64,000 bases of DNA from Branchiostoma floridae (Eukaryota; Chordata; Leptocardii; Amphioxiformes; Branchiostomatidae), in the NCBI RefSeq assembly GCF_000003815.2, contig NC_049993.1:16636897-16700896 (forward strand). The letters run 5' to 3'. The position numbers were made by a program, and so were the translations under genes. This document shows positions 1-64,000 of this stretch, piece by piece. How positions within the stretch are numbered: the stretch's first letter is position 1; each line of letters begins with the position of its first letter. A model generated the notes under the pieces. That model searched no databases. It saw only the letters and a list, made by a program, of their open reading frames with translations, and was not told where the DNA came from.

Positions 1-162
1 TCTCTATGTAAGCCATTGGGGAGGAGAAGAGGGGAAGCATATGAAAATGCCCTCTACTTCTGTTCAGGCTTATGTTTTCTATAGTATAGCTCTAGTATAA
101 GCAAAGAGAAAGTAGCAACCAAAAATGCAAGTACTATAACATACTACATGTACCTTTGACAG

Positions 163-3100
163 GAAACAGGCGGACAGATCCAGACCCTGGAAACTCGCCT
201 GAGTGAGGAGCAGAAGGCTGATGCTAAAGCCCAGAGCAGCCTGGACAATAAGAAGGAGACCCTCAACTCAGAGAAGAAGAAGAAAAAAGACATCACCAAA
301 AGCATTGATGAGGTGGGTTGGGTATAAAACAGTACTTTTTTTATTGGCATGCATTGTTTTGAACATGTAAACAGTTGTTTTACAAGAAAATTGTTTCTAA
401 TACTGCATTGGGGTCTCAGGACGGTATTCCATGGATAGCAACTTTTACTTGTATCTTCATAGCAGGATAGATAGACCAATGTGTTTAGAGTATCGCTAAT
501 TCAGAAGATTTCAAACACACAAATGTCGGCCAAAGCAAGGCAACTACAGGAAAATACATGCTGCTCGGCCAAAGAAAGAAAGACTTATGAACAGAATTAC
601 TGGGGAAATATGGGGAAGTAATACACTAAGTAGTAAGTTTGCCACTGCTCTATCGTGTAGGGAAACCCATGCCCATTGAAAGAAAATCATTAAACATGTC
701 GTCCAAAATACAATCTATAAACACGCACCCAGCAGATTTTGTGATACGAAAAAATTAATGTACAGGACTGGTGCATTTATTTAGGAGAAAAAAGTAAGTT
801 GTTTGCACTTCCCCACAGGACCATGCAGCACTGAAAACAAAGGATAAGGAAGTTGAGAAGTTAGCAGCTGCCCAACAGAAGTTGGAGCAGCAGGCTAAGG
901 AAGACTCAGACGCTCACACGGCTGCACAGAAACACTTCCAGGCCGTGTCTGCAGGGCTGAGCAGTAATGATGAAGGGGAGGACGCTACACTGGCGGAGCA
1001 GATGATGGGTCAGTTCAGTCATTGGTTGTTCATGGCTTGAAATACCACCTGCATCTGCAGGTTAGTGCAGGTAAAATTGGAGCTGTGCAGGTATTTCTGT
1101 TTTAAATATGCCCCTTTAGCTGGTGGACGCACAACCTACTAACAGTACTAGCTCGGAAAATAAAAAGGATAATACAAGAAATAGTTCCAGAGATATCAAC
1201 CCATCCTTGGTGTTTGAAATTCATTTTTTTCCCCAGAAGGACATGTGTGCTACAATGTAGCCGGGTGGCAAAAATTGAGTTGGTGTTTCTGATGATAATA
1301 TTTCATTCTGCAAAATGATTTTCAGCTGCAAAGAATGAAATCAGCAAGGTGGACACAGATACCAAGCAAGCGCAGATGAAGTGAGTACATGGAACTCAGA
1401 CTTTTGTATGTGTTGATATAAATAATGTTTGCATAGAAAAACTACCTATGTGTAATGAAATAAAACTAACTTTTAAAGAAAGGAGTAAGATTTATTTATG
1501 TTTAAACCTCCAGTCAGTTTATTTTGTCTAGTTGACCATAATGTTTTCTGACTGTTGCCCTGACTGTTGTTCTGTGTAATTATCATTTCAAAAACTGCAT
1601 AATTAACATAAGGCCTTGAATGAAACAAGTTGTCTAGTATACCATGGAGGGTAGTTTTGGTGGTAGACTCTTATTGCCATACAATGTAACTTTGTATCCA
1701 ACATCTTTTTTTTTCCAACTTCTAAGACTAAAGCATGCAGAGGAGGAAGTGAAGAAGAAACGTGCTGAGTTGAAGAAAACAGAAAAGAGTTATGAGAAGG
1801 ACAAGACAGCTTACGAAGCCATTCAGAAGAACCAAGAGAAACTAGAGGTCAGTAGTGTGTTTCCGATTTCTTCCCAATAACTTGTAAGCATGATGATTCC
1901 AATTTCTACATTATACCTAAAAAGTAAAAAATGCAGTCTGTACATCTTGATTATGTCCTATGTACATTGTACATTTTACATCCTGCTTGGAGTCTACATC
2001 CTACGATTCTTGGATTGTTTGAATATCTGATGGTACATGTACAATAGAAGCCAGATAATTACACAATGGTTACCGCACACTGCTGTTGATTGCACGAAAT
2101 CTCTGAATCCCAAACCAGTGTGGTTCAGCTGGATAACCACTCAGATTATTGCTCAATACACGCTGGAAAATGTGGATTGCAATTAATCGGCTTCTACTGT
2201 ACATGTAAAACTTAGAAATATGATACATTTAGACTTCCAAACCTATAATACATCTATTTTCCTTGTGTTCCAGGCTGAAATGAAGAAGCTTGGTTATGAG
2301 GATGGGAAAGAGGAGCGTCTCCTAGAGCAGAAGTAAGTTTTAGTTGCTTTCATGTCTTGAATACCGTCAGCATACAGCATTGATTAAATACAGCGTTCTT
2401 GCCTGGTGATTTTACCATATGTCAAAGTAAAGTACAGTAGCAACAAAAGATAAGTTTGTGAATATTTGATCTCTGCACACAGGTCAACTTGATCACAGTA
2501 TTCTAAATATTCTTCAGTAATCTCCAGATATTTTAGCAAGAGAAGAGTTTGTTTCAAGTGCCATTTTTAATTTGTACATGTATATCATTATGAACATGCA
2601 TACTTGCCAATTTGCAATGAATGTTACAAGTAGATGTATATTTTCATGTCTCTGTTCCTCCCCAGACGAGGGTTACAGGAGAGCGTGTCTAACCTACAGG
2701 AGAAGGTGGAGACACTCAAGGCCAGGTGAGATGAGCCAGGTGTAATTGTTTTAGCTGTCAGCATGGAATGGTTTATCTGATCGTTACATTCATTTGGGGA
2801 GCACAAACCACCTCTTCCAAGAAGCAAAAATAATTATACTTTATTTATTTATCTATTGGTTTGGCTGTTTATAATTATACTGTAAATGCATTTAAGTTCG
2901 CAGGGATTTTCTTTCGCGGTAGCGGGGAAAACGGAGGTTTATGGTGGTTTTCAGTTTGTGGTAGCATCATAGACTGTATTCACATACTATAATGAACAAG
3001 TGTTCGCGGTGGTTTTATGTTTGTGGGGAAGTGGCCACCTTGAAAGCAGCAAACAAAACCACCATGAAGGTTTCTGCATTTACAGTACCTTTTTACTAGT

Positions 3101-6100
3101 TGCTGTAGATATAAAAAATGGATCTAAAATCTTTGCTGAATGCCTCCTCCCTTCCCCCTGTCCAGGTTCCCCAACCTTGACTTTGAGTACCGTGACCCTG
3201 AGAAGAACTGGGACCGCAGCAGGGTCAAAGGTCTCGTGGCACAGCTGATCTCCGTCAAGGACGTCAAACATGCCATGGCTCTGGAGGTCACCGCTGGGAA
3301 TAAGGTAAGGGCTTGTTTCAAGTTCAACTAATGATTGGGTGTGACCGGTCGTTCAGTGTAAAACAACCAGCTGCTGCCGCGCTGTGTGCCTGCGAGCTGG
3401 TGTGTTACGCTGAAGGGCGGTTATACCGGCTATATAGATACAGAACTATTTTTGTTCTTAAAACAGTCACCGTTAATGTTTGGATAGTTTAAGAGAGATC
3501 TCATAGTTGGTAATCTTGATTGTGTGTACTGTGTTTCTCACAGTATGTACAGGATTGGAGATTTCTCTGTGTGCTAGTAGTCTGAATCCTAATTAACTGG
3601 CCATAAGTGGCTTTTAGAAGCATCCATAGCATAGGACATTTTAATCTTGTACATGTATTTGGATATAGCTACATCTTGACCATGTTTGTGACAGAAGTAT
3701 TCATGTACATGTACATGTCACTTTTCCAATCTCACATCACAGCTTGTAAGTATGTGTACAGAATCTTTAAATTTATATTTTTCCTTGTAGCCAAATACAC
3801 CAACCAAAATGTCATCTGGCATTGATGGCAATGCATATGTATACTTCAAATTCAACCCTTAAACCTCTTGTCCGTTTTCTCTAGTTGTACAATGTTGTAG
3901 TGGACAGTGAGGTGACTATTGGGCAAGGAACAGGAAGAAAGGATTGCAGGTTCACAAAGGATAAACTTTTCTTTTCCACACACAACACAGCTTGTAAGCA
4001 TATCTTTAAGAATCTTGATATTATAAAACCTCAAACCCTTTGTCCGTTTTCCCCAGTTGTACAATGTTGTAGTGGACAGTGAGGTGACCGGTAAGAAGAT
4101 TCTAGACAAGGGTCAGCTGAAGCGGCGCTTCACCATCATCCCCCTCAACAAGATCAGCGGCCGCGTCGTTTCTAACGACGCTGTCAGGCAAGCACAGAAC
4201 CTGGTAAGTGTACTTAAGTGTTCATTCAGGGAACAATCGTGTAATGGTCGGATTTCTCAAATAGAGCATGAAGACAGATTGGACAGGGGGCAAAGTAAAA
4301 ATGCAATATACATTGTGTCAGGGTTGTAGCCAGCCAGAAATCATTTTCAGTTCCCTCCATTTTGAATGGCTTTGGCGCAGTGTTCCTAGGGGGGTCCGGG
4401 GGCATGTGCCCAAGGAAAATTTTGAAATTTAGACCCTTTGAAATGCTATTTCCTGCATTTTTAGGGTTAAATTTTGCTCACAGAGGACGGAATGGGGAAA
4501 AAAAAATTTCGTCCCCAGCTTCAAAATTCCTTCAAAGGATGGAAGGACGGGTGCTGGCTGAAACCCTGCATTGTGTATCTATCAATAGATTTGAAGTTAA
4601 GATAGGATTTCCTGAGACTTCCCAAAGGTAAGATTATTGGCTCTCCAGTTTTGAAATCATCATGTCCTAAACATTTAATCAAACGTAAACATTGAACAGT
4701 CTTTCTGAGATAAATAAAACGTTTTGTGTTTCTTCCCCGCTTCAGGTCGGCAAGGATAACGCCAACGTTGCCCTGTCCCTGGTTGGTTATGAAGACGAGG
4801 TCAAAGCTGCCGTCAGCTACGTTTTTGGCTCCACGCTTGTCTGTGACACTTTGGACAACGCCAAGAAGGTAATGCTCACAAGTCCTCCTCTTATGTACTG
4901 CTTACATGACGTATTCAAAAATTTTAAAATGCAATTTTCTTTTTATCTTCCAACTGAGGTTTACATTTTTTTCACCCGTAACATGCTGACCAGGTCAGAT
5001 TTCTTTTCTGTACAATTTTTCCAAATATGTTTGAATAGGACTTTTTTCTGATACCTATTTGTTTTATAGTTGATGTTTGTGAAAAAGTTGAGGCGACACA
5101 GGAGATTCCTTCGAAATCCTTGAGAACATTTTCGTTATGAATCAATGCTTTATTCTTCTTTTTTCCAGGTGACTTTTGACAAGAAGGTGATGACTCGATC
5201 AGTGACCCTCGATGGAGACGTGTTTGAACCATCCGGCATGCTGTCTGGAGGTAGATCTCCAATCTTAGACAAGAAATAAATCTTACATTAAATCTAACTT
5301 AGAGCATACTGTACTGTTGTTTAGGAGCGTCAATGAATGTTAGACTTCCAGGTAATAAAATACGCCAAAAAACAGTTCCTCGAGCAGTAACTGGATATGA
5401 TTTTGGAAACGGTCAGACGTTTCAGACACCATCCGGTTATTTAGATTTAGAAGCTTAAGGTACCCTCCTTCTTGAATGGAGGTCCAGAGTTTAAATCATG
5501 CAATTGTTTGAAAATTCAATGGAGAAGGCCCTAATTTATTTATTATCTGAGTTGGTTCATCTGCAGTACTGAAAGTTTGTGGCTACTTCAATGTAACATT
5601 GTGTGTTTTACACGCTCTGACTCCAGGTGCCCGTCAGAAGACAGAGTCCATCCTGGCTAAGCTGAATGAGTACAAGTCTGCTACAGAGGAGTTACAGGAG
5701 AAACAGCAGCAGCTGGCAGCTGTGGAGAAGGAACTGCAGGGGCTCAAGAAAGTGGTGGACAAGTCAGTGTTTCTTCTCGTGGTTACATCCTGGATACTGT
5801 TGTTGAGCTTTCAGTCTCTGTTCAAAATTAAAACCCTGGTTTAGAAACACCCCAGTTGGGACTTAGTCTAAGAATAGTGCATTAGTTTAAAAGCATATTG
5901 TATTGTAAGCATGCTTGCTCCATAATTTTCACCTTGTACCCTGAAAACCTCTTGGTGCCAACCATATGACAGCTGACATGTACAAAGAAACCCTATGGTA
6001 TGGTACTCAGGGTATACTAATCAATAGTGTTAGCACCAGGTTTTCCAACTCCCAGTACTTGAAGTTGAACCATTTCAAATTTTTAAAGTTACCAGTGTTA

Positions 6101-9100
6101 GGTGTGATTCAAGTATTACATGTATACAATCTTACCCCAGGTACCGAGGTCTGAAGGAACAGTATGATATGAAGTCACACGAGGCTGAGCTGCTTAAAAC
6201 ACGTCTGGAGCAGAGCACCCACCACAAGCAACTGGAGGATATCCAGGGCTTGGAGAAGACCATTGGTACTGCAAGCTTTCACTTTTAACTTTCAGTTTCA
6301 GCATACTTACATGTATCGAAAACAGTAAGGGTCTTTCTCTGTGTGGGTGTTTCAAAACCTACAGTCCTATGGCCGCACCGCCAGCAATTACTGTTGTATT
6401 GAGGTCACTAGTCTAGAGTTAGTGCCTAATGGCACCTGCTCCAGAACCTTACAAATTTAGCCCCCTAAAAAAAGGTCTTTACAATTCATGCCCCTGGTTG
6501 TTAAGAAAGGATTGTCGGCCCAACTAGTTTCTTAGAAAATCATAAAAACATGTACCTGCATGCGCATGTGCAGGTAGTATCGTTACGATATGATCAGAAC
6601 AGATGGAGACACACGTCTAAATTTCAGGACAACCAGAGCATAACTGAACTTTTCTTTAATAGGACACCGGTAAAGTTCTGTCTGTTCTAGAACAGATCCT
6701 TCGAACAGGAACAACAACAACTCGACCTGTTTGAAATAATGTACAGGTTCTCACGCTCCACCGCTCCATTCACACTTTCCTTTACAGTATTTCCAGCCCT
6801 GACATTGGATATTCTTCTGTCTTCTTCTAGAGGAGGGAAAAGAGGTCCTTGCGGGAGCAAAAGATCGTCAGAAGAAAGCTGCCGACAAGGTGAAGGAGCT
6901 GGAGAAAAAGATGAAGGAGGCCCAGCAACATCGGGAGAAAGAACTGAAGGAGGCAGAGAAGAATGTGGGCAAGGCAAAGGAGAAGGCTGAAAAGTCCTCC
7001 AAACAGATGAGAGAGAAAGGGCAGGTAAAGATGGTGTCTTGTTTCTTTGTAGTTGTTTTGTGTCTTTTTTCTCCCTATCTTTATAGCTTGATTGATTTTC
7101 AATGTCAATAATTTGGTGAAATGTGCCAAATCTGAATGCGTTGTTAGGTAGCTGTTGTTTAAAAGCAGTTGGATTTGGTAAAAAGTTTATGTACATGTAG
7201 GTAGAATTCTTTCAATTCTGTTGCTGATAAGCTAATGGATTTATTGATTGATTGTTATTTGTTATGTAGGAACTAGAAGCAGCTTAGTTTGAAGGAGAAG
7301 GGTACAACTTACACTATTAGAAGGCTGACTAATGATTGATTAATTGATCAGTTGATTGATTGATTGACTGATTGTTATGTGTTTATTGTTGTGTAGGAAC
7401 TAGAAGCAGTGAAGCTGGAGGGAGAAGAGTTGAAGAAGGAAATAGCTGGTTATGAAGAACAGATGAAGGCAGTGGACCAGGCCATCGCTGGGTACGAGGA
7501 GCAAGTCGAAGAACTCAAGAAGAAGGCAGCAGAGACAAAGGTCAGTCGGGAATATAGATCACAAGATGAAATAGTGTTGTCATAGGTTTAGGTAGGGACC
7601 TTGTGACCATACAAAATGACGAATGAAATCCCTTGCATTTCCAAGTTGAACCCACCCTAGGATTGAACTAAGAAACACGGATCCGGCTACGCAAGTTGAT
7701 CCAAATGGCCAAAGTGTGATCTTGTTGGATAATCAGCAGTGCGTTGGACTCAGAGACAAGAGGTCAAGAATTGGGTTTGAAACATGCGATGTCATCGATC
7801 TTGTGCCCTTGGGAAAGGCACATTACACTTCACTCAGGTGAACAAAATGAGTACCTAACTTCAACTAGGGCCGTCCCTCGGGTAGGATGTTAAATGTGAA
7901 ACCGTCAAAACTTTCCACAAAGAGTAGGGGTCTTTCCTGGTGCTAGTGTACTTACAATTGGGGTACCTTGTGTCCTTGCCATCGTCATGATCGTGGCCAC
8001 TAAAGAAAGAAATAAGAAATGAGCAGGTTTGTGTTACAACTTGCACCTTGAGGACATGTATTGACCTAAAGATTTCTTCCCTTGCCTGTAGAAATCTGTG
8101 GAGGCTGCCCAGACGGAGCTTAACAAAGCCCGGGAGGTGCTCAGAGAATGCAACAAGGAGATTAACGAGAGGAACAAGGAGACAAAAGAACTGGAGAAGG
8201 AGAAGAACGAAGCTCAGCTGAAGATTCAAGAACTGGAGCACAAGGTCAACAAGCATAACAAGGACAGCAAGGATGCTGCAAAAACGGTGAGAAAAAAGAT
8301 TTTCCCAAGAAAGTTTGATCTCCTATTCAGAGATTGTAAAGCATTAGATTTTTATAAAGTTGCAACAAAATTTGAGTCGAAAACTGAAAAGGAAAGGATT
8401 TGGAGGAATATACCAGCTTTATTATGATTTGTAAGTCCCTGTGTTTCAACTGTTATATGCAAATATGTGCATATTTTTCCTTCCATTGTACATGTATTAT
8501 TTTCTGACACACATTTTCTCCCCCAGGTGGAACACATGCTGAACAAATATGAGTGGATCGCTTCCGACCGTAAGTTCTTCAACCAGCCCAACACTCCGTA
8601 TGACTTCAAGGCCAACAACCCGAAGGAGGCTGGGCGAAGGCTGCAGAAACTGGAGGAGACGAAAGACAAGCTGAGCAAGAACGTCAACATGAGGGCCATG
8701 AACATGCTGGGCAAGGCTGAGGAAAAGGTAGGGACAGACATGGGATAGTGTGGCATAATGGCAGGAAAAGGTAGGGACAAGAAACTGTAGAGGAGAGTAA
8801 GAACGTCAACATGACGGCCATGAACATGCTGGGCAAGGCAGAGGAAAATTAAAATTAAAGGTAGTGTAACAGTGGGGATCAAGCACCGCCAAAATGACCA
8901 TGGTAAGGGTCCAACCTTTTTGCTTAGTGATTAGCAGTGTTGGATTTGTAAGCTGGCAGCCTGAGTTTGAATCCCAGAAGCCAGGAGACTGTTTCAACTC
9001 ACGTGTGAGCTGGCAGCCCAGTTCGGTGCGGGTCCTAATCCTGGGAGCTAGGAGACTGTTTTTACTCGATCTTGTGTTTCAGTAGGGGCATGTCATGTTT

Positions 9101-11565
9101 TCAAAGTGTGTAATCCATTGCCTCGTCCAGCTCACCAAACCTGCCCTGACTTTATTTGAAAGAGTCACAAGAAAATGTCCAGAGCCATAAGTGTTTTACT
9201 TTAGATTTGTCTTTTTCATTATTTTCAAGTCAAATAAAAAGAGGCTTGTGATCTCTGTAAGAAGTGTGAAATGGATTTGATAAAGATATCTACATGTACT
9301 TTTGTGAGTGAAAATGAAATTGTTTTAGGGAAAAGGGGACATATTAAGATTTGCTTACACCTCTCTCAGCATGATTCAAAGGTTATGAAATGATAGTCTG
9401 CTTTGTTGTTGATCCAAATATTTAGCTATTAGGAATCTACCACAGAAGTATACATTGCCAAGTATGAAAGTCATGTTTTAGCATCTTTTGTTGTTGTTCT
9501 GTTCAGTACAACGACCTGATGAAGAGGAAGCGGATTGTTGAGAACGACAAGGCCAAGATCCAGACAGTGATCCAGGAGCTGGATAAGAAGAAGAACGAGG
9601 CACTGAAGAAGGCCTGGGAACAGGTCAACAAGGTGGGGAAATATTTAGGTGCACTTGTTGAACCTGCAACTTTGTAAACCATTAGAAGAATTGCTTTAAG
9701 TTTTTAAAAAAGCACTACTTGGAACCTTGGAAGTTGAAGAGTGTAGTAAACATTAAAGTTTGATGTATTTATAAATATGTAGCAAAAGCAAGGATACTGT
9801 ACTATTTGGAAAACATGTTCTTTAAATTGACAAATGCCAAATGCAAGTTAACTGTTAGTTCAACAGCAAGTTTCAAATATACATGTACATGTACATGTAA
9901 GACCCAGTCTTTTCCATATTGCTAGTGTCTTTATTTAAGATTTTAAGAGACTACGGTTGTTGTTTTTTTCACCTTAGTTTTGTCTTCTTAATGGAGATTT
10001 CTTTAAAATCCTTTTCTCCAGGATTCTGGGTCCAATTCCTAATAATTAGATTTTCCAAACCTGTGTTTGATTCACCGTAGTGACTTGTGCAATACCTTAG
10101 GAATCAAATAACTTATATAATCTTCCTCCTCCAGGATTTTGGTTCCATCTACTCCACCCTGCTGCCGGGGACTGACGCTAAGTTGGCCCCCCCTGAAGGT
10201 CAGACAGTTCTGCAGGGGTTAGAGGTCAAGGTGGCATTTGGAGACGTCTGGAAGGAGTCTCTGAGTGAGCTTAGCGGTGGGCAGAGGTGAGAGGAGAACA
10301 CTTGTTACTCTTGAGATCCCATCAGTGTTGGATACTATTGTTCAAAAAGACAAACAAATCTGTATGACTCTACATGTGCACTTGTTACCAGTGCCTCAAT
10401 AGTGGTTATAGAGTGTAACTTGTAAGAAAACTGTAGTCTTGATTTTGTCTCTTTCCTTGAGACTGGTGCAATAAAAAAGGTCTGAGTTACAGGCTCAAAC
10501 ACAGTCTGAGTCATGCCAAATAATTTTTACACACTGCATTGTCTGCTGAGTAGTTATGAGAGTATGGCAGTAAAACACACATGACAGACCACTACCAGTG
10601 GACTAGCCCTTTGTTGTGAGGCATTTAGAAGAGGAGCTCCGGAGATATATGTACTGATGTAGGTGCTGTCCTTAAACGCTGCAAGCCGAACATCGGGGCA
10701 GCGTCGTAACTTTTTAATCTTTAAAATTTTGTTTTGCAGGTCGCTGGTAGCCCTGTCCCTGATCCTGGCCATGTTGCTGTTCAAACCTGCTCCCATCTAC
10801 ATCCTGGATGAGGTGGATGCTGCGCTGGATCTGTCTCACACACAGAACATCGGCCGTATGATCAAGTCTCACTTCAAACACTCTCAGGTAAGTTCTCTCA
10901 CACTCAGAACATCGGCCGAATGATCAAATCTCACTTCAAACACTCTCAGGTAAGTTCTCTCATACTCAGAACATCGGCCGCATGATCAAATCTCACTTCA
11001 AACACTCTCAGGTAAGTTCTCTCACACAGAACATCGGCCGCATGATCAAATCTCACTTCAAACACTCTCGGGTATGACCAAATCCTTGTCTCTAGAACAT
11101 GGTGGAAGCTGTGAAGAATGCCTCAAATTTGTCATCCTGTGTCTTTGTTTCGAAATTTTTTTTGCAGAAGTTGTATCTGTCTTAGCTTTATGTCTGTGTT
11201 TTTCTTCTATATGTTTAAAATATATGGCCCCTTTCCTAGAAATATGTCTCTGCATGGGGCAAGATTTGAATTGCCAGGAATGTACAAGTATGTATAGTGA
11301 GTACATATTACATGTATGCACTGATTCTAACAACTTTTTCCTTTATCTCTAGTTCATTGTGGTGTCACTGAAGGACGGGATGTTCAACAATGCCAACGTC
11401 CTCTACAAGACCAAGTTCGTGGACGGTGTTTCTACGGTTACCAGGTACGCCCAGGGCAACCCCACCACCCGACCCATCCAAGCACCCAGCACAGGGGGAG
11501 GGGTGCTGGAGGATGGAAGAGCCAAGAAGAAGAGAAGAGGTGCAGCAGCTGGAGCAAATGCATAG
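163..11565 (+). CDS. SMC2: SMC2, condensin SMC ATPase subunit (5' truncated, 20 exons)
   Basis: This is the C-terminal ~919 residues of SMC2, the nuclear ATPase that pairs with SMC4 in condensin to compact chromosomes. Exons: 163-312, 819-1008, 1326-1380, 1727-1847, 2274-2332, 2666-2725, 3166-3304, 4057-4203, 4746-4868, 5169-5250, 5627-5762, 6141-6265, 6831-7024, 7397-7540, 8092-8286, 8527-8727, 9507-9632, 10135-10286, 10740-10887, 11353-11565. All phases join and the sum is 2760 nt ending in TAG. Order: distal N-terminal coiled coil (exons 1-6), hinge (exons 7-10, e.g. [11 protein letters not shown] and VTLDGDVF), return coiled coil rich in K/E (exons 11-17), and the ATPase head with signature LSGGQRS across exons 18-19 and Walker [11 protein letters not shown] in exon 19. 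The N-terminal Walker A half lies upstream of the window. Similarity to vertebrate SMC2 is from memory but very strong. It is convergent with PNKP. Confidence 0.97.
1035..1095. mobile_element. Fragment of the TGCAGGTA hAT-like MITE family
   Basis: Resembles the left part of the element at 20402-20748 (CTTGAAATACCACCTGCAT, AGTGCAGGTAAAATTGGA). No right terminus is present. Confidence 0.65.
2042..2200. mobile_element. Short inverted-repeat element, AGAAGCC family, copy 1
   Basis: The left end reads AATAGAAGCCAGATAATTAC and the right end GCAATTAATCGGCTTCTACT, imperfect inverted repeats. The same termini recur at 50951-51133 and, partially, at 48122-48180. It has no coding capacity and lies in an SMC2 intron. 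Confidence 0.7.
2878..3087. mobile_element. MITE with TACTGTAAATG termini, copy 1
   Basis: The element starts TACTGTAAATGCATTTAAGT and ends GCATTTACAGTA, with TA at both outer ends. The interior is rich in TTCGCGGT-type repeats. A second member of the same family lies at 25449-25660. It sits in the SMC2 intron before exon 7. Confidence 0.8.
3850..4080 (+). repeat. Duplicated intron end plus start of SMC2 exon 8 (pseudo-exon at 3886)
   Basis: The true exon 8 start at 4057 (TTGTACAATGTTGTAGTGG) is preceded by an almost identical acceptor and ~35 nt of exon at 3886. The upstream copy diverges after GAGGTGACT and lacks the rest of the exon. Further upstream, ACAGCTTGTAAGTATG at ~3742 and ACAGCTTGTAAGCATA at ~3988 also match, indicating a tandem duplication with an offset of ~170-245 bp. 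Confidence 0.88.
4319..4568. mobile_element. Non-autonomous hAT-type element with 8 bp target duplication
   Basis: The 250 bp element has imperfect terminal inverted repeats (CAGGGTTGTAGCCAGC / GCTGGCTGAAACCCTG). It is flanked on both sides by the identical octamer CATTGTGT (4311-4318 and 4569-4576). An 8 bp duplication and CAGGG-type ends are typical of hAT transposons. It lies in the SMC2 intron between exons 8 and 9. Confidence 0.85.
7239..7430 (+). repeat. Duplicated acceptor plus start of SMC2 exon 14 (pseudo-exon with stop)
   Basis: TGTAGGAACTAGAAGCAG occurs at the real exon 14 start (7397) and again at ~7266. Both are preceded by TTGATTGATTG-rich intron sequence. In the upstream copy the frame hits TAG after six codons, so use of that acceptor would truncate the protein. 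Confidence 0.85.
7715..7900 (+). repeat. tRNA-derived SINE-like copy (degenerate)
   Basis: It holds a tRNA-like stretch (GTGCGTTGGACTCAGAGA, then GGGTTTGAAAC at the B-box position). A tail, CCTTGGGAAAGGCACATTAC, is shared with the copy at 56565-56760. It lies in an SMC2 intron. Confidence 0.6.
8755..8855 (+). repeat. Partial duplicate of the 3' end of SMC2 exon 16 in the following intron
   Basis: Sequence at ~8783-8850 repeats the end of exon 16 (AAGAACGTCAACATGA, GCCATGAACATGCTGGGCAAGGC). A stop (AAACTGTAG) lies before it, and the donor GGTAGGGACA is duplicated at 8770. It is not expected to be coding. Confidence 0.85.
8900..9075 (+). repeat. tRNA-like SINE fragment
   Basis: TTAGTGATTAGCAGTGTTGG followed by GAGTTTGAATCCCAG resembles degenerate A and B boxes of the tRNA-type repeats elsewhere in the window. 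A second, shorter copy of its CAGCC...CTAGGAGACTG part follows directly. No tRNA cloverleaf can be drawn. Confidence 0.45.
10740..10887 (+). other. SMC2: SMC2 exon 19: Walker B / D-loop exon
   Basis: The exon completes the signature motif (LSGGQ-R|S) and encodes the Walker B strand ILDEVD followed by the D-loop ALDLSHTQN, needed for ATP hydrolysis and head-head engagement in SMC proteins. Its 3' end and donor are repeated three more times immediately downstream (see the 62 bp repeat). Confidence 0.95.
10835..11073 (+). repeat. 62 bp tandem repeat of the SMC2 exon 19 / intron boundary, 4 copies
   Basis: The core AGAACATCGGCC starts at 10844, 10906, 10968 and 11028, so the period is 62, 62 and 60 bp. 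Copy 1 is the true end of exon 19. Copies 2 and 3 keep the CAG|GTAAGT donor; copy 4 has CGG|GTATGA. Each copy carries an open 42-nt stretch after CAG that repeats residues [14 protein letters not shown]. Reading through one full unit would shift the frame, so only the first donor gives a normal SMC2. Confidence 0.93.
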
Positions 11566-12160
11566 AGAAATTCACGATGATAGATTTATTTCTGTGATGT
11601 TCATGTACAAGATAAACTACTATGCTGAACATCTTATTTTGTACAAAGACAGTCCTGTAGGGTAAGAAAATTCATGTGATCAACTGGCCATGGGTCCATT
11701 CGTGTGCTACCAGTTAACTTAGTTGACCTTTATTCGTTGTGTAGCTATATTCCTCTATTTACAAAAACAGGATATGCGTAGAAGAATTCACGATGATAAA
11801 TTTATTTTCTGTGAGAGAAAGATGTTCATGTACACTACAAGACAAACCATTGTGGTGGACATATTATTTTGTACAAAGACTCTTGTAGGTTAAGAATATC
11901 CATGTGATCAACTGGGTCCATTTGTGTGCAACAGTTAACTTTAGTTGACCTTTTTTCGTTGTGTAGCTACATTCCTTTATTTACAAAAATGGGATATGCG
12001 TAGAAGAATTCATGATGATAAATTTATTTCTGTGAGAGAAAGATGTTCATGTACATGTACAAGACAAAGTACTGTGGTGAACATCTTATTTTGTACAAAG
12101 ACTCCTGTAGGTTAAGAAAATCCATGCGATCAACTGGGTCCATTTGTGTGCTTAAACCTA
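11566..12160 (+). repeat. ~215 bp tandem repeat, about 2.7 copies, in the SMC2 3'UTR
   Basis: Units begin near 11567, 11779 and 12001 with AGAA(GAA)TTCACGATGATA. They share ATTTATTTCTGTGA, TGTTCATGTACA, TTATTTTGTACAAAGAC and TGTGATCAACTGG. Copies are roughly 85-90% alike by eye, and the third is truncated after the TCAACTGGGTCC block. Confidence 0.9.
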
Positions 12161-12611
12161 TAGTTATTTAAATCACACTCTCATTGTATGGTGTTGTCAG
12201 ACCTGAGACTGATGTAGAAGCAGTAAGAATAGGTTAGGGGTTTTGTCAGGAAAAACAAGACTCAGTTTAAGATGATCTGAAAGACCTCATTTTTTTCTGT
12301 CTTGCCTTGTTTTATTCCATTTGAAACTCATCATCATTTGAAAGTGCAGCCCTGAAATTCTTTTTATCAACAAATAACTTTTCCTTCCTTACATATACTT
12401 CATGTGCCAATCATGTAATTAGAGATTCAACATCTCCAATTTGAAAACAAGTTTATGAATAAGATAATTTTCTCAACAATGTTTTCTTGTTTGTTCAAAA
12501 CAGACATCCTTCTCATCTGTCCTCTGTAAACTCTATGCTCTTTCTCTTCACTGTCCACAGCAATGGAATGTACATTTTTAATGGATCTCTCCATTTTTTA
12601 CCCAAACAATG

Positions 12612-12617
12612 AATAAA
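12612..12617 (+). terminator. SMC2 poly(A) signal AATAAA
   Basis: AATAAA lies ~1.05 kb after the SMC2 stop, past the tandem repeat, followed by a T-rich stretch. A second AATAAA at ~12735 is an alternative. Confidence 0.5.
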
Positions 12618-12779
12618 ATCTTTTGTTACTTTGAAGTCTTTTGTTTTTTGAAATCACTATGTCATCCATTTCTTTCTATTGCTAGGTACATGTTAATTCT
12701 TAATCTGATAGTGATAGAGTATGTCTGTTTATGAAATAAAGATGTTATTGCATTAGATTATACATGTATTATCAACAGC

Positions 12780-12990
12780 CACCAACTCTGAGTATTAACA
12801 AAAGAGTAAAAAGCAAAGCCATGAGTTTTATACAGTCAAACCTGTGCATGGGATCACCTGTACATAAGGACCACCTGCCCAATGTAACCACTTTTTGCTG
12901 GTCCCATACATAATTTTTCCCATTGACATAAACATTAAGAATGCTGTCTATACAATGTAGTGACCACATGTACCTGCCCACATAGACAAG
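12780..12990. repeat. Probable dispersed repeat between SMC2 and PNKP 3' ends
   Basis: The non-coding stretch carries CAGTCAAACCTGTGCATGGG and alternating ACCACCTGCCCA / TGACCACATGTACCTGCCCA motifs. This layout looks like a dispersed element with diverged internal repeats. No second copy exists in this window, so the call rests on its texture only. Confidence 0.4.
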
Positions 12991-12992
12991 AT

Positions 12993-12998
12993 TTTATT
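12993..12998 (-). terminator. PNKP poly(A) signal AATAAA
   Basis: TTTATT on the + strand reads AATAAA on the - strand, 55 bp after the PNKP stop codon at 13053-13055. It lies at the edge of the repeat at 12780-12990. Confidence 0.55.
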
Positions 12999-13052
12999 GG
13001 CCCCTGAGTGTCTTCTTGGTCAGTTTGACTACACTTTTTAAATGTAGTTTTG

Positions 13053-16000
13053 TTATGTCCAGCATTTAAACAGGTCCTCATCTGCCTTCCTATCAAAATG
13101 AGCCTGAAATTCGATTGTCTTGACTTCAGTGAACCCTTCCGCTGTCGTCGGCTCCTCAAAGTTTTTCTTGAAGACGTTGTAGGCAACGTCTGGGATCCGG
13201 CGAACTGTCCCCTTGGTTTGTGTCTGGCGGAAGTAGTTCAGGTGGTGGGCAAGGTCAAATGGGGTCACCAGGTGAAAACACCTGACAGGAACACCTGCAG
13301 GTGTTAAGGATACATGTGTCAGGGTGATTACAGACTTACAAGTAGCTCCGACATTCCCCTACGATCAATTCCTTTAATTGTGCTACACAAACTTTTATCT
13401 CTGGTTTGAACAGAGATCAATCAAAGATGGCAACAACCTAAGAGCTTACAGTTGACTACGATGGACTGCATAATTAATGAGGAATCATTTCCAATTCAGA
13501 CTAGGTTTGATGTTATGAAGGTATTTCTTTTCATTCTAAAGTCAATAGATACATTGACAAGTTTGACAAGTTTTATTGCAACATGTACGACATAGCAGCT
13601 GATAGCTGAATTGCGTCGACATTCACATAATACAAACAGCTGTAGTAAAAAAAACGGGCACACTATTAAAAACTTTACATAATGTCCTACAAGCAATTCT
13701 TTACTAGAATATTGTAGGGTATTCGTCTTAAAATTTATAATAAGTATAATATATCAAGTTGCCATACAAACGCTGTATCATTACTGAGTAATAAACATAT
13801 CAGAAGCGGTTTCTAATGAGTAATTACTTATTCAGTAAGTATACCAGGTATGGTATCGGTGAGTTCTTATGTCTGTTAGTTCGGCAAAATGGAATGTCCA
13901 GTTTCTCAGAACTGCGAGTGGTACGTCCCATCGTTTGCTGTCTGGATGGGGGGAGCCAGTCCCGGAACTCTGATGACCGTAGTAACGACTCCGCGAATGT
14001 AGTGCAGATACTCATCCGTCGGTCTGCTAAGGTGTTGAGGTCAAGTGAGGAGAGTGCCGAAGCATAGTCAGTATATTGAGTTCCGAGGATAATCCTGCAA
14101 GCTCTCTTTTGAATTCTCTCAAGTTTTGCTGTTTGGACCTTGGTGAGTGACGAGTGCCACGCCGGTGCCGCATACTCAAGCGCGGGTCTCACATACGACG
14201 TGTATACTGACTTAAGGTCTGGGACAGACACACCAAAACGCTTGAGCCGGCGAATCATGTGCAATCTCCTGTTGGCTGACGTGAGCATGTTACCGACTTG
14301 AATGTCCCATTTCAGGTCATTTTGAACAGTCAGACCCAGCACTTTGACGTGTAGCACGCACTTCAGGGGTTGTTCACTGATCATCAGTGGTTGCGGAGGG
14401 GGGCGTGTCTTCATGAAGCACACACGGAGTACGAAACATTTCTTTGGATTCAATGCCATCTTGTGGTCGCTGACCCATGTGGTAAGGTTGTCCAAAGTAG
14501 GTTGCAGCGTACATGGCTGACGTACTAACCGGGTCTGTGCAATGTTCATGTCGTCGACAAACTTCCAACGGTTGGCGAGATCGCGTAGAGCACCATCAAT
14601 TAATGCCATGAAAATAACAGGTCCAAGAAGAGTTCCTTGAGCTACTCCGCAGCTGAGGTAGAGCCAGTCCGAGAGTTCTCCCTGGTACATCACTCTCTGC
14701 CGTCTGTCGGTAATAAAGCTACAAATCCAAGGGATGACAGAGGGCCGAACACCAAGATCAAGTAAGGAACGAATAGCAATGGTATGGTCCACTTTGTCGA
14801 AAGCTTTGGACAGATCGGTGGTAACAAGGGTGCAGATGGACTTTGACACTGAAGTGGATTTGTACAGGAAGTCCACTAAACTGACCAGCGCGTGTGTTGT
14901 CGATCTGCGCTTCCTTCCACCAAACTGGCGGGGATCAAGCTTTGGAGAAATGTCTTGTAGTATCCAATTTGTCACAAAGCGTTTGCAGAGTTGCGAAGTT
15001 CGTCGATGTTTGGAGGGCTGGACTTTGGCAATGGAACCACGTTGGCTTCTTTCCACTGACGGGGTACGGTGCCTTCTTTCAGCGACGTGTTGAGTAAGTC
15101 ACACAGAGGGGTGCTCAGTTCACACGCGAATTCCTTGAGGAAGAAGGCAGGCACGTTATCAGGTCCGGGACTCTTATAAGTGTTGGTGGCACGTAGGTGT
15201 GAGTAAACATCCCATTCCTGGATAACAGGTAACGGTTGGGCCGGAAGGAATGATGGTAGAGATGACAGCTCAAGACATTACATTACAAGACTAGTACTGT
15301 GTTACAAGTACATTCTCTCATAAGCAAAGTACTGTATAGGGAAAATTACTACTGGTTCAGCCACTGACATCCCAACAAGCGAGGCAGACCGTACCTGCTT
15401 TCTTGGCTATAGTGATGTACTCTGCCCTGGCAGCCTTGCTGCTGTTGGTGTTGTCAATCACAACGCTCTTGCCACTCTTCAGAGCATCTTTGCTGACCTG
15501 TATTGATAAAGGAAGTGCTACTTAAAACAACAGTCTGAAATCCAACCTTTCATGCAGAGATCCTATAGCCTGGATGGCAGTGGGATCTTTCGTCTTCCAC
15601 TGTCTTCGAAAAAGGAGTCGAATCCAATAACCCAGGATCTAGAGTTAGCTTTTACTAGTTTTCGACTGGAGTAGACACTTGTGATATTGTATTTTACACT
15701 ATTTGAATCTTTTATGTTACCTGCAATTAGCCCACGGGCAAGAATTTGCAATTAACTTGACTTCGTTAGTATTGATACCTGCCACATTATCTACTCCCGC
15801 TAAAGCTGAGAGTAGAGCACCTCTGCTTGTGAGTACTGGTAGTCTGATTACCATACTCTAGCTACAACATACTCCTTTATACTTCCTTTCCATGATAAGC
15901 AAGCGAAAAGGGACAGCCAGCGGTACCTACAGAGAATAGTAACCAGGCTAGCTTTCAAAGATGACAATGGTTTTAAAATCAATACAAACTTGTCAGACTT

Positions 16001-19000
16001 TCAGATTGAGTAAGTCTTCGTAGTAGGAATTGTATGTTTGTGACACAAAAAGTACTGTACATACATATTATGTTTATTCAGCTGTAGTGCTGGTATATAG
16101 ATAACCTTCCTTCATAAAGCTTTTCTGGCATTACCTGTACAAAGCTCAGTCTTACCTGCTGACACTTGGCCTGTGTCTTGAGGGTGTCCCTGTTGATTGC
16201 AGTGTAGCCGTGAGCCACTAGATGGCACTTGCAGAAGGTGCTCTTGCCTCCCGCGGGCAGGGCCACCATGACAACCATCTCCTGTTTCTTTGAGATAAAA
16301 AAAAACATTTTGTAGAGGACTTTTTATGGTGGAATGAATGGCCTTGGGAGTGGAGTGAACACCTTGTATTCATTGGTCATGACTTAGATTTACAAATGGT
16401 ACATACTGTTGTTTTTTTCGCTTTGCACTCAGTATAAAGGAAAGAGTATGGGCAATACATTTATGGTACATGTAGTTGAGCACACCACTATCTGTGAGCT
16501 AGCTCCTTCCTGTAGTGATTGCACAAAGTTGTGTGGCCCAAGGGCTTGGAAATGGAGATGGGCACTCCAATATCCTCTTTGTATAGCGCAAGGAGGGTTT
16601 TGGCCAAGTTGACTTTCAGGAGCATTAGCCTAAAGTTTAGGAAATTGATATTGAAGAAATAGAACTTGGAATTCCCCTGACCTTGGAATGGTATTCCGTT
16701 GTGCCCTTGCCGGCAGGGTGGTTGGACAGGAAGTGTTTTGGGTCGAAGGTTCTCCACTCGAACGGAGCAGGTGCCTCTCCCAGGAAGAACTCCTCAGGTG
16801 TGAAGAACTTCACTCCTGTAAAAAGAACAAACAGCTGTGAGGAATTAAGCGTAATGTTAGATTTACTGTGACATTCAATTTGTTTGTGTGATTTGCCTGG
16901 CATTCTCCATTATGTTTGGAAGTCATGATTTTAGTTGCAATTTGGGTACAGAAAAGGGAAACTCAAAATCAGTGTCACTGATGTCGAAGATAGGTGTTAC
17001 CTGAATTGCCTGAATTCCAAAATCATATCAAGTTGCTTCAAGAACTGCTGTTTGGAGTATCTTATTACCTGGATGTTCAACATAACCCAATGTTGTGAAG
17101 GGTCTTATGTAACTACATGATGAACAAGCAATGGAATCTTTAAAAGATATGCCAAGGCTATAACACTCACCCAGGTTGGCAGCAAACTTGCGATCGGAGC
17201 AGTTGAAGTCCTTGGGTTTACCCGGAGCCCAGTCTTTTGCCCTCCCTGCTGCATCCCCTGTGAGAAACAATAGTCACAAATTAATTTCAAGACAGGAAAA
17301 ATTGACAGAGAACAGCTTGTGGTCATTTTATTTTCATTTCAGGGAATGAAAAGTCTTTAACTCTTCTCTATCGCTACAGCCCATGTAAAGCTAGTAAGCA
17401 GCCACTATCCTCTGAATGAGGCGAAATGTAACTCTTTTTTTTGTGGCTGGTAGTGCAACACAGCTTGCCAGTGCTGAAGTATAATGCAGCATGTTGCTTC
17501 ATCTCAACGTGGTAGAATTGCGCCCCCAGGCGTCATTGGGGAGAATTTCACCACTGTTCCCAGACTGCACTGCGGCTGCGGCGCTTGGAGCAGAACTGTC
17601 ACGGCAAAAAATCTTACCTCCACCCGCCCAAGCTGGCAACACAATGAACTCTAGTACAGCTATCAAAACTCTCACAATCACATGACGCTAAAGCTTGTTA
17701 TTGTTTTCTAAGATATCATTACACGCAGTAACCCAGTCATATGGTTCACCTTGTATCTAGGCAAGTCATTAGTATATAGCAGGATTTATTCTCCTTTTTG
17801 ATGAGTGTGTTGGGCTGTACTTACCCACATATGTGCAAGAGTTGCGATCCACCACCACTCCCTGGTTCGCTTCCCGCTCCATGTAGTCCCACATTCCTGT
17901 GCTCGGCTTACGGTACTCACTCTCACCTGTGGAGATGAACACCTGGGGGAAAATACAACAACAACAGAAATTTAGAACATCAGCACCTTTTGATCCTTCT
18001 GCATATGTGTTCGCAAATGACGAGATGTAGGTTTCCCAGCATTCCTTGCAATACACATTCCTCTAATCTGTTAATTCATTAGCTAGGCTTAATAGTGTAG
18101 TGGTCAACTGAGAATGGGACCGGTAATGATTAGTTTCATCCTACTTTGGGAGTTGGTTAGATAGACACAAAAAGATAGACCATTCTCCTATGTCATACCT
18201 TGTCTGTGACCTACACAACTGTACCTTGAGGTTTCCACTTTCAGCCAATCAGAGAATTGCTAAGTATTATTTTTCAGTGGGGGTAAAGTTGATTCACTGA
18301 TTGGCTGACAGATGGCAAGAGGCTAAGCCCACAAAAGTACAGACCTCTGCCCAAATATAGCCACAGAGCGACTGTTGGATTAGTACGTAGCTCTGTGGCT
18401 ACACCAAATATAGGCTTTGCATTGAAAAAGGATACAGACATAGCATTTCCTTTCTGCTAAGGTGGGAGCCTAAAAAGACATGCCCCACCTGTACAGGTAT
18501 GCAGAGTGCACAGATGATGTCCTCTATCTTCTGCAGCAGTCCCTTCACATCCTGCTTCCCCTTCTCTATCCCGCCCTGATTGGTGAAGATCACGACCTTT
18601 GACCCTGCCTTGTGCAGCTCCCTCAGCCTATCAGGGACGTTTCTGCAGGTCAAAGTTGACTCCTGGTTGTAGAGGAACTTCCAGTCTGAGGGGCCTGGGT
18701 GTAATGGGGTGAAGTTGTTTTATGAAATCATGCCATACTCTTACCAAAGTTATATGATGTCCTTGCTCTTACCTGGTATCCTAGTCTAATATTATGGTTT
18801 GGCCCAGCAGTAGCCAGCACTCTTTGGATGGGCTCTTCTTGGGGCAGAAAAGGCTTTCTGCCATCTGGGTGATCTTTGGCTACAGAGCTACCAGAAGAAC
18901 AGGATGGATTCCAGCTGTGCTAAATGGTCTTATTTTATCGGCGGTTTTATTTCATGGTACAAATGTGGTAGGGGAAAATGCTTGCCTGGAATTTGAAGTT

Positions 19001-22000
19001 CGCGGTTGAAACTGTAGTACTGTTAAGTTACAAAACACCTGTTTGCTGTGTTATGATTTTGTGGTAAGAGGTCACCACAAATCTAAAATATAACCACTAG
19101 GGCTGGGTATCGGTACAGCGTACCGGTACAAAACCGGTTTTTCTTATTGAACCGGTCCAGAAAAACCGGACCTGAAAAAAATTGGTGGACCGGATGTTGG
19201 ACCGATTAGAAAATTAAGAGATTATTTTATCAGGCACTCACACGTTTTGGCGCTTGCAGGTGGAAGAAAATAACAAGAGTGAAGTAGAGTGCAGTTTATA
19301 GTAATTTCTACCAAGTTTTACAGCCAATCGTACAGGTGCAGTTAGCATTGTAGGATTTTAGAACGTCAGTGTAAGTCTAATACTCCACCAAACAGATTTC
19401 TTTGTAGTGAAATGAACCATTGGTATGAGTCATACTGAATCAGGTCCAGGTTCAGGTCCGGACCTGGACCTGATCCTCTGGACCTGAACCGGACCTGGAC
19501 CTGAATTTTCTGTACCGGTACCCAGCCCTAATAACCACCAATCTTCTTGGTGAACATTCAAGAACATTCGATATTTACATTACATATCTTGTCCCCATTT
19601 GGTTGCAAGAGGTCCCTGCAAATCTAAAATAAAACCACCAACGCCATAGTTATGTTATGTTAATGTTATGTTATGACGTCAGCGGTGTCCCGGATGTTCT
19701 CCGCCATATTGTTGAAGAGTATCCAGAAGTTATTAAACCGTGCTGCGCTCATCCCTTGCATTCGCGTCGTCCTTTGCGATCCTGGTAGTTCACTACTGAC
19801 GTGGTAGCAGCGATAGGATTCGAACTACCCACCAAGACAAAAAATTGCCGGGATACGCTCCTTAAACGACCGTGATGGCATCGAATCGCACTCGGAAACA
19901 GTGGCCTCTGACAACATCGGAAACCATAACATCATTCGAATCATGGAAAAACAACCTGGTCTACGGCCTATCGCTTGATCCCAACTTTGCTCCCTTTCTC
20001 GCCCCCGGCGCCACGTGGCAAAAGCAGAGCCGAGGGGTGGAAAATCGCGGCTTAGTGGCTGACGGTGAAGACGTCCCGGAAGCTCAGAGGAAAACAGCAG
20101 CACAGAAGGCCGCCATTTTGGACATTTTCGCGTCGTCCTTTGCGATCCTGGTAGTTCACTACTGACGCAAGAACATTCGATATTTACAGATCTGTACGGT
20201 ATGTTATCCCGACCTGTAGGAAAGGTGCGCCCACTCTTGGTGGTGATGATGGTACTGTCCATGTCGAACCCCACCACCTGACTCCTCCCGGGGAGGCCAG
20301 GCCCATCCAGTACTATCAGGGGCTTCAGGCCCTTACTCCCCGGGGGGCCCACTTCCCTCCAGCTGGCTTCATACCTGAGGACAGGAAGAAAAACAAATAG
20401 GCAGGGCTCGAAATACCACCTGCATATGCACCTTAGTGCAGGTAAAATTGGATCTGTGCAGGTATTTCTGGTGTCTACCTGCACCTAACCTGCACTGCTC
20501 CATGTACTGGGTTTTATACATAAATGTCCAATGAATAGTATGATGTAGATGTATGATTGTTATTAGCTGCATTGACTGTTACCACTTATAAAGTATAACA
20601 GAAAAAATAGCTATAGTTCCTGAACAATTTCAGTATGATCCATACTTCCTAAATTCATAGTGGTGCAGGTAAAATTTGTCTGGAGCAGGTAATTTTCAAT
20701 GTTACCTGCACCAGTGCAGGTATGCAGAAAAAAGTATTTCGAGCCCTGAAATAGGTAACTGATGGTTACCTCTCATCTGGAGACATTTACATCACTTTTT
20801 CGCCAGAGGGATTAACCCTCTCAACACGTCATAAAAATTTTTCCTGTATACCATATACGACATATAATTTCAGTCTATACAGGTGTCAATTAGTACTTTT
20901 TGTGTATTATTATTACAGCTGTTATGTAAGGAGTAGACTAGGAAAACTATATATTGCTGGAAAGCTCACAGAATGGCCTTTCCAAAACAAGCAAAATAAA
21001 TATCATACCATCAATCTGAGGACAGCAATCGTCATGGAAACCACTCAAAAACACATTTGCAACACTCTCAAAAAAAGCTTCACAAAAGAAAACATTTGGC
21101 TAGGGACTGAGTTTTTTGTGTCATTTATCATAAAACTATGTAGAAATACTCAATTATACATACACAATGCTGGTATGCTGTTAGAATGACCAAAAACTAA
21201 AAATCAAAGCATGATTTCAAATAAGTTCAGTGTTGATAAACAAATGTTCACCCCAATAAACAGTTGTGCCCCCCTCCCCACACCTGTAGTTGTACTATTG
21301 AAATAATGAATATGCCTTGTGCTAAATGGCAAATTATTTTTCTGGATGTTCTCCACATATCAGGGAGTCAAATAAATCCTATTACTTATGACTTGGGTAG
21401 AGAAAAAGGTATCAGAGTATCTAAAATGTCAATTGAGACCAGTGACCTTTCTGACCTGACCTGGTCCTCCTCATGCCCAAGAAAAACAACAAGGAAGCAT
21501 GCATGTAGAACTCATTAGACACGGTGATATCAGCTCATTTGATCTCAACAAAAACAGCTGGGTGTTTGCCTTGCTGTCCCTCAAGGATTTCCCTGTCATC
21601 ACTCCTGTAAGCCACCAACAAAATTATCCACCAAATTGTCTCCATTTCTGCTAAATTTACTAAATAAACCTGTAGAAAACTGAAGCCAAAACACACGCTG
21701 GAGGCCTCAGAAACAGGGCTCAAATGCTACATCCCTTCTGGTTGGTCAAAGATACAAGCATCCTGATTGGCAGACTCTGCCAAATTTCCCATTTCACAGT
21801 AGTCAGTTTGAATTTCCCGCCGGAATTAAACCTGAAGCCACGATCGTGGCTTCTCGCGTCCTATGGGAAAGCCACGATAGTGGCTTCTCGTGCTGAGAGG
21901 GTTAAAGAAGCAATCTACATCTGGCTTTACAACCATCCCTGAACAGAGACGGTGGGCGCCATAGACTTCCTGCAACCTATAATCCACTGCTTACTGAGTC

Positions 22001-24497
22001 ACGTGCACTATCTGCATAACGTGACGTCACGACAGCAGTAGATTGTTCATTTCTTGACAAAGACTGATGCTGTGCAGTCGAAAATTTGGGTGAGTCCAAT
22101 TTTGGTGTTGGAAATTACAACTGTTCAACTATTTCAAGAATGACTTCTACCAACACAGATGAACTTTCAAGTTACATTTCTTGTAGCCTGGATACCAAAT
22201 CCCCATCTCACTCTAACTCAAGAGGGCAGACTCTTCTAGAAATTCCTTTAGGGCATGTTGGCCCAAGAGCCTAAGAGTTGGCCTATATAGTATATAGGCC
22301 CTGGATACAGTCTGGCATCCATGTCTTTAGTAATCTTATGACTCTGTTTTGCCTTCTTGATGCTATCTTCCTATCATCATGGTAGGATTGCTAATAGAGC
22401 AATCGTAGGGAATTTCGCTGACGGAAACGACCCTTGACCTCACTGAGCGACATCCGCCGGCTAGGTCGGCCGGGCTCGCATTTTGCTTACCTTTCATCCA
22501 AAAATTTCCTGGTTTTAGTTCTCAGCAAGAGCTCTACCTAGCGTACAACGTGTCTTAAGTACTGAGGCACACGATTCTGCCAGCAAACGAGGTGGGGCCA
22601 CCGGATTCCCCTTGGAATCGGCCGATAGAGCGCTCCACCAAGACGGGCGAGCTGTTGGAACACCACGCCATGATTCGATCTAGCCACTTTCGACAGTCAG
22701 CAGCTCGCTCCACCCAGGGCTCCGAAACATCATGTCACTGAAACTAGGACTCAGAAGACCTTGCAGATTCCACGGGGGACATACCTGCTCTCATAGGGGC
22801 CGTACGGCCTAGCTAGAGACCAAACTGCTACTGGAATTAAGGCCCCCCCCCCCCACCCCAACAACTTCCCCGAACTCTCGCGAAATTTCGCGCCCTTTTC
22901 GTTCTCGCGAGGCGTCCGTGATTTCGGCAGCCATGTTCCTACCGGCGGCAACTTCGTAAACATCTCGAACGACACCTCCTTACCCCTCAGTCTTTCCCCT
23001 TCCCGCCCGTACCTACAGGGACCCAGACAGTAGGAAGTTGGTGTGCACCTACAGCAGCATGCTGAAGACCCTCGGGACCCCCCACTTCGCAGCACTCCAG
23101 CTAGAGCTACGCGCCGTTGCATCCGCTCTCGGGCTAGCCTCTAGTTCTACTGCTCGCAAGTGCCAGGCGGAGTTCTGCAGTGCGATCTTCACCAGCTCGG
23201 GCCTGCACCCCTGACTCTGCGTTCCTTCACAATCGACAACACAAGGAGACCAGCTCCAGCGGTGCGCTGAAGACCCTCAGGACCCCTCACTTCGCAGTAC
23301 TAAGTTAGACTCACCGCGCGGACGCACCTGTTTCCGGCCCGAGTCTACGCTGTTCAACAGTGCCCAGCGGCGTTCTGCAGGCAGATCTTCACAAGTCCTG
23401 GACTGTTTCTTTGAAAGCTGAACTGTAATTTTACATACTGAGTAACTCTCTACTTTACTACAATAACAATACTATTCTCCACAAATTTCCGCTACGCGGT
23501 TTGGGGCCACCTCACTACGCTCGGCTTGGCCGTTGATGTCTTTGCACAACCTGTAAGCCTCTCATCGAGCAGAATAAAGACATCATTTGACCCCAAACCG
23601 CGTAGCTTTCTCCTTGTGTCATCTCGGAGTACGTAAGAGTAATTATGGTAGGATTGCTAATAGAGCAATCGTAGGGAATTTCGCTGACGGAAACGACCCT
23701 TGACCTCACTGAGCGACATCCGCCGGCTAGGTCGGCCGGGCTCGCATTTTGCTTAACCACCATCCCACCCTTGCTGCCTTGAAATTATCCTTTCAAAGAA
23801 TGCTACCGTAGCACTACATGTATATGCACACTCACTGTATTGCTCATTGTTATAGCCAAGATCCTGGTCTTAGACCCTACATTGTTGTAATCGGCAAGAC
23901 CTTGGTCTTAGGCCGTTGATGTCTTTGCACAACCTGTAAGCCTCTCATCGAGCAGAATAAAGACATCATTTGACCCCAAACCGCGTAGCTTTCTCCTTGT
24001 GTCATCTCGGAGTACGTAAGAGTAATTCTCTCATTCTGCATTTTTTGTGTATCTTGAAGTGCACTTTATATTTCTGTCATTTAACGATTAAGTGATCATA
24101 CTATTAGACTATACAGTACAAGTTTGATCATAGGAATCATAAGGCCCCACCTTCTTCTTCTTGTCTATGATGGTCTATGATGGACACAATCAATCATGTA
24201 TTGTTAATGATTATTCTGGCATGTTGGGAGTGTGCTTCTTTTATTGTCTACAGACCAGTTGTTTTATGAACACAATTCCTACGCGTACTTCTATTATCCA
24301 TAGTCCAGTATCATAGTCCATAGTCCAAGCCATGGACTGTGGACTTGGCACAACATTCAAGGGCGATCATGCACATAAAGTTTAACGTAACGCAGTGTCT
24401 TTTTTTTTAAATTTACATACGTTATTTTGCTCTCCTCCTGCTTGGCCTTCTTGGCGGTCGCCTGTGAGATCCGATCGCTCCTGCTTCTCTTGGACAT
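13053..24497 (-). CDS. PNKP: PNKP, polynucleotide 5'-kinase/3'-phosphatase (9 exons, no FHA domain seen)
   Basis: It cleans DNA ends (3'-phosphate removal, 5'-phosphorylation) in single-strand break repair and end joining. Exons in coding order: 24497-24421, 20374-20214, 18685-18489, 17942-17825, 17257-17171, 16815-16682, 16281-16156, 15497-15395, 13294-13053. They total 1245 nt, 414 residues, with all phases compatible. The HAD phosphatase has motif I FDMDST (nucleophile D63, D65), motif II IFTNQGG, K in YRKPSTGMW and YVGDAAGR. The kinase has a P-loop ALPAGGKST (~265-273), NRDT and VVIDNTN. Vertebrate PNKP is ~521 residues with an N-terminal FHA domain; here the ATG opens a short K/R-rich tail that leads straight into the phosphatase. 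An in-frame TAA precedes the ATG ~60 nt upstream. The donor at 20213 gives FPT-DW, three residues shorter than in vertebrates. Confidence 0.94.
13824..15260 (-). mobile_element. Truncated non-LTR retrotransposon (CR1/Jockey/L2-like reverse transcriptase) in a PNKP intron
   Basis: A 410-codon frame (13824-15056) encodes reverse transcriptase blocks. They include the [11 protein letters not shown] block, the [10 protein letters not shown] block, FVDD in place of the usual YADD catalytic box, the KMALNPKKC block and a C-terminal thumb with [11 protein letters not shown]. The upstream finger region (about 14972-15260) lies in another frame, so there is a frameshift near 15000. No endonuclease domain is present, so this is a 5'-truncated dead copy. 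It lies in sense orientation within the last PNKP intron. Confidence 0.92.
19098..19530. mobile_element. Non-autonomous hAT element with perfect 8 bp target duplication
   Basis: The termini TAGGGCTGGGTATCGGTAC and GTACCGGTACCCAGCCCTA are inverted repeats. The flanks ATAACCAC at 19090-19097 and 19531-19538 are identical octamers. The interior has short GGTCCAGG/GGACCTGA palindromic repeats near the right end. It has no open frame and lies in a PNKP intron. Confidence 0.92.
19600..20167 (+). mobile_element. Internally deleted LTR-retrotransposon relic with gag start and primer-binding-like site
   Basis: A 39 bp direct repeat (CGCGTCGTCCTTTGCGATCC...) occurs at ~19762-19800 and ~20127-20165. 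Right after the first copy, TGGTAGCAGCGATAGGATTC (19802 on) is complementary to a tRNA acceptor/T-arm ending in CCA, as expected of a primer-binding site. An open frame at 19872-20165 reads like the N-terminus of a retrotransposon gag ([20 protein letters not shown]). No protease, RT or integrase remains. A 21 bp direct repeat, too long for a target-site duplication, also occurs at 19559-19579 and 20168-20188. Confidence 0.7.
20402..20748. mobile_element. hAT-like MITE, TGCAGGTA-rich
   Basis: Perfect 15 bp terminal inverted repeats (CAGGGCTCGAAATAC / GTATTTCGAGCCCTG) enclose 347 bp with many GTGCAGGTA motifs. The heptamer AAATAGG flanks both sides, an almost complete 8 bp duplication. A fragment of the same family lies at 1035-1095. 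It sits in PNKP intron 1. Confidence 0.88.
20816..21901. mobile_element. piggyBac-type non-autonomous element flanked by TTAA
   Basis: The termini CCCTCTCAACACG and CGTGCTGAGAGGG are inverted repeats (12 of 13) sitting inside TTAA (20812-20815) and TTAA (21902-21905), the piggyBac target. The right subterminal region has a repeated GCCACGATCGTGGCTTCTCG palindromic motif. The 1086 bp interior has no transposase; a 95-codon open frame in it shows no recognisable domain. Confidence 0.87.
22379..24027. mobile_element. PAT/Ngaro-like YR-retrotransposon derivative with split direct repeats A1-B1-A2-B2
   Basis: Two 111 bp copies of sequence A (22379-22489, 23645-23755) and two 117 bp copies of sequence B (23528-23644, 23911-24027) look identical by eye. 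B1 abuts A2 exactly. The junction AGTAATT|ATGGTAGG equals the end of B2 joined to the start of A1, so B1A2 is what a circularised element would show. The order A1-internal-B1A2-B2 is the split-direct-repeat plan of PAT/Ngaro tyrosine-recombinase retrotransposons. The 1038 bp internal part lacks RT or recombinase and carries a ~205 bp imperfect tandem duplication (about 23060-23395). B contains AATAAA. It lies in PNKP intron 1. Confidence 0.72.
23060..23395. repeat. ~205 bp imperfect tandem duplication inside the split-repeat element
   Basis: GCTGAAGACCCTC(A/G)GGACCCC and CACTTCGCAG(C/T)ACT occur near 23062 and 23267. CGGAGTTCTGCAG and CGGCGTTCTGCAG, each followed by a GATCTTCAC block, recur at the matching offset. 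Confidence 0.75.
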
Positions 24498-24842
24498 GCT
24501 GAAGAACTGAGACGACGTGAAGACAAGATCCTGACTTTTCCTGAAGGTTTAATAGAAGTCGTGCGTATAATGGAGATCTCAATGTCACTGCGAGCATGTT
24601 CAGCAACATGCCATGCTGATACGTTTATTGTCTAGGATCATACCAATTATACATAGAAAGGGGTATTACGAAATGTTTTTCTTTACATTATACCTTTGAA
24701 GTACTTCAAACGTCAAAATATTCTATGTCCGACTTTAGATATTTGATATTATCATGAAAGTAGTAATTTTAACGATCAATTATTTTTCAAGTAGTTCAAT
24801 ATTTTACGACATGGAATAGTGGTAATCCACTTCCTGAATGGA

Positions 24843-25040
24843 GATGGCCAACATGCCCGAGCAGAACCCGGAAGTGACGTCAGGTGATCTCGGCAAGTTG
24901 CGGCACGAGAGGGGCGTAGCACTTCGTGAACTTTGTTTAGCCTCCCCATCTTGTTTGGTCAATGATTCTTTACAATAGAAGGCTTGTCCGAGTCCTTTCA
25001 ATCTGAATGAACATGTTTGCTATCCTTATGATGGTACATT
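24843..25040 (+). repeat. Dispersed repeat R, copy 1
   Basis: Shares AGAACCCGGAAGTGACGTCA, TTCGTGA(A/G)CTT(T/C)GTTTAGCC and GAGTCCTTTCAATCTGAAT with 32964-33165 in the same orientation, at roughly 75-80% similarity by eye. The two copies flank the TPR gene. Confidence 0.8.
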
Positions 25041-25448
25041 TCTTCATATTTGTTTGTGACTATTGATATCTTGGAAGAATTCTAGATATCATCATCAAAG
25101 TTTTTTCTTGATCACATGGATGACGTCAGACTGTCTCAAATATAATCTGTCAAAGATAGAATACAGCACTTTGGTACATACCACAGAGATGGAACTGTGT
25201 TTTCATGTGATAATGATTAAAGCTGCAAACGTAAATTCCAACATCTTGGCACCACTATTTTTCTGTAGTTATTAAAAAAAAATAATTGATTTTGTGTGAT
25301 AGAAAAATTAAAGTCTGGATTGAGTTAGCCAAAGTTGTGATGGATTACTTTTCCCTTTGGTCTAAGTTTCTCCAGTTTCCTTTGCTGCAAACTTGTTGAC
25401 TGCCTTGCTGTACTGGTGGTATGCCTCCTCCTGCCAGCCTCCTTCACA

Positions 25449-25660
25449 TACTGTAAATGCAGAAATGTTCGCGGTGGATTAATATTCGCGGTTTTCGCGG
25501 TGACCACTGTGCCGCGAACTTAAAACCACCGCGAACATTTTTCTATTAAGGTATTAGACTGCAGTAGATGGTGTTACCGCGAACTTAAATCCACCGCGAA
25601 AAGTCATTTTTCCCGCTACCGCGAAATCAAATCCCCGCGAACTTAAATCCATTTACAGTA
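25449..25660. mobile_element. MITE with TACTGTAAATG termini, copy 2
   Basis: Begins TACTGTAAATGCAGAAATGT and ends TAAATCCATTTACAGTA. The interior is made of GAACTTAAATCCACCGCGAA-type direct and inverted repeats, so the whole element can fold back. Same family as 2878-3087. Confidence 0.85.
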
Positions 25661-26390
25661 CTTAGGGAGCGGCATCGTTTATTTTTTTCGGGGGGGGGGG
25701 TGCGATTTCTAACATGGGCCAAGGTTCTCTTTCTCAACCCCCCTTCCCCACATGTTGAAACTCACGAATCAGTGCTCCCCAAAAAAGTAAACGCCGCCGC
25801 TCCCGAAGTCTGCGAAGGAGGCTATCCTCCTGTGACTTTTGCAGTAGTGTTTACTACTAACTGGATAAGCTGTTCTGCAACTCCGCCGGTCAGGCTTCTT
25901 TTAGGTCGCTGTCATTCTTCAACTTGTCTAGGTTGAAGAATGGTTTTAAAGATATTTTCCTTATTGCTTTGGTGATAATGAATCCATTACTTACACCAAT
26001 AATTGGAGCTGACTGGAGTATCAAGGATCATTAAGGGTCGCAGCACTTTCCAACGCGGAAGGATACCAGGATTTAAGGTTCAAGCTCAAAATCAAATTTG
26101 GCAAACACCCCACTACTTTAGAAAATGCACGTTTCATCTGTATTAGTATTTCGTACTATTTTGCAGCAGATTGTGAGCGATGTCAACTCAAACCTGGACC
26201 CTCGGAATCCCTTAGACATCTCTTTTTGCCCTGCACTACCACCTGTCGCGGAGGAATACGGGACTTCCGGAGTGTGCCGCGGTCGTTAACAGGTGTACGG
26301 GCTCAGTGTGATGTGGAAGTGTGTGAATGAGTGCTGCCTGGTTTAACGGTCTTAGCGAGATTTTCACTGTAGAACTATCCAGTACCCAAG

Positions 26391-29300
26391 ATGTTGCGAG
26401 TCTGCCAGAAACTTCGTGCTGCCGACGCCAAGAGTAAGAGACTCGGACTGGTGCGTACCGAGACAGACTACCTCCGTGTCCTGCTGGACGCCATGGCCGA
26501 CATGGACAGGTATGCGGAAGTGGAGGTGCTCAAAACTCTGGGCGACGTAAACTTGGAAAAGGGACGACTCGAGAAGAACCCGGAGAAGTTGGGCAGAGCC
26601 ATGGTGCTGTACAGGACCGCACTGCTCCGGTGTAAAGACGCAGATGTGGGAGAAAGTCTAGAATATCGTTACCACTATGTCTATGCCGAGAAACTAAGAT
26701 TAGGGCAAGGGTCAACCGCTACAAGTAGGTATGAGCCCCTTACTACCGCCAAGAGAATGTCTTCGCTCGCAAAAGTGGCCGAGAAGTTCCTACACATGGA
26801 CCGAAGATTGACTGTTGACGACAACAAGGAGTCTTTACTGATTGAATACACCAAGTTAGTGGTAGAAGGGATCGTGAACTGTGACAGCATGTCAGAAGTG
26901 GAAGCGATCAAGAGTCTCGGCGACGTGTACCTGAAAAGAGGAACAGAAACTAGAGACGCGCCTTGTTTGACTAAGGCCACTGCTCTGTACAACACTGCAC
27001 TGTCACGGTGTGAGGGGGTACAGGGCAAAATGGCACTCATTCACCGCTTACTGTACACAGCAAAAATCAGACAAGGAACCAAGAGGAGTGGAAATAAGGT
27101 AATCATTCCCATTGCATGCTGCACAGTTATGAAAGATCATTGATTCAACCCACAATGAAATTAGAAATTTATCTTCGTCTGACTTTAGCATGTGTTGCAT
27201 GGAATAGTCAATCTCTTGTCATGTTGTTTGCTACCAAGGATAGATTTTGATACTGTTCTGTGTCATTGTCGCTGCTGAAGAGTCGTAGGCACAGAGCACA
27301 ACGAAAACGGCCATGGGACTTCCCAGTGACGTCACCCAACACTGATGTCATCGGTGACTCAAAACGTCAACGGTGTGACATGTAAGTACAGCTGTGCATG
27401 TGGTAATGTTTGCTTTGTCGCTAGCGCTACATGTAAGGGACGTAATATGCTGTCTACATAAATGCTGGATAAGAAAGGATTCGGATTTAGATTAATTTTG
27501 ACACCGATGTCTTGTATAAGTTTATATTCATGTCTTGTTACCTTGAGTTCGCACGAAGGTTATGTTTTGAGCGTGTTTGTTTGTGTGTGTGTATGTTTGT
27601 GTATGTGTGTAAACAGCTTAACCCGAGAAGCCTTGGATGGATCCTGGTGATAATGGGAACCCTAGCGGCTTGCTAAGGTACTGCAGCGGAACTTCCATTT
27701 TTGATATCGTGTGTTCTGGACATGGACATCTATAGGTAATTTGCATAATTAATGAGTAATGTTTATAAATCCACTGCAGGCCATGATAGGACATTCAAAG
27801 ATTATAAATCCACGGCAGGCAATGATAGGACTTCGAATTTGTCACATATGTAACTGAGAAAGAGAGAAATGTCAGTGGATATCAATTATGCAAATAAAGA
27901 CCTCATTTCCATAATTAATAAGAAGCCATCATAATTCGGCAGTGGTAAATGATAGAAATTTCAGACAACATTATGAAGCTTAGTGAAGGTGAACTTTATT
28001 AGACATAAATCATGCAAATTTGTTTCATATTTACATAATTAATGAGGAAACACTAAAATGGCCTTCTCTGCTACGATAAGACTTCCATACTTTGAACTTG
28101 TGCCTCCTGGATAGGAGGATGTTCAACCGAGACAAATTATGCAAATATTAGCATAATGGAAAAATTCATAAATACTTCATTCAAAAAGCTTCAAACCATT
28201 TGGCGAAGGTCGTGGAACTCTAGTTCACTATATTCTACTACGCATTTCATTCTACTACTTTAAGTAACGGGTGATTCCGATCAGATTAGTTACTAAACCA
28301 CCTCTGTTTTAGATGTGAATTAAGACTATAATCCATAGTGCATATCGTTATGTATCCACGGTATATAAGATACAGTTACGTATCAACGGCACAGTATAGT
28401 AGTATAACCCTTATATCGTTGAAGTGTGAGCCGTTCCATCCTCGCCCTTCAGGCCTTACCAGGAGCACCTGTCTACAGGGGACCGCGCACTGGCTGATGG
28501 GAAACTGAACGAGGCAGAACAGAACTTTGCTTCTGCTCTCAGGCTGATTCACGGTGAGTCATGTCATTGTCACTTTTCCGTACCTATTCTCCAAGCAGAG
28601 GTTGGGTCTGGAGGATAGTGGAGGGAGCGGTGAGAAATCCTGGTCACTACAACCCCGACCCAACCTCTGCTTGGGGAATAACCAGTGGTACGTCTTTTCG
28701 TTGTTTACCTTTTCGTACCAGCTTTCTCTTCCATTGTGCCTATGCAAAAGACGATAATTGTTTTAATTACATAACAGAATATTTTCTTTAAAAACTACAG
28801 GCAATTAATAGATATCTAGAAAAGTGAACAAACGCTTGCACATTGTGCACATGAAAAACATAGTTTCCTTGCAGTGGTATATACTAAAGTGCTGTGTTTT
28901 ATCTTTGCAGAAATAAAACTAGGGGCAATGAAATTTGTTGACTTCATCCATATGGTCCAAAATAATATATAGAATCATTTCATGCCTAGCTATCAATATT
29001 TAGTACAGGTACAGTTCTTTCTTAATTCATTAATAAGAAAATAATGGAAAGTCAAAATGCCAAATAAGACTGGAAGGAAGTCTTTTAATTCAAGAAAACG
29101 GACATGGCATCCATACAAAAACACAGGCAACTCCTCTGACAGAGGCTATAGCAAAATAAAAGTTTCAATTTTAGAAAATTCTATATAAGAAATGTAATTT
29201 CAGCATTTCTTTATTCATAAAGCGTACGTCATAGCTTAGATTTTTGCCTAGAAAGAAAGAAAGGGCTGGTTGATATAATTATTGAATGAATGAAGACCAT

Positions 29301-32300
29301 TATTGCAAATTTTTGCCACGCTTGGTGTCATGTACAGGTCACAAAATGTTGAGTAGAAAGGAAAAAAAAGTTCGGCTGCCCATAAACTAAATGAATACCT
29401 AATGTCCGAATACAGATCCTAAAAAAACCGATCGATGTAAAGAGGCCGACTGTCTGTGCAGACTGGGTGACGTCTACGTCCAGCGTGGCAAAACAACAAA
29501 AGAAGGTAGGAAATTCACACAGGCAGCAGCTCTGTACAACGCAGCCATGGCTAGAACGGACGAGAATAAATACAGTGTGACAAGAAAACTGCAGGAGATA
29601 GAGCAATTGTTTTTCCATTACACGGCAAATGTGGACGCAAAACCTGTTCCTTCTGATTTGGCCATACGTCACAAAAAGCAGTTAGAAGAGATGCGCATCC
29701 GTGCAAAGTCACAACTAGACGCCATTGATCAACAACACAATCCGTACCAATACGACGAGGATGATCCAGTCATGATAACAGTCGAGGCTGAGAGAGCCGA
29801 AGCAGTCAAGGCTTTATTCAAGAACATCACCAAGGATAGACAGATGTTTATTGAGGACCTTGTTAATGAATGTATTGCCACACTTGGTACTCCTCCGTGT
29901 AAGTACGCTTTCATCGGGTTAGGCTCACAGGCAACAGAACTGGTCACGCCCTACTCTGACCTGGAGTTCGCCATTCTGATTGAGGAGGGGAAGGACAATG
30001 ACGACACACGGCGGTACTTCCTAAACCTCACACACTACCTACACCTGAAAGTCATCAACCTCGGAGAGACCATTCTCCCAGCCATGGCCATCCCCTCATT
30101 GAACGATTTTCCAGAGAAAGACTGGTTCTTTGACTCTGTCACAACACGTGGATTTGCATTCGACGGCTTCATGCCATGGGCTAGTAAGACTCCATTTGGA
30201 CGAGACCAGACCAAGACCAAGCCTCCCGTCAGCCTTATCCAGACCCCTGCCGAAATGGCAACGTTTCAGCGGCTAGACGTTTCTGTGGCAGAAGGGTACC
30301 ACCTGTCCGACATCCTCAGACGAGTTGTTTACTTGTCGGGAGAACAGGTCCTCGTGACAGAGTACATGGAAAAAGTCAAGGAAATCACCACGGGTGATCT
30401 ACTCTCGCGTTCCCAGTCCCGTCTGTCTGCAGCGCAAATCTTGGTGAATAATGTAGAGCATCTTCTCCACCTTGAGCCCACCGGACAACTGTTAAATGTC
30501 AAGAAAGACATCTATCGTTTTCCGGGTGTAGCTATTGAAATACTAGCTTTGTGTTGTCAGATCACCCTCGCTAGCACATGGAGTGTGATAGATGAATTAA
30601 AAGAAATGGGAAAGATCCATGACAAGAATGCTACCCACCTTACAGTATTGACCAGCATCTCGGCAGAGCTCCGGTTAAGAGCATACTTGAATAACGGGGG
30701 ACAAGAAGACAGTATGTCCCCTCTTATCCAGATGAAATACCAGTCAAAACCGCAAGAGGTATCTGATACTACACTGCGTTCGGTGTTCCAAATTCCAGAC
30801 ATACAAGTTCTTTTTAGATACTACTGCAGGTCTATCCCTTTGAAGAAATGTATGCCAAACATTTACCAGGGCCAGGAAAAAAGTGTATTGAAAATGACAA
30901 TCTTTGATATCTCCCATGAATGTTCAGGTGGAATATCAAGACAACTATGTCTGTATGGTAGAGCCAAAAACCATCTGAAAGCAGCATTAGAAGACGCCGG
31001 TAACGACATGATCAAACGTTCGAAAATTCTTGAACAATTGGGGACCCTCTGGGCCTTCTTCGATGATAGGAAAACGGGAGTTAGGTTCTATGAAGAGTCA
31101 CTTAGGTTACGTAAAAGTATCTACGGAGACAACACGGCACATCCTGACATTGCCGCGTTACTACACAACCTTGGACTGTCTTGGAGAGAACTAGGTGATC
31201 ACAAGAAAGCTATGAGCTACTATCAACAGTCACTAACGATGAAGAGAACTATCTATGGAGACAACACGGCACATCCGAACATTGCCTTGTCACTAAACAG
31301 CATTGGATCGTGTTGGACTGAACTCGGTGGTAACAAGAAAGATATAACCTACTACGAACAGTCTCTGTCGATGACAAAAACTATCTATGGAGACAACACG
31401 GTACATCCGTACATTGCCATGATACTAAACAACCTTGGGTGTTGTTGGCATATACACGGTGATCCCAGGAAGGCTACCAGCTACCACCAACAGTCACTAA
31501 CGATGAGAAAAACTATCTATGGGTCCCAAACGGCACATCCGGATATTGCCCAGTCACTTAACAACCTGGGGGAGTCTTGGGTTGAACTCGGAGATTATAA
31601 GAAAGGTACCAACTACCAGGAACAGTCACTATCGATGAAAAAAACTATTTATGGAGACAACACGGCACATCCGGGCATTGCCATTTCATTAAACGACATT
31701 GGATCATCTTGGGTTAAACTGGGTGATTACAAAAAAGCTGTCAGCTACTTTGAAGAGTCATTAACGATGCAGAAAACTATTTTTGGAAACAACACGGCAC
31801 ATCCGAACATTGCCGCCTCACTACTAAACCTTGGATTGTCTTGGAGTGAACTTGGTGATAAGAAGAAAACAATTAGCTACTACGAACAATCACTAACGAT
31901 GCAGAAAACTATTTATGGAAACAACACGGCACATCCGAACATTGCCGCCTCACTACTAAACCTTGGATTGTCTTGGAGTAAACTCGGTGATCAGAAGAAA
32001 GCAATTAGCTACTACGAACAATCACTAACGATGCAGAAAACTACCTATGGAGACAACACGGCACATCCTCACATTGCCAAGTCACTAAACAACCTTGGAT
32101 CGTCTTGGAATGAACTCGGTGATTACAAGAAAGCTATCTGCTTCTTCGAACAATCACTAACGATGCAGAAAATCATCTATGGAGACAACAAGGCACATCC
32201 GCACATTGCCACGACACTAAACAACCTTGGATTGCCTTGCAGTGAACTAGGTGATTACAAGAAAGCTATCAGCTACTTCGAACAGTCACTGTCGATGAAG

Positions 32301-32582
32301 AAAACTATCTATGGAGAGAACACGGCACATCCGGACATTGCCGCATCACTGGGCAACCTTGGATCGTCTTGGGGTAACCTCGGTGATTACAAGAAAGCTA
32401 TCAGCTACTTTGAAAAGACATTAACTATGCTGAAAACCATCTATGGAGACAACATGGCACATCCGGACATTGCCACGACACTTTACAACCTGCAATCAAC
32501 ATGGACCAAAATTGGTGATCATGAGAGAGCGATGGAGTACAAGCAACAATCACAAAATATGCAGAGGGCTTTTGATGTCTGA
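26391..32582 (+). CDS. Nucleotidyltransferase-like/TPR repeat protein (nephrocystin-3 / kinesin light chain-like TPRs)
   Basis: Exons 26391-27098, 28463-28553 and 29416-32582 join in frame into 1321 residues ending in TGA. The N-terminus has three diverged helical modules built on LGDVxxxRG...ALYNxAL. Around residues 430-453 the text GLGSQATELVTPYSDLEFAI matches the GS...DxE core of nucleotidyltransferase-fold (DUF294-like) domains; whether it is active cannot be told. The last ~500 residues are about 12 tandem 42-residue TPRs, mostly starting GDNTAHPxIAxSLNNLG and ending AISYYEQSLTM, of the kinesin-light-chain class. Such proteins are usually cytosolic scaffolds. The acceptor at 28462 was chosen because it keeps phase; the upstream AG at 28452 would not. 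Function unknown. Confidence 0.88.
27735..28160. repeat. AT-rich, locally repetitive intron sequence
   Basis: ATAATTAATGAG-like words and TATAAATCCAC(T/G)GCAGGC(C/A)ATGATAGGAC (twice, ~50 bp apart) recur within intron 1 of the TPR gene. No coding sequence is seen. Confidence 0.6.
28585..28680. repeat. Inverted-repeat hairpin element just after the donor of TPR-gene exon 2
   Basis: CCAAGCAGAGGTTGGGTC (28591-28608) is perfectly complementary to GACCCAACCTCTGCTTGG (28657-28674). The pairing extends outward by TATTC(T/C) with one mismatch. The 48 nt between could form the loop. Probably a small fold-back transposon or MITE. Confidence 0.8.
31090..32560 (+). repeat. 126 bp tandem coding repeats (about 11-12 TPR units)
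   Basis: CTATGGAGACAACACGGCAC and close variants recur every 126 bp, encoding one 42-residue TPR each. Two neighbouring units (around 31795-32040) are nearly identical over their full length (NNTAHPNIAASLLNLGLSWS twice), pointing to recent duplication or gene conversion. Confidence 0.93.
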
Positions 32583-32732
32583 AACGCATTATAGATCTAA
32601 ATCAGATTGTAAGCAATGGGCTGCGAATGAGAAGTTTTTTCTTCAAACGTGGAAAATGAAGTGAAAGCTGACAACTATATGCTAATATAGATGTCAATTA
32701 TATGTTAATTATGCATAACGATCAGGTACTCA

Positions 32733-32738
32733 AATAAA
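32733..32738 (+). terminator. TPR-gene poly(A) signal AATAAA
   Basis: AATAAA lies 151 bp after the TGA stop of the TPR gene. Confidence 0.55.
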
Positions 32739-32963
32739 CATTACCATGGAAATCAATGTTTACTCTATACCCGGCCCCAGATATTGTTTGTGCTACTATT
32801 TTGGTTTTACCAAAAGTTTTCCTTTACAGTTTACCTTCGCCTTACACCAAACGTCAAGACTATTTTAAAGCAAACTTTTGAGAATGAATAATGATATTTA
32901 CACAGTTTCAAGAATGTTTACGAGTCAATTTTATTTTGATTGGCCGGATATTGTTAACGAAAC

Positions 32964-33165
32964 CGTCCATCATGTCTGAGTAGAACCCGGAAGTGACGTC
33001 ACCAGTGGCATGGCAAGTAGAGGCACGACGGGGTCGAGTTACTTCGTGAGCTTCGTTTAGCCTCTCCATCTTGCTTGGACAACAATTCTTTACGAAAGAC
33101 GGCTCGTAGGAGTCCTTTCAATCTGAATATCTCCATTTATGCTTAGAACATGTTTGCTATCTGCA
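32964..33165 (+). repeat. Dispersed repeat R, copy 2
   Basis: Same-orientation partner of 24843-25040, downstream of the TPR gene. See that entry for the shared blocks. Confidence 0.8.
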
Positions 33166-34523
33166 TGATATGATAGTAATTTTCCTCATCTTGATTTGCA
33201 TGTAAAACCAACCTACTTCTTTAAAACTTGTGTAAGTGTAATTGCAAGATCAAGCTGTAAGATTGACGTTGGCGCAGAAAGGGCTTTGTGCATAGCCGGG
33301 CTTTGTGATTCCTCTGTTAACCCAGGATTAAAAACATCTATGCACATATCGTCAACTATACCTAGTGTCAGTCTGTCTTCTTTTGAATGTGTTCTAGGAT
33401 CTAACAATCTTCCACTGGTCTAATGCTACAGCAAAACCTCACTGACTTATGGGTCAACTGAAATGATGTAACCGTACACTTCACTGACGTTTTGACCACT
33501 TTTTATTCCCATGTACATTCACCAAACAACATATTAAGAAATATTGGCATTTACAATAACAAAACGTTAGTCCAGATTCTGAGTGAACCTTGGTCACGGC
33601 GGTTTTGAAAGCAGTGTGTTTGTTTTCTTCTGCAGTACCATTCTCCTGAATGCACTTGTATTAAATGTATACAGACTTTTAAATGAGTGTCACTTGGAAT
33701 TTGTTCATTACACCATACATAAATACATAAAAATAAACATATGCATAGCCATACTGTATAATGCTTGCAAATGACGCATTTCAAGTTATATAAAAATCTA
33801 AGTTTACATGGCACTTTAGGTCCGTGATGTGTTCGAAAATTCGAAACTTAAAGAACTTCAGATGTCTTAAAACAACACTGACGTTACTTGTACAGGTTGT
33901 GAACAGTAACATACGATACAAATTTCTATACAACAAAACAACCAAGCTAGATGATAGAATAGAAGGTGCATCTTGATTAACAAGAAAACCTGCTAACTAG
34001 AATAGCCACCATATTATATTATCTACATATAAACAACATCTAATTCCAGTGCGCGATCTATCAACAATATGTATACATATAAAAGATAGCATTCATGCCC
34101 AGCATTTGATATATTTTATGGAAGCAATGACATTGATATCAAGAATTATTACAAAGCTTTTCTTGGAATGCAATGCGTTAACTGCACTTTCTTCACATCA
34201 ACACGTTAGTACTGCGTGCCAACATATTGTTGTTTCTTTCAGAATTCAGTAAGGCACTATCATGTCCAAGCAGATGTTATCAGGAGGAAAGATCGGAATG
34301 TTTCCTGGTTGCCCCGTTTTGCTACAGTCAACTTTATGATTCTCCATCCAAACATCTACTTGTAGATTGTAATCTCCAAGCAGATGTATCGGTAACAATG
34401 CTGCAGTATTCTAAGCGCCAACCATTATCCAACAGGAGTTGGTCTGTTACGGTGGATACTGGTTGGCTCTTTGAATACTGACTTTCCATCCATAAATCTG
34501 GATTGTGATGTCTCAGTTCAGAG
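33166..34523. other. Spacer between the TPR gene and TL1
   Basis: AT-rich and non-coding as far as can be seen. It probably contains the TL1 3'UTR (TL1 is on the - strand and stops at 34524). Only short open frames without recognisable domains occur. Confidence 0.5.
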
Positions 34524-36135
34524 TTACAGAGGTGTTTTCTCCACCTCTGGTGTTATCTTAGACATTGACGTCATGGTGATGGTACTACCCTTCTTGGCGT
34601 ACAACGGCTGCGTCATGTGACGCCACATCACCAGGGCGACGCGCACCACTAGCAACAGGGCGGTCACGCCTAGCAACACGCAGACGTAGATGACGTTCCT
34701 CTTGGCGGGGTCCCAGTTCTTGGTCAGGTTTCCGGAAAGCGCGGCCACCACCACCACGTACGGCACCAGGGTGTAGCGGCAGTACCGATCCAAGACGAAG
34801 TTCTCCAGGAAGAACCAGACGAGGATCTCCACAAGAAGCACCGTGAACATGCCGGTTGAGACGTCCTCGTCGCTGAAGCCTCCCACGTAGATGAGCACGA
34901 TGTCGAGGTTGAGGAGGGTAGCGATGGAGGTCCAGGTGGCGTAGATGGCCAGCCCGTTGTGGACGAGCCCGCGCGTGAGCCAGAGATCGACGGGAGAGTT
35001 CTCAGCCAGCCAGGGCCCGTTCTGGTCCAGCCGGCGGTAGGAGATGAAGAGGAGGATGTAGAGGGTGAAGGGGCAGAGAGCGAGGACCACCGCGGCAGCG
35101 ATCAGCACCTCCCGATCCCACACGAACAGCCAGGCGATGTTCAGGAAGTTGTTGACGTACCAGATGACGTAAAAGGCGGGAGGGAAGAGCTCGGGAGTGA
35201 CGTAGAAGTACCCCCCGGAGTGTTTCCGGAAGAGACAGGAAGTGACGTAGATGAGCCAGGCGAAGTTCCAGGCGTAGATGAAGCCCCAGATGGAGAAGAC
35301 CCAGCCGGACGGCACCACCTCGTTGTCGTACTTGTCGGAGACGTTTCCGATGGTGCTGAGGAACAACCCTGTAGAAAGAAATGAAAGTGTGCTTTTATAT
35401 TGTGATGCAACAATTAAGATGTATAGACTAGCCGTCTGTGTTAGTCATGTTGGTGGGGGAAGTGCCAGTACATGCAAAATGATTCTGAGTCCATTATGCT
35501 GTAAAAATGTTAAAGATAGTGTAAAGTCGTCGGGACTTTACACTATCTAGTCTAGAGCATTGGCGAAAGACATAGCTACAATTGCTTAGTCATAGCCTTG
35601 GCGAGGAGAGAGTATCTATGGGAAACCCGGTAAACTAACTAGGATGACACGCAATTTAGCTCAACCGATGATAGAAGCACAGAAAAATCTGCTACCGAAT
35701 CCTAGATATATTCTTAATATCCACCTATCCTTTCCATTCACATGTAAATAATAACTGCACTTATTATTTTCAGGACTGGAGCCATTCAAAACGTTACGTC
35801 TTTCATAGCAACGGTTGTTTGGTAATAGGTACCCGCTGGTCTTTGGATTCAACTTCTTAGAAAAGAAGAAAGGCACACAAAATGCAATAATCAGAAAACA
35901 TATGCAAGGCAACCCACAGCTTTACATCTGCTTGTAGATGACGTATCATCACTTACAACTCACCTGGGATAAGGTTAACACCGTTCAGTGCGTTCATGGC
36001 AAGGGTGACGATGTAGGTTACCCAGGCAACCACCACCAGGGCCACGCCCCTCGGGCTGTGTTTGGGCGGCGGGTCATTGATGTCCTCTGCAGTCATGTTG
36101 GCGTCGGGTAGGGGTCGCTTCTGTGATATAGACAT
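34524..36135 (-). CDS. TL1: multi-pass membrane protein, TspO/MBR-like extended family
   Basis: Exon 2 is 36135-35964 and exon 3 is 35368-34524, joined G|GG, giving 338 residues. Exon 2 encodes a polar N-terminus and hydrophobic segment 1. Exon 3 begins with GLF and a sequon (NVS), then PSGWVFSIWGFIYAW and six further hydrophobic segments, about eight in all. Motifs shared with TL2-TL7: FSIWGFIYAW, WYVNN, YRRLD, HNGLAIYATW, ENFVLDRYCRYTLV. The Trp-rich spacing resembles long TspO/MBR (tryptophan-rich sensory) proteins, which bind porphyrin or lipophilic ligands; that assignment is from memory. An untranslated exon 1 probably ends at 38166 (AAGAAG before GTGAGC on the - strand). Start choice: ATG at 36135 is preceded closely by an out-of-frame ATG; a start at NMTAED (M14) is also possible. 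Confidence 0.83.
35514..35548. repeat. Perfect 15 bp hairpin in the TL1 intron
   Basis: AGATAGTGTAAAGTC and GACTTTACACTATCT are exact inverted repeats separated by GTCGG. The stem is too short for a typical animal miRNA precursor. Confidence 0.8.
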
Positions 36136-36275
36136 TGTGACATCTGTTATAAAGTCCAGAACACGGTACGGATTGCTAAATCCGGTTATCTATGTAGTAA
36201 CAGATCTTTTGTTCAAATTTACAAGCAGATAAATACCAAACTAGACATTGTGACATAAGTTATAAAGGTACATAA
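36131..36275. repeat. Duplicated acceptor region of TL1 exon 2
   Basis: TAGACATTGTGACATCTGTTA (+ strand, 36129 on) at the start of exon 2 recurs as TAGACATTGTGACATAAGTTA at ~36242, an offset of ~112 bp. It resembles the exon-edge duplications in SMC2. Confidence 0.7.
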
Positions 36276-36540
36276 CACGACACGTACTTTTCCCACCCAA
36301 TATTTTGTGGTCATGAGAAAGTAAAACCTCCGAGTTAAACGATGATTATAATACATGTATTACCATTATTGAGTTTTACACATAAGACCGATAAAGATAT
36401 ATCCGCAATCACGCGATACAGCTAGTTACATGTATTGCACGCCCAGTGCGAAATGACGACGCCCCTGAGGCGTCGCCAAAATACATTCCTGTCTACCTTC
36501 ATAATACTAGTATCTGATATACATTTAGCCCCGCGGTCAT

Positions 36541-37312
36541 GTGTATCAAGTAGGCCAAGATTGTGATGTCAGTTTTCCGAAACTGTTTGTACAGCGTAGG
36601 ACTGTGCATTCAGCTGCTGAAAGGGGATATCAGTCCATTCTGTTGACTCTGTTTGCGCAAGTGCCTCACATGTTCAAACAGGTGGGTGGCCTACTTTCCA
36701 CAAGTGACCGGAAGAATTTTGAGCTTTTTTAGGCGTTTTATCAGGCTCTCTTTTCTGCCGTTTTCTTAATGTTCGCGGCTCTGCTTAGAGAATACAGAAG
36801 AATGGCGCGAAAGGATATGAGATTATTATGATTATGATGCCCAGAAAAATACCAGTCTGGCGACAATTTGGGGCCGAGCGGACATTGGCCTGATAATTGG
36901 GACAAGCACTGATTGTGATGGTAGTGTTCCGACACCGATTCCGTGGAGTCAGTACAATTTCTACTCTTTGACCAACGATCCGCGGTCATAGATAGTCTCC
37001 AAGCAGACCCTATGATGCCTTAGATATAGTATCATAGCTGGCCAAGGACTAGTAGTAGAATAGATGGTGCCCGTTTGACTCCCTTTGGCCGGCTACACTC
37101 CTTGGCCAGCTTTGATACTATCTCTAAGGCACCGTAGGGTCTGCTTGGAGACTAGGTCATAGAGGCTGGCCTGGATAGTTGTCTATTCTGCTTGCTTGGG
37201 TGCCTCACATGTTCCAACAAGTGGTTGACCTACTTTTTGCACATAAAGAAAAATACCTGTTGGGCGGCATTCTGGACCGCGCGGACGTTAGCCTGGTAAT
37301 TTGGGACAAGCA
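36541..37312. repeat. Diverged tandem duplication in the TL1-TL2 spacer
   Basis: GTGCCTCACATGTTC and GTGGxxGxCCTACTTT occur at ~36660 and ~37200. GCGGACATTGGCCTG and GCGGACGTTAGCCTG, each followed by an ATTxGGGACAAGCA block, occur at ~36878 and ~37280. The MULE-like element at 36993-37154 sits between the halves. No coding sequence. Confidence 0.65.
36993..37154. mobile_element. Fold-back MITE with 9 bp target duplication (Mutator-like)
   Basis: The termini TAGTCTCCAAGCAGACCCTA and TAGGGTCTGCTTGGAGACTA are inverted repeats. Pairing continues inward for ~50 bp (GATGCCTTAGATATAGTATC against GATACTATCTCTAAGGCACC). The flanks GGTCATAGA at 36984-36992 and 37155-37163 are identical 9-mers, a length typical of Mutator-like elements. 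A half copy lies at 58720-58806. Confidence 0.9.
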
Positions 37313-37314
37313 AC

Positions 37315-39379
37315 CGACCGAGTGAACACATGGCCAGACCTAACGAGGATGGTATTCAGGCCAGTTTTACAGATGAAAAGACGCGGAATGCATGGAGTAA
37401 CATGTGAAATTTTAACTACATGCACCCATGAGCAGTTTGCCCATGAGGGTTTTTTTTTGTGCCCCACTCTCTGTACACAAAAAAGACTAAAATACATGAT
37501 TCGATCAGAGATGCCGCGAATGTTGTCTTAAATCTGACAGTGAGGTAAACAAGATGCAACTTTTTACATGCTGCATCAAAATCAGTGATTCTTCATCTTT
37601 TCAAGTATCTATTTTCCCAGTATCTAGACTAGGGAGGCGTGCGAGCGAGGTACCCTGGAAAACCAGACCGGCAGAGAAATTGTTCGGCAGCCATGGCAGG
37701 TCCTTCCGATGACCTTAGATAAACACACCGGGGATTTGTCATGCAGGCAGAGTAGTCTGATTTTCCAGGGTAGAGCAGGGGGAGGGGGGTGTAGTTGGGC
37801 CACTGCGGGCCGTAAGTAAAAGGTGGCGAATCGAAAAACATCTATCCAAACCTGTCAGGGTAGATTACAGTTCTTTGTTTGAACCATTTGTCTGGTCTGT
37901 TCATAGCGCTAGCATAATGTATTTCTCATCATTATCATAAGACCATTACGATTACCCCAGATGTATAGAACCAAAACAAAGCAGCCAGTACACCAAAACA
38001 TATACAGATTTCGACGCACACTAGTTCGTCTCTGCCAGTGAGAGCGAACACACGGTGGCACACACGATGTATTCGTACATCTAGTTACATCCGACATATC
38101 TACACATAACTGAGCAAATACATGTCACATCCAAATCAAAGGGTAAAAGTCTTCTCTTTGCTCACCTTCTTGTGCAAACTTGAGTTATACACCCTCGTCA
38201 GAGCTCGTGCGGTCTGTCTTTAGTGCTTCTGGACAAAGTTGTGGAACACCAAACACGCCTCGGCCACGGGACCTCAGTTACACAACATCCTCTGATGACG
38301 TCACAGTTGTGTAACCGGGTCAGTCGTTGTTTGCCTGCAGGAGGCACAAAAAAATCAACGTTCGGAATCGTGCTATCGTCGCTGAACTGAACTATCTGCC
38401 CTTTGGAAATTTTCAGATTGAAGTACTATTCATAAAGGAGGCGACAGAAGACTATCTTAAGACTTTTTTTTTGTTTCTCCATTAAAAGAAGTGTAGTCTG
38501 ACACCCCTTTGATATAAAGTCGGATCAGCTAATAATAATGTTTGGTGCATCTCATTACAGCAGGCTGCGTGGCCCACGTGAGGAGGCACGTGGATTGCCT
38601 CACATGTTGAAGCATGTATTTGTTCCTTGGTTTGACCAGGGAGGTTCTATCAATAAACCCAACAATTTGACCAAGGAAAACTTCGTGGAGTTGACCATTG
38701 TGTTCGATCATTAAACAGTAAAAAGTGCTCCTGTTTTCTCTTATTCTTTTCTTGTTGATTAAGATAAAATGGATGACCGTTGAAAAGAGCACAAAGTGAG
38801 GGAAATATTTAAATGTGTATCACTAGCACTACTAGTAATTGTGTTATGATTTATCAACAAAGGAACGCTTTCAAGCCTGGCATTCAAGGGTATACTGATA
38901 TATATCCGGTCAAGCACATGACCTCGGCGGTGTCGTTGTATAATTTCGGTAAATCAGCTTCAGAAGAAGCTAGGATTGTGTAAGTGAGAGTGACTCGGTA
39001 ACTTTTCAAGGCCATTGTGTTACCTAACGTTACCATTACGTAATCGACTTATGCAAGAATCACTACAATGGACTATACCATTACGACCCATAGGGGAAAG
39101 ATGCTTCCAAATATGTAATGCAATAAGCGTATTTTGTAGCTACCTTCCGTTCATATATTGTGTAATATATTACCAAAATCTCAGATCTCAAGTTTGGATA
39201 AAAGTAGGACATGTATTACTGTTTACCGTGTGAATATAAAACCCAACCCCCCTTTTTATTTATGGAACACACCACAAACATTGGGAACTGCCCCCATGCA
39301 TTTGATACTCAAACCAGGTCACACGGCAGTCGGAGTGGTCGCACGTCGGGGACACGCTCAGAATATCACGTACCAGTGC
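37315..39379. other. Spacer with TL1 and TL2 upstream regions
   Basis: TL1 (-) and TL2 (+) are divergent, so this stretch should carry both promoters. Apart from the possible TL1 exon 1 (38166-38290), no coding sequence was recognised. Confidence 0.5.
38166..38290 (-). other. Probable untranslated first exon of TL1
   Basis: A GTGAGC donor on the - strand (38165 downward) follows CACAAGAAG with no ATG in the preceding ~110 nt. It mirrors the short 5' exons of TL4-TL7. The 5' boundary is a guess, and no TATA box is evident upstream. Confidence 0.35.
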
Positions 39380-39489
39380 TATAAACGGTAGCGCCCATCA
39401 AATAACTCGACTCGACCGAGCCAGTGTCGTCTACGCACTCTTCCATCAACCCGAGAGGTGTCGTCGCATCTTAACTTAAGTTAAACTCG
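39367..39489 (+). promoter_or_regulatory. Possible TL2 promoter and untranslated first exon
   Basis: CACGTA at 39367 and TATAAA at 39380-39385 are spaced as in the TL4-TL7 promoters. Transcription would start near 39410. A possible donor, ACTCG|GTAAGA, follows 39489. Weaker than the other TL promoters. Confidence 0.4.
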
Positions 39490-40395
39490 GTAAGACAACT
39501 TTTTATTGACCTCTTATAGCATGTATAGTATGGACAGCTGGACAGGTGACAATTTATTTTCACTTGAGCCGTTGAGTAGCTTTCCAACTCTCGTTGATCG
39601 TCTTATGATACTTACATAAACGTCTACCTTCGTTAGACGTTATTCTCCAGACTTGAGCAGGCAAAATCGGTGTCACAACGGTTGTCCATTGTTCGTGTCG
39701 GCCACGGTATCTAATTACAGCCACGCCCAGTCCTGAGTACGAGGCTACTAAACCAACAAGCCACTGTTGTTTATCCAGTCGTTGTGAGAGGTTTGACCAA
39801 ACCGCATAAAACCGGGTGCAGAAGATTACCCCGGCGGCCGAAACAGCTTTTTTCTGCCCCGTAGAAAGCATGACCGACCCACGCTAGACTGAATGCCAAA
39901 TGCTCGGGATAGAAAAGGTGCATCTCGTGCTGTATGTGCTGGCTATGGGTGATTATAAGAGTATTTGCCTGGGGATTTCGGCCACCTTAGGGTAAAATTT
40001 GCCAGCGGATAGGAAAAGTTACCATTCCCTAAGACTGAAAAAAGCTCTTTGCTAAGCTTATATAAGACTGACTCTCCTGGCCAATTAGTTACCCTACATT
40101 AAGTACCCGGTGAGGCTAGTTGTATGATAATGATTGATGAGGCTAGTTGTACTTGTAGTCTCTACCAGACTGACTACGCTGGCTGTTATATATAGGGAGA
40201 ATAACTTGCTAAGGGGAGTTTTGCTCCCAGTGGGGTTGGCCTGAAAAGGAACATTAACCCTATATTTGATAGCGTGGACTCCCCTGGCCAATTTCTCGAT
40301 TTTTTTGTTACCGAATTTTCCACTATACCCTACCCCCTTAGTTGTACTAACCATTTATCCCATTTTGGTTCGGTACAGATTACGTCACAGTAACC

Positions 40396-41752
40396 ATGGA
40401 GACTGGGAAGTCCGGATTCCAGCACCAGCCGGCTAAGATCGCCATGATCGTGGGCGCCTGGCTCTCCTTCATCGTCATGGTCACGTTCAACGCGCTGTCT
40501 GCCAGCGGAGCTAGCAAAGGTAGGCATTTCCATCGGAAAAGTTTTCATGCCAACTATGATACAATACACCAATCATTTTCACTCCATATTGATCAGGACA
40601 CTCTGGTAATGTGTAAAGTCATCATCATCATTGTCATCATCATCATGTGTATGATATATGGCTGGAAGTTGGACATGTCCCGCGTCCGGAAATGTATGGG
40701 CCATACCAACATTCAGATCGGCCAATAGCCGATGCTGCCAATGTGTGTGTGTATGTGCGTGCGTGTGTGCATGCATGCGTGTGTCGTATGTGTTTGTGTG
40801 GGGAGGGGGGCGTGGTGTTGAAACACAAGCCGATTCTGATAGGAAGTAAGCTTGTTATTCATCTTCCTTCAACAGTATATCTGTTCTCACACCATTTCAA
40901 CGTTTTGTCCTACCCGTAGGTCTGTTTAACAGCACACAAGGCGAACTGTCTGACAAGTACTACAACGACCTGGTCCCTGCCGGCTGGACCTTCTCCATCT
41001 GGGGGTTCATCTACGCCTGGACCGCACTGTGGCTGCTCTACATCACAACCACCATCTTCCGCAAGACGTCCGAGGGGTACGTCTACATCGTGTCCGATCT
41101 GCTGCCGTGGTACTTCTTCGTCGCCTGGTACATCAACAATGCCTGCAACGTCGCCTGGCTCTTCGTCTTCGACCGGGAACAGCTCGTACTTTCCGCCTGC
41201 GTTCTCGCTATCATTCCCTTCTCTCTCTACCTCTGTCTGTTCGCTTCCTACCGCCAGGTGGACAAGCGCGGCGTGTGGTTGACAGAGAACGCTTCCGTCG
41301 ACCTGTGGTGCACCCGCGCATTTGTCCACAACGGCCTGGCCATCTACGCTACCTGGACAACTATCGCCACCCTCCTCAACTTCGGCATCGCTCTAATCTA
41401 CACCGGCGGCTTCGACAACACGGACGTCGTCACCGGTCTGCTCGCTGTCCTTCTAGTCGAAGTTCTTGGCTGGTATGTTCTCGAGAACTTCGTGCTTGAC
41501 CGCTACTGTCGCTATAACTTGATCATCTGGGTTGTGGTGATCGTTGCTCTCACCGGGAGCCTGGTGGAACACTGGGGGCCTGAGAAGAGGAACAGCATCT
41601 TTACCGCTATCCTTATTGGCCTGACCGCCTTCCTGTACCTTATTCGCCTCTGTCTTGTTGTCTATCGCCACTTCAATAAGCCTCTGTATAAGAAGTTTGT
41701 GCTACCCACCACAGAGCAGGGTAAGAACAATGGCACCTTCAACATGGCTTAA
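40396..41752 (+). CDS. TL2: multi-pass membrane protein, TspO/MBR-like extended family
   Basis: Exons 40396-40519 and 40920-41752 join G|GT into 318 residues. The ATG sits in AACCATGG, a strong Kozak context. Exon 2 encodes METGKSGFQHQPAK and membrane segment 1. Exon 3 opens with GLFNST (sequon), then VPAGWTFSIWGFIYAW, WYINN, VAWLFVFDRE, HNGLAIYATW and ENFVLDRYCRYNL, ending GKNNGTFNMA. About eight hydrophobic segments. It is closest to TL3 (same length, same GTF tail), which lies tail-to-tail with it; the pair looks like an inverted duplicate. Ligand and location unknown. Confidence 0.87.
40620..40800 (+). repeat. Microsatellites in the TL2 intron
   Basis: ATCATCATC-type triplets (40620-40647) and a TGTGTGTG/TGCGTGCG/CATGCATG tract (40742-40800). 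Confidence 0.85.
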
Positions 41753-42484
41753 ACCAACTGATTGACTTTTCAAACTTTCAAGTCTTCCTTACCCTGAATT
41801 TTCCAGTCTTTCCTTGACCTAACTTCTGGGGATATGATTTGAAGAGGATGGACTAAGTAGCAATAGATTGGGATTGAGTAAGGAGAGTGACCCGAAATGT
41901 CAATTATAGCAAAGCAGAAGGTGCTATAGTTCGTTTCATGTTCTTGTACAATTTTTTTTTAACGAAGTTTATGCAGATGACCACGTGTTAGTTGCCTGGT
42001 CTTGTTCCTATGTACTAGTATGTGTATGGCTGACGGTTAAGAAAGGCCATAATCACACTTCTTGTAGTCCATTTTTATGTTATGGCTTTTAGAATGTTCA
42101 TCTAAAAGATATCCTATGTCCTTCGGAAGGCTTTCTGAATGTTGTCAAAGACCTAAAGAATCACCTAAGCTATCTTCCAAAGAAACCTGCCAGTAATTGA
42201 CGTTTCATATTTGTTTACAAGTAGTACATGGTATGTGGTTCGGTATTTGTTGTATATATTTGATGATCTCATAACGTTTCCGAAGTTTTTGTCATTTTAA
42301 GAATACTTTTCTGTAATTTACTCCTATACGGGGGTTCCACCTGGGTTTATAATCATATAATCTATGCACACATATTTCACATTTATTATTGTATAAACTA
42401 TTTGCTTCAGTTTAAGGTTCATCGGTTTGTATCAAAGCATTGACACATATGGTGCAACTGTTCTGTACTGTATTGATGTTTCGC

Positions 42485-42490
42485 AATAAA
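42485..42490 (+). terminator. TL2 poly(A) signal AATAAA
   Basis: CGCAATAAAGCA lies ~730 bp after the TL2 stop. The long 3'UTR before it has no coding sequence. Confidence 0.55.
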
Positions 42491-43684
42491 GCAATGATCT
42501 ATTACTCATATATATGCATATTTGTTGAACGTACATGTATCTTTCTTTTTTATCATTCTTTTTTTAAATCTTATATTAACTTAATATTCAGTTCTAAACG
42601 GTTGCACTGACTACAGAAATAGAGATGGGGGTGTTATATATATTGGTAAGTCGTAAGATAATCTTTACATCATTATTAGCGGCGAATGCTGTTCTTTTTG
42701 GGATTGATAATAAACGTCGACAACAGAAATTTTTTTGGGTTTCTCTCAACATCACCCCTTACCAAAATCAACAAACAAACAAACGTCATCTGCTCAGAGA
42801 CTGTATTGGGATCTGCACATGAGAATACAAAAGATTCGTACTGATACAGATATACATATACATACATACACTGTATATGATTGATAGATATAGCTGAATG
42901 ACTAGAAATTTACTTGGAATACATACACATTTTGTACATTTATTTTCTCATTTGAATTGCAACAAATGGTATACGAATAGTATGATATGTTGCACAAACA
43001 CAAGTCTGGTATGTGTATTTATCATTAATTGCGATTGCAACAATGGTTTACAATTGAAGCCAACGCAGCACGATTGGTATCATTTCAGTATTAGTAATAC
43101 TGTCACCGACAGCCATAATATTAACTCAATATATTCTAGAAATGATTGCGGCAACAATGCAGACAATAAACTTAGTAGACGTTAGTAAGTTCGTTACTAC
43201 TCTAGATCTGAGATTCACACGTAATAAATGGCGCAACAATCTGTATAAAGACACAGTAACAGATACATGTGATAACTCTGAATGTGTATAAACAAAGTCG
43301 CCAGGGAACAAATTATCGTTATATGGCTTCGAATATGGCAACATCTTTATACAAAGTAATGTGTTAGAATATCAATATCAATGAATTACATATTGATTTC
43401 TACAGGTGACACATAAAAAACCGCGTAGATGGGTGGCATAAACATTCAATCCAATTATTGTAACCAGCGATATCTCGTCTACAATGAACTCCTACACTGA
43501 AGAATAGTGATGTCCTATAGTAATCTCCATATGATACAGGGTTGAAGAGATTGATTTGTCTTTGAATATTTCGACCAGAATGTCTAACTTTCGTCAATGT
43601 ACATGTATTTCTATTGTTAATAGAATGCAGAGAAAGTGAAGGCTATAGAAGATAATTCGGAAGTTGGGATAAAAGGAGTGAAAC
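42491..43684. other. Convergent spacer between TL2 and TL3
   Basis: AT-rich and non-coding. On the - strand AATAAA at 42939-42944 may end the TL3 transcript. No other feature was recognised. Confidence 0.45.
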
Positions 43685-45678
43685 CTAAGTCATTGTAAAA
43701 GTGCCGTTGCTTTTTCCCTCGACTGTGCTCGGAAAGATATGCTTCTTATACAGCGGATATTTGCAGTGGCGATAGATAACAAGGCAGATGCGGATAAGAA
43801 AGAGGAACATGGCGAACCCGAGAAGGGCAGCAGTGAAGATGCTGTTCCTCTTCTCAGGGCCCCAGTGTTCCACCAGACTACCAATCAGCGCAATGATCAC
43901 CACTAACCAGATGACCAATGTGTAGCGACAGAAGCGATCAAGAACGAAGTTCTCAAGAACAAACCAGACCAGAACTTCGACTAGAAGGAGAGCGAACATG
44001 GCGGTACAGACGTCGGTGTTGTCTAGCCCGCCGGGATAGATAAGAGCGATGCCAAGCCCGAGGAGGGTGGCGATAGTTGTCCAGGTGGCGTAGATGGCCA
44101 GGCCGTTGTGGACAAACGCCCGTGTGAGCCAGAGGTCCCACGGCAGGTTCTCTGTTAGCCACACGCCGCGCCTGTCCACCTGGCGGTATGAAGCGATCAG
44201 ACAGATGTACAGGGTGAAGGGGACAAGAGCAACGACACAGACGGACGCTATGAGAGACTCTAAGTCGAAGACGAACAACCAGATGACGTTGACGATGTTG
44301 TTAAGGTACCAGGCGACGAAGAAGTACCACGGCAGCAGATCGGACACGATGTAGACGTACCCCTCGGACGTCTTGCGGAAGATGGTGCTGGTGACGTAGA
44401 GAAGCCACAGCGCGTTCCAGGCGTAGATGAACCCCCAGATGGAGAAGGTCCAGCCGGCTGGGACAAAGTCGTTGTAGTACTTGTCGGATATCTGCCGCTG
44501 GGTGCTGTTAAACAGATCTGTGTATAGAATGTGAAACGGGAGTCAGTTATTCGGGAATAACATGGGGACGATGTCACGAGGGACAGCAACTATTGTTAAA
44601 CTAACTGTATCTGTGCCAATTTCTTTGCATACATACATGTAAGAAGTATATAATTATGTATTTGCAAAAGAAGCTTACAATACAAAGCTTAATGTATCGT
44701 TCTGCATAATTCATAAACATTTACTGTTTTTTCAATGAGGAGAACTGGTGTTTGCTGTTTCGGCAGGGGTCAACGGTGATGTTTGTTTTGCAGCTTATCG
44801 TAAACAATACATGACAGGTGTTTTGAAAGCGTTCGTTGAAATGTCTCACTCCAGGCCAGAAAATAACAAGAAACAGCAGCTACAAGCTTATTATGCAAAC
44901 ATTTTACATCTATCACAGAATAGAACTTCCTTATATCAAACACAGTAACCATAAGGCCTTCTCGTCGGGTTACCACAAACAACGCTTGTGGTTAGCAAAC
45001 AAGGATTGTGAAGTAGATTGGTGTAATAAAACGACAACGTGACTCCTGACCCAGAAATGTGGACTAGGGTCAGCAGGAGGTCAGGGACAACAGGTGTGCA
45101 GGATAGTTTCTACCAGACTCCCGCCTGGCCGAATAGCAATAGAGGAATTTGACCAAGTTAGGAATAAAAGCCCAGTAGGAGTTAATTGGACTGGGAGTGA
45201 ACCTCATTACCCGATTAGAATTCAAACTGTTTTGCCTTTCTTGGGTGGACGAAAAGCTCTTGACATCAACTTCAGTAACTCTTAACTTCTTATCACCACT
45301 CCTGTTGGCTACAAGGGACATGGCCATGTTCGTTTGTTTCTAACCTTCTCTATACAGGGAAATATTTTGAAATCGGCAGAATTAAGCGCGGGTACCTGAC
45401 GCTTCGAATTTTTAACCGATTTCTCTTGTCTGACGAAGACCTTTAGCATCCACAATTTCCCACGCATAATAAGGTATCGTGGTAAACTCTGTTAAGAGAA
45501 AGGTAATACCCATCTTATCCAGTACATAGCAATTTTGAAAGAACTCCAACCTACTTCTGTCGATGCCGCTGGCAGAGATGGCGTTGAAGATGACCATGAT
45601 GATGTAAGTGACCCAGGCTCCCGCGATCATCGCGATTTTGGCGGGCTGGTGCACGAATCCGGACTTTATGGTTTCCAT
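43685..45678 (-). CDS. TL3: multi-pass membrane protein, TspO/MBR-like extended family
   Basis: Exon 2 is 45678-45555 and exon 3 is 44517-43685, joined A|AT, giving 318 residues, the same length as TL2. The ATG is in AACCATGG. The start METIKSGFVHQPAK nearly repeats TL2. Exon 3 begins NLFNST (sequon), then VPAGWTFSIWGFIYAW, WYLNN, VIWLFVFDLE, YRQVD, HNGLAIYATW and ENFVLDRFCRYTLV; the tail is GKSNGTFTMT. At the exon joint TL3 has R-N-L-F where the others have G-L. A likely untranslated first exon ends at 46015 on the - strand (TTTCCTAAG before GTAAGC), with a CACGTG at 46120-46125 upstream. Head-to-head with TL4. Confidence 0.87.
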
Positions 45679-46014
45679 GGTTACGAATAATCTGTGAAAA
45701 ACATCAGAATATGATTTTGATTCATGTATAAGGTGTTAATATTAATTAAAACAGTTGGCAAGGACCAAGAGGCAAGCTTTTCAATCATACCTTAATTTTG
45801 CACGGATTTTCACTAATACCCTCAAGTCACTGATGCAAACCTGTCATGCTATGAATGTGATCTAATTCTCACGGAAATGAACTAAAAGTGGTACAACAAA
45901 AGCAAACAATTTTGTAATGTAAGAATCCCAGAACCTATACGTGTAGGCCTTTGGATATTGTAAGACGAAGACAACATGCGGGTAGAAGATTTAGCGGAGC
46001 TTACCTTAGGAAAA

Positions 46015-46125
46015 AGTCTTAAGATCTAAAAAGCGCGTCGAACACTCTGTGGTCTTCGTGCGGTGTACTTTTGGAACCCGGGGTGCTTGTTGACTACCTG
46101 TCCTAGATTTGTGAAATCTCACGTG
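46015..46125 (-). promoter_or_regulatory. Probable TL3 first exon and E-box
   Basis: On the - strand CACGTG (46125-46120) lies ~105 bp before a GTAAGC donor (46014 downward). The intervening ~100 nt have no ATG. No convincing TATA box. Confidence 0.4.
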
Positions 46126-47427
46126 GAGCAGCGTGTGAACTGTTTACAGCAGCTACTAAAAGCGATGTTTGTAGTACAGCTCATTTATTAGTGAGGGGTG
46201 GAGCTTTATTTTCAAAGAAAAGAGTGTCCCTTTTTTAATCAACATGAGGATTAGATAATATTATGTTACAGGTCAGGGATAATACCGCTATAACTAATTA
46301 AAAGTTAGTTTTATCAAACCATCACTTGCTGGTGAAGAGTAAAAAGTCTTGATACTACCCTTTCCTAAGGGTTGTTAAAGAACAGTCCATGTACGCTATC
46401 CTTGCATAAGGGTATTACGTAATGTTAGGTAACAAGATGTTCCTGGTCAAAGTCCGAACGGACAATTTAGGGATGCCACCCTGGTCTGGTTGTTGTCATA
46501 TGCTTCGCAAAACAGATGTGCAGTGATTTTGCCCGTTTTTCTTTCAGTCTTCCATAATCCCTGTATTCATTGATGATGATGTCCTTGAATGATGCCTTGC
46601 TGGTCAGGTCATTTTCCTGTCACTTTCACCAGTTTTATCTATGACCAAAACAAGTAGAAATCGGTGAAATCTCACAGCCACACAGAACGAAGATCCATTT
46701 TTGGACACGAATGATCACAGTTAACGTTAGCAAAGGATATACTGAGGGAAGGCAAACAAAGTATGTGGTATTTGCAGGCAACTCTGCCTTTCTTTCATGT
46801 TTTTTTCAAGGATTTCTTTGTATGTTTTTCTTATCGGGCAGATCAGGGGTCAGTAAACTATGCGTATTAACATGTGTTAATAGCGGGTCAACACGCACGT
46901 GTCTCCACAGGTGAGGTACGTATCTACACCTGAACAGGTGAGACACAAAGGATAAGAACCTTAAGTGATTCTTTGTACTGAATTAACATCTTACAAACTC
47001 TTCCAAATGACCCACTCCGCCTTAGATTAAAACAAACGATAAACCGCCGTGTTTTGTCTTGTGAATATAACATCATGGGGAAAAGGAGACAACAGATATT
47101 ACCTCAGCTGGAAAGGAACTAAGACGTTAGCAGTAAACTGCAGCTGAGAGAAAAAAAAACACAACACAACAACACATATTCTGCTACAACGCTAAACACT
47201 GGTCAATTCGTGCACGTGAGTTCATAGATCAAAAGATATATCTAGATATATAAATGATCTTAAGTGTGGATTATTGAGTACAAAACATCAGTCAACATCA
47301 TTAGAAGGTGTGCAAACTTTGTTTGGGCGTGACCCGTTTAATCACTTAGAAAAGCAAATGACAAACAGTCGCTACTTAGGCGATCAGAACTGTCACAAAG
47401 GCTGTTATGTAAGACTTACGAAATGAC
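46126..47427. other. Divergent TL3/TL4 upstream region
   Basis: Non-coding. The right part (46906-47460) is collinear in short blocks with the region upstream of TL6 (55842-56380): CAGGTGAGAC, TCTACAAACTC-like, CAATCGCTACTT/CAGTCGCTACTT, AAGGCTGTTA, TTACGAAA-GA-CACGTG. Confidence 0.6.
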
Positions 47428-47452
47428 CACGTGTTAGACGTGTGTATATAAG
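47428..47452 (+). promoter_or_regulatory. TL4 core promoter: E-box plus TATA box
   Basis: CACGTG (47428-47433) is followed 12 bp later by TATATAAG (47445-47452). The first exon follows and ends in the ATG at 47538-47540. Class I promoter, homologous to that of TL6. Confidence 0.75.
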
Positions 47453-47537
47453 CTGGTACATCAGAATAACAGCCGCATTCCAACCGACGCCAACGTGAAT
47501 CGTTTTCGGACGCGGAGAAGCCAAACATTCCACACAA

Positions 47538-49650
47538 ATGGTGAGTTAAGCATGCTTAGTTTCTTACCATTTGGTTGGGAAAACATGTTTAAAGTACTCA
47601 AGCAAGGTGTTAGATGTGGTCCTATTATCTATAATCGTCCGGCCAATTCAACTGTGTTTAAGTAGTGCATGTAGTTATAGCAAAGTCTGGAGTCTCGACA
47701 GACATCGTTTGAGCATCAGATTGACGTGATGTTTTACGTAATTTATGACAAAAGATCTGTAGTAGACTGGCTATGAACATTTATACAGTCTATCTAAGAA
47801 ATCACACAGTAAATGTGAGCAATCACTGAAGAATGGTTCTTTAACCAGCTTTGTACTGTTGATGTCACACAGACTCTCGACGCTACGTTTACCATGGAGG
47901 AAGGCAAAGAACAGCCGCCCCGACACAAGCCTCTGGGCATCGTGCTGATCGTGTTCGCCTGGTTCACCTATGTCATCAGGCTGACTATCGGCTATTTTAG
48001 ACAGTTTGACGTTATTAAGGGTGAGTTAAGATAATCGTTAACGAAGGGTGTACTTGTCACGCTTATCTTTTTGTAAGATCATCACCGGGCTTTCACTTTG
48101 TATGGCTATAATAGAAATAAAATAGAAGCCAGTTAATTGCGCAACGGATAATCGCACACTTATGTTAATTGCATGAAATCCCAGAATTCCGCGGTGATGC
48201 GGTCTTTTTTGCTGAAAACTCTCATGGCTTTGACTATTTGAGAAGCTTTCAAAAAGGTTTTGTGAAACAATACGCCGCGCAGAGAAAGGCTAAACAATTC
48301 GCCTACGTGTTCAGACTGGTGTTCAGCTGGCTCAGGCAATCAGCCGCTGTTAGGGGTGAGTTAAGGCAATTGTTTAACAAAATAATCATTAGCCAAGGGT
48401 GTCACGTCGACCATTTTCAAGCGCGTATTTTGTTGACATCGCTGAGCTTGCTATAACTATAGTTTTCAAATAACGGAATGATTGTGTTTTTAATTTGGTT
48501 CCAACGATATAGTGTTGCTGAGTTGTGCAGTTGCAAGAGTATTAACACTATCCGAGGCACGTCAAGTTCAAGTTAAGAAACTGCAGATGGCTGAGAATGC
48601 TTACAGCTTTAGTGAAACAATAGTATATGCAGCACAGAAAAAGACTCTAACGTCCTGCACTACTGGAAACGACCTGCCTAGCCACCCAGCTACGTCCTTG
48701 TCACGACAAAGTGATCTCTTGAGACATAGATCAACTAGACATGTTCGCAACTTCAGTGCATTGACAATTACAACGATACTGTATTATGTTTCTCTACAGG
48801 TCTGTTCTCGAGCACCGTTGGCAACACCTCCCGCTTCTTTCCGAACGAGATCGTGCCGGCTCCGTGGGTCTTCGACATCTGGTTGGTCATCTACGGCTGG
48901 GGCTTCCTCTGGCTCATCTACGTCACGGTCTGCGTCTGTCGTAAAAACTCCCGCGGCTACTTCTACGTCACTCCCGAGCTCTTTCCTCCCATCTTTTACG
49001 TCACCTGGTACGTCAATAACTTCTTCATCCTCTCCTGGACCTTCCTCAATGACTCGCTCCAACGTGTAGGCGCTACCATGCTCCTCGCTCTCATCGCTTT
49101 CTCTCTCTACTACATGCTGTACATCTCCTACCGTCGTGTGGATCAGAACGGGCCCTGGCTGACCGAGAACGCACCGGTAGACCTCTGGCTCATTCGCGCT
49201 CTCGTTCACAACGGGCTGGCCATCTACGGTACCTGGGTCACCATCGCTACCCTTGTAGGTTTCAGTAATGTCCTTACCTATGAGAGTGGCTACGACAACG
49301 AGGATGTGTCCACGGGCATGCTGGGCTTACTGCTAGCAATCATCCTCGTCTGGTTTGTCCTGGAGAACTTCGTCTTCGAGCGGTACTGCCGATACACCCT
49401 GGTGCCATTTGTGGTGGTGGTCGTCGCGCTTTCGGGCCTTATTGACAAGTACATCCGATTCACCGGCAGCTTGGAGAAGAGGAACGCCATCTTCGCGTGC
49501 GTGATGCTAGGCGTATCCTCCTTGGTGTTGGTGGTTCGCTTCTCATTGGTGCTCTGGCGTCACGTGACGCAGCCGCTGTACGTCAACACCGTCAAGACGA
49601 CGTCGGTGAAGAAGTCGGAACTGAACGGAGGGTTCACAACAGAGCTTTGA
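47538..49650 (+). CDS. TL4: multi-pass membrane protein, TspO/MBR-like; start codon split off by an intron
   Basis: The ATG (47538-47540) is the last codon of exon 1, directly followed by GTGAGT. Exons 47873-48020 and 48800-49650 complete 333 residues in frame (M|TLDATFTMEEGKEQ...). A second in-frame ATG in ACCATGG begins MEEGKEQPPRHKPLGIVLIV, and membrane segment 1 follows. Exon 3 starts GLFSSTVGNTS (sequon), then PAPWVFDIWLVIYGW, YFYVTPELFP, WYVNN, HNGLAIYGTW and ENFVFERYCRYTLV. The tail RHVTQPLYVNTVKTTSVKKS is shared with TL5-TL7. About eight hydrophobic segments. A decayed extra exon 2 lies in the second intron. Confidence 0.88.
48122..48180. mobile_element. Partial AGAAGCC-family MITE
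   Basis: TAGAAGCCAGTTAATTGCGC is the left end of the family seen at 2042-2200 and 50951-51133. The right end is missing. Confidence 0.6.
48281..48356 (+). pseudogene. Relic second exon in the TL4 intron
   Basis: The frame reads FAYVFRLVFSWLRQSAAVRG followed by GGTGAGTTAAGGCAATT. It matches TL6 exon 2 (FAWITYVIRLVFSFLRQSGAVKG) and its donor better than TL4's own exon 2. About 15 bases have been lost around the WITY segment, and no good start or acceptor precedes it. It is either a leftover of a tandem duplication or a rarely used exon. A partial MITE (48122-48180) lies just upstream. Confidence 0.75.
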
Positions 49651-50000
49651 ATCTTGTGATCTTGTTGGACTATAGACGTAATGAAACGTTAATCATTGTG
49701 CTTCTAGGAAGCTATATAGACAGCCATAGATGTGTTACGTGCATTGTTTTGTAGATGCATATAGAAAGGTGCATATATCCGTGTCCTACTTATGAGGACG
49801 AGTTGTAGTACATGTAGTAGTACATTTCAGACATACATACACTAGAAACTGTATAAGGACCTGACAAGGCTTATGTTGTTCTGGCATATTTCTGTATCTT
49901 TGTAAGGCAGTATTGTACACAGTATATGATGCCGTCTGTTGTCATTTTAGTATGTGTATTTGCTGTTTGATTGCTTGCACGCAAAAGTAGGCTTCGTCGG

Positions 50001-50006
50001 AATAAA
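50001..50006 (+). terminator. TL4 poly(A) signal AATAAA
   Basis: GGAATAAAGTTTTTGAAAA lies ~350 bp after the TL4 stop. The same GGAATAAAGTTTTT motif occurs after TL6. Confidence 0.65.
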
Positions 50007-50119
50007 GTTTTTGAAAACGTTTATACATTTGTCCTGTCAATAACTTTTCTATTAACAAAAATATTTAGCTTTCTGACAAAACGCTGAGATGAGCTCGACC
50101 TCTATGGCGGATTGATACC

Positions 50120-50252
50120 TAGCCTCCGTAGCAGGCTCTCTGAGGCCAATGAATCTGCGACGGCCGGCAATAAGTGACCCGGTACAAATAATGGCCAGCT
50201 AAAGTGTATTCTGAGCCGAAAAAAGGCCCCAGAGAGCCTGCTACGGAGGCTA
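50120..50252. mobile_element. MITE with 28 bp inverted repeats and near-perfect 9 bp target duplication
   Basis: TAGCCTCCGTAGCAGGCTCT at the left and AGAGCCTGCTACGGAGGCTA at the right pair over 28 bp with one mismatch. The flanks ATTGATACC and ATTGAAACC differ at one of nine bases. The size of the duplication suggests a Mutator-like element. Confidence 0.88.
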
Positions 50253-50284
50253 ATTGAAACCGATAGAAAAAGTCTCGCTCTAAC

Positions 50285-50940
50285 CAGGGATATTCAATAT
50301 AATGACCTCATTTCAACACGTGTCCTAACGTGTGAGATTTTGGTGATAAGCTGACTCCTCCCCTCAGGTATTGGGCGCATCAAACAAACACATTTTTGTA
50401 TTTGTGGAATCCTACAAACGGACCTGTCTCAACTCGCCCCAAACGTACACAAAGGCGAGTACTCGTCGTTTCAGCAAATAAATACAATATTTCTATTATG
50501 TGTCTCCTATTGGTCAAGCCATTATAGACATAGTGAACCAGATATTCCCAACTTTCCAGTGTCTCTGAGTTGGAGTTTTGAAACATTCTTTGGGTCAACA
50601 TCTTCAGTAAATCTGCCAACTTGGGCGGGTCCCTTTAATTTTCAACCACCTGGAAAGCTAGCAAACAGCTGCCACTTACGTATACGCAACTGACATAATG
50701 AGGGTGGGAGTTGTGTAATAATTAGCAAGCACGTGTACACGTGTTTAGGGAGGTACTGTATATAAAGGTGCAGCAGAGAACGCGGTTTATTCCAGCATTA
50801 TCAGTTGTGGACAGCAAGAAGTTAAGCTACGCCCTGAGAATGGTGAGTAACAAATTGAAATAGTATTTTATCTTTCAGTTGATTCAGATAGCAGTATGTA
50901 AAAAGACGTGTTATGGCAAAGATAAAGGGTTGCATGAATC
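50285..50940 (+). promoter_or_regulatory. TL5 distal promoter and first exon (copy 1)
   Basis: CACGTG occurs at 50730-50735 and 50738-50743, TATATAAA at 50759-50766, and an exon ending GAGAATG|GTGAGTAA (ATG 50840-50842). The whole block is repeated at ~52010-52653. Conserved upstream words shared with TL7 include TTGGGTCAACATC, TTTTCAACCACCTGG and GACATAATGAGG. Class II promoter. Confidence 0.75.
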
Positions 50941-53900
50941 TTAAACAGTACAGTAGAAGCCGCGTAATTGTACACTCCATTTGCTAGTGCATTTCGTTTA
51001 ATAATTATCTGAATGGTGCAACAAAGCGAAGTTATTAAGCTTAAGCTAGACCGCACCACCATGGGATTTGAGGATTTCGTGCAATTAACAGAAGTGTGCG
51101 ATTATACGTTGTGCAATTAACTGGCTTCTACTGCACCATCACTTACTGGTTGTCGGAGTAGCAGGTACGCGCCCAGGGCAACTCGGGGGCCTACGCACCA
51201 AGTGCCGCTTTACTACTCAGCGTTGCCTGTACGGTGTTTATATATATGTGATCCGCCCAATATATCGGGGTGGGCAAAGTGGTGAGGCGATGCTTTGGGA
51301 ACGAGTTTTCCGAATTGATTAGTGTTCTTCTATCTTCAAGCAGTTAATGATCTGTTCATCGTACGGTAGGTCTTCAATAACTAGGTTACTTTTACAGATA
51401 AATAACTGTAACAGTGACTTTTCTCCCTGGATCAGAAACATCTTATGAGACAAACTCTACTGTACACAAAGAGTGTGTGAGGGATAACTGACCGACCCGA
51501 GAAAAGCAGGTGTTGGTCAGTGGTGGATGTGTTGTACCGAACAACTTTGTTAGGTCCGTAAACTTCGGAGAGCCATAGACTCACTGAAAAGGCCGCCGCA
51601 GAAGCTTCGCACACCAAAAAAATTTGTGTCCGTAAGTTACTTTCCTTGTGGGGTTCTTGTACGTCTTAGCCTTATCTTTTCACTGGAGACATTTCTCACG
51701 CTCCTCGAGATGTTGGCTGCAGGTGTCAGTCACGTCATGGTAGATATATGGTATTCCTAGAGCTATCGTAGAGTACAGCTTATTGCCATTAAGTACGGTA
51801 GGAGCATCCTCATAAGATAGCTTCAAACAACATGTATAATCAGATGTGCAACGCCGGATAGGCGTATGACAGGTCGTTCTGATATAACCGCGTGCCTGCT
51901 AAGCTGGTGTTATGTTAAAGGCAGTAATACTAGCTAGACATGTATAGATACAGATTTAAACATGTCCAGGATTTCCTAGGTGTACCTTATCAATTGGGTA
52001 GAATATTTGGGTGTACTAACGCGTGAGATTTCAGTGATGGGCTGACTCCACCCCTCACGTATTGGGCGCATCAAACAAAAACATGTAAATGTTCTGTATT
52101 TGTAGAAGCCTACAAAAGGATCTGTCTCAACTCGCCCCAAACGTACACAAAAGCGAGTACTCCTTGATTTAGCAAACAAATACAACATTTCTGTTATGGG
52201 TCTCCCATTAGTCAAGCCATTATAGACAAAGTTAGCCAGATATTCCCAACTTTCCAGTGTCTATTTCTGACCCTGAGTTGACTGTTGAGTTTGTAAACAT
52301 TCTTTGGGCCAACATCTTCGGTAAATCTACCGTCCCTTTAATGTTCAACCACCTGGAAAGTTGGCAAACAGTTGCCACTTACACAACTATGACATAATGA
52401 GGGTGGTAGTTGTGTAATAATGAGGATGGTAGTTGTGTAATAATTAGCAAACACACACACACGTGTTTACGGAGGTACTGTATATAAAGGTGCAGCAGAG
52501 ACAACGGTTCATTCCAGCAGTATCACTTGTAGACAGCAAGAAGTTAAACTACGCCCTGAGGATGGTGAGTAATAAATTAGTATTTTATCTTCTTTCAGCT
52601 GATTTAGATAGTTCTCTACAAAGACGTGTTATGGCAAAGATAAAGGCTTGGTAAGCTGGTGTTATGCTAAAGGCAGTAATACTGGGTAGACATGCATAGA
52701 TACAGATTTAAACATGTCCAGGATTTCCTAGGTGTACCTTATCAATTGGGTAGAACATTTGGGCGGCGCACGATTTGTCCTGTTCAACCCTAAAAACAAA
52801 CCAACTAATATTGACTCTATCTCTTAAACTTACTGTCAATACGATGACGACATCAAGCTTTAAAGCCAATTTGCAAGCCTGCCACTTGAAATTACATCTC
52901 CACGCTTTGACGACTTGGATGTTGTTTATAGCGCGGGGGTCGTGGACTAACTGCAGCAGGGTGTTTGGCCCAGAAGCCAGAGGTCCTGGGTTCAAATCCA
53001 ACCTTGTTAACGAGCTTGTGCTGTTTGGCAAGGCACTTTAAACGAATTTCCCAGCTCACTTTGCCCAGAGGTAAAAATTGGTGCCTGACTTCGTTTGGGG
53101 AGGTAAAGTGTGATCGCGTGGTGCAGCGGCAGCGTGTTTGGCTCAGGACCGAGAGGTCTCGGGTTCGAATCCTGCCGTGTCATCGACCGTACCCTAGACG
53201 GAGTGGAAAACAAATAACAGTTAACCCACTGCCCTTAAGAAAGGCTATGGTACTACTTTCACCCTTTGTGTTTATTTCCAGACTTCTGAAGCCAATATGA
53301 CCATGGAGGAAGTCGATGAGAAACCCCAGCCGCCCCGACACAAGCCTCTGGGCATCGTGCTGATCGCTTTCGCCTGGATAACCTACGTCATTAGGGTCAC
53401 TTTTGGCTATTTTAGACAATTTGACGTCATTAAGGGTGAGTTAAGACAATTCGTTAACGACGTAATCTTTTACCGTGGGTATATTTGTCATACCCTTTTC
53501 AAGATCATCGCCGAGCTTTTTATGGATAGCTTTTATGGATATATAATTGAAATAACAGAATGATGGTGTTTTTGCTGAAACCTATCATGGCTGTGATCAT
53601 TCGCAAAAGCTTTAAAAAAAGTTTTTATGAGCGATACACGCGCAGAGCAGATAAAGGCGAAGCAGTCCACACTACTGCAAACGACGTGTCTCAAGTAAAG
53701 TCACCAGCTACATCCTTATCACGAAGTAATCTTGTAAACCATAGAATTGTCAGCAACTTCAGTACATTCATTTGACAATCACAACGATACTAAATATTAC
53801 TATGTCTCTCTACAGGTCTGTTCTCTACCACCGCCAGCAACACCTCCCGCCTGTTTCCAAACGAGATCACGCCGATGTCGTGGGTCTTCAACATCTGGTT

Positions 53901-54666
53901 GGCCATTTACGCCTGGGGCGTCCTCTGGCTCTTATACGTCACAGTCTGCATCTGTCGTAAGAACTCTCGCGGCTACTTCTACGTCACTCCCGAGCTCTTC
54001 CCAACCTCCTTCTACGTCATCTGGTACTTCAACAACCTCTTCGTCCTCGCCTGGGAATTCCTCAATGACTCATTCCAACGTGTGGGTGCTACCATGCTCC
54101 TCGCTCTCATCGCTTTCACCACCTTTTACATGATGTACATCTCCTACCGTCGGGTGGACCGGAACGGGCACTGGCTGACCAAAAACGCCGCCGTTGACCT
54201 GTGGCTCATTCGACTTCTCGTTCACAACGGCCTGGCCATCTATGGTACTTGGGTCACCCTTGCTTGTCTTCTAGGTTTCGGCACTGTCCTCACCTATGAG
54301 AGTGGCTACGACAACGAGGATGTGTCCACGGGCATACTGGGCTTACTGTTGGCAATCATCCTCGTGTGGTTTGTCCTGGAGAATTACGTCTTTGAGCGGT
54401 ACTGCCGCTACACCCTGGTGCCGTACGTGGTGGTGGTGGTCGCGCTGTCCGGAACCGTCGACAAGTTCTTCAAGTTCTACGGTGGTTTCGAGAAGAGGAA
54501 CGCCGTCGTCGCATGCGCGTTGCTAGCTGTGTCCTGCTTGGTGTTGGTGGTTCGTTTCTCATTGGTCATCTGGCGTCACGTGACGCAGCCGCTGTACGTC
54601 AGCACCGTCAAGACGACGTCGGTGAAAATGTCGGAACTGAACGGAGGGTACATAACAGAGCCTTAA
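50840..54666 (+). CDS. TL5: multi-pass membrane protein, TspO/MBR-like; two alternative first exons
   Basis: Either ATG, 50840-50842 or 52562-52564, each followed by GTGAGTAA, joins exon 2 (53282-53435) and exon 3 (53816-54666), giving the same 335-residue protein in frame (M|TSEANMTMEEVDEK...). The internal ACCATGG start is present too. Exon 3: GLFSTTASNTS (sequon), SWVFNIWLAIYAW, YFYVTPELFP, WYFNN, YRRVD, HNGLAIYGTW, ENYVFERYCRYTLV, tail RHVTQPLYVSTVKTTSVKMS. About eight hydrophobic segments. The nearest relative by eye is TL4, then TL6. Confidence 0.87.
50951..51133. mobile_element. AGAAGCC-family MITE, copy 2
   Basis: CAGTAGAAGCCGCGTAATTG and CAATTAACTGGCTTCTACTG are imperfect inverted termini. 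It lies between the two TL5 first exons, only in the longer duplicate. Confidence 0.75.
52010..52653 (+). promoter_or_regulatory. TL5 proximal promoter and first exon (copy 2)
   Basis: CACGTG 52460-52465 and TATATAAA 52481-52488; the exon ends GAGGATG|GTGAGTAA (ATG 52562-52564). It is close to copy 1 from ~50285, including the start of the intron (AGACGTGTTATGGCAAAGATAAAGG). A following ~110 bp block (52654-52765) also repeats 51899-52010, so a unit of at least 750 bp was duplicated in tandem and ~950 bp separates P and Q only in copy 1. Confidence 0.78.
52925..53240 (+). repeat. Two tRNA-derived SINE-like copies in tandem
   Basis: At 52925-53075 GGTCCTGGGTTCAAATCC, and at 53100-53240 GAGGTCTCGGGTTCGAATCC, act as B-box sequences. 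Each is preceded by an A-box-like GTGGTGCAGCGGCAGCG or CTAACTGCAGCAGGG. The 3' part of the first (GGCAAGGCACTTTAAAC) matches the copy at 56565. They lie just upstream of TL5 exon 2. Confidence 0.7.
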
Positions 54667-55352
54667 ACCGTGTGGTCACCTCGCTTACAAATGGTTCACG
54701 CCACCAAAAATGCTTAGGATATGTAACATTGTAGTGTTCTTTTTTCAATAATGAATCTTTAAGTTCTTTTGCCATTCCCGTCTTACGTCAACCATACCAC
54801 GATAAAGTCGTGGATATTGGTACATGCTGAAAGGCATGCAAAGCTAGACATCGTGTGACCAATGATGACTAGACAATCTCACATGTGCCTTACGTTATAT
54901 TTTTCACAGCATGGATAATGGTATACTTACATTTGTAGAAGATACACATTTTCATATAGAAGATGATATATATGTAGCTTTGTACGTGCGTAGATAGATA
55001 TTTAGGCAGGTAAGTGTAGGCATAAGTATAACTATAACGATGTCCTATTCTTCAGGACGAGTAACTAGCTTTTGATGATAATGTTCCATATTTAACATTA
55101 ATGAACTCGTAATTAAAAACGTATGTGTTGATGTTTCCATGTATCTAAAAACAGAAAGAATGAACCATTAGGAGTAATGATCAATGATATAACATATACT
55201 AGTAGCATATAGTATTTCACGACGTATTTGATGTAGTACTTTAATACTTTATATACTTATAATTAATGTGAAATATACTTTATATTTTACATTAATTAGA
55301 CCACGTTTGATCATACATGTATGTGCATCTAGCCCTCTGGGCATGAAAATGC

Positions 55353-55358
55353 AATAAA
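55353..55358 (+). terminator. TL5 poly(A) signal AATAAA
   Basis: TGCAATAAAGATT lies ~690 bp after the TL5 stop. The intervening AT-rich sequence has no coding feature. Confidence 0.5.
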
Positions 55359-56333
55359 GATTATGGCCATTATATGTCACGTGTGCGTGTTGGTACAGCC
55401 CTCTGCCTTCTAGGGTTCTGTTTTGGGTAATCTATTTTCAGTTTATAGAGAAAGTATTTACCATTTGCTCTCAGACTCTTTTCATAGGCCGAAAAAGGGG
55501 CGAAGAGAGGCAAAATAGGTCGTATGGGTAATTTGCTGATGGAGTTTGCTGAGAAGGTACACCACAAGAAGGGCCTGGTAGAGACCGTGATACAAGCCAC
55601 TGTCTTTGCAGTCGGCAAGTCAAGTGGGTTGGTCTCGGACCACTTACACTTAGAGTGACATTCGAGCCCATGTACTTAGTAACTTGCTGGCTTTGACAAA
55701 AAATGTCCGCGCTTGGCAAATGAGGGCAGGGAAAATTAGTGGATTGGAAGTCAGATTTGCTTTTCTGTAGTTTTTTTCTTCTTCGTATGTTGCTATTTAC
55801 ATTAAACCTCAGGAGTTAGCAATAAATGTGCAAACAGGAGGTCAACACGTGACTCAACATGTGCAGGTGAGACTAAAGAGATAAGAAACAGTTTGTCCTA
55901 AAGAAACATTCTACAAACTCCAACCAATGACCTGGTCGATCTTTTTCATATGAATAAAACGTTATGGAATAGATGAAGACCTTAGCTAGGAAAGATTCAA
56001 AGAAGAAGCACATTAACGATACACTGAGAGAAGTGGGAACTTTATTTTGCTATGTCCTACATAACACTATGCACTTGTTATTCAATGAAGTCACTGCAAA
56101 ATAGTACTATAGCTATGATATGAATAATGAATAATTTTATAAATCAAGAGATATAGTATCATCTATAGTTTTGTTTGCTAAGTTACGAATATCAGCAAGT
56201 TATGCAAACTGTGTTCCAGCTCGCGTGCACGCGTGTTCTTCGACCTTCACCCTCCTAGAAAGTAAACAATCGCTACTTCGGAGAACAAGGCCGTATTGAA
56301 AAGGCTGTTACATCATAAAAGTTACGAAACGAT
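55359..56333. other. TL5-TL6 spacer with TL6 upstream region
   Basis: Non-coding. From ~55842 it shares short ordered blocks with the TL4 upstream region (see 46126-47427). Confidence 0.5.
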
Positions 56334-56367
56334 CACGTGCTTGCCGAGCTGAGACACGGTATATAAA
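56334..56367 (+). promoter_or_regulatory. TL6 core promoter: E-box plus TATA box
   Basis: CACGTG 56334-56339 and TATATAAA 56360-56367, 20 bp apart. The exon ends GCTGATG|GTGAGTT (ATG 56441-56443). Class I, like TL4. Confidence 0.75.
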
Positions 56368-56440
56368 GCCGTGCCACGGACTGACTGGAGCGCCTGGACC
56401 AACTCGTGTTAGTGTTACCGACGTGACAGACTTCGCGCTG

Positions 56441-58609
56441 ATGGTGAGTTAAGTATTATGTTGCTTATTCTATTCACATTTCATTAGGATGTTGTTGAAT
56501 TTACTCAATGGTTCCCACGCAAAAAGAACTGGCGTTGAATTTATAATATGGTTATAATTAGGGTGTACGTGGTGGCGTCTTGTGTTGCATAACTGGTAGA
56601 GTGTTGGGCTCGGAACCTAGAGGTCCCGAGTTCGATACTCGCCTTGCCTCCGACGGTGCATGTGCCCCTGGGAAAGGCACTTTACTTCACCCAGGTGTAA
56701 ACATGGGTACCTGACTTCGGTCGGGTATTTAAAAGACTACCTTTTTCCTTTTGTCTGTACTTTGTTGTAGGTGGCACTGTTAGATAAGTTACTAACTTAC
56801 TAACTCGGAGTTTTGTTTGAATGTAATAACAGACTTCTGGGGCCCTCTGCTACGTATATATCTTGTGCTTGTAAACGTATTTGCCCGTGCAACGCAAACG
56901 CTAGCTAGCTATAGTCTTGTGCTGAACAAAAAAAAAACAGTCTCCAGCAGTGCAATAGCCTTCGGGGTGTTGTCACTTGGATTGTCCTGACTGTATACAT
57001 AAAAGAATGCAACCTTATGGATCAAATCACTTGTTAGTAGATTTTCCATTTTAATCATTCCCCAGGTTATTCAAACACCGTTATACTGTTGACCCCCCAC
57101 AGGCTGTCGATGCTCAGTTTACCATGGAGGAAAGCAAAGAACACAAACACAAGCCACTGGGCATCGTGCTGATCGTCTTCGCCTGGATAACCTACGTTAT
57201 CAGGCTGGTGTTCAGCTTCCTTAGACAATCAGGCGCTGTTAAGGGTGAGTTAAGGCAATTGTTAACACAGCGTGTACTTGTCCCTTCTGTAACCATTTTC
57301 AGCATGTTCTATTGTCAGCTCTGAGCTTTACAAAGACATGCTGCAAGATAGTTTGCCTTTTTGAAATTAACATCTTGATTGCCTTCGACAAGAAGGCTAT
57401 TCGTGTTATGGTGTTGTGGGTCTCTATGAAGGTCAGCATATAACTCAAGAAGTTGTGGATAGATCTTGATGTTATTTGATAGGTGTGTAGCAGTTCTAGA
57501 AAATAAGGTCGAGGTCGAAAATGGTTTACGTGGCATTTTCGTACTGCACTGCAGTGGACTTTGACTTCTTGGACTTCTTGTCGAAGGCAATCCACAAACA
57601 AACGAAATAGATAAATGGCACGTCAGATCTAAAGCAGCAAATGTTTGCTTTGTGTGAAAATCCTTATGAACACGAATTGTCTCTTGAAACATACGTCAAC
57701 ACAGAGTTATCAAAAAGTACAGTAGACTGACAGTCCATACTGTGTCTTTCTATAGGGTTATTCATCACCAGCGAAGGCAACATCTCCCGCCAGTTTCCAA
57801 ACGAAATCGTGCCGGCTCCTTGGGTCTTTATGTACATCTGGGTGATCATCTACGCCTGGGGCTTTCTCTGGATCATCTACGTCACGGTCTGCATCTGTCG
57901 TAAAACTTCCCGTGGTTACCTCTACGTCACTCCCGAGCTCTTCCCAACCTCCTTCTACGTCACCTGGTACGTCAACAACCTCTTCATCTTCGCCTGGGTG
58001 TTCCTGGACGATTCACTACAACGTGTGGGGGCTGCCATGCTTCTTGCCCTCTCTGCCCTCTCCCTCTACTACATGATGTACATCTCCTACCGTCGAGTAA
58101 ATCAGAACGGGTCCTGGCTGACCGAGAACGCCCCTGTTGACCTCTGGCTCATTCGGGCTCTCGTTCACAACGGGCTGGCCATCTACGCGACCTGGGTCAC
58201 CATCGCTACTCTATTAAGCTTCGGCAGTTGTCTCACCTATGAGAGTGGCTACGACAACGAAGATGTGTCCACTGGCATGTTGGTTTTGCTGGTCGCAATT
58301 ATCCTAGCGTGGTTCTTCCTGGAGAATTTCGTCGTTGAGCGGTACTGCCGCTACACCCTGGTGCCGTACGTGGTGGTGGTGGTCGCTCTCTCCGGCCTTA
58401 TTGACAAGTACATCACGTTCACCGGTGGTTTGGAGAAGAGGAACGCCATCTTATCCTGCGTGTTGCTGGGCGTGTCCTCCTTGGTGTTGGTGCTTCGCTT
58501 CTCATTGGTGATCTGGCGTCACGTGACGCAGCCGCTGTACGTCAACACCGTCAAGACGACATCTGTGAAGATGTCACAACTGAACGGCGGGTACACAACA
58601 GAGCCTTAA
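56441..58609 (+). CDS. TL6: multi-pass membrane protein, TspO/MBR-like; start codon split off by an intron
   Basis: The ATG at 56441-56443, last codon of exon 1, joins 57103-57244 and 57756-58609 into 332 residues in frame (M|AVDAQFTMEESKEHKHK...). The internal ACCATGG start is kept. Exon 2 encodes membrane segment 1. Exon 3: GLFITSEGNIS (sequon), PAPWVFMYIWVIIYAW (one residue longer than TL4), YLYVTPELFP, WYVNN, YRRVN, HNGLAIYATW, ENFVVERYCRYTLV, tail RHVTQPLYVNTVKTTSVKMS. About eight hydrophobic segments. Its TM1 exon is the best match to the relic exon in TL4. Confidence 0.88.
56565..56760 (+). repeat. tRNA-derived SINE
   Basis: A-box-like TGCATAACTGGTAGAGTGTT, B box GAGTTCGATACTCG, then CCCCTGGGAAAGGCACTTTA and CGGTCGGGTATTTAAAAG. 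The clearest member of the family in this window; it lies in the first intron of TL6. Confidence 0.78.
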
Positions 58610-58719
58610 ACCGTGTGGTCACCTCGCCTATAAATGGTTCATACCACCAAAAAATTGCTGAAGTTATAATCTCGAACCAGATCCACGGTGCGTAATGTAA
58701 AGTATCAAACTTCCCTCCG

Positions 58720-58806
58720 GTGTCCGTTTGACTCCCTTGGCCGGCTACAATCCTTAGCCAGCTTTGATACTATCTTATGGCACCGTAGAATCTGCTTGGA
58801 GATTAC
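58720..58806. mobile_element. Half copy of the 36993-37154 MITE family
   Basis: GTTTGACTCCCTTGGCCGGC, AGCTTTGATACTATCTTATG and GTAGAATCTGCTTGGAGA match the right half of the element at 36993. The left half is absent. Confidence 0.8.
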
Positions 58807-59358
58807 TCAAGTTATACAACATTGTAGTGTGCATTTGAAGCTTTTAATAATTCTGTTGCAACTTTCTAATTTCACAAAAAAGTCATAGGTCTTGGTAGAT
58901 AGGCTATGCTTGTAAGGCACGATATAGAGAGACATTGATTTGTATGTACACACTGGCATAGAAGCATACTGGCAGATAGATTGTGCATATGATCATACAT
59001 ATGATAAATGGTTGGAGATTAATTTTAATTTGTTATTCTATATCTGTGCATCTTTGTAACGAAGTAGTGTGTGCAATCTATTTCAAGTTGGTATATGGAT
59101 ATGCTGTTGTTTTAATATCGGTATCAGTGTTCGATATTAATTAAGTCTTCCATGGAGCATCAAATTGTGTGTTTTGTACTCACAAGCAGGGTATCCTTAT
59201 GAAAATAAGGCCTGTGGTTAAAAATGAAAGCAGTATATTTCGCTATCAATGAATTGCAATGAATATAGCATTACCTTTATTCCTTTGATTTTACATATAA
59301 CCGATCTTTGTGCCCCATTGTTTATTGTTTATTGTTCATTTACTCCTTTAGTTGTTGG

Positions 59359-59381
59359 AATAAAGTTGCAATTGGAATAAA
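59359..59381 (+). terminator. TL6 poly(A) signals (two AATAAA)
   Basis: AATAAA at 59359 and 59376 lie in GGAATAAAGTT repeats ~750 bp after the TL6 stop. Confidence 0.6.
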
Positions 59382-59744
59382 GTTTTTAAAAAGTATCCGT
59401 AATTTTGTCTTGTCAATATCTTATCCTTAATTGCCAACCCCATTTCTTATAACGGTGACTTGAAATAGGTCTCTGTGAAGAACATTCATACTCAGCGCAA
59501 TTGGTCCAACCACGTGTATGGGCATGTGAGGGACTTTGAATAAGCTAACTAAACCTTTCATGAACAGGGGCCATCAGACATAATCGTACCAAACATCCTT
59601 TTGAACTGGACCCAAACTTCTACAAACTACAAACAACCATCACTTTTTTAAAGAAGCAAACCCTTTTATTTATGTTGTCATTGGTTCATTTATATATATG
59701 AAGAACAGATAGAAGAACTGCTCAACTCAAAAGTGGCCATTACA

Positions 59745-59990
59745 AAGGGCTGACCCCCCAGTAAACTACTTTCAAGACGTTCCTTGGGTCAACATCATCA
59801 ATAACGTCCTTTGGGCAGGTCAGTTTAATTTTCAACCACCTGGAACTGGGAAAGCAAACAGTAAACAAACGCCACTTACACAACGAAGACATACATGATG
59901 ACATAATAATGACATAATGAGGAGGGGGTTGTGTAACATTTAGCACACGGACGGACACGTGTTTATGGGGGGGGGGGCGTCTATAAAGGT
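59745..59990 (+). promoter_or_regulatory. TL7 promoter (class II) with E-box and TATA box
   Basis: CACGTG 59956-59961 and TATAAA 59982-59987. Upstream blocks TTGGGTCAACATCATC, TTTTCAACCACCTGGAA, GACATAATGAGGAGGGGGTT and GTGTAACATTTAGCA are collinear with both TL5 promoters. A run of ten or more G separates E-box and TATA. Confidence 0.75.
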
Positions 59991-60063
59991 GTGTTATTTA
60001 CAAAGCAAGCTTCGTTTGTGGGAATCAAGAAACTAAACTACGTTCATACGCCCCCTGCCTAGA

Positions 60064-60642
60064 ATGGTGAGTCAAAAGTTCTTCACTTAGCTTCTTGACG
60101 TATAGATATACAAAATCAAAGACGTTTAGATGCATACATTCCAAACAGTCCGACCGTTATTTACGTTATTACGGGGTTGTCAGACACCAGCGGGTCCATG
60201 CCAAGGGTCACTCGGGGACCTTAGCCCAATGTGCCGCCTACCCAACCCTGCTGGTCCCGGCCCAATCTACTGTTGATATCGCAGTGGGTACTGATTCAAA
60301 GATAGGAAGTGATATTTAGCTACAGAATTGACGAGAGCCTGTATCTCCAACAGTTATAGTGTTCAACTTCATTGTATCATAATTGGTATACGTACGGCAG
60401 CAAATTGAGGACAATTTGGATTGGGACAGTCGGGAATGTGCGTAGTCACGTACAAAATTCAACTTTTTTGAGACGGTAAAAGCTACCGTGTGTAGATGGA
60501 CGGCACCGGTCAGATTGACAAAACAAAGACAAGCTAGCATAGTGTTAATGTCAGTTATAGATAACGGAAAAAGAGAATTTGCTACCTCGACACTCGAAAC
60601 TTAGTGAACACTGTCAAACCATTCATCTTCCAGACTTAAGAC
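60064..60642 (+). other. TL7 first-exon ATG: makes a two-codon upstream ORF
   Basis: Exon 1 ends GAATG|GTGAGTCA (ATG 60064-60066). Splicing to the acceptor at 60633 gives ATG ACT TAA. The next AG (60640) also leads to a stop within four codons. The spliced leader therefore has a minimal uORF before the real start at 60655. Confidence 0.65.
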
Positions 60643-60654
60643 GCCAAATTGACC

Positions 60655-62043
60655 ATGGATGGGACAGAAGAGAAACCCCAGCCGCCCCGACACAAGCCTC
60701 TGGGCATCGTGCTGATCGTGTTCGCCTGGTTAACATACGTCATGAGGCTTGCGATTGGCTGGATGGCTGAGTCCAAGCTTGTTCCAGGTGAGTTTAATAA
60801 AGCGTCGAACGTAATGCCTGGGTTGTCCTCTTATAAGTTCTGGACTCGTTTTTTTTGTGTTGATTGTTAAGAAATTGAATGAAGTGAAGAAGCACACAGT
60901 TCTCCCTCAAGATTCAATCCCATCTTCTTTTTTGGCGAAGCTTGTTATGCTATGGACATTCCACTACCAAATCAGTAGGAATGACCTAGGAAAACATAAC
61001 ATAACATTCTCATTGTAAAAGCATTAGGAAAAACGTATTGAAACGTCAATGTGTATTTAAGTGCATATAAAATATTTGCTTCCATCTATAGCTAATGCTG
61101 TGACAGCAAGTGTTAGCAATTGACCAATATTCTTCAAACGATGAGAAACAGCTTCTCTAAACATCGGTAAAACATTTCAGTTGACTTGACTGTTGCTCTT
61201 TCCGTAGGTTTGCAGGCTACGATCACCAACGGATCTCGCCTCTTCCCCAACGAGCTCAGCCCGTCCTTCTGGACGTTCCTCGGCGTCTGGCAGACCATTT
61301 ACGCATGGAACTTCCTCTGGCTCATCTACGTCCTCACCACCATCTGCAGGAGAAACTCCCGCGGCTACTTCTACGTCACGCCCGAGCTCTTCCCAACCTC
61401 CTTCTACGTCGTCTGGTACGTCAACCATATTCTGCTCACCTGTTGGCGCTACCTGAGCGCCTCGCGGTCCGAGCGTGTGGGCGCCGTCATGGTCCTCTTC
61501 CTCTCCGCTTGTACTCTCTACTACTTGCTGTACGTCTCCTACCGTAGGGTGGACCGGAGCGGGGCATGGCTGACCGAAAACGCACCGGCAGACCTCTGGC
61601 TCGTACGAATCCTAGCTCAAAACGGGCTGGCCATCTATGCGACCTGGTCCACTATCGCCACGCTCATCAGCTTTGGCAGCACTCTCACCTACGCCGGCGG
61701 CTACAACAACGAGGATGCGAGTACTGGCATGCTGGGCTTGCTGTTGGCGATCACGCTTGTGTGGTTTGTCCTGGAGAACTTTGTATTCGAGCGGTACTGC
61801 CGCTACACCCTGGTCCAATACGTTGTAGTGGTGGTCGCGCTGTCCGGAATCTTGGACAGGAACCAGGCCGACTTTGGGAGGAGGAACATCGTCCTCACGT
61901 GCGTGCTGTTGGTCGTGGCCTCGCTGCTGTTGGTGGCTCGCCTTTCATTGGTCATCTGGCGTCACGTGACGCAGCCGCTGTACGTCAGCACCGTCAAGAC
62001 GACGTCTGTGAAGATGTCACAGCTGAACGCCGGGTTCGCTTAA
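60655..62043 (+). CDS. TL7: multi-pass membrane protein, TspO/MBR-like
   Basis: Exons 60655-60787 (from ATG; the exon starts at 60634) and 61208-62043 give 322 residues. The start is in GACCATGG, matching the internal start of TL4-TL6. MDGTEEKPQPPRHKPLGIVL is followed by membrane segment 1. Exon 3: GLQATITNGS (sequon), FWTFLGVWQTIYAW, YFYVTPELFP, WYVNH (the second N of the WYVNN motif lost), a 2-3 residue insertion (SASRSERVG), AQNGLAIYATW and ENFVFERYCRYTLV; tail RHVTQPLYVSTVKTTSVKMS. The most diverged of the + strand group. About eight hydrophobic segments. Confidence 0.87.
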
Positions 62044-62490
62044 ATCCGACAAACCGAACTCCTTGAACACTGATTTTTTAGCTTGATTAAAGCGCGCCCC
62101 TAGCGGCCAGTCCGATAATTGCCACATCCCAGGAACGAGTCATTGACCCTTAATCGTTGCGCGCATTAAAATCTTGATAGAGTACTCAAATTTGATAATG
62201 GCTCCTACAAGAAACAATGCAACATCAATAACTTTTCGATCTCCAAATTCATAACCATGAAATTTTCCACACTTCAAAGCACGAAGTATAACTGTCATAA
62301 CTATAAGTTTACTGACATTGGAATTTTTGTCGTTATTAGGTTTGAGTGATATCAATAGTTAGAGCTTCAGAGAGATAGCTAGACAGACAACTTTGGATAG
62401 ATAGATGGATTGCTAGCTAACTAACTGACTGGCTGGATGTATTTTTGTTTCTTTGTTTGCTTTGCCATTAGCCTAATAGGGTGAATTCAC

Positions 62491-62496
62491 AATAAA
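62491..62496 (+). terminator. TL7 poly(A) signal AATAAA
   Basis: CACAATAAAGTTATC lies ~450 bp after the TL7 stop, past a GATAGATAG/AACTAACTGACTGG microsatellite-like stretch at 62370-62440. Confidence 0.55.
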
Positions 62497-62910
62497 GTTA
62501 TCAATATCTCTGCGATGTTATTTCTGTTCCTCACCGGTGGTCTTTGACATAAGAGGGTTGTAATGACCTTTGCAAGCAAGTACATGGTAGGGCATTCTAT
62601 ATCAAGAAGGTTAACCTCCTTTGTTTGATTCCAGATCAATAAAGGAGAATCAATTAGGGTTTTATCGTGGTCATTACTGACCGAAAAGGAGACCATATAG
62701 AAAGGAGAACCTTACTGAAAGTTTAGGTTGCCCCTCTCTCAAAAGAGCACCACTTGCTATTTACATTTCGGCCAAAGTTGAATTTCCCGCTAAGCGTTTT
62801 CGGCTTAGGTCAACAAGTCGAATACTACCTTGGGCTTCTCCGCCAACCTTTCCGGAAAATCACGATCGTCATCCGACGTCAGCCGACTGCTGCATCGTGG
62901 GACGGAAACC

Positions 62911-62965
62911 GCATATTATGGGCTAGAATGACGTCAGAAAAACGTCATTCCAGCCCATAATATGC
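62911..62965. repeat. 24 bp hairpin with 7 nt loop upstream of the MED26-like exon
   Basis: The left arm 62911-62934 and right arm 62942-62965 pair over 24 bp with a single mismatch (GCATATTATGGGCT, AATGACGT). The loop is CAGAAAA. A third partial copy, CCCATAATATGCTGG, follows at 62976. It lies ~130 bp before the MED26-like ATG. Confidence 0.88.
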
Positions 62966-63096
62966 TGCCATGCATCCCATAATATGCTGGAGTGAGGGAT
63001 GGTGGGAGGGCAGGGGTACCAGTGGTGCGTTATGTCCGCCGCTGAAAGGCACGGACGAACAAACGCTCCCGACAAGAGGCGCTCTCCCCGGGCCCC

Positions 63097-63159
63097 ATGA
63101 ACGCCAATCCGCAACAAATCAAGGATAGGCTGCTGCAGGCGATCGACAAGGATGCCAAC
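63097..63159 (+). CDS. MED26: MED26-like Mediator subunit, first coding exon only
   Basis: ATG (63097) opens MNANPQQIKDRLLQAIDKDAN, followed by a GTGAGG donor at 63160. Vertebrate MED26 starts with a very similar SPQQIRDRLLQAID segment leading into its TFIIS N-terminal (LW) domain, which contacts elongation factors; this resemblance is from memory. The exon lies in CpG-richer DNA than its surroundings, as expected near a promoter. No further MED26 exon was seen up to 64000, so the gene continues outside the window. Confidence 0.72.
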
Positions 63160-64000
63160 GTGAGGAAATTTCCGTGTCTAGGCGTGGTTGTGGGGAGGAA
63201 AGCGAGGAATGAAATTTCGGTTCCTAGCGAGATCCCTTTTTTTGGTCACGTCCGCCATGGCGATGGCCGCCCTACTGTTTCGCTCCGGAGTCCGCCAGTT
63301 TGGTCGGAATATTTCTAAGAAAATCAGCTCAATTTCGTCCACAAAGTTTAGATTAGACAGTCGTTATTTCATACAGATAATTTACAAACATAACTAATTC
63401 TCCCACAAAATTGGTGGCTGTGTTTTGTTCTGGCTAGTCGACTGAACATCTTTGAGTGTTTTCACTTGTGTTTGGGTGGGGAGGGGGGCAGTTGACATGG
63501 GGTCGGAAAAATTGAAACTCGATTTCCACATGCATATGTTTGTACAACTCTTCACCTTTTTCGATTCTGTAAATTCTCTCTTTGGTAGATCGGGCACAAC
63601 GTTTCTGGGGAACATATTTATGATACCACATACCGTTTTATAACTTGCCCCCCTCCCACAACAAACTGTACGTTTCCAAACAGACTACGAGTAAGATAGT
63701 TCGAAATTGGCGAAATTCTGTATCGTCATATTACGTCTGAGCCACTTAAAAATGTAATGGCTGTATAAATCACAGATTTCTGACTTGAATTCTTGATGAA
63801 AATTCTTTCTTCAGCTGATCTCTTTGTGTCATGAAAAGAAGATGCATGTGCCAGCTGTGAAAATTTTATTTCATCCATCAAACATTTTAATCTTGAGAAT
63901 CAGGAATTGTTCAGCAAGAAATGAATGTTTTTAGGTAGTATATACTAGTTCTTCATGAGCATACAGTAACTAGACTTTTTGTCAGCTTAATTAAATTTGG
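63160..64000 (+). other. Presumed first intron of the MED26-like gene
   Basis: No coding sequence or repeat was recognised in the remaining 840 bp. Confidence 0.5.

Follow-up and report, generated by a model that had tools for sequence, protein, structure and literature searches.

TSPO is a five-helix, mainly mitochondrial membrane protein whose function is still disputed. Canonical TspO/TSPO proteins (PF03073; PDB 4uc1, 4ryi, 2mgy) display five hydropathy peaks over ~160 aa. Their long prokaryotic relatives, which are widespread but little-studied in bacteria and archaea, display eight peaks over ~260 aa (241–314 aa in plasmid examples). Long-form records from Peptoclostridium, Thermus, Nostoc and Staphylococcus xylosus carry the annotation tryptophan-rich sensory protein, that of Picosynechococcus is annotated as hypothetical protein, and relatives such as the lokiarchaeal L086 come from unannotated contigs. 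Among the papers listed by literature searches on TspO, none was recognisable as a dedicated study of this long eight-segment branch and none gave a functional test of prokaryote long forms. In PMC9333335, two unannotated Danio rerio proteins join the TSPO group when the clustering threshold is changed; these are possibly vertebrate long forms.

A cluster of genes in the amphioxus Branchiostoma floridae, here named TL1–TL7, belongs beside these long proteins. On sequence grounds, the array is a genuine family of eight-helix TspO-like proteins that has expanded locally and whose link to TspO is indirect.

Gene models and relatives in the genome

Seven intact TL genes lie within positions 34524–62043 of the window, the whole 64,000-nucleotide stretch of DNA that was analysed (Table 1). 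Every gene consists of two coding exons with GT/AG ends separated by one phase-1 intron (380–1037 bp), internal stops are absent, and pairwise identity among the seven proteins ranges from 43 to 80%. These models bear out the preliminary description of seven intact paralogues of 318–338 residues with a common exon plan. Its tandem array stands as a cluster of seven genes but not as a uniform head-to-tail series, TL1 and TL3 being encoded on the minus strand and TL2 and TL4–TL7 on the plus strand.

Table 1. Positions and features of the seven TL genes (window coordinates).
Gene	Position	Strand	Exon 1	Exon 2	Length (aa)	Loop-1 sequon	Other features
TL1	34524..36135	-	36135-35964	35368-34524	338	NVS	FSIWG and segment-3 Asn kept
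TL2	40396..41752	+	40396-40519	40920-41752	318	NST	Sole full-length TL with a Pfam TspO_MBR match at E<1 (sub-threshold)
TL3	43685..45678	-	45678-45555	44517-43685	318		Sister of TL2, inverted; 76% identity
TL4	47894..49650	+	47894-48020	48800-49650	325	NTS	
TL5	53303..54666	+	53303-53435	53816-54666	327	NTS	
TL6	57124..58609	+	57124-57244	57756-58609	324	NIS	
TL7	60655..62043	+	60655-60787	61208-62043	322	NGS	Branches first in the TL4–TL7 clade (tree)

The seven genes are under purifying selection, with NG86 dN/dS values of 0.23–0.56 over all 21 pairs and YN00 values of 0.15–0.30 for the 8 of 21 pairs that yielded one; ratios below 1 support their coding status. In a quick tree built with four of six plasmid proteins and 79 prokaryote long-form loci (80 less L040, dropped for a broken frame), the seven TL proteins form a single clade against the prokaryote forms. 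Together with the genome searches, this tree supports the proposed expansion within the Branchiostoma floridae genome, where the copies would have arisen by local duplication. An eighth, diverged and multi-exon member lies >100 kb upstream of the array; it has its first intron in common with the TL genes and carries F at two core sites, replacing the Y of segment 2 and the W of segment 5. The C9 copy was considered as a spliced retrocopy and rejected as such, as ~2.5 kb of 3′ flanking sequence and the terminal part of an adjacent TPR gene accompany it; exon 1 gave no significant match. Canonical TSPO forms a separate gene cluster, encoded on a contig other than that of the array. At least four first-exon-like pieces of canonical TSPO occur on contig C148, so that the earlier view of TspO/MBR as single- or low-copy in animals may not hold here for the canonical protein.

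Homology to prokaryotic long forms and to TspO

The Pfam family TspO_MBR (PF03073; curated cut-off 24 bits) is reached by TL2 alone, at a sub-threshold 21.5 bits; the other six full-length TL proteins gave no TspO_MBR match at E<1 in the Pfam scan. Exon 2 of TL6, scanned on its own, scores 10.4 bits and the eighth member 15.8 bits. That no TL protein exceeds the cut-off, and that the TL helices are compositionally biased, would fit an unrelated eight-helix family resembling TspO through its Trp-rich helices alone. Profile comparisons make such convergence very improbable. Aligned with hhalign, 33 prokaryote long forms (alignment A6, taken from the 79 and all contained in A3 and A4 too) and the seven TL proteins score 131 (E 1.3e-18), the TL proteins and a profile of ten canonical TspO sequences 51.6 (E 4.2e-7), and the long forms and the canonical profile 38.0 (E 5.3e-5). 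Sixty column-shuffled decoys per pair reach maxima of only 24.0, 23.8 and 20.6, respectively, and reversed profiles score 13–17. The prokaryote long forms bridge the TL proteins and TspO, six of nine from eight prokaryote genomes lying above the TspO_MBR cut-off. Moreover, when L086 is used to query the whole 513-Mb genome at E<=0.1, only the array genes TL2, TL1 and TL3 match, the best at E 2.9e-13 over residues 26–232 of 266. In the converse direction, tblastn of TL2 against plasmids returned 40 records at E<=10, the best at E 3e-5 to 8e-5; the best 20 of these 40 comprise nine tryptophan-rich sensory proteins, ten hypothetical proteins and one unannotated record, Thermus plasmid rows at E 5e-5 being among those annotated as hypothetical protein.

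The first five segments alone score 110.8 between long forms and TL proteins (maximum of 60 decoys, 20.7), against a borderline 15.1 for the last three segments (decoy maximum 14.2), or 18.6 with the eighth member added (decoy maximum 17.2). The first five TL segments are clearly homologous to the prokaryotic long forms and, via them and directly, to TspO, and homology of the TL proteins to TspO-like proteins is highly likely. Relatedness to TspO/MBR, as the preliminary description had it, is upheld, with the prokaryotic long forms, and not five-helix TSPO, as the nearest relatives found.

Other candidates were set aside. An internal duplication is not supported, the N- and C-terminal parts scoring 14.4 and 14.3 against each other, near the decoy scores of the comparison of C-terminal parts. 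No relative emerged when TL or long-form sequences were searched against the PDB; the sole match, to the coat protein of a plant virus (E 0.54), was rejected. Matches to an RND permease, DUF420 and CATSPERB in single-exon NCBIfam and Pfam scans were at chance level and attributed to helix composition. A first scan of genome contigs and a scan of viral contigs with TL-only patterns found no relatives.

Eight segments and predicted topology

Hydropathy averaged over alignment columns gives eight peaks for the TL proteins and eight, in the same order, for the 33 prokaryote long forms at all three thresholds, and five for ten canonical TspO sequences (four at the strictest threshold); scans of single TL sequences give 6–14 overlapping peaks. 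The TL proteins differ from the prokaryotic long forms in having introns, additional sequence both between segments 2 and 3 and within the loop that joins segments 4 and 5 (WLTEN region), the ENF-RYCRY motif of the C-terminal part, and N-glycosylation sequons in loop 1. A loop-1 sequon is present in all seven TL proteins and in the eighth member, and in 6 of 77 prokaryote relatives (two of the 79 long forms being without the motif used for counting). Its occurrence in all eight suggests a secretory or surface location. Consistent with a cytosolic N terminus and a loop 1 that would be N-glycosylated outside or in the lumen, K+R residues number 14–16 in loops assigned inside and 4–5 in loops assigned outside. 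This topology argument is weakened by sequons outside loop 1 in some TL proteins, those at TL2 165 and TL6 158 falling in stretches assigned as cytosolic, and by inside loops and tails whose summed length exceeds that of the outside loops.

Taken from these sequence features, residence in the secretory pathway or surface membrane rather than in mitochondria is fairly likely. If loop 1 is indeed glycosylated outside or in the lumen, the TL proteins would act either at the plasma membrane or within the secretory pathway. The retained TspO-type core residues would also suit extra copies of outer-membrane TSPO engaged in heme or sterol handling. Such a mitochondrial role is improbable, since the same genome encodes canonical TSPO elsewhere, the TL proteins have three additional hydrophobic segments, and all seven retain a loop-1 sequon even though its position in TL2 and TL3 differs from that in the other copies.

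Core residues, divergence and proposed role

The five-segment core is held in common with canonical TspO. Eight residues, P, F, W and Y in segment 2, W in segment 3, and Y, W and A in segment 5, are invariant in all seven TL proteins, in 33/33 aligned prokaryote long forms and in ten canonical TspO sequences. The prokaryotic long forms are further marked by P-A-G-x-x-F-[SA]-I-W-G-x-I-Y in segment 2 and Y-x-x-W-x-x-x-A in segment 5, most of which TL1–TL3 retain; the former signature is kept in TL2 and TL3, reads PSG in TL1 and is altered in TL4–TL7. Between 17 and 25 of the 48 columns conserved among prokaryote relatives are kept by the TL proteins. Five motifs had been described as common to all seven copies, and the TL alignment shows each to be less than universal: most hold in the majority of copies, as W-x-x-NN (6/7; NH in TL7), HNGLAIYxTW (6/7; QNGL in TL7), ENFVxxRYCRY (5/7; RFCRY in TL3, ENYV in TL5) and YRRxD (4/7; YRQVD in TL2 and TL3, YRRVN in TL6), and FSIWG is confined to TL1–TL3 (3/7). 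The segment-3 Asn, which corresponds to N84 in the R. sphaeroides protein, is kept in TL1–TL3 and the eighth member and replaced by I, V, I and L in TL4–TL7, respectively.

The array probably encodes seven eight-segment membrane proteins of the long TspO-like branch with a surface or secretory ligand role. Their five-segment core may form a TspO-type cavity that accommodates a lipophile, for example a porphyrin, a bile pigment or a sterol, ligand binding itself being an even proposition; the three extra segments could supply a partner or transport surface, and the proteins could serve as binders, scavengers, translocators or sensors. TL4–TL7 have lost both the segment-3 Asn and FSIWG, which might alter their ligand range; this loss is compatible with the ligand diversification (tetrapyrrole, sterol) put forward in the preliminary description, which stays a tentative suggestion. 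A dosage array, in which all copies share one function and an unchanged ligand, is a comparably doubtful reading: dN/dS below 1 for every pair and the eight invariant core residues agree with it, whereas between-clade identity falling to 43% and the loss of Asn and FSIWG in one clade only do not.

A Pfam scan of neighbouring genes covered 153 neighbours, less 19 short ORFs. More speculatively, an animal eight-helix TspO-like branch might have shifted to the surface or secretory pathway and gained a glycosylated loop next to its cavity. After the loss of most introns in a single ancestor, it would have expanded as a cluster of receptors or transporters that handle differing photodynamic or lipophilic compounds; a relation to a prokaryotic light-stress protein, encoded next to B12-dependent MerR regulators in some Chloroflexota, is possible.

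The TL array and the prokaryote long forms would together define a second, larger TspO branch with the same core, one that spans bacteria and archaea, reaches at least one animal genome and is expanded in that of Branchiostoma floridae. The array offers natural core variants, with and without the segment-3 Asn, within one animal.

A seven-gene array and its relatives in the genome

The tandem array proposed in the preliminary description is real, with corrections to gene orientation and motifs: positions 34524-62043 of the window hold seven intact genes (TL1-TL7, on strands -, +, -, +, +, +, +), whose products of 318-338 aa have the lengths first reported. The proteins are 43-80% identical to one another and form three identity groups, TL1, TL2+TL3 and TL7+(TL6+(TL4+TL5)). 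Each gene is split by a single phase-1 intron with GT/AG ends: exon 1 is short and encodes the first hydrophobic segment, whereas exon 2 is long and encodes segments 2-8. That TL1-TL7 are under coding constraint is clear from dN/dS, which is 0.23-0.56 across all 21 pairs under NG86 and 0.15-0.30 under YN00, which gave values for 8 of them.

In a TL2 search of the whole genome (513,431,437 bases, 431 contigs), matches at E<=0.01 fall on TL1-TL7, on a partial, decayed copy in contig C9 and on parts of a divergent relative, TLx, upstream of the array on its own contig, C15, of which the window spans 16636897-16700896. The expansion suggested earlier holds within the B. floridae genome itself. The C9 copy retains 88-93% amino-acid identity to TL1 exon 2, spread over three frames; it also includes TL1 3' flank sequence and the end of the TPR gene next to TL1, and no TL exon 1 was found there. 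Several first-exon-like matches on contig C148 suggest that canonical TSPO may itself be multi-copy here.

Five exons of TLx can be joined, with GT/AG ends and consistent phases, into 271 aa that are 36-40% identical to TL1-TL7; the first and last exons were not found, and a search with TLx as query returned no further member. One TLx phase-1 intron lies at the same place as the single intron of the TL genes. On the simplest reading, the array ancestor would have lost its downstream introns and then duplicated; intron loss of this pattern is usual for recombination with cDNA. Alternatively, TLx may have gained introns.

Features in the window and related copies elsewhere in the genome
Feature	Location	Strand	Remarks
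Reverse transcriptase open frame	window 13824-15098	-	RVT_1, E 1.9e-22; probable retroelement component
Large open frame with TPR repeats	window 29403-32582	+	About ten 44-residue repeats (132-bp tandem units); DUF294 nucleotidyltransferase-like match
TL4-TL5 intergenic stretches	window 50320-50932 and 52011-52650		Mutually 80.5% alike
Weak Rfam tRNA match	window 53112-53182	+	Shortly before TL5; 31.7 bits, gathering 29; no tRNA by ARAGORN
TLx (matches L124, L125)	C15:16518831-16533806	-	Diverged multi-exon eighth member, 103-118 kb before window start
Partial TL1 exon 2 copy (match L127)	C9:25003889-25004709		Decayed; frames broken
Canonical TSPO (matches L106, L107)	C148:387085-407516	-	Four first-exon-like matches, a fifth partial, two later-exon matches

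Affinity with long prokaryotic forms

Only TL2 matches Pfam TspO_MBR, at 21.5 bits against a cut-off of 24, and because the score falls below that cut-off the TL proteins are not filed as members of the Pfam family. Closer relatives were found among prokaryotes. A tblastn search of 72,556 plasmid records with TL2 gave 40 records at E<=10, headed by a Peptoclostridium gene annotated as a tryptophan-rich sensory protein (3e-5) and by Thermus matches at 5e-5 (hypothetical protein) and 8e-5 (tryptophan-rich sensory protein), the best matches falling inside TL2 residues 3-204. All six plasmid-encoded proteins examined are collinear with TL on alignment; the five with annotated genes span 241-314 aa. 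Of five plasmid long forms compared with TspO_MBR, two match, both slightly below cut-off. An alignment-based contig scan yielded at least 592 matched stretches, at least 561 of them encoding relatives; the best 80 loci, a sample biased towards the Thermus query, come from Chloroflexota, Actinomycetota, Bacillota, Cyanobacteriota, Bacteroidota and others, and from several archaea, one a Lokiarchaeon. In eight source genomes, the nine long-frame matches have open frames of 262-333 aa and score 20.7-28.3 bits against TspO_MBR, six exceeding the cut-off; one of these genomes additionally encodes a canonical TspO (104.8 bits). The archaeal form L086 retrieves only TL2, TL1 and TL3 from the whole amphioxus genome (E<=0.1), aligning with TL2 over residues 26-232 of its 266. 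In a quick tree, all seven TL proteins lie on one side of a branch from 83 prokaryotic relatives (SH-aLRT 100).

Profile comparisons agree with this affinity. Long forms and TL score 131 (E 1.3e-18), TL and canonical TspO 51.6 (E 4.2e-7), and long forms and canonical TspO 38.0 (E 5.3e-5), against maxima of 24.0, 23.8 and 20.6, respectively, among 60 column-shuffled decoys per pair, and 13-17 for reversed profiles. Adding TLx raises the first two scores to 137.0 and 59.1. Averaged hydropathy shows eight peaks in TL, as in the prokaryotic long forms (n=33), whereas canonical TspO (n=10) has five (four at the strictest threshold). The five-segment part (segments 1-5) alone scores 110.8 between TL and long forms (60 decoys <=20.7). 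The three-segment part (segments 6-8) reaches 15.1, just over the decoy maximum of 14.2 (18.6 versus 17.2 with TLx), and scores so near the decoys mean that sequence alone does not establish homology of the last three segments.

Eight residues are invariant in all seven TL proteins and all 33 long forms: segment 2 contributes P, F, W and Y, segment 3 a W, and segment 5 Y, W and A. Canonical TspO (10 of 10) has the same eight, differing in that the F is shifted by one residue. In solved TspO structures, the Trp residues of segments 2 and 5 form part of the lining of the ligand cavity. TLx deviates at two core sites, having F for both the segment-2 Y and the segment-5 W. A segment-3 Asn is present in TL1-TL3 and TLx and absent from TL4-TL7. 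The 33 prokaryotic forms have 48 columns with conservation of at least 80%; TL1, TL2 and TL3 retain 25, 25 and 23 of these, and TL4-TL7 21, 17, 20 and 19. The original TspO assignment is right for the core, but the TL proteins belong with the long eight-segment prokaryotic forms.

No description of such a family was found in the literature searched, which was mostly open-access, partly covered by broad queries, and included passages of PMC8243069, PMC6032217 and PMC4677103. The words amphioxus and Branchiostoma are absent from the main text of a study of TSPO evolution (PMC3790746), and in PMC9333335 a changed threshold grouped two unannotated zebrafish proteins with TSPO.

Prokaryotic neighbours and predicted topology

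Around the best 80 loci, 134 of the 153 nearest open reading frames, chosen mechanically by length, were scanned against Pfam. The commonest matches combine MerR and B12-binding domains (5 of 134; loci L008, L012, L014, L026 and L028), all five in Chloroflexota, the dominant phylum of the sample, and two (L026, L028) from one assembly. Close behind, with three each, are DUF1295, ABC transporter parts and 2-oxoacid dehydrogenase parts; squalene/phytoene synthase and methionine sulfoxide reductase are each seen twice, and photolyase once (L025). Since the eight source genomes, four of them chosen for the MerR-B12 adjacency, have 2-7 B12-binding_2 matches each, the adjacency in four genomes looks, by informal judgement, above chance. 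CarH/LitR-type MerR-B12 proteins act as light sensors, and such a gene or a photolyase beside a long form is possibly a link to light stress. As a lead, which concerns the prokaryotic long forms and is not evidence on the animal proteins, these neighbours point to photo-oxidative or porphyrin stress.

Function, ligand and location of the TL proteins are matters of prediction. Loop 1, between segments 1 and 2, carries an N-x-S/T sequon in all seven; TL2 and TL3 have it at one site, the other five proteins at a second, and TLx has NTT in this loop; the matching 30-residue stretch contains a sequon in 6 of the 77 prokaryotic forms (of 79) that have the segment-2 motif. Loop 1 is the sole stretch with a sequon common to all seven; others are scattered, those at TL2 165 and TL6 158 falling in a loop taken as cytosolic. 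With segments placed by hand, the presumed cytosolic loops and tails, which are longer in total, contain 14-16 Lys and Arg, and the outer loops 4-5. Together, the sequon and this charge bias favour a predicted topology in which the N terminus is cytosolic and loop 1 faces the lumen or the cell exterior, an arrangement that would be at odds with the mitochondrial outer membrane.
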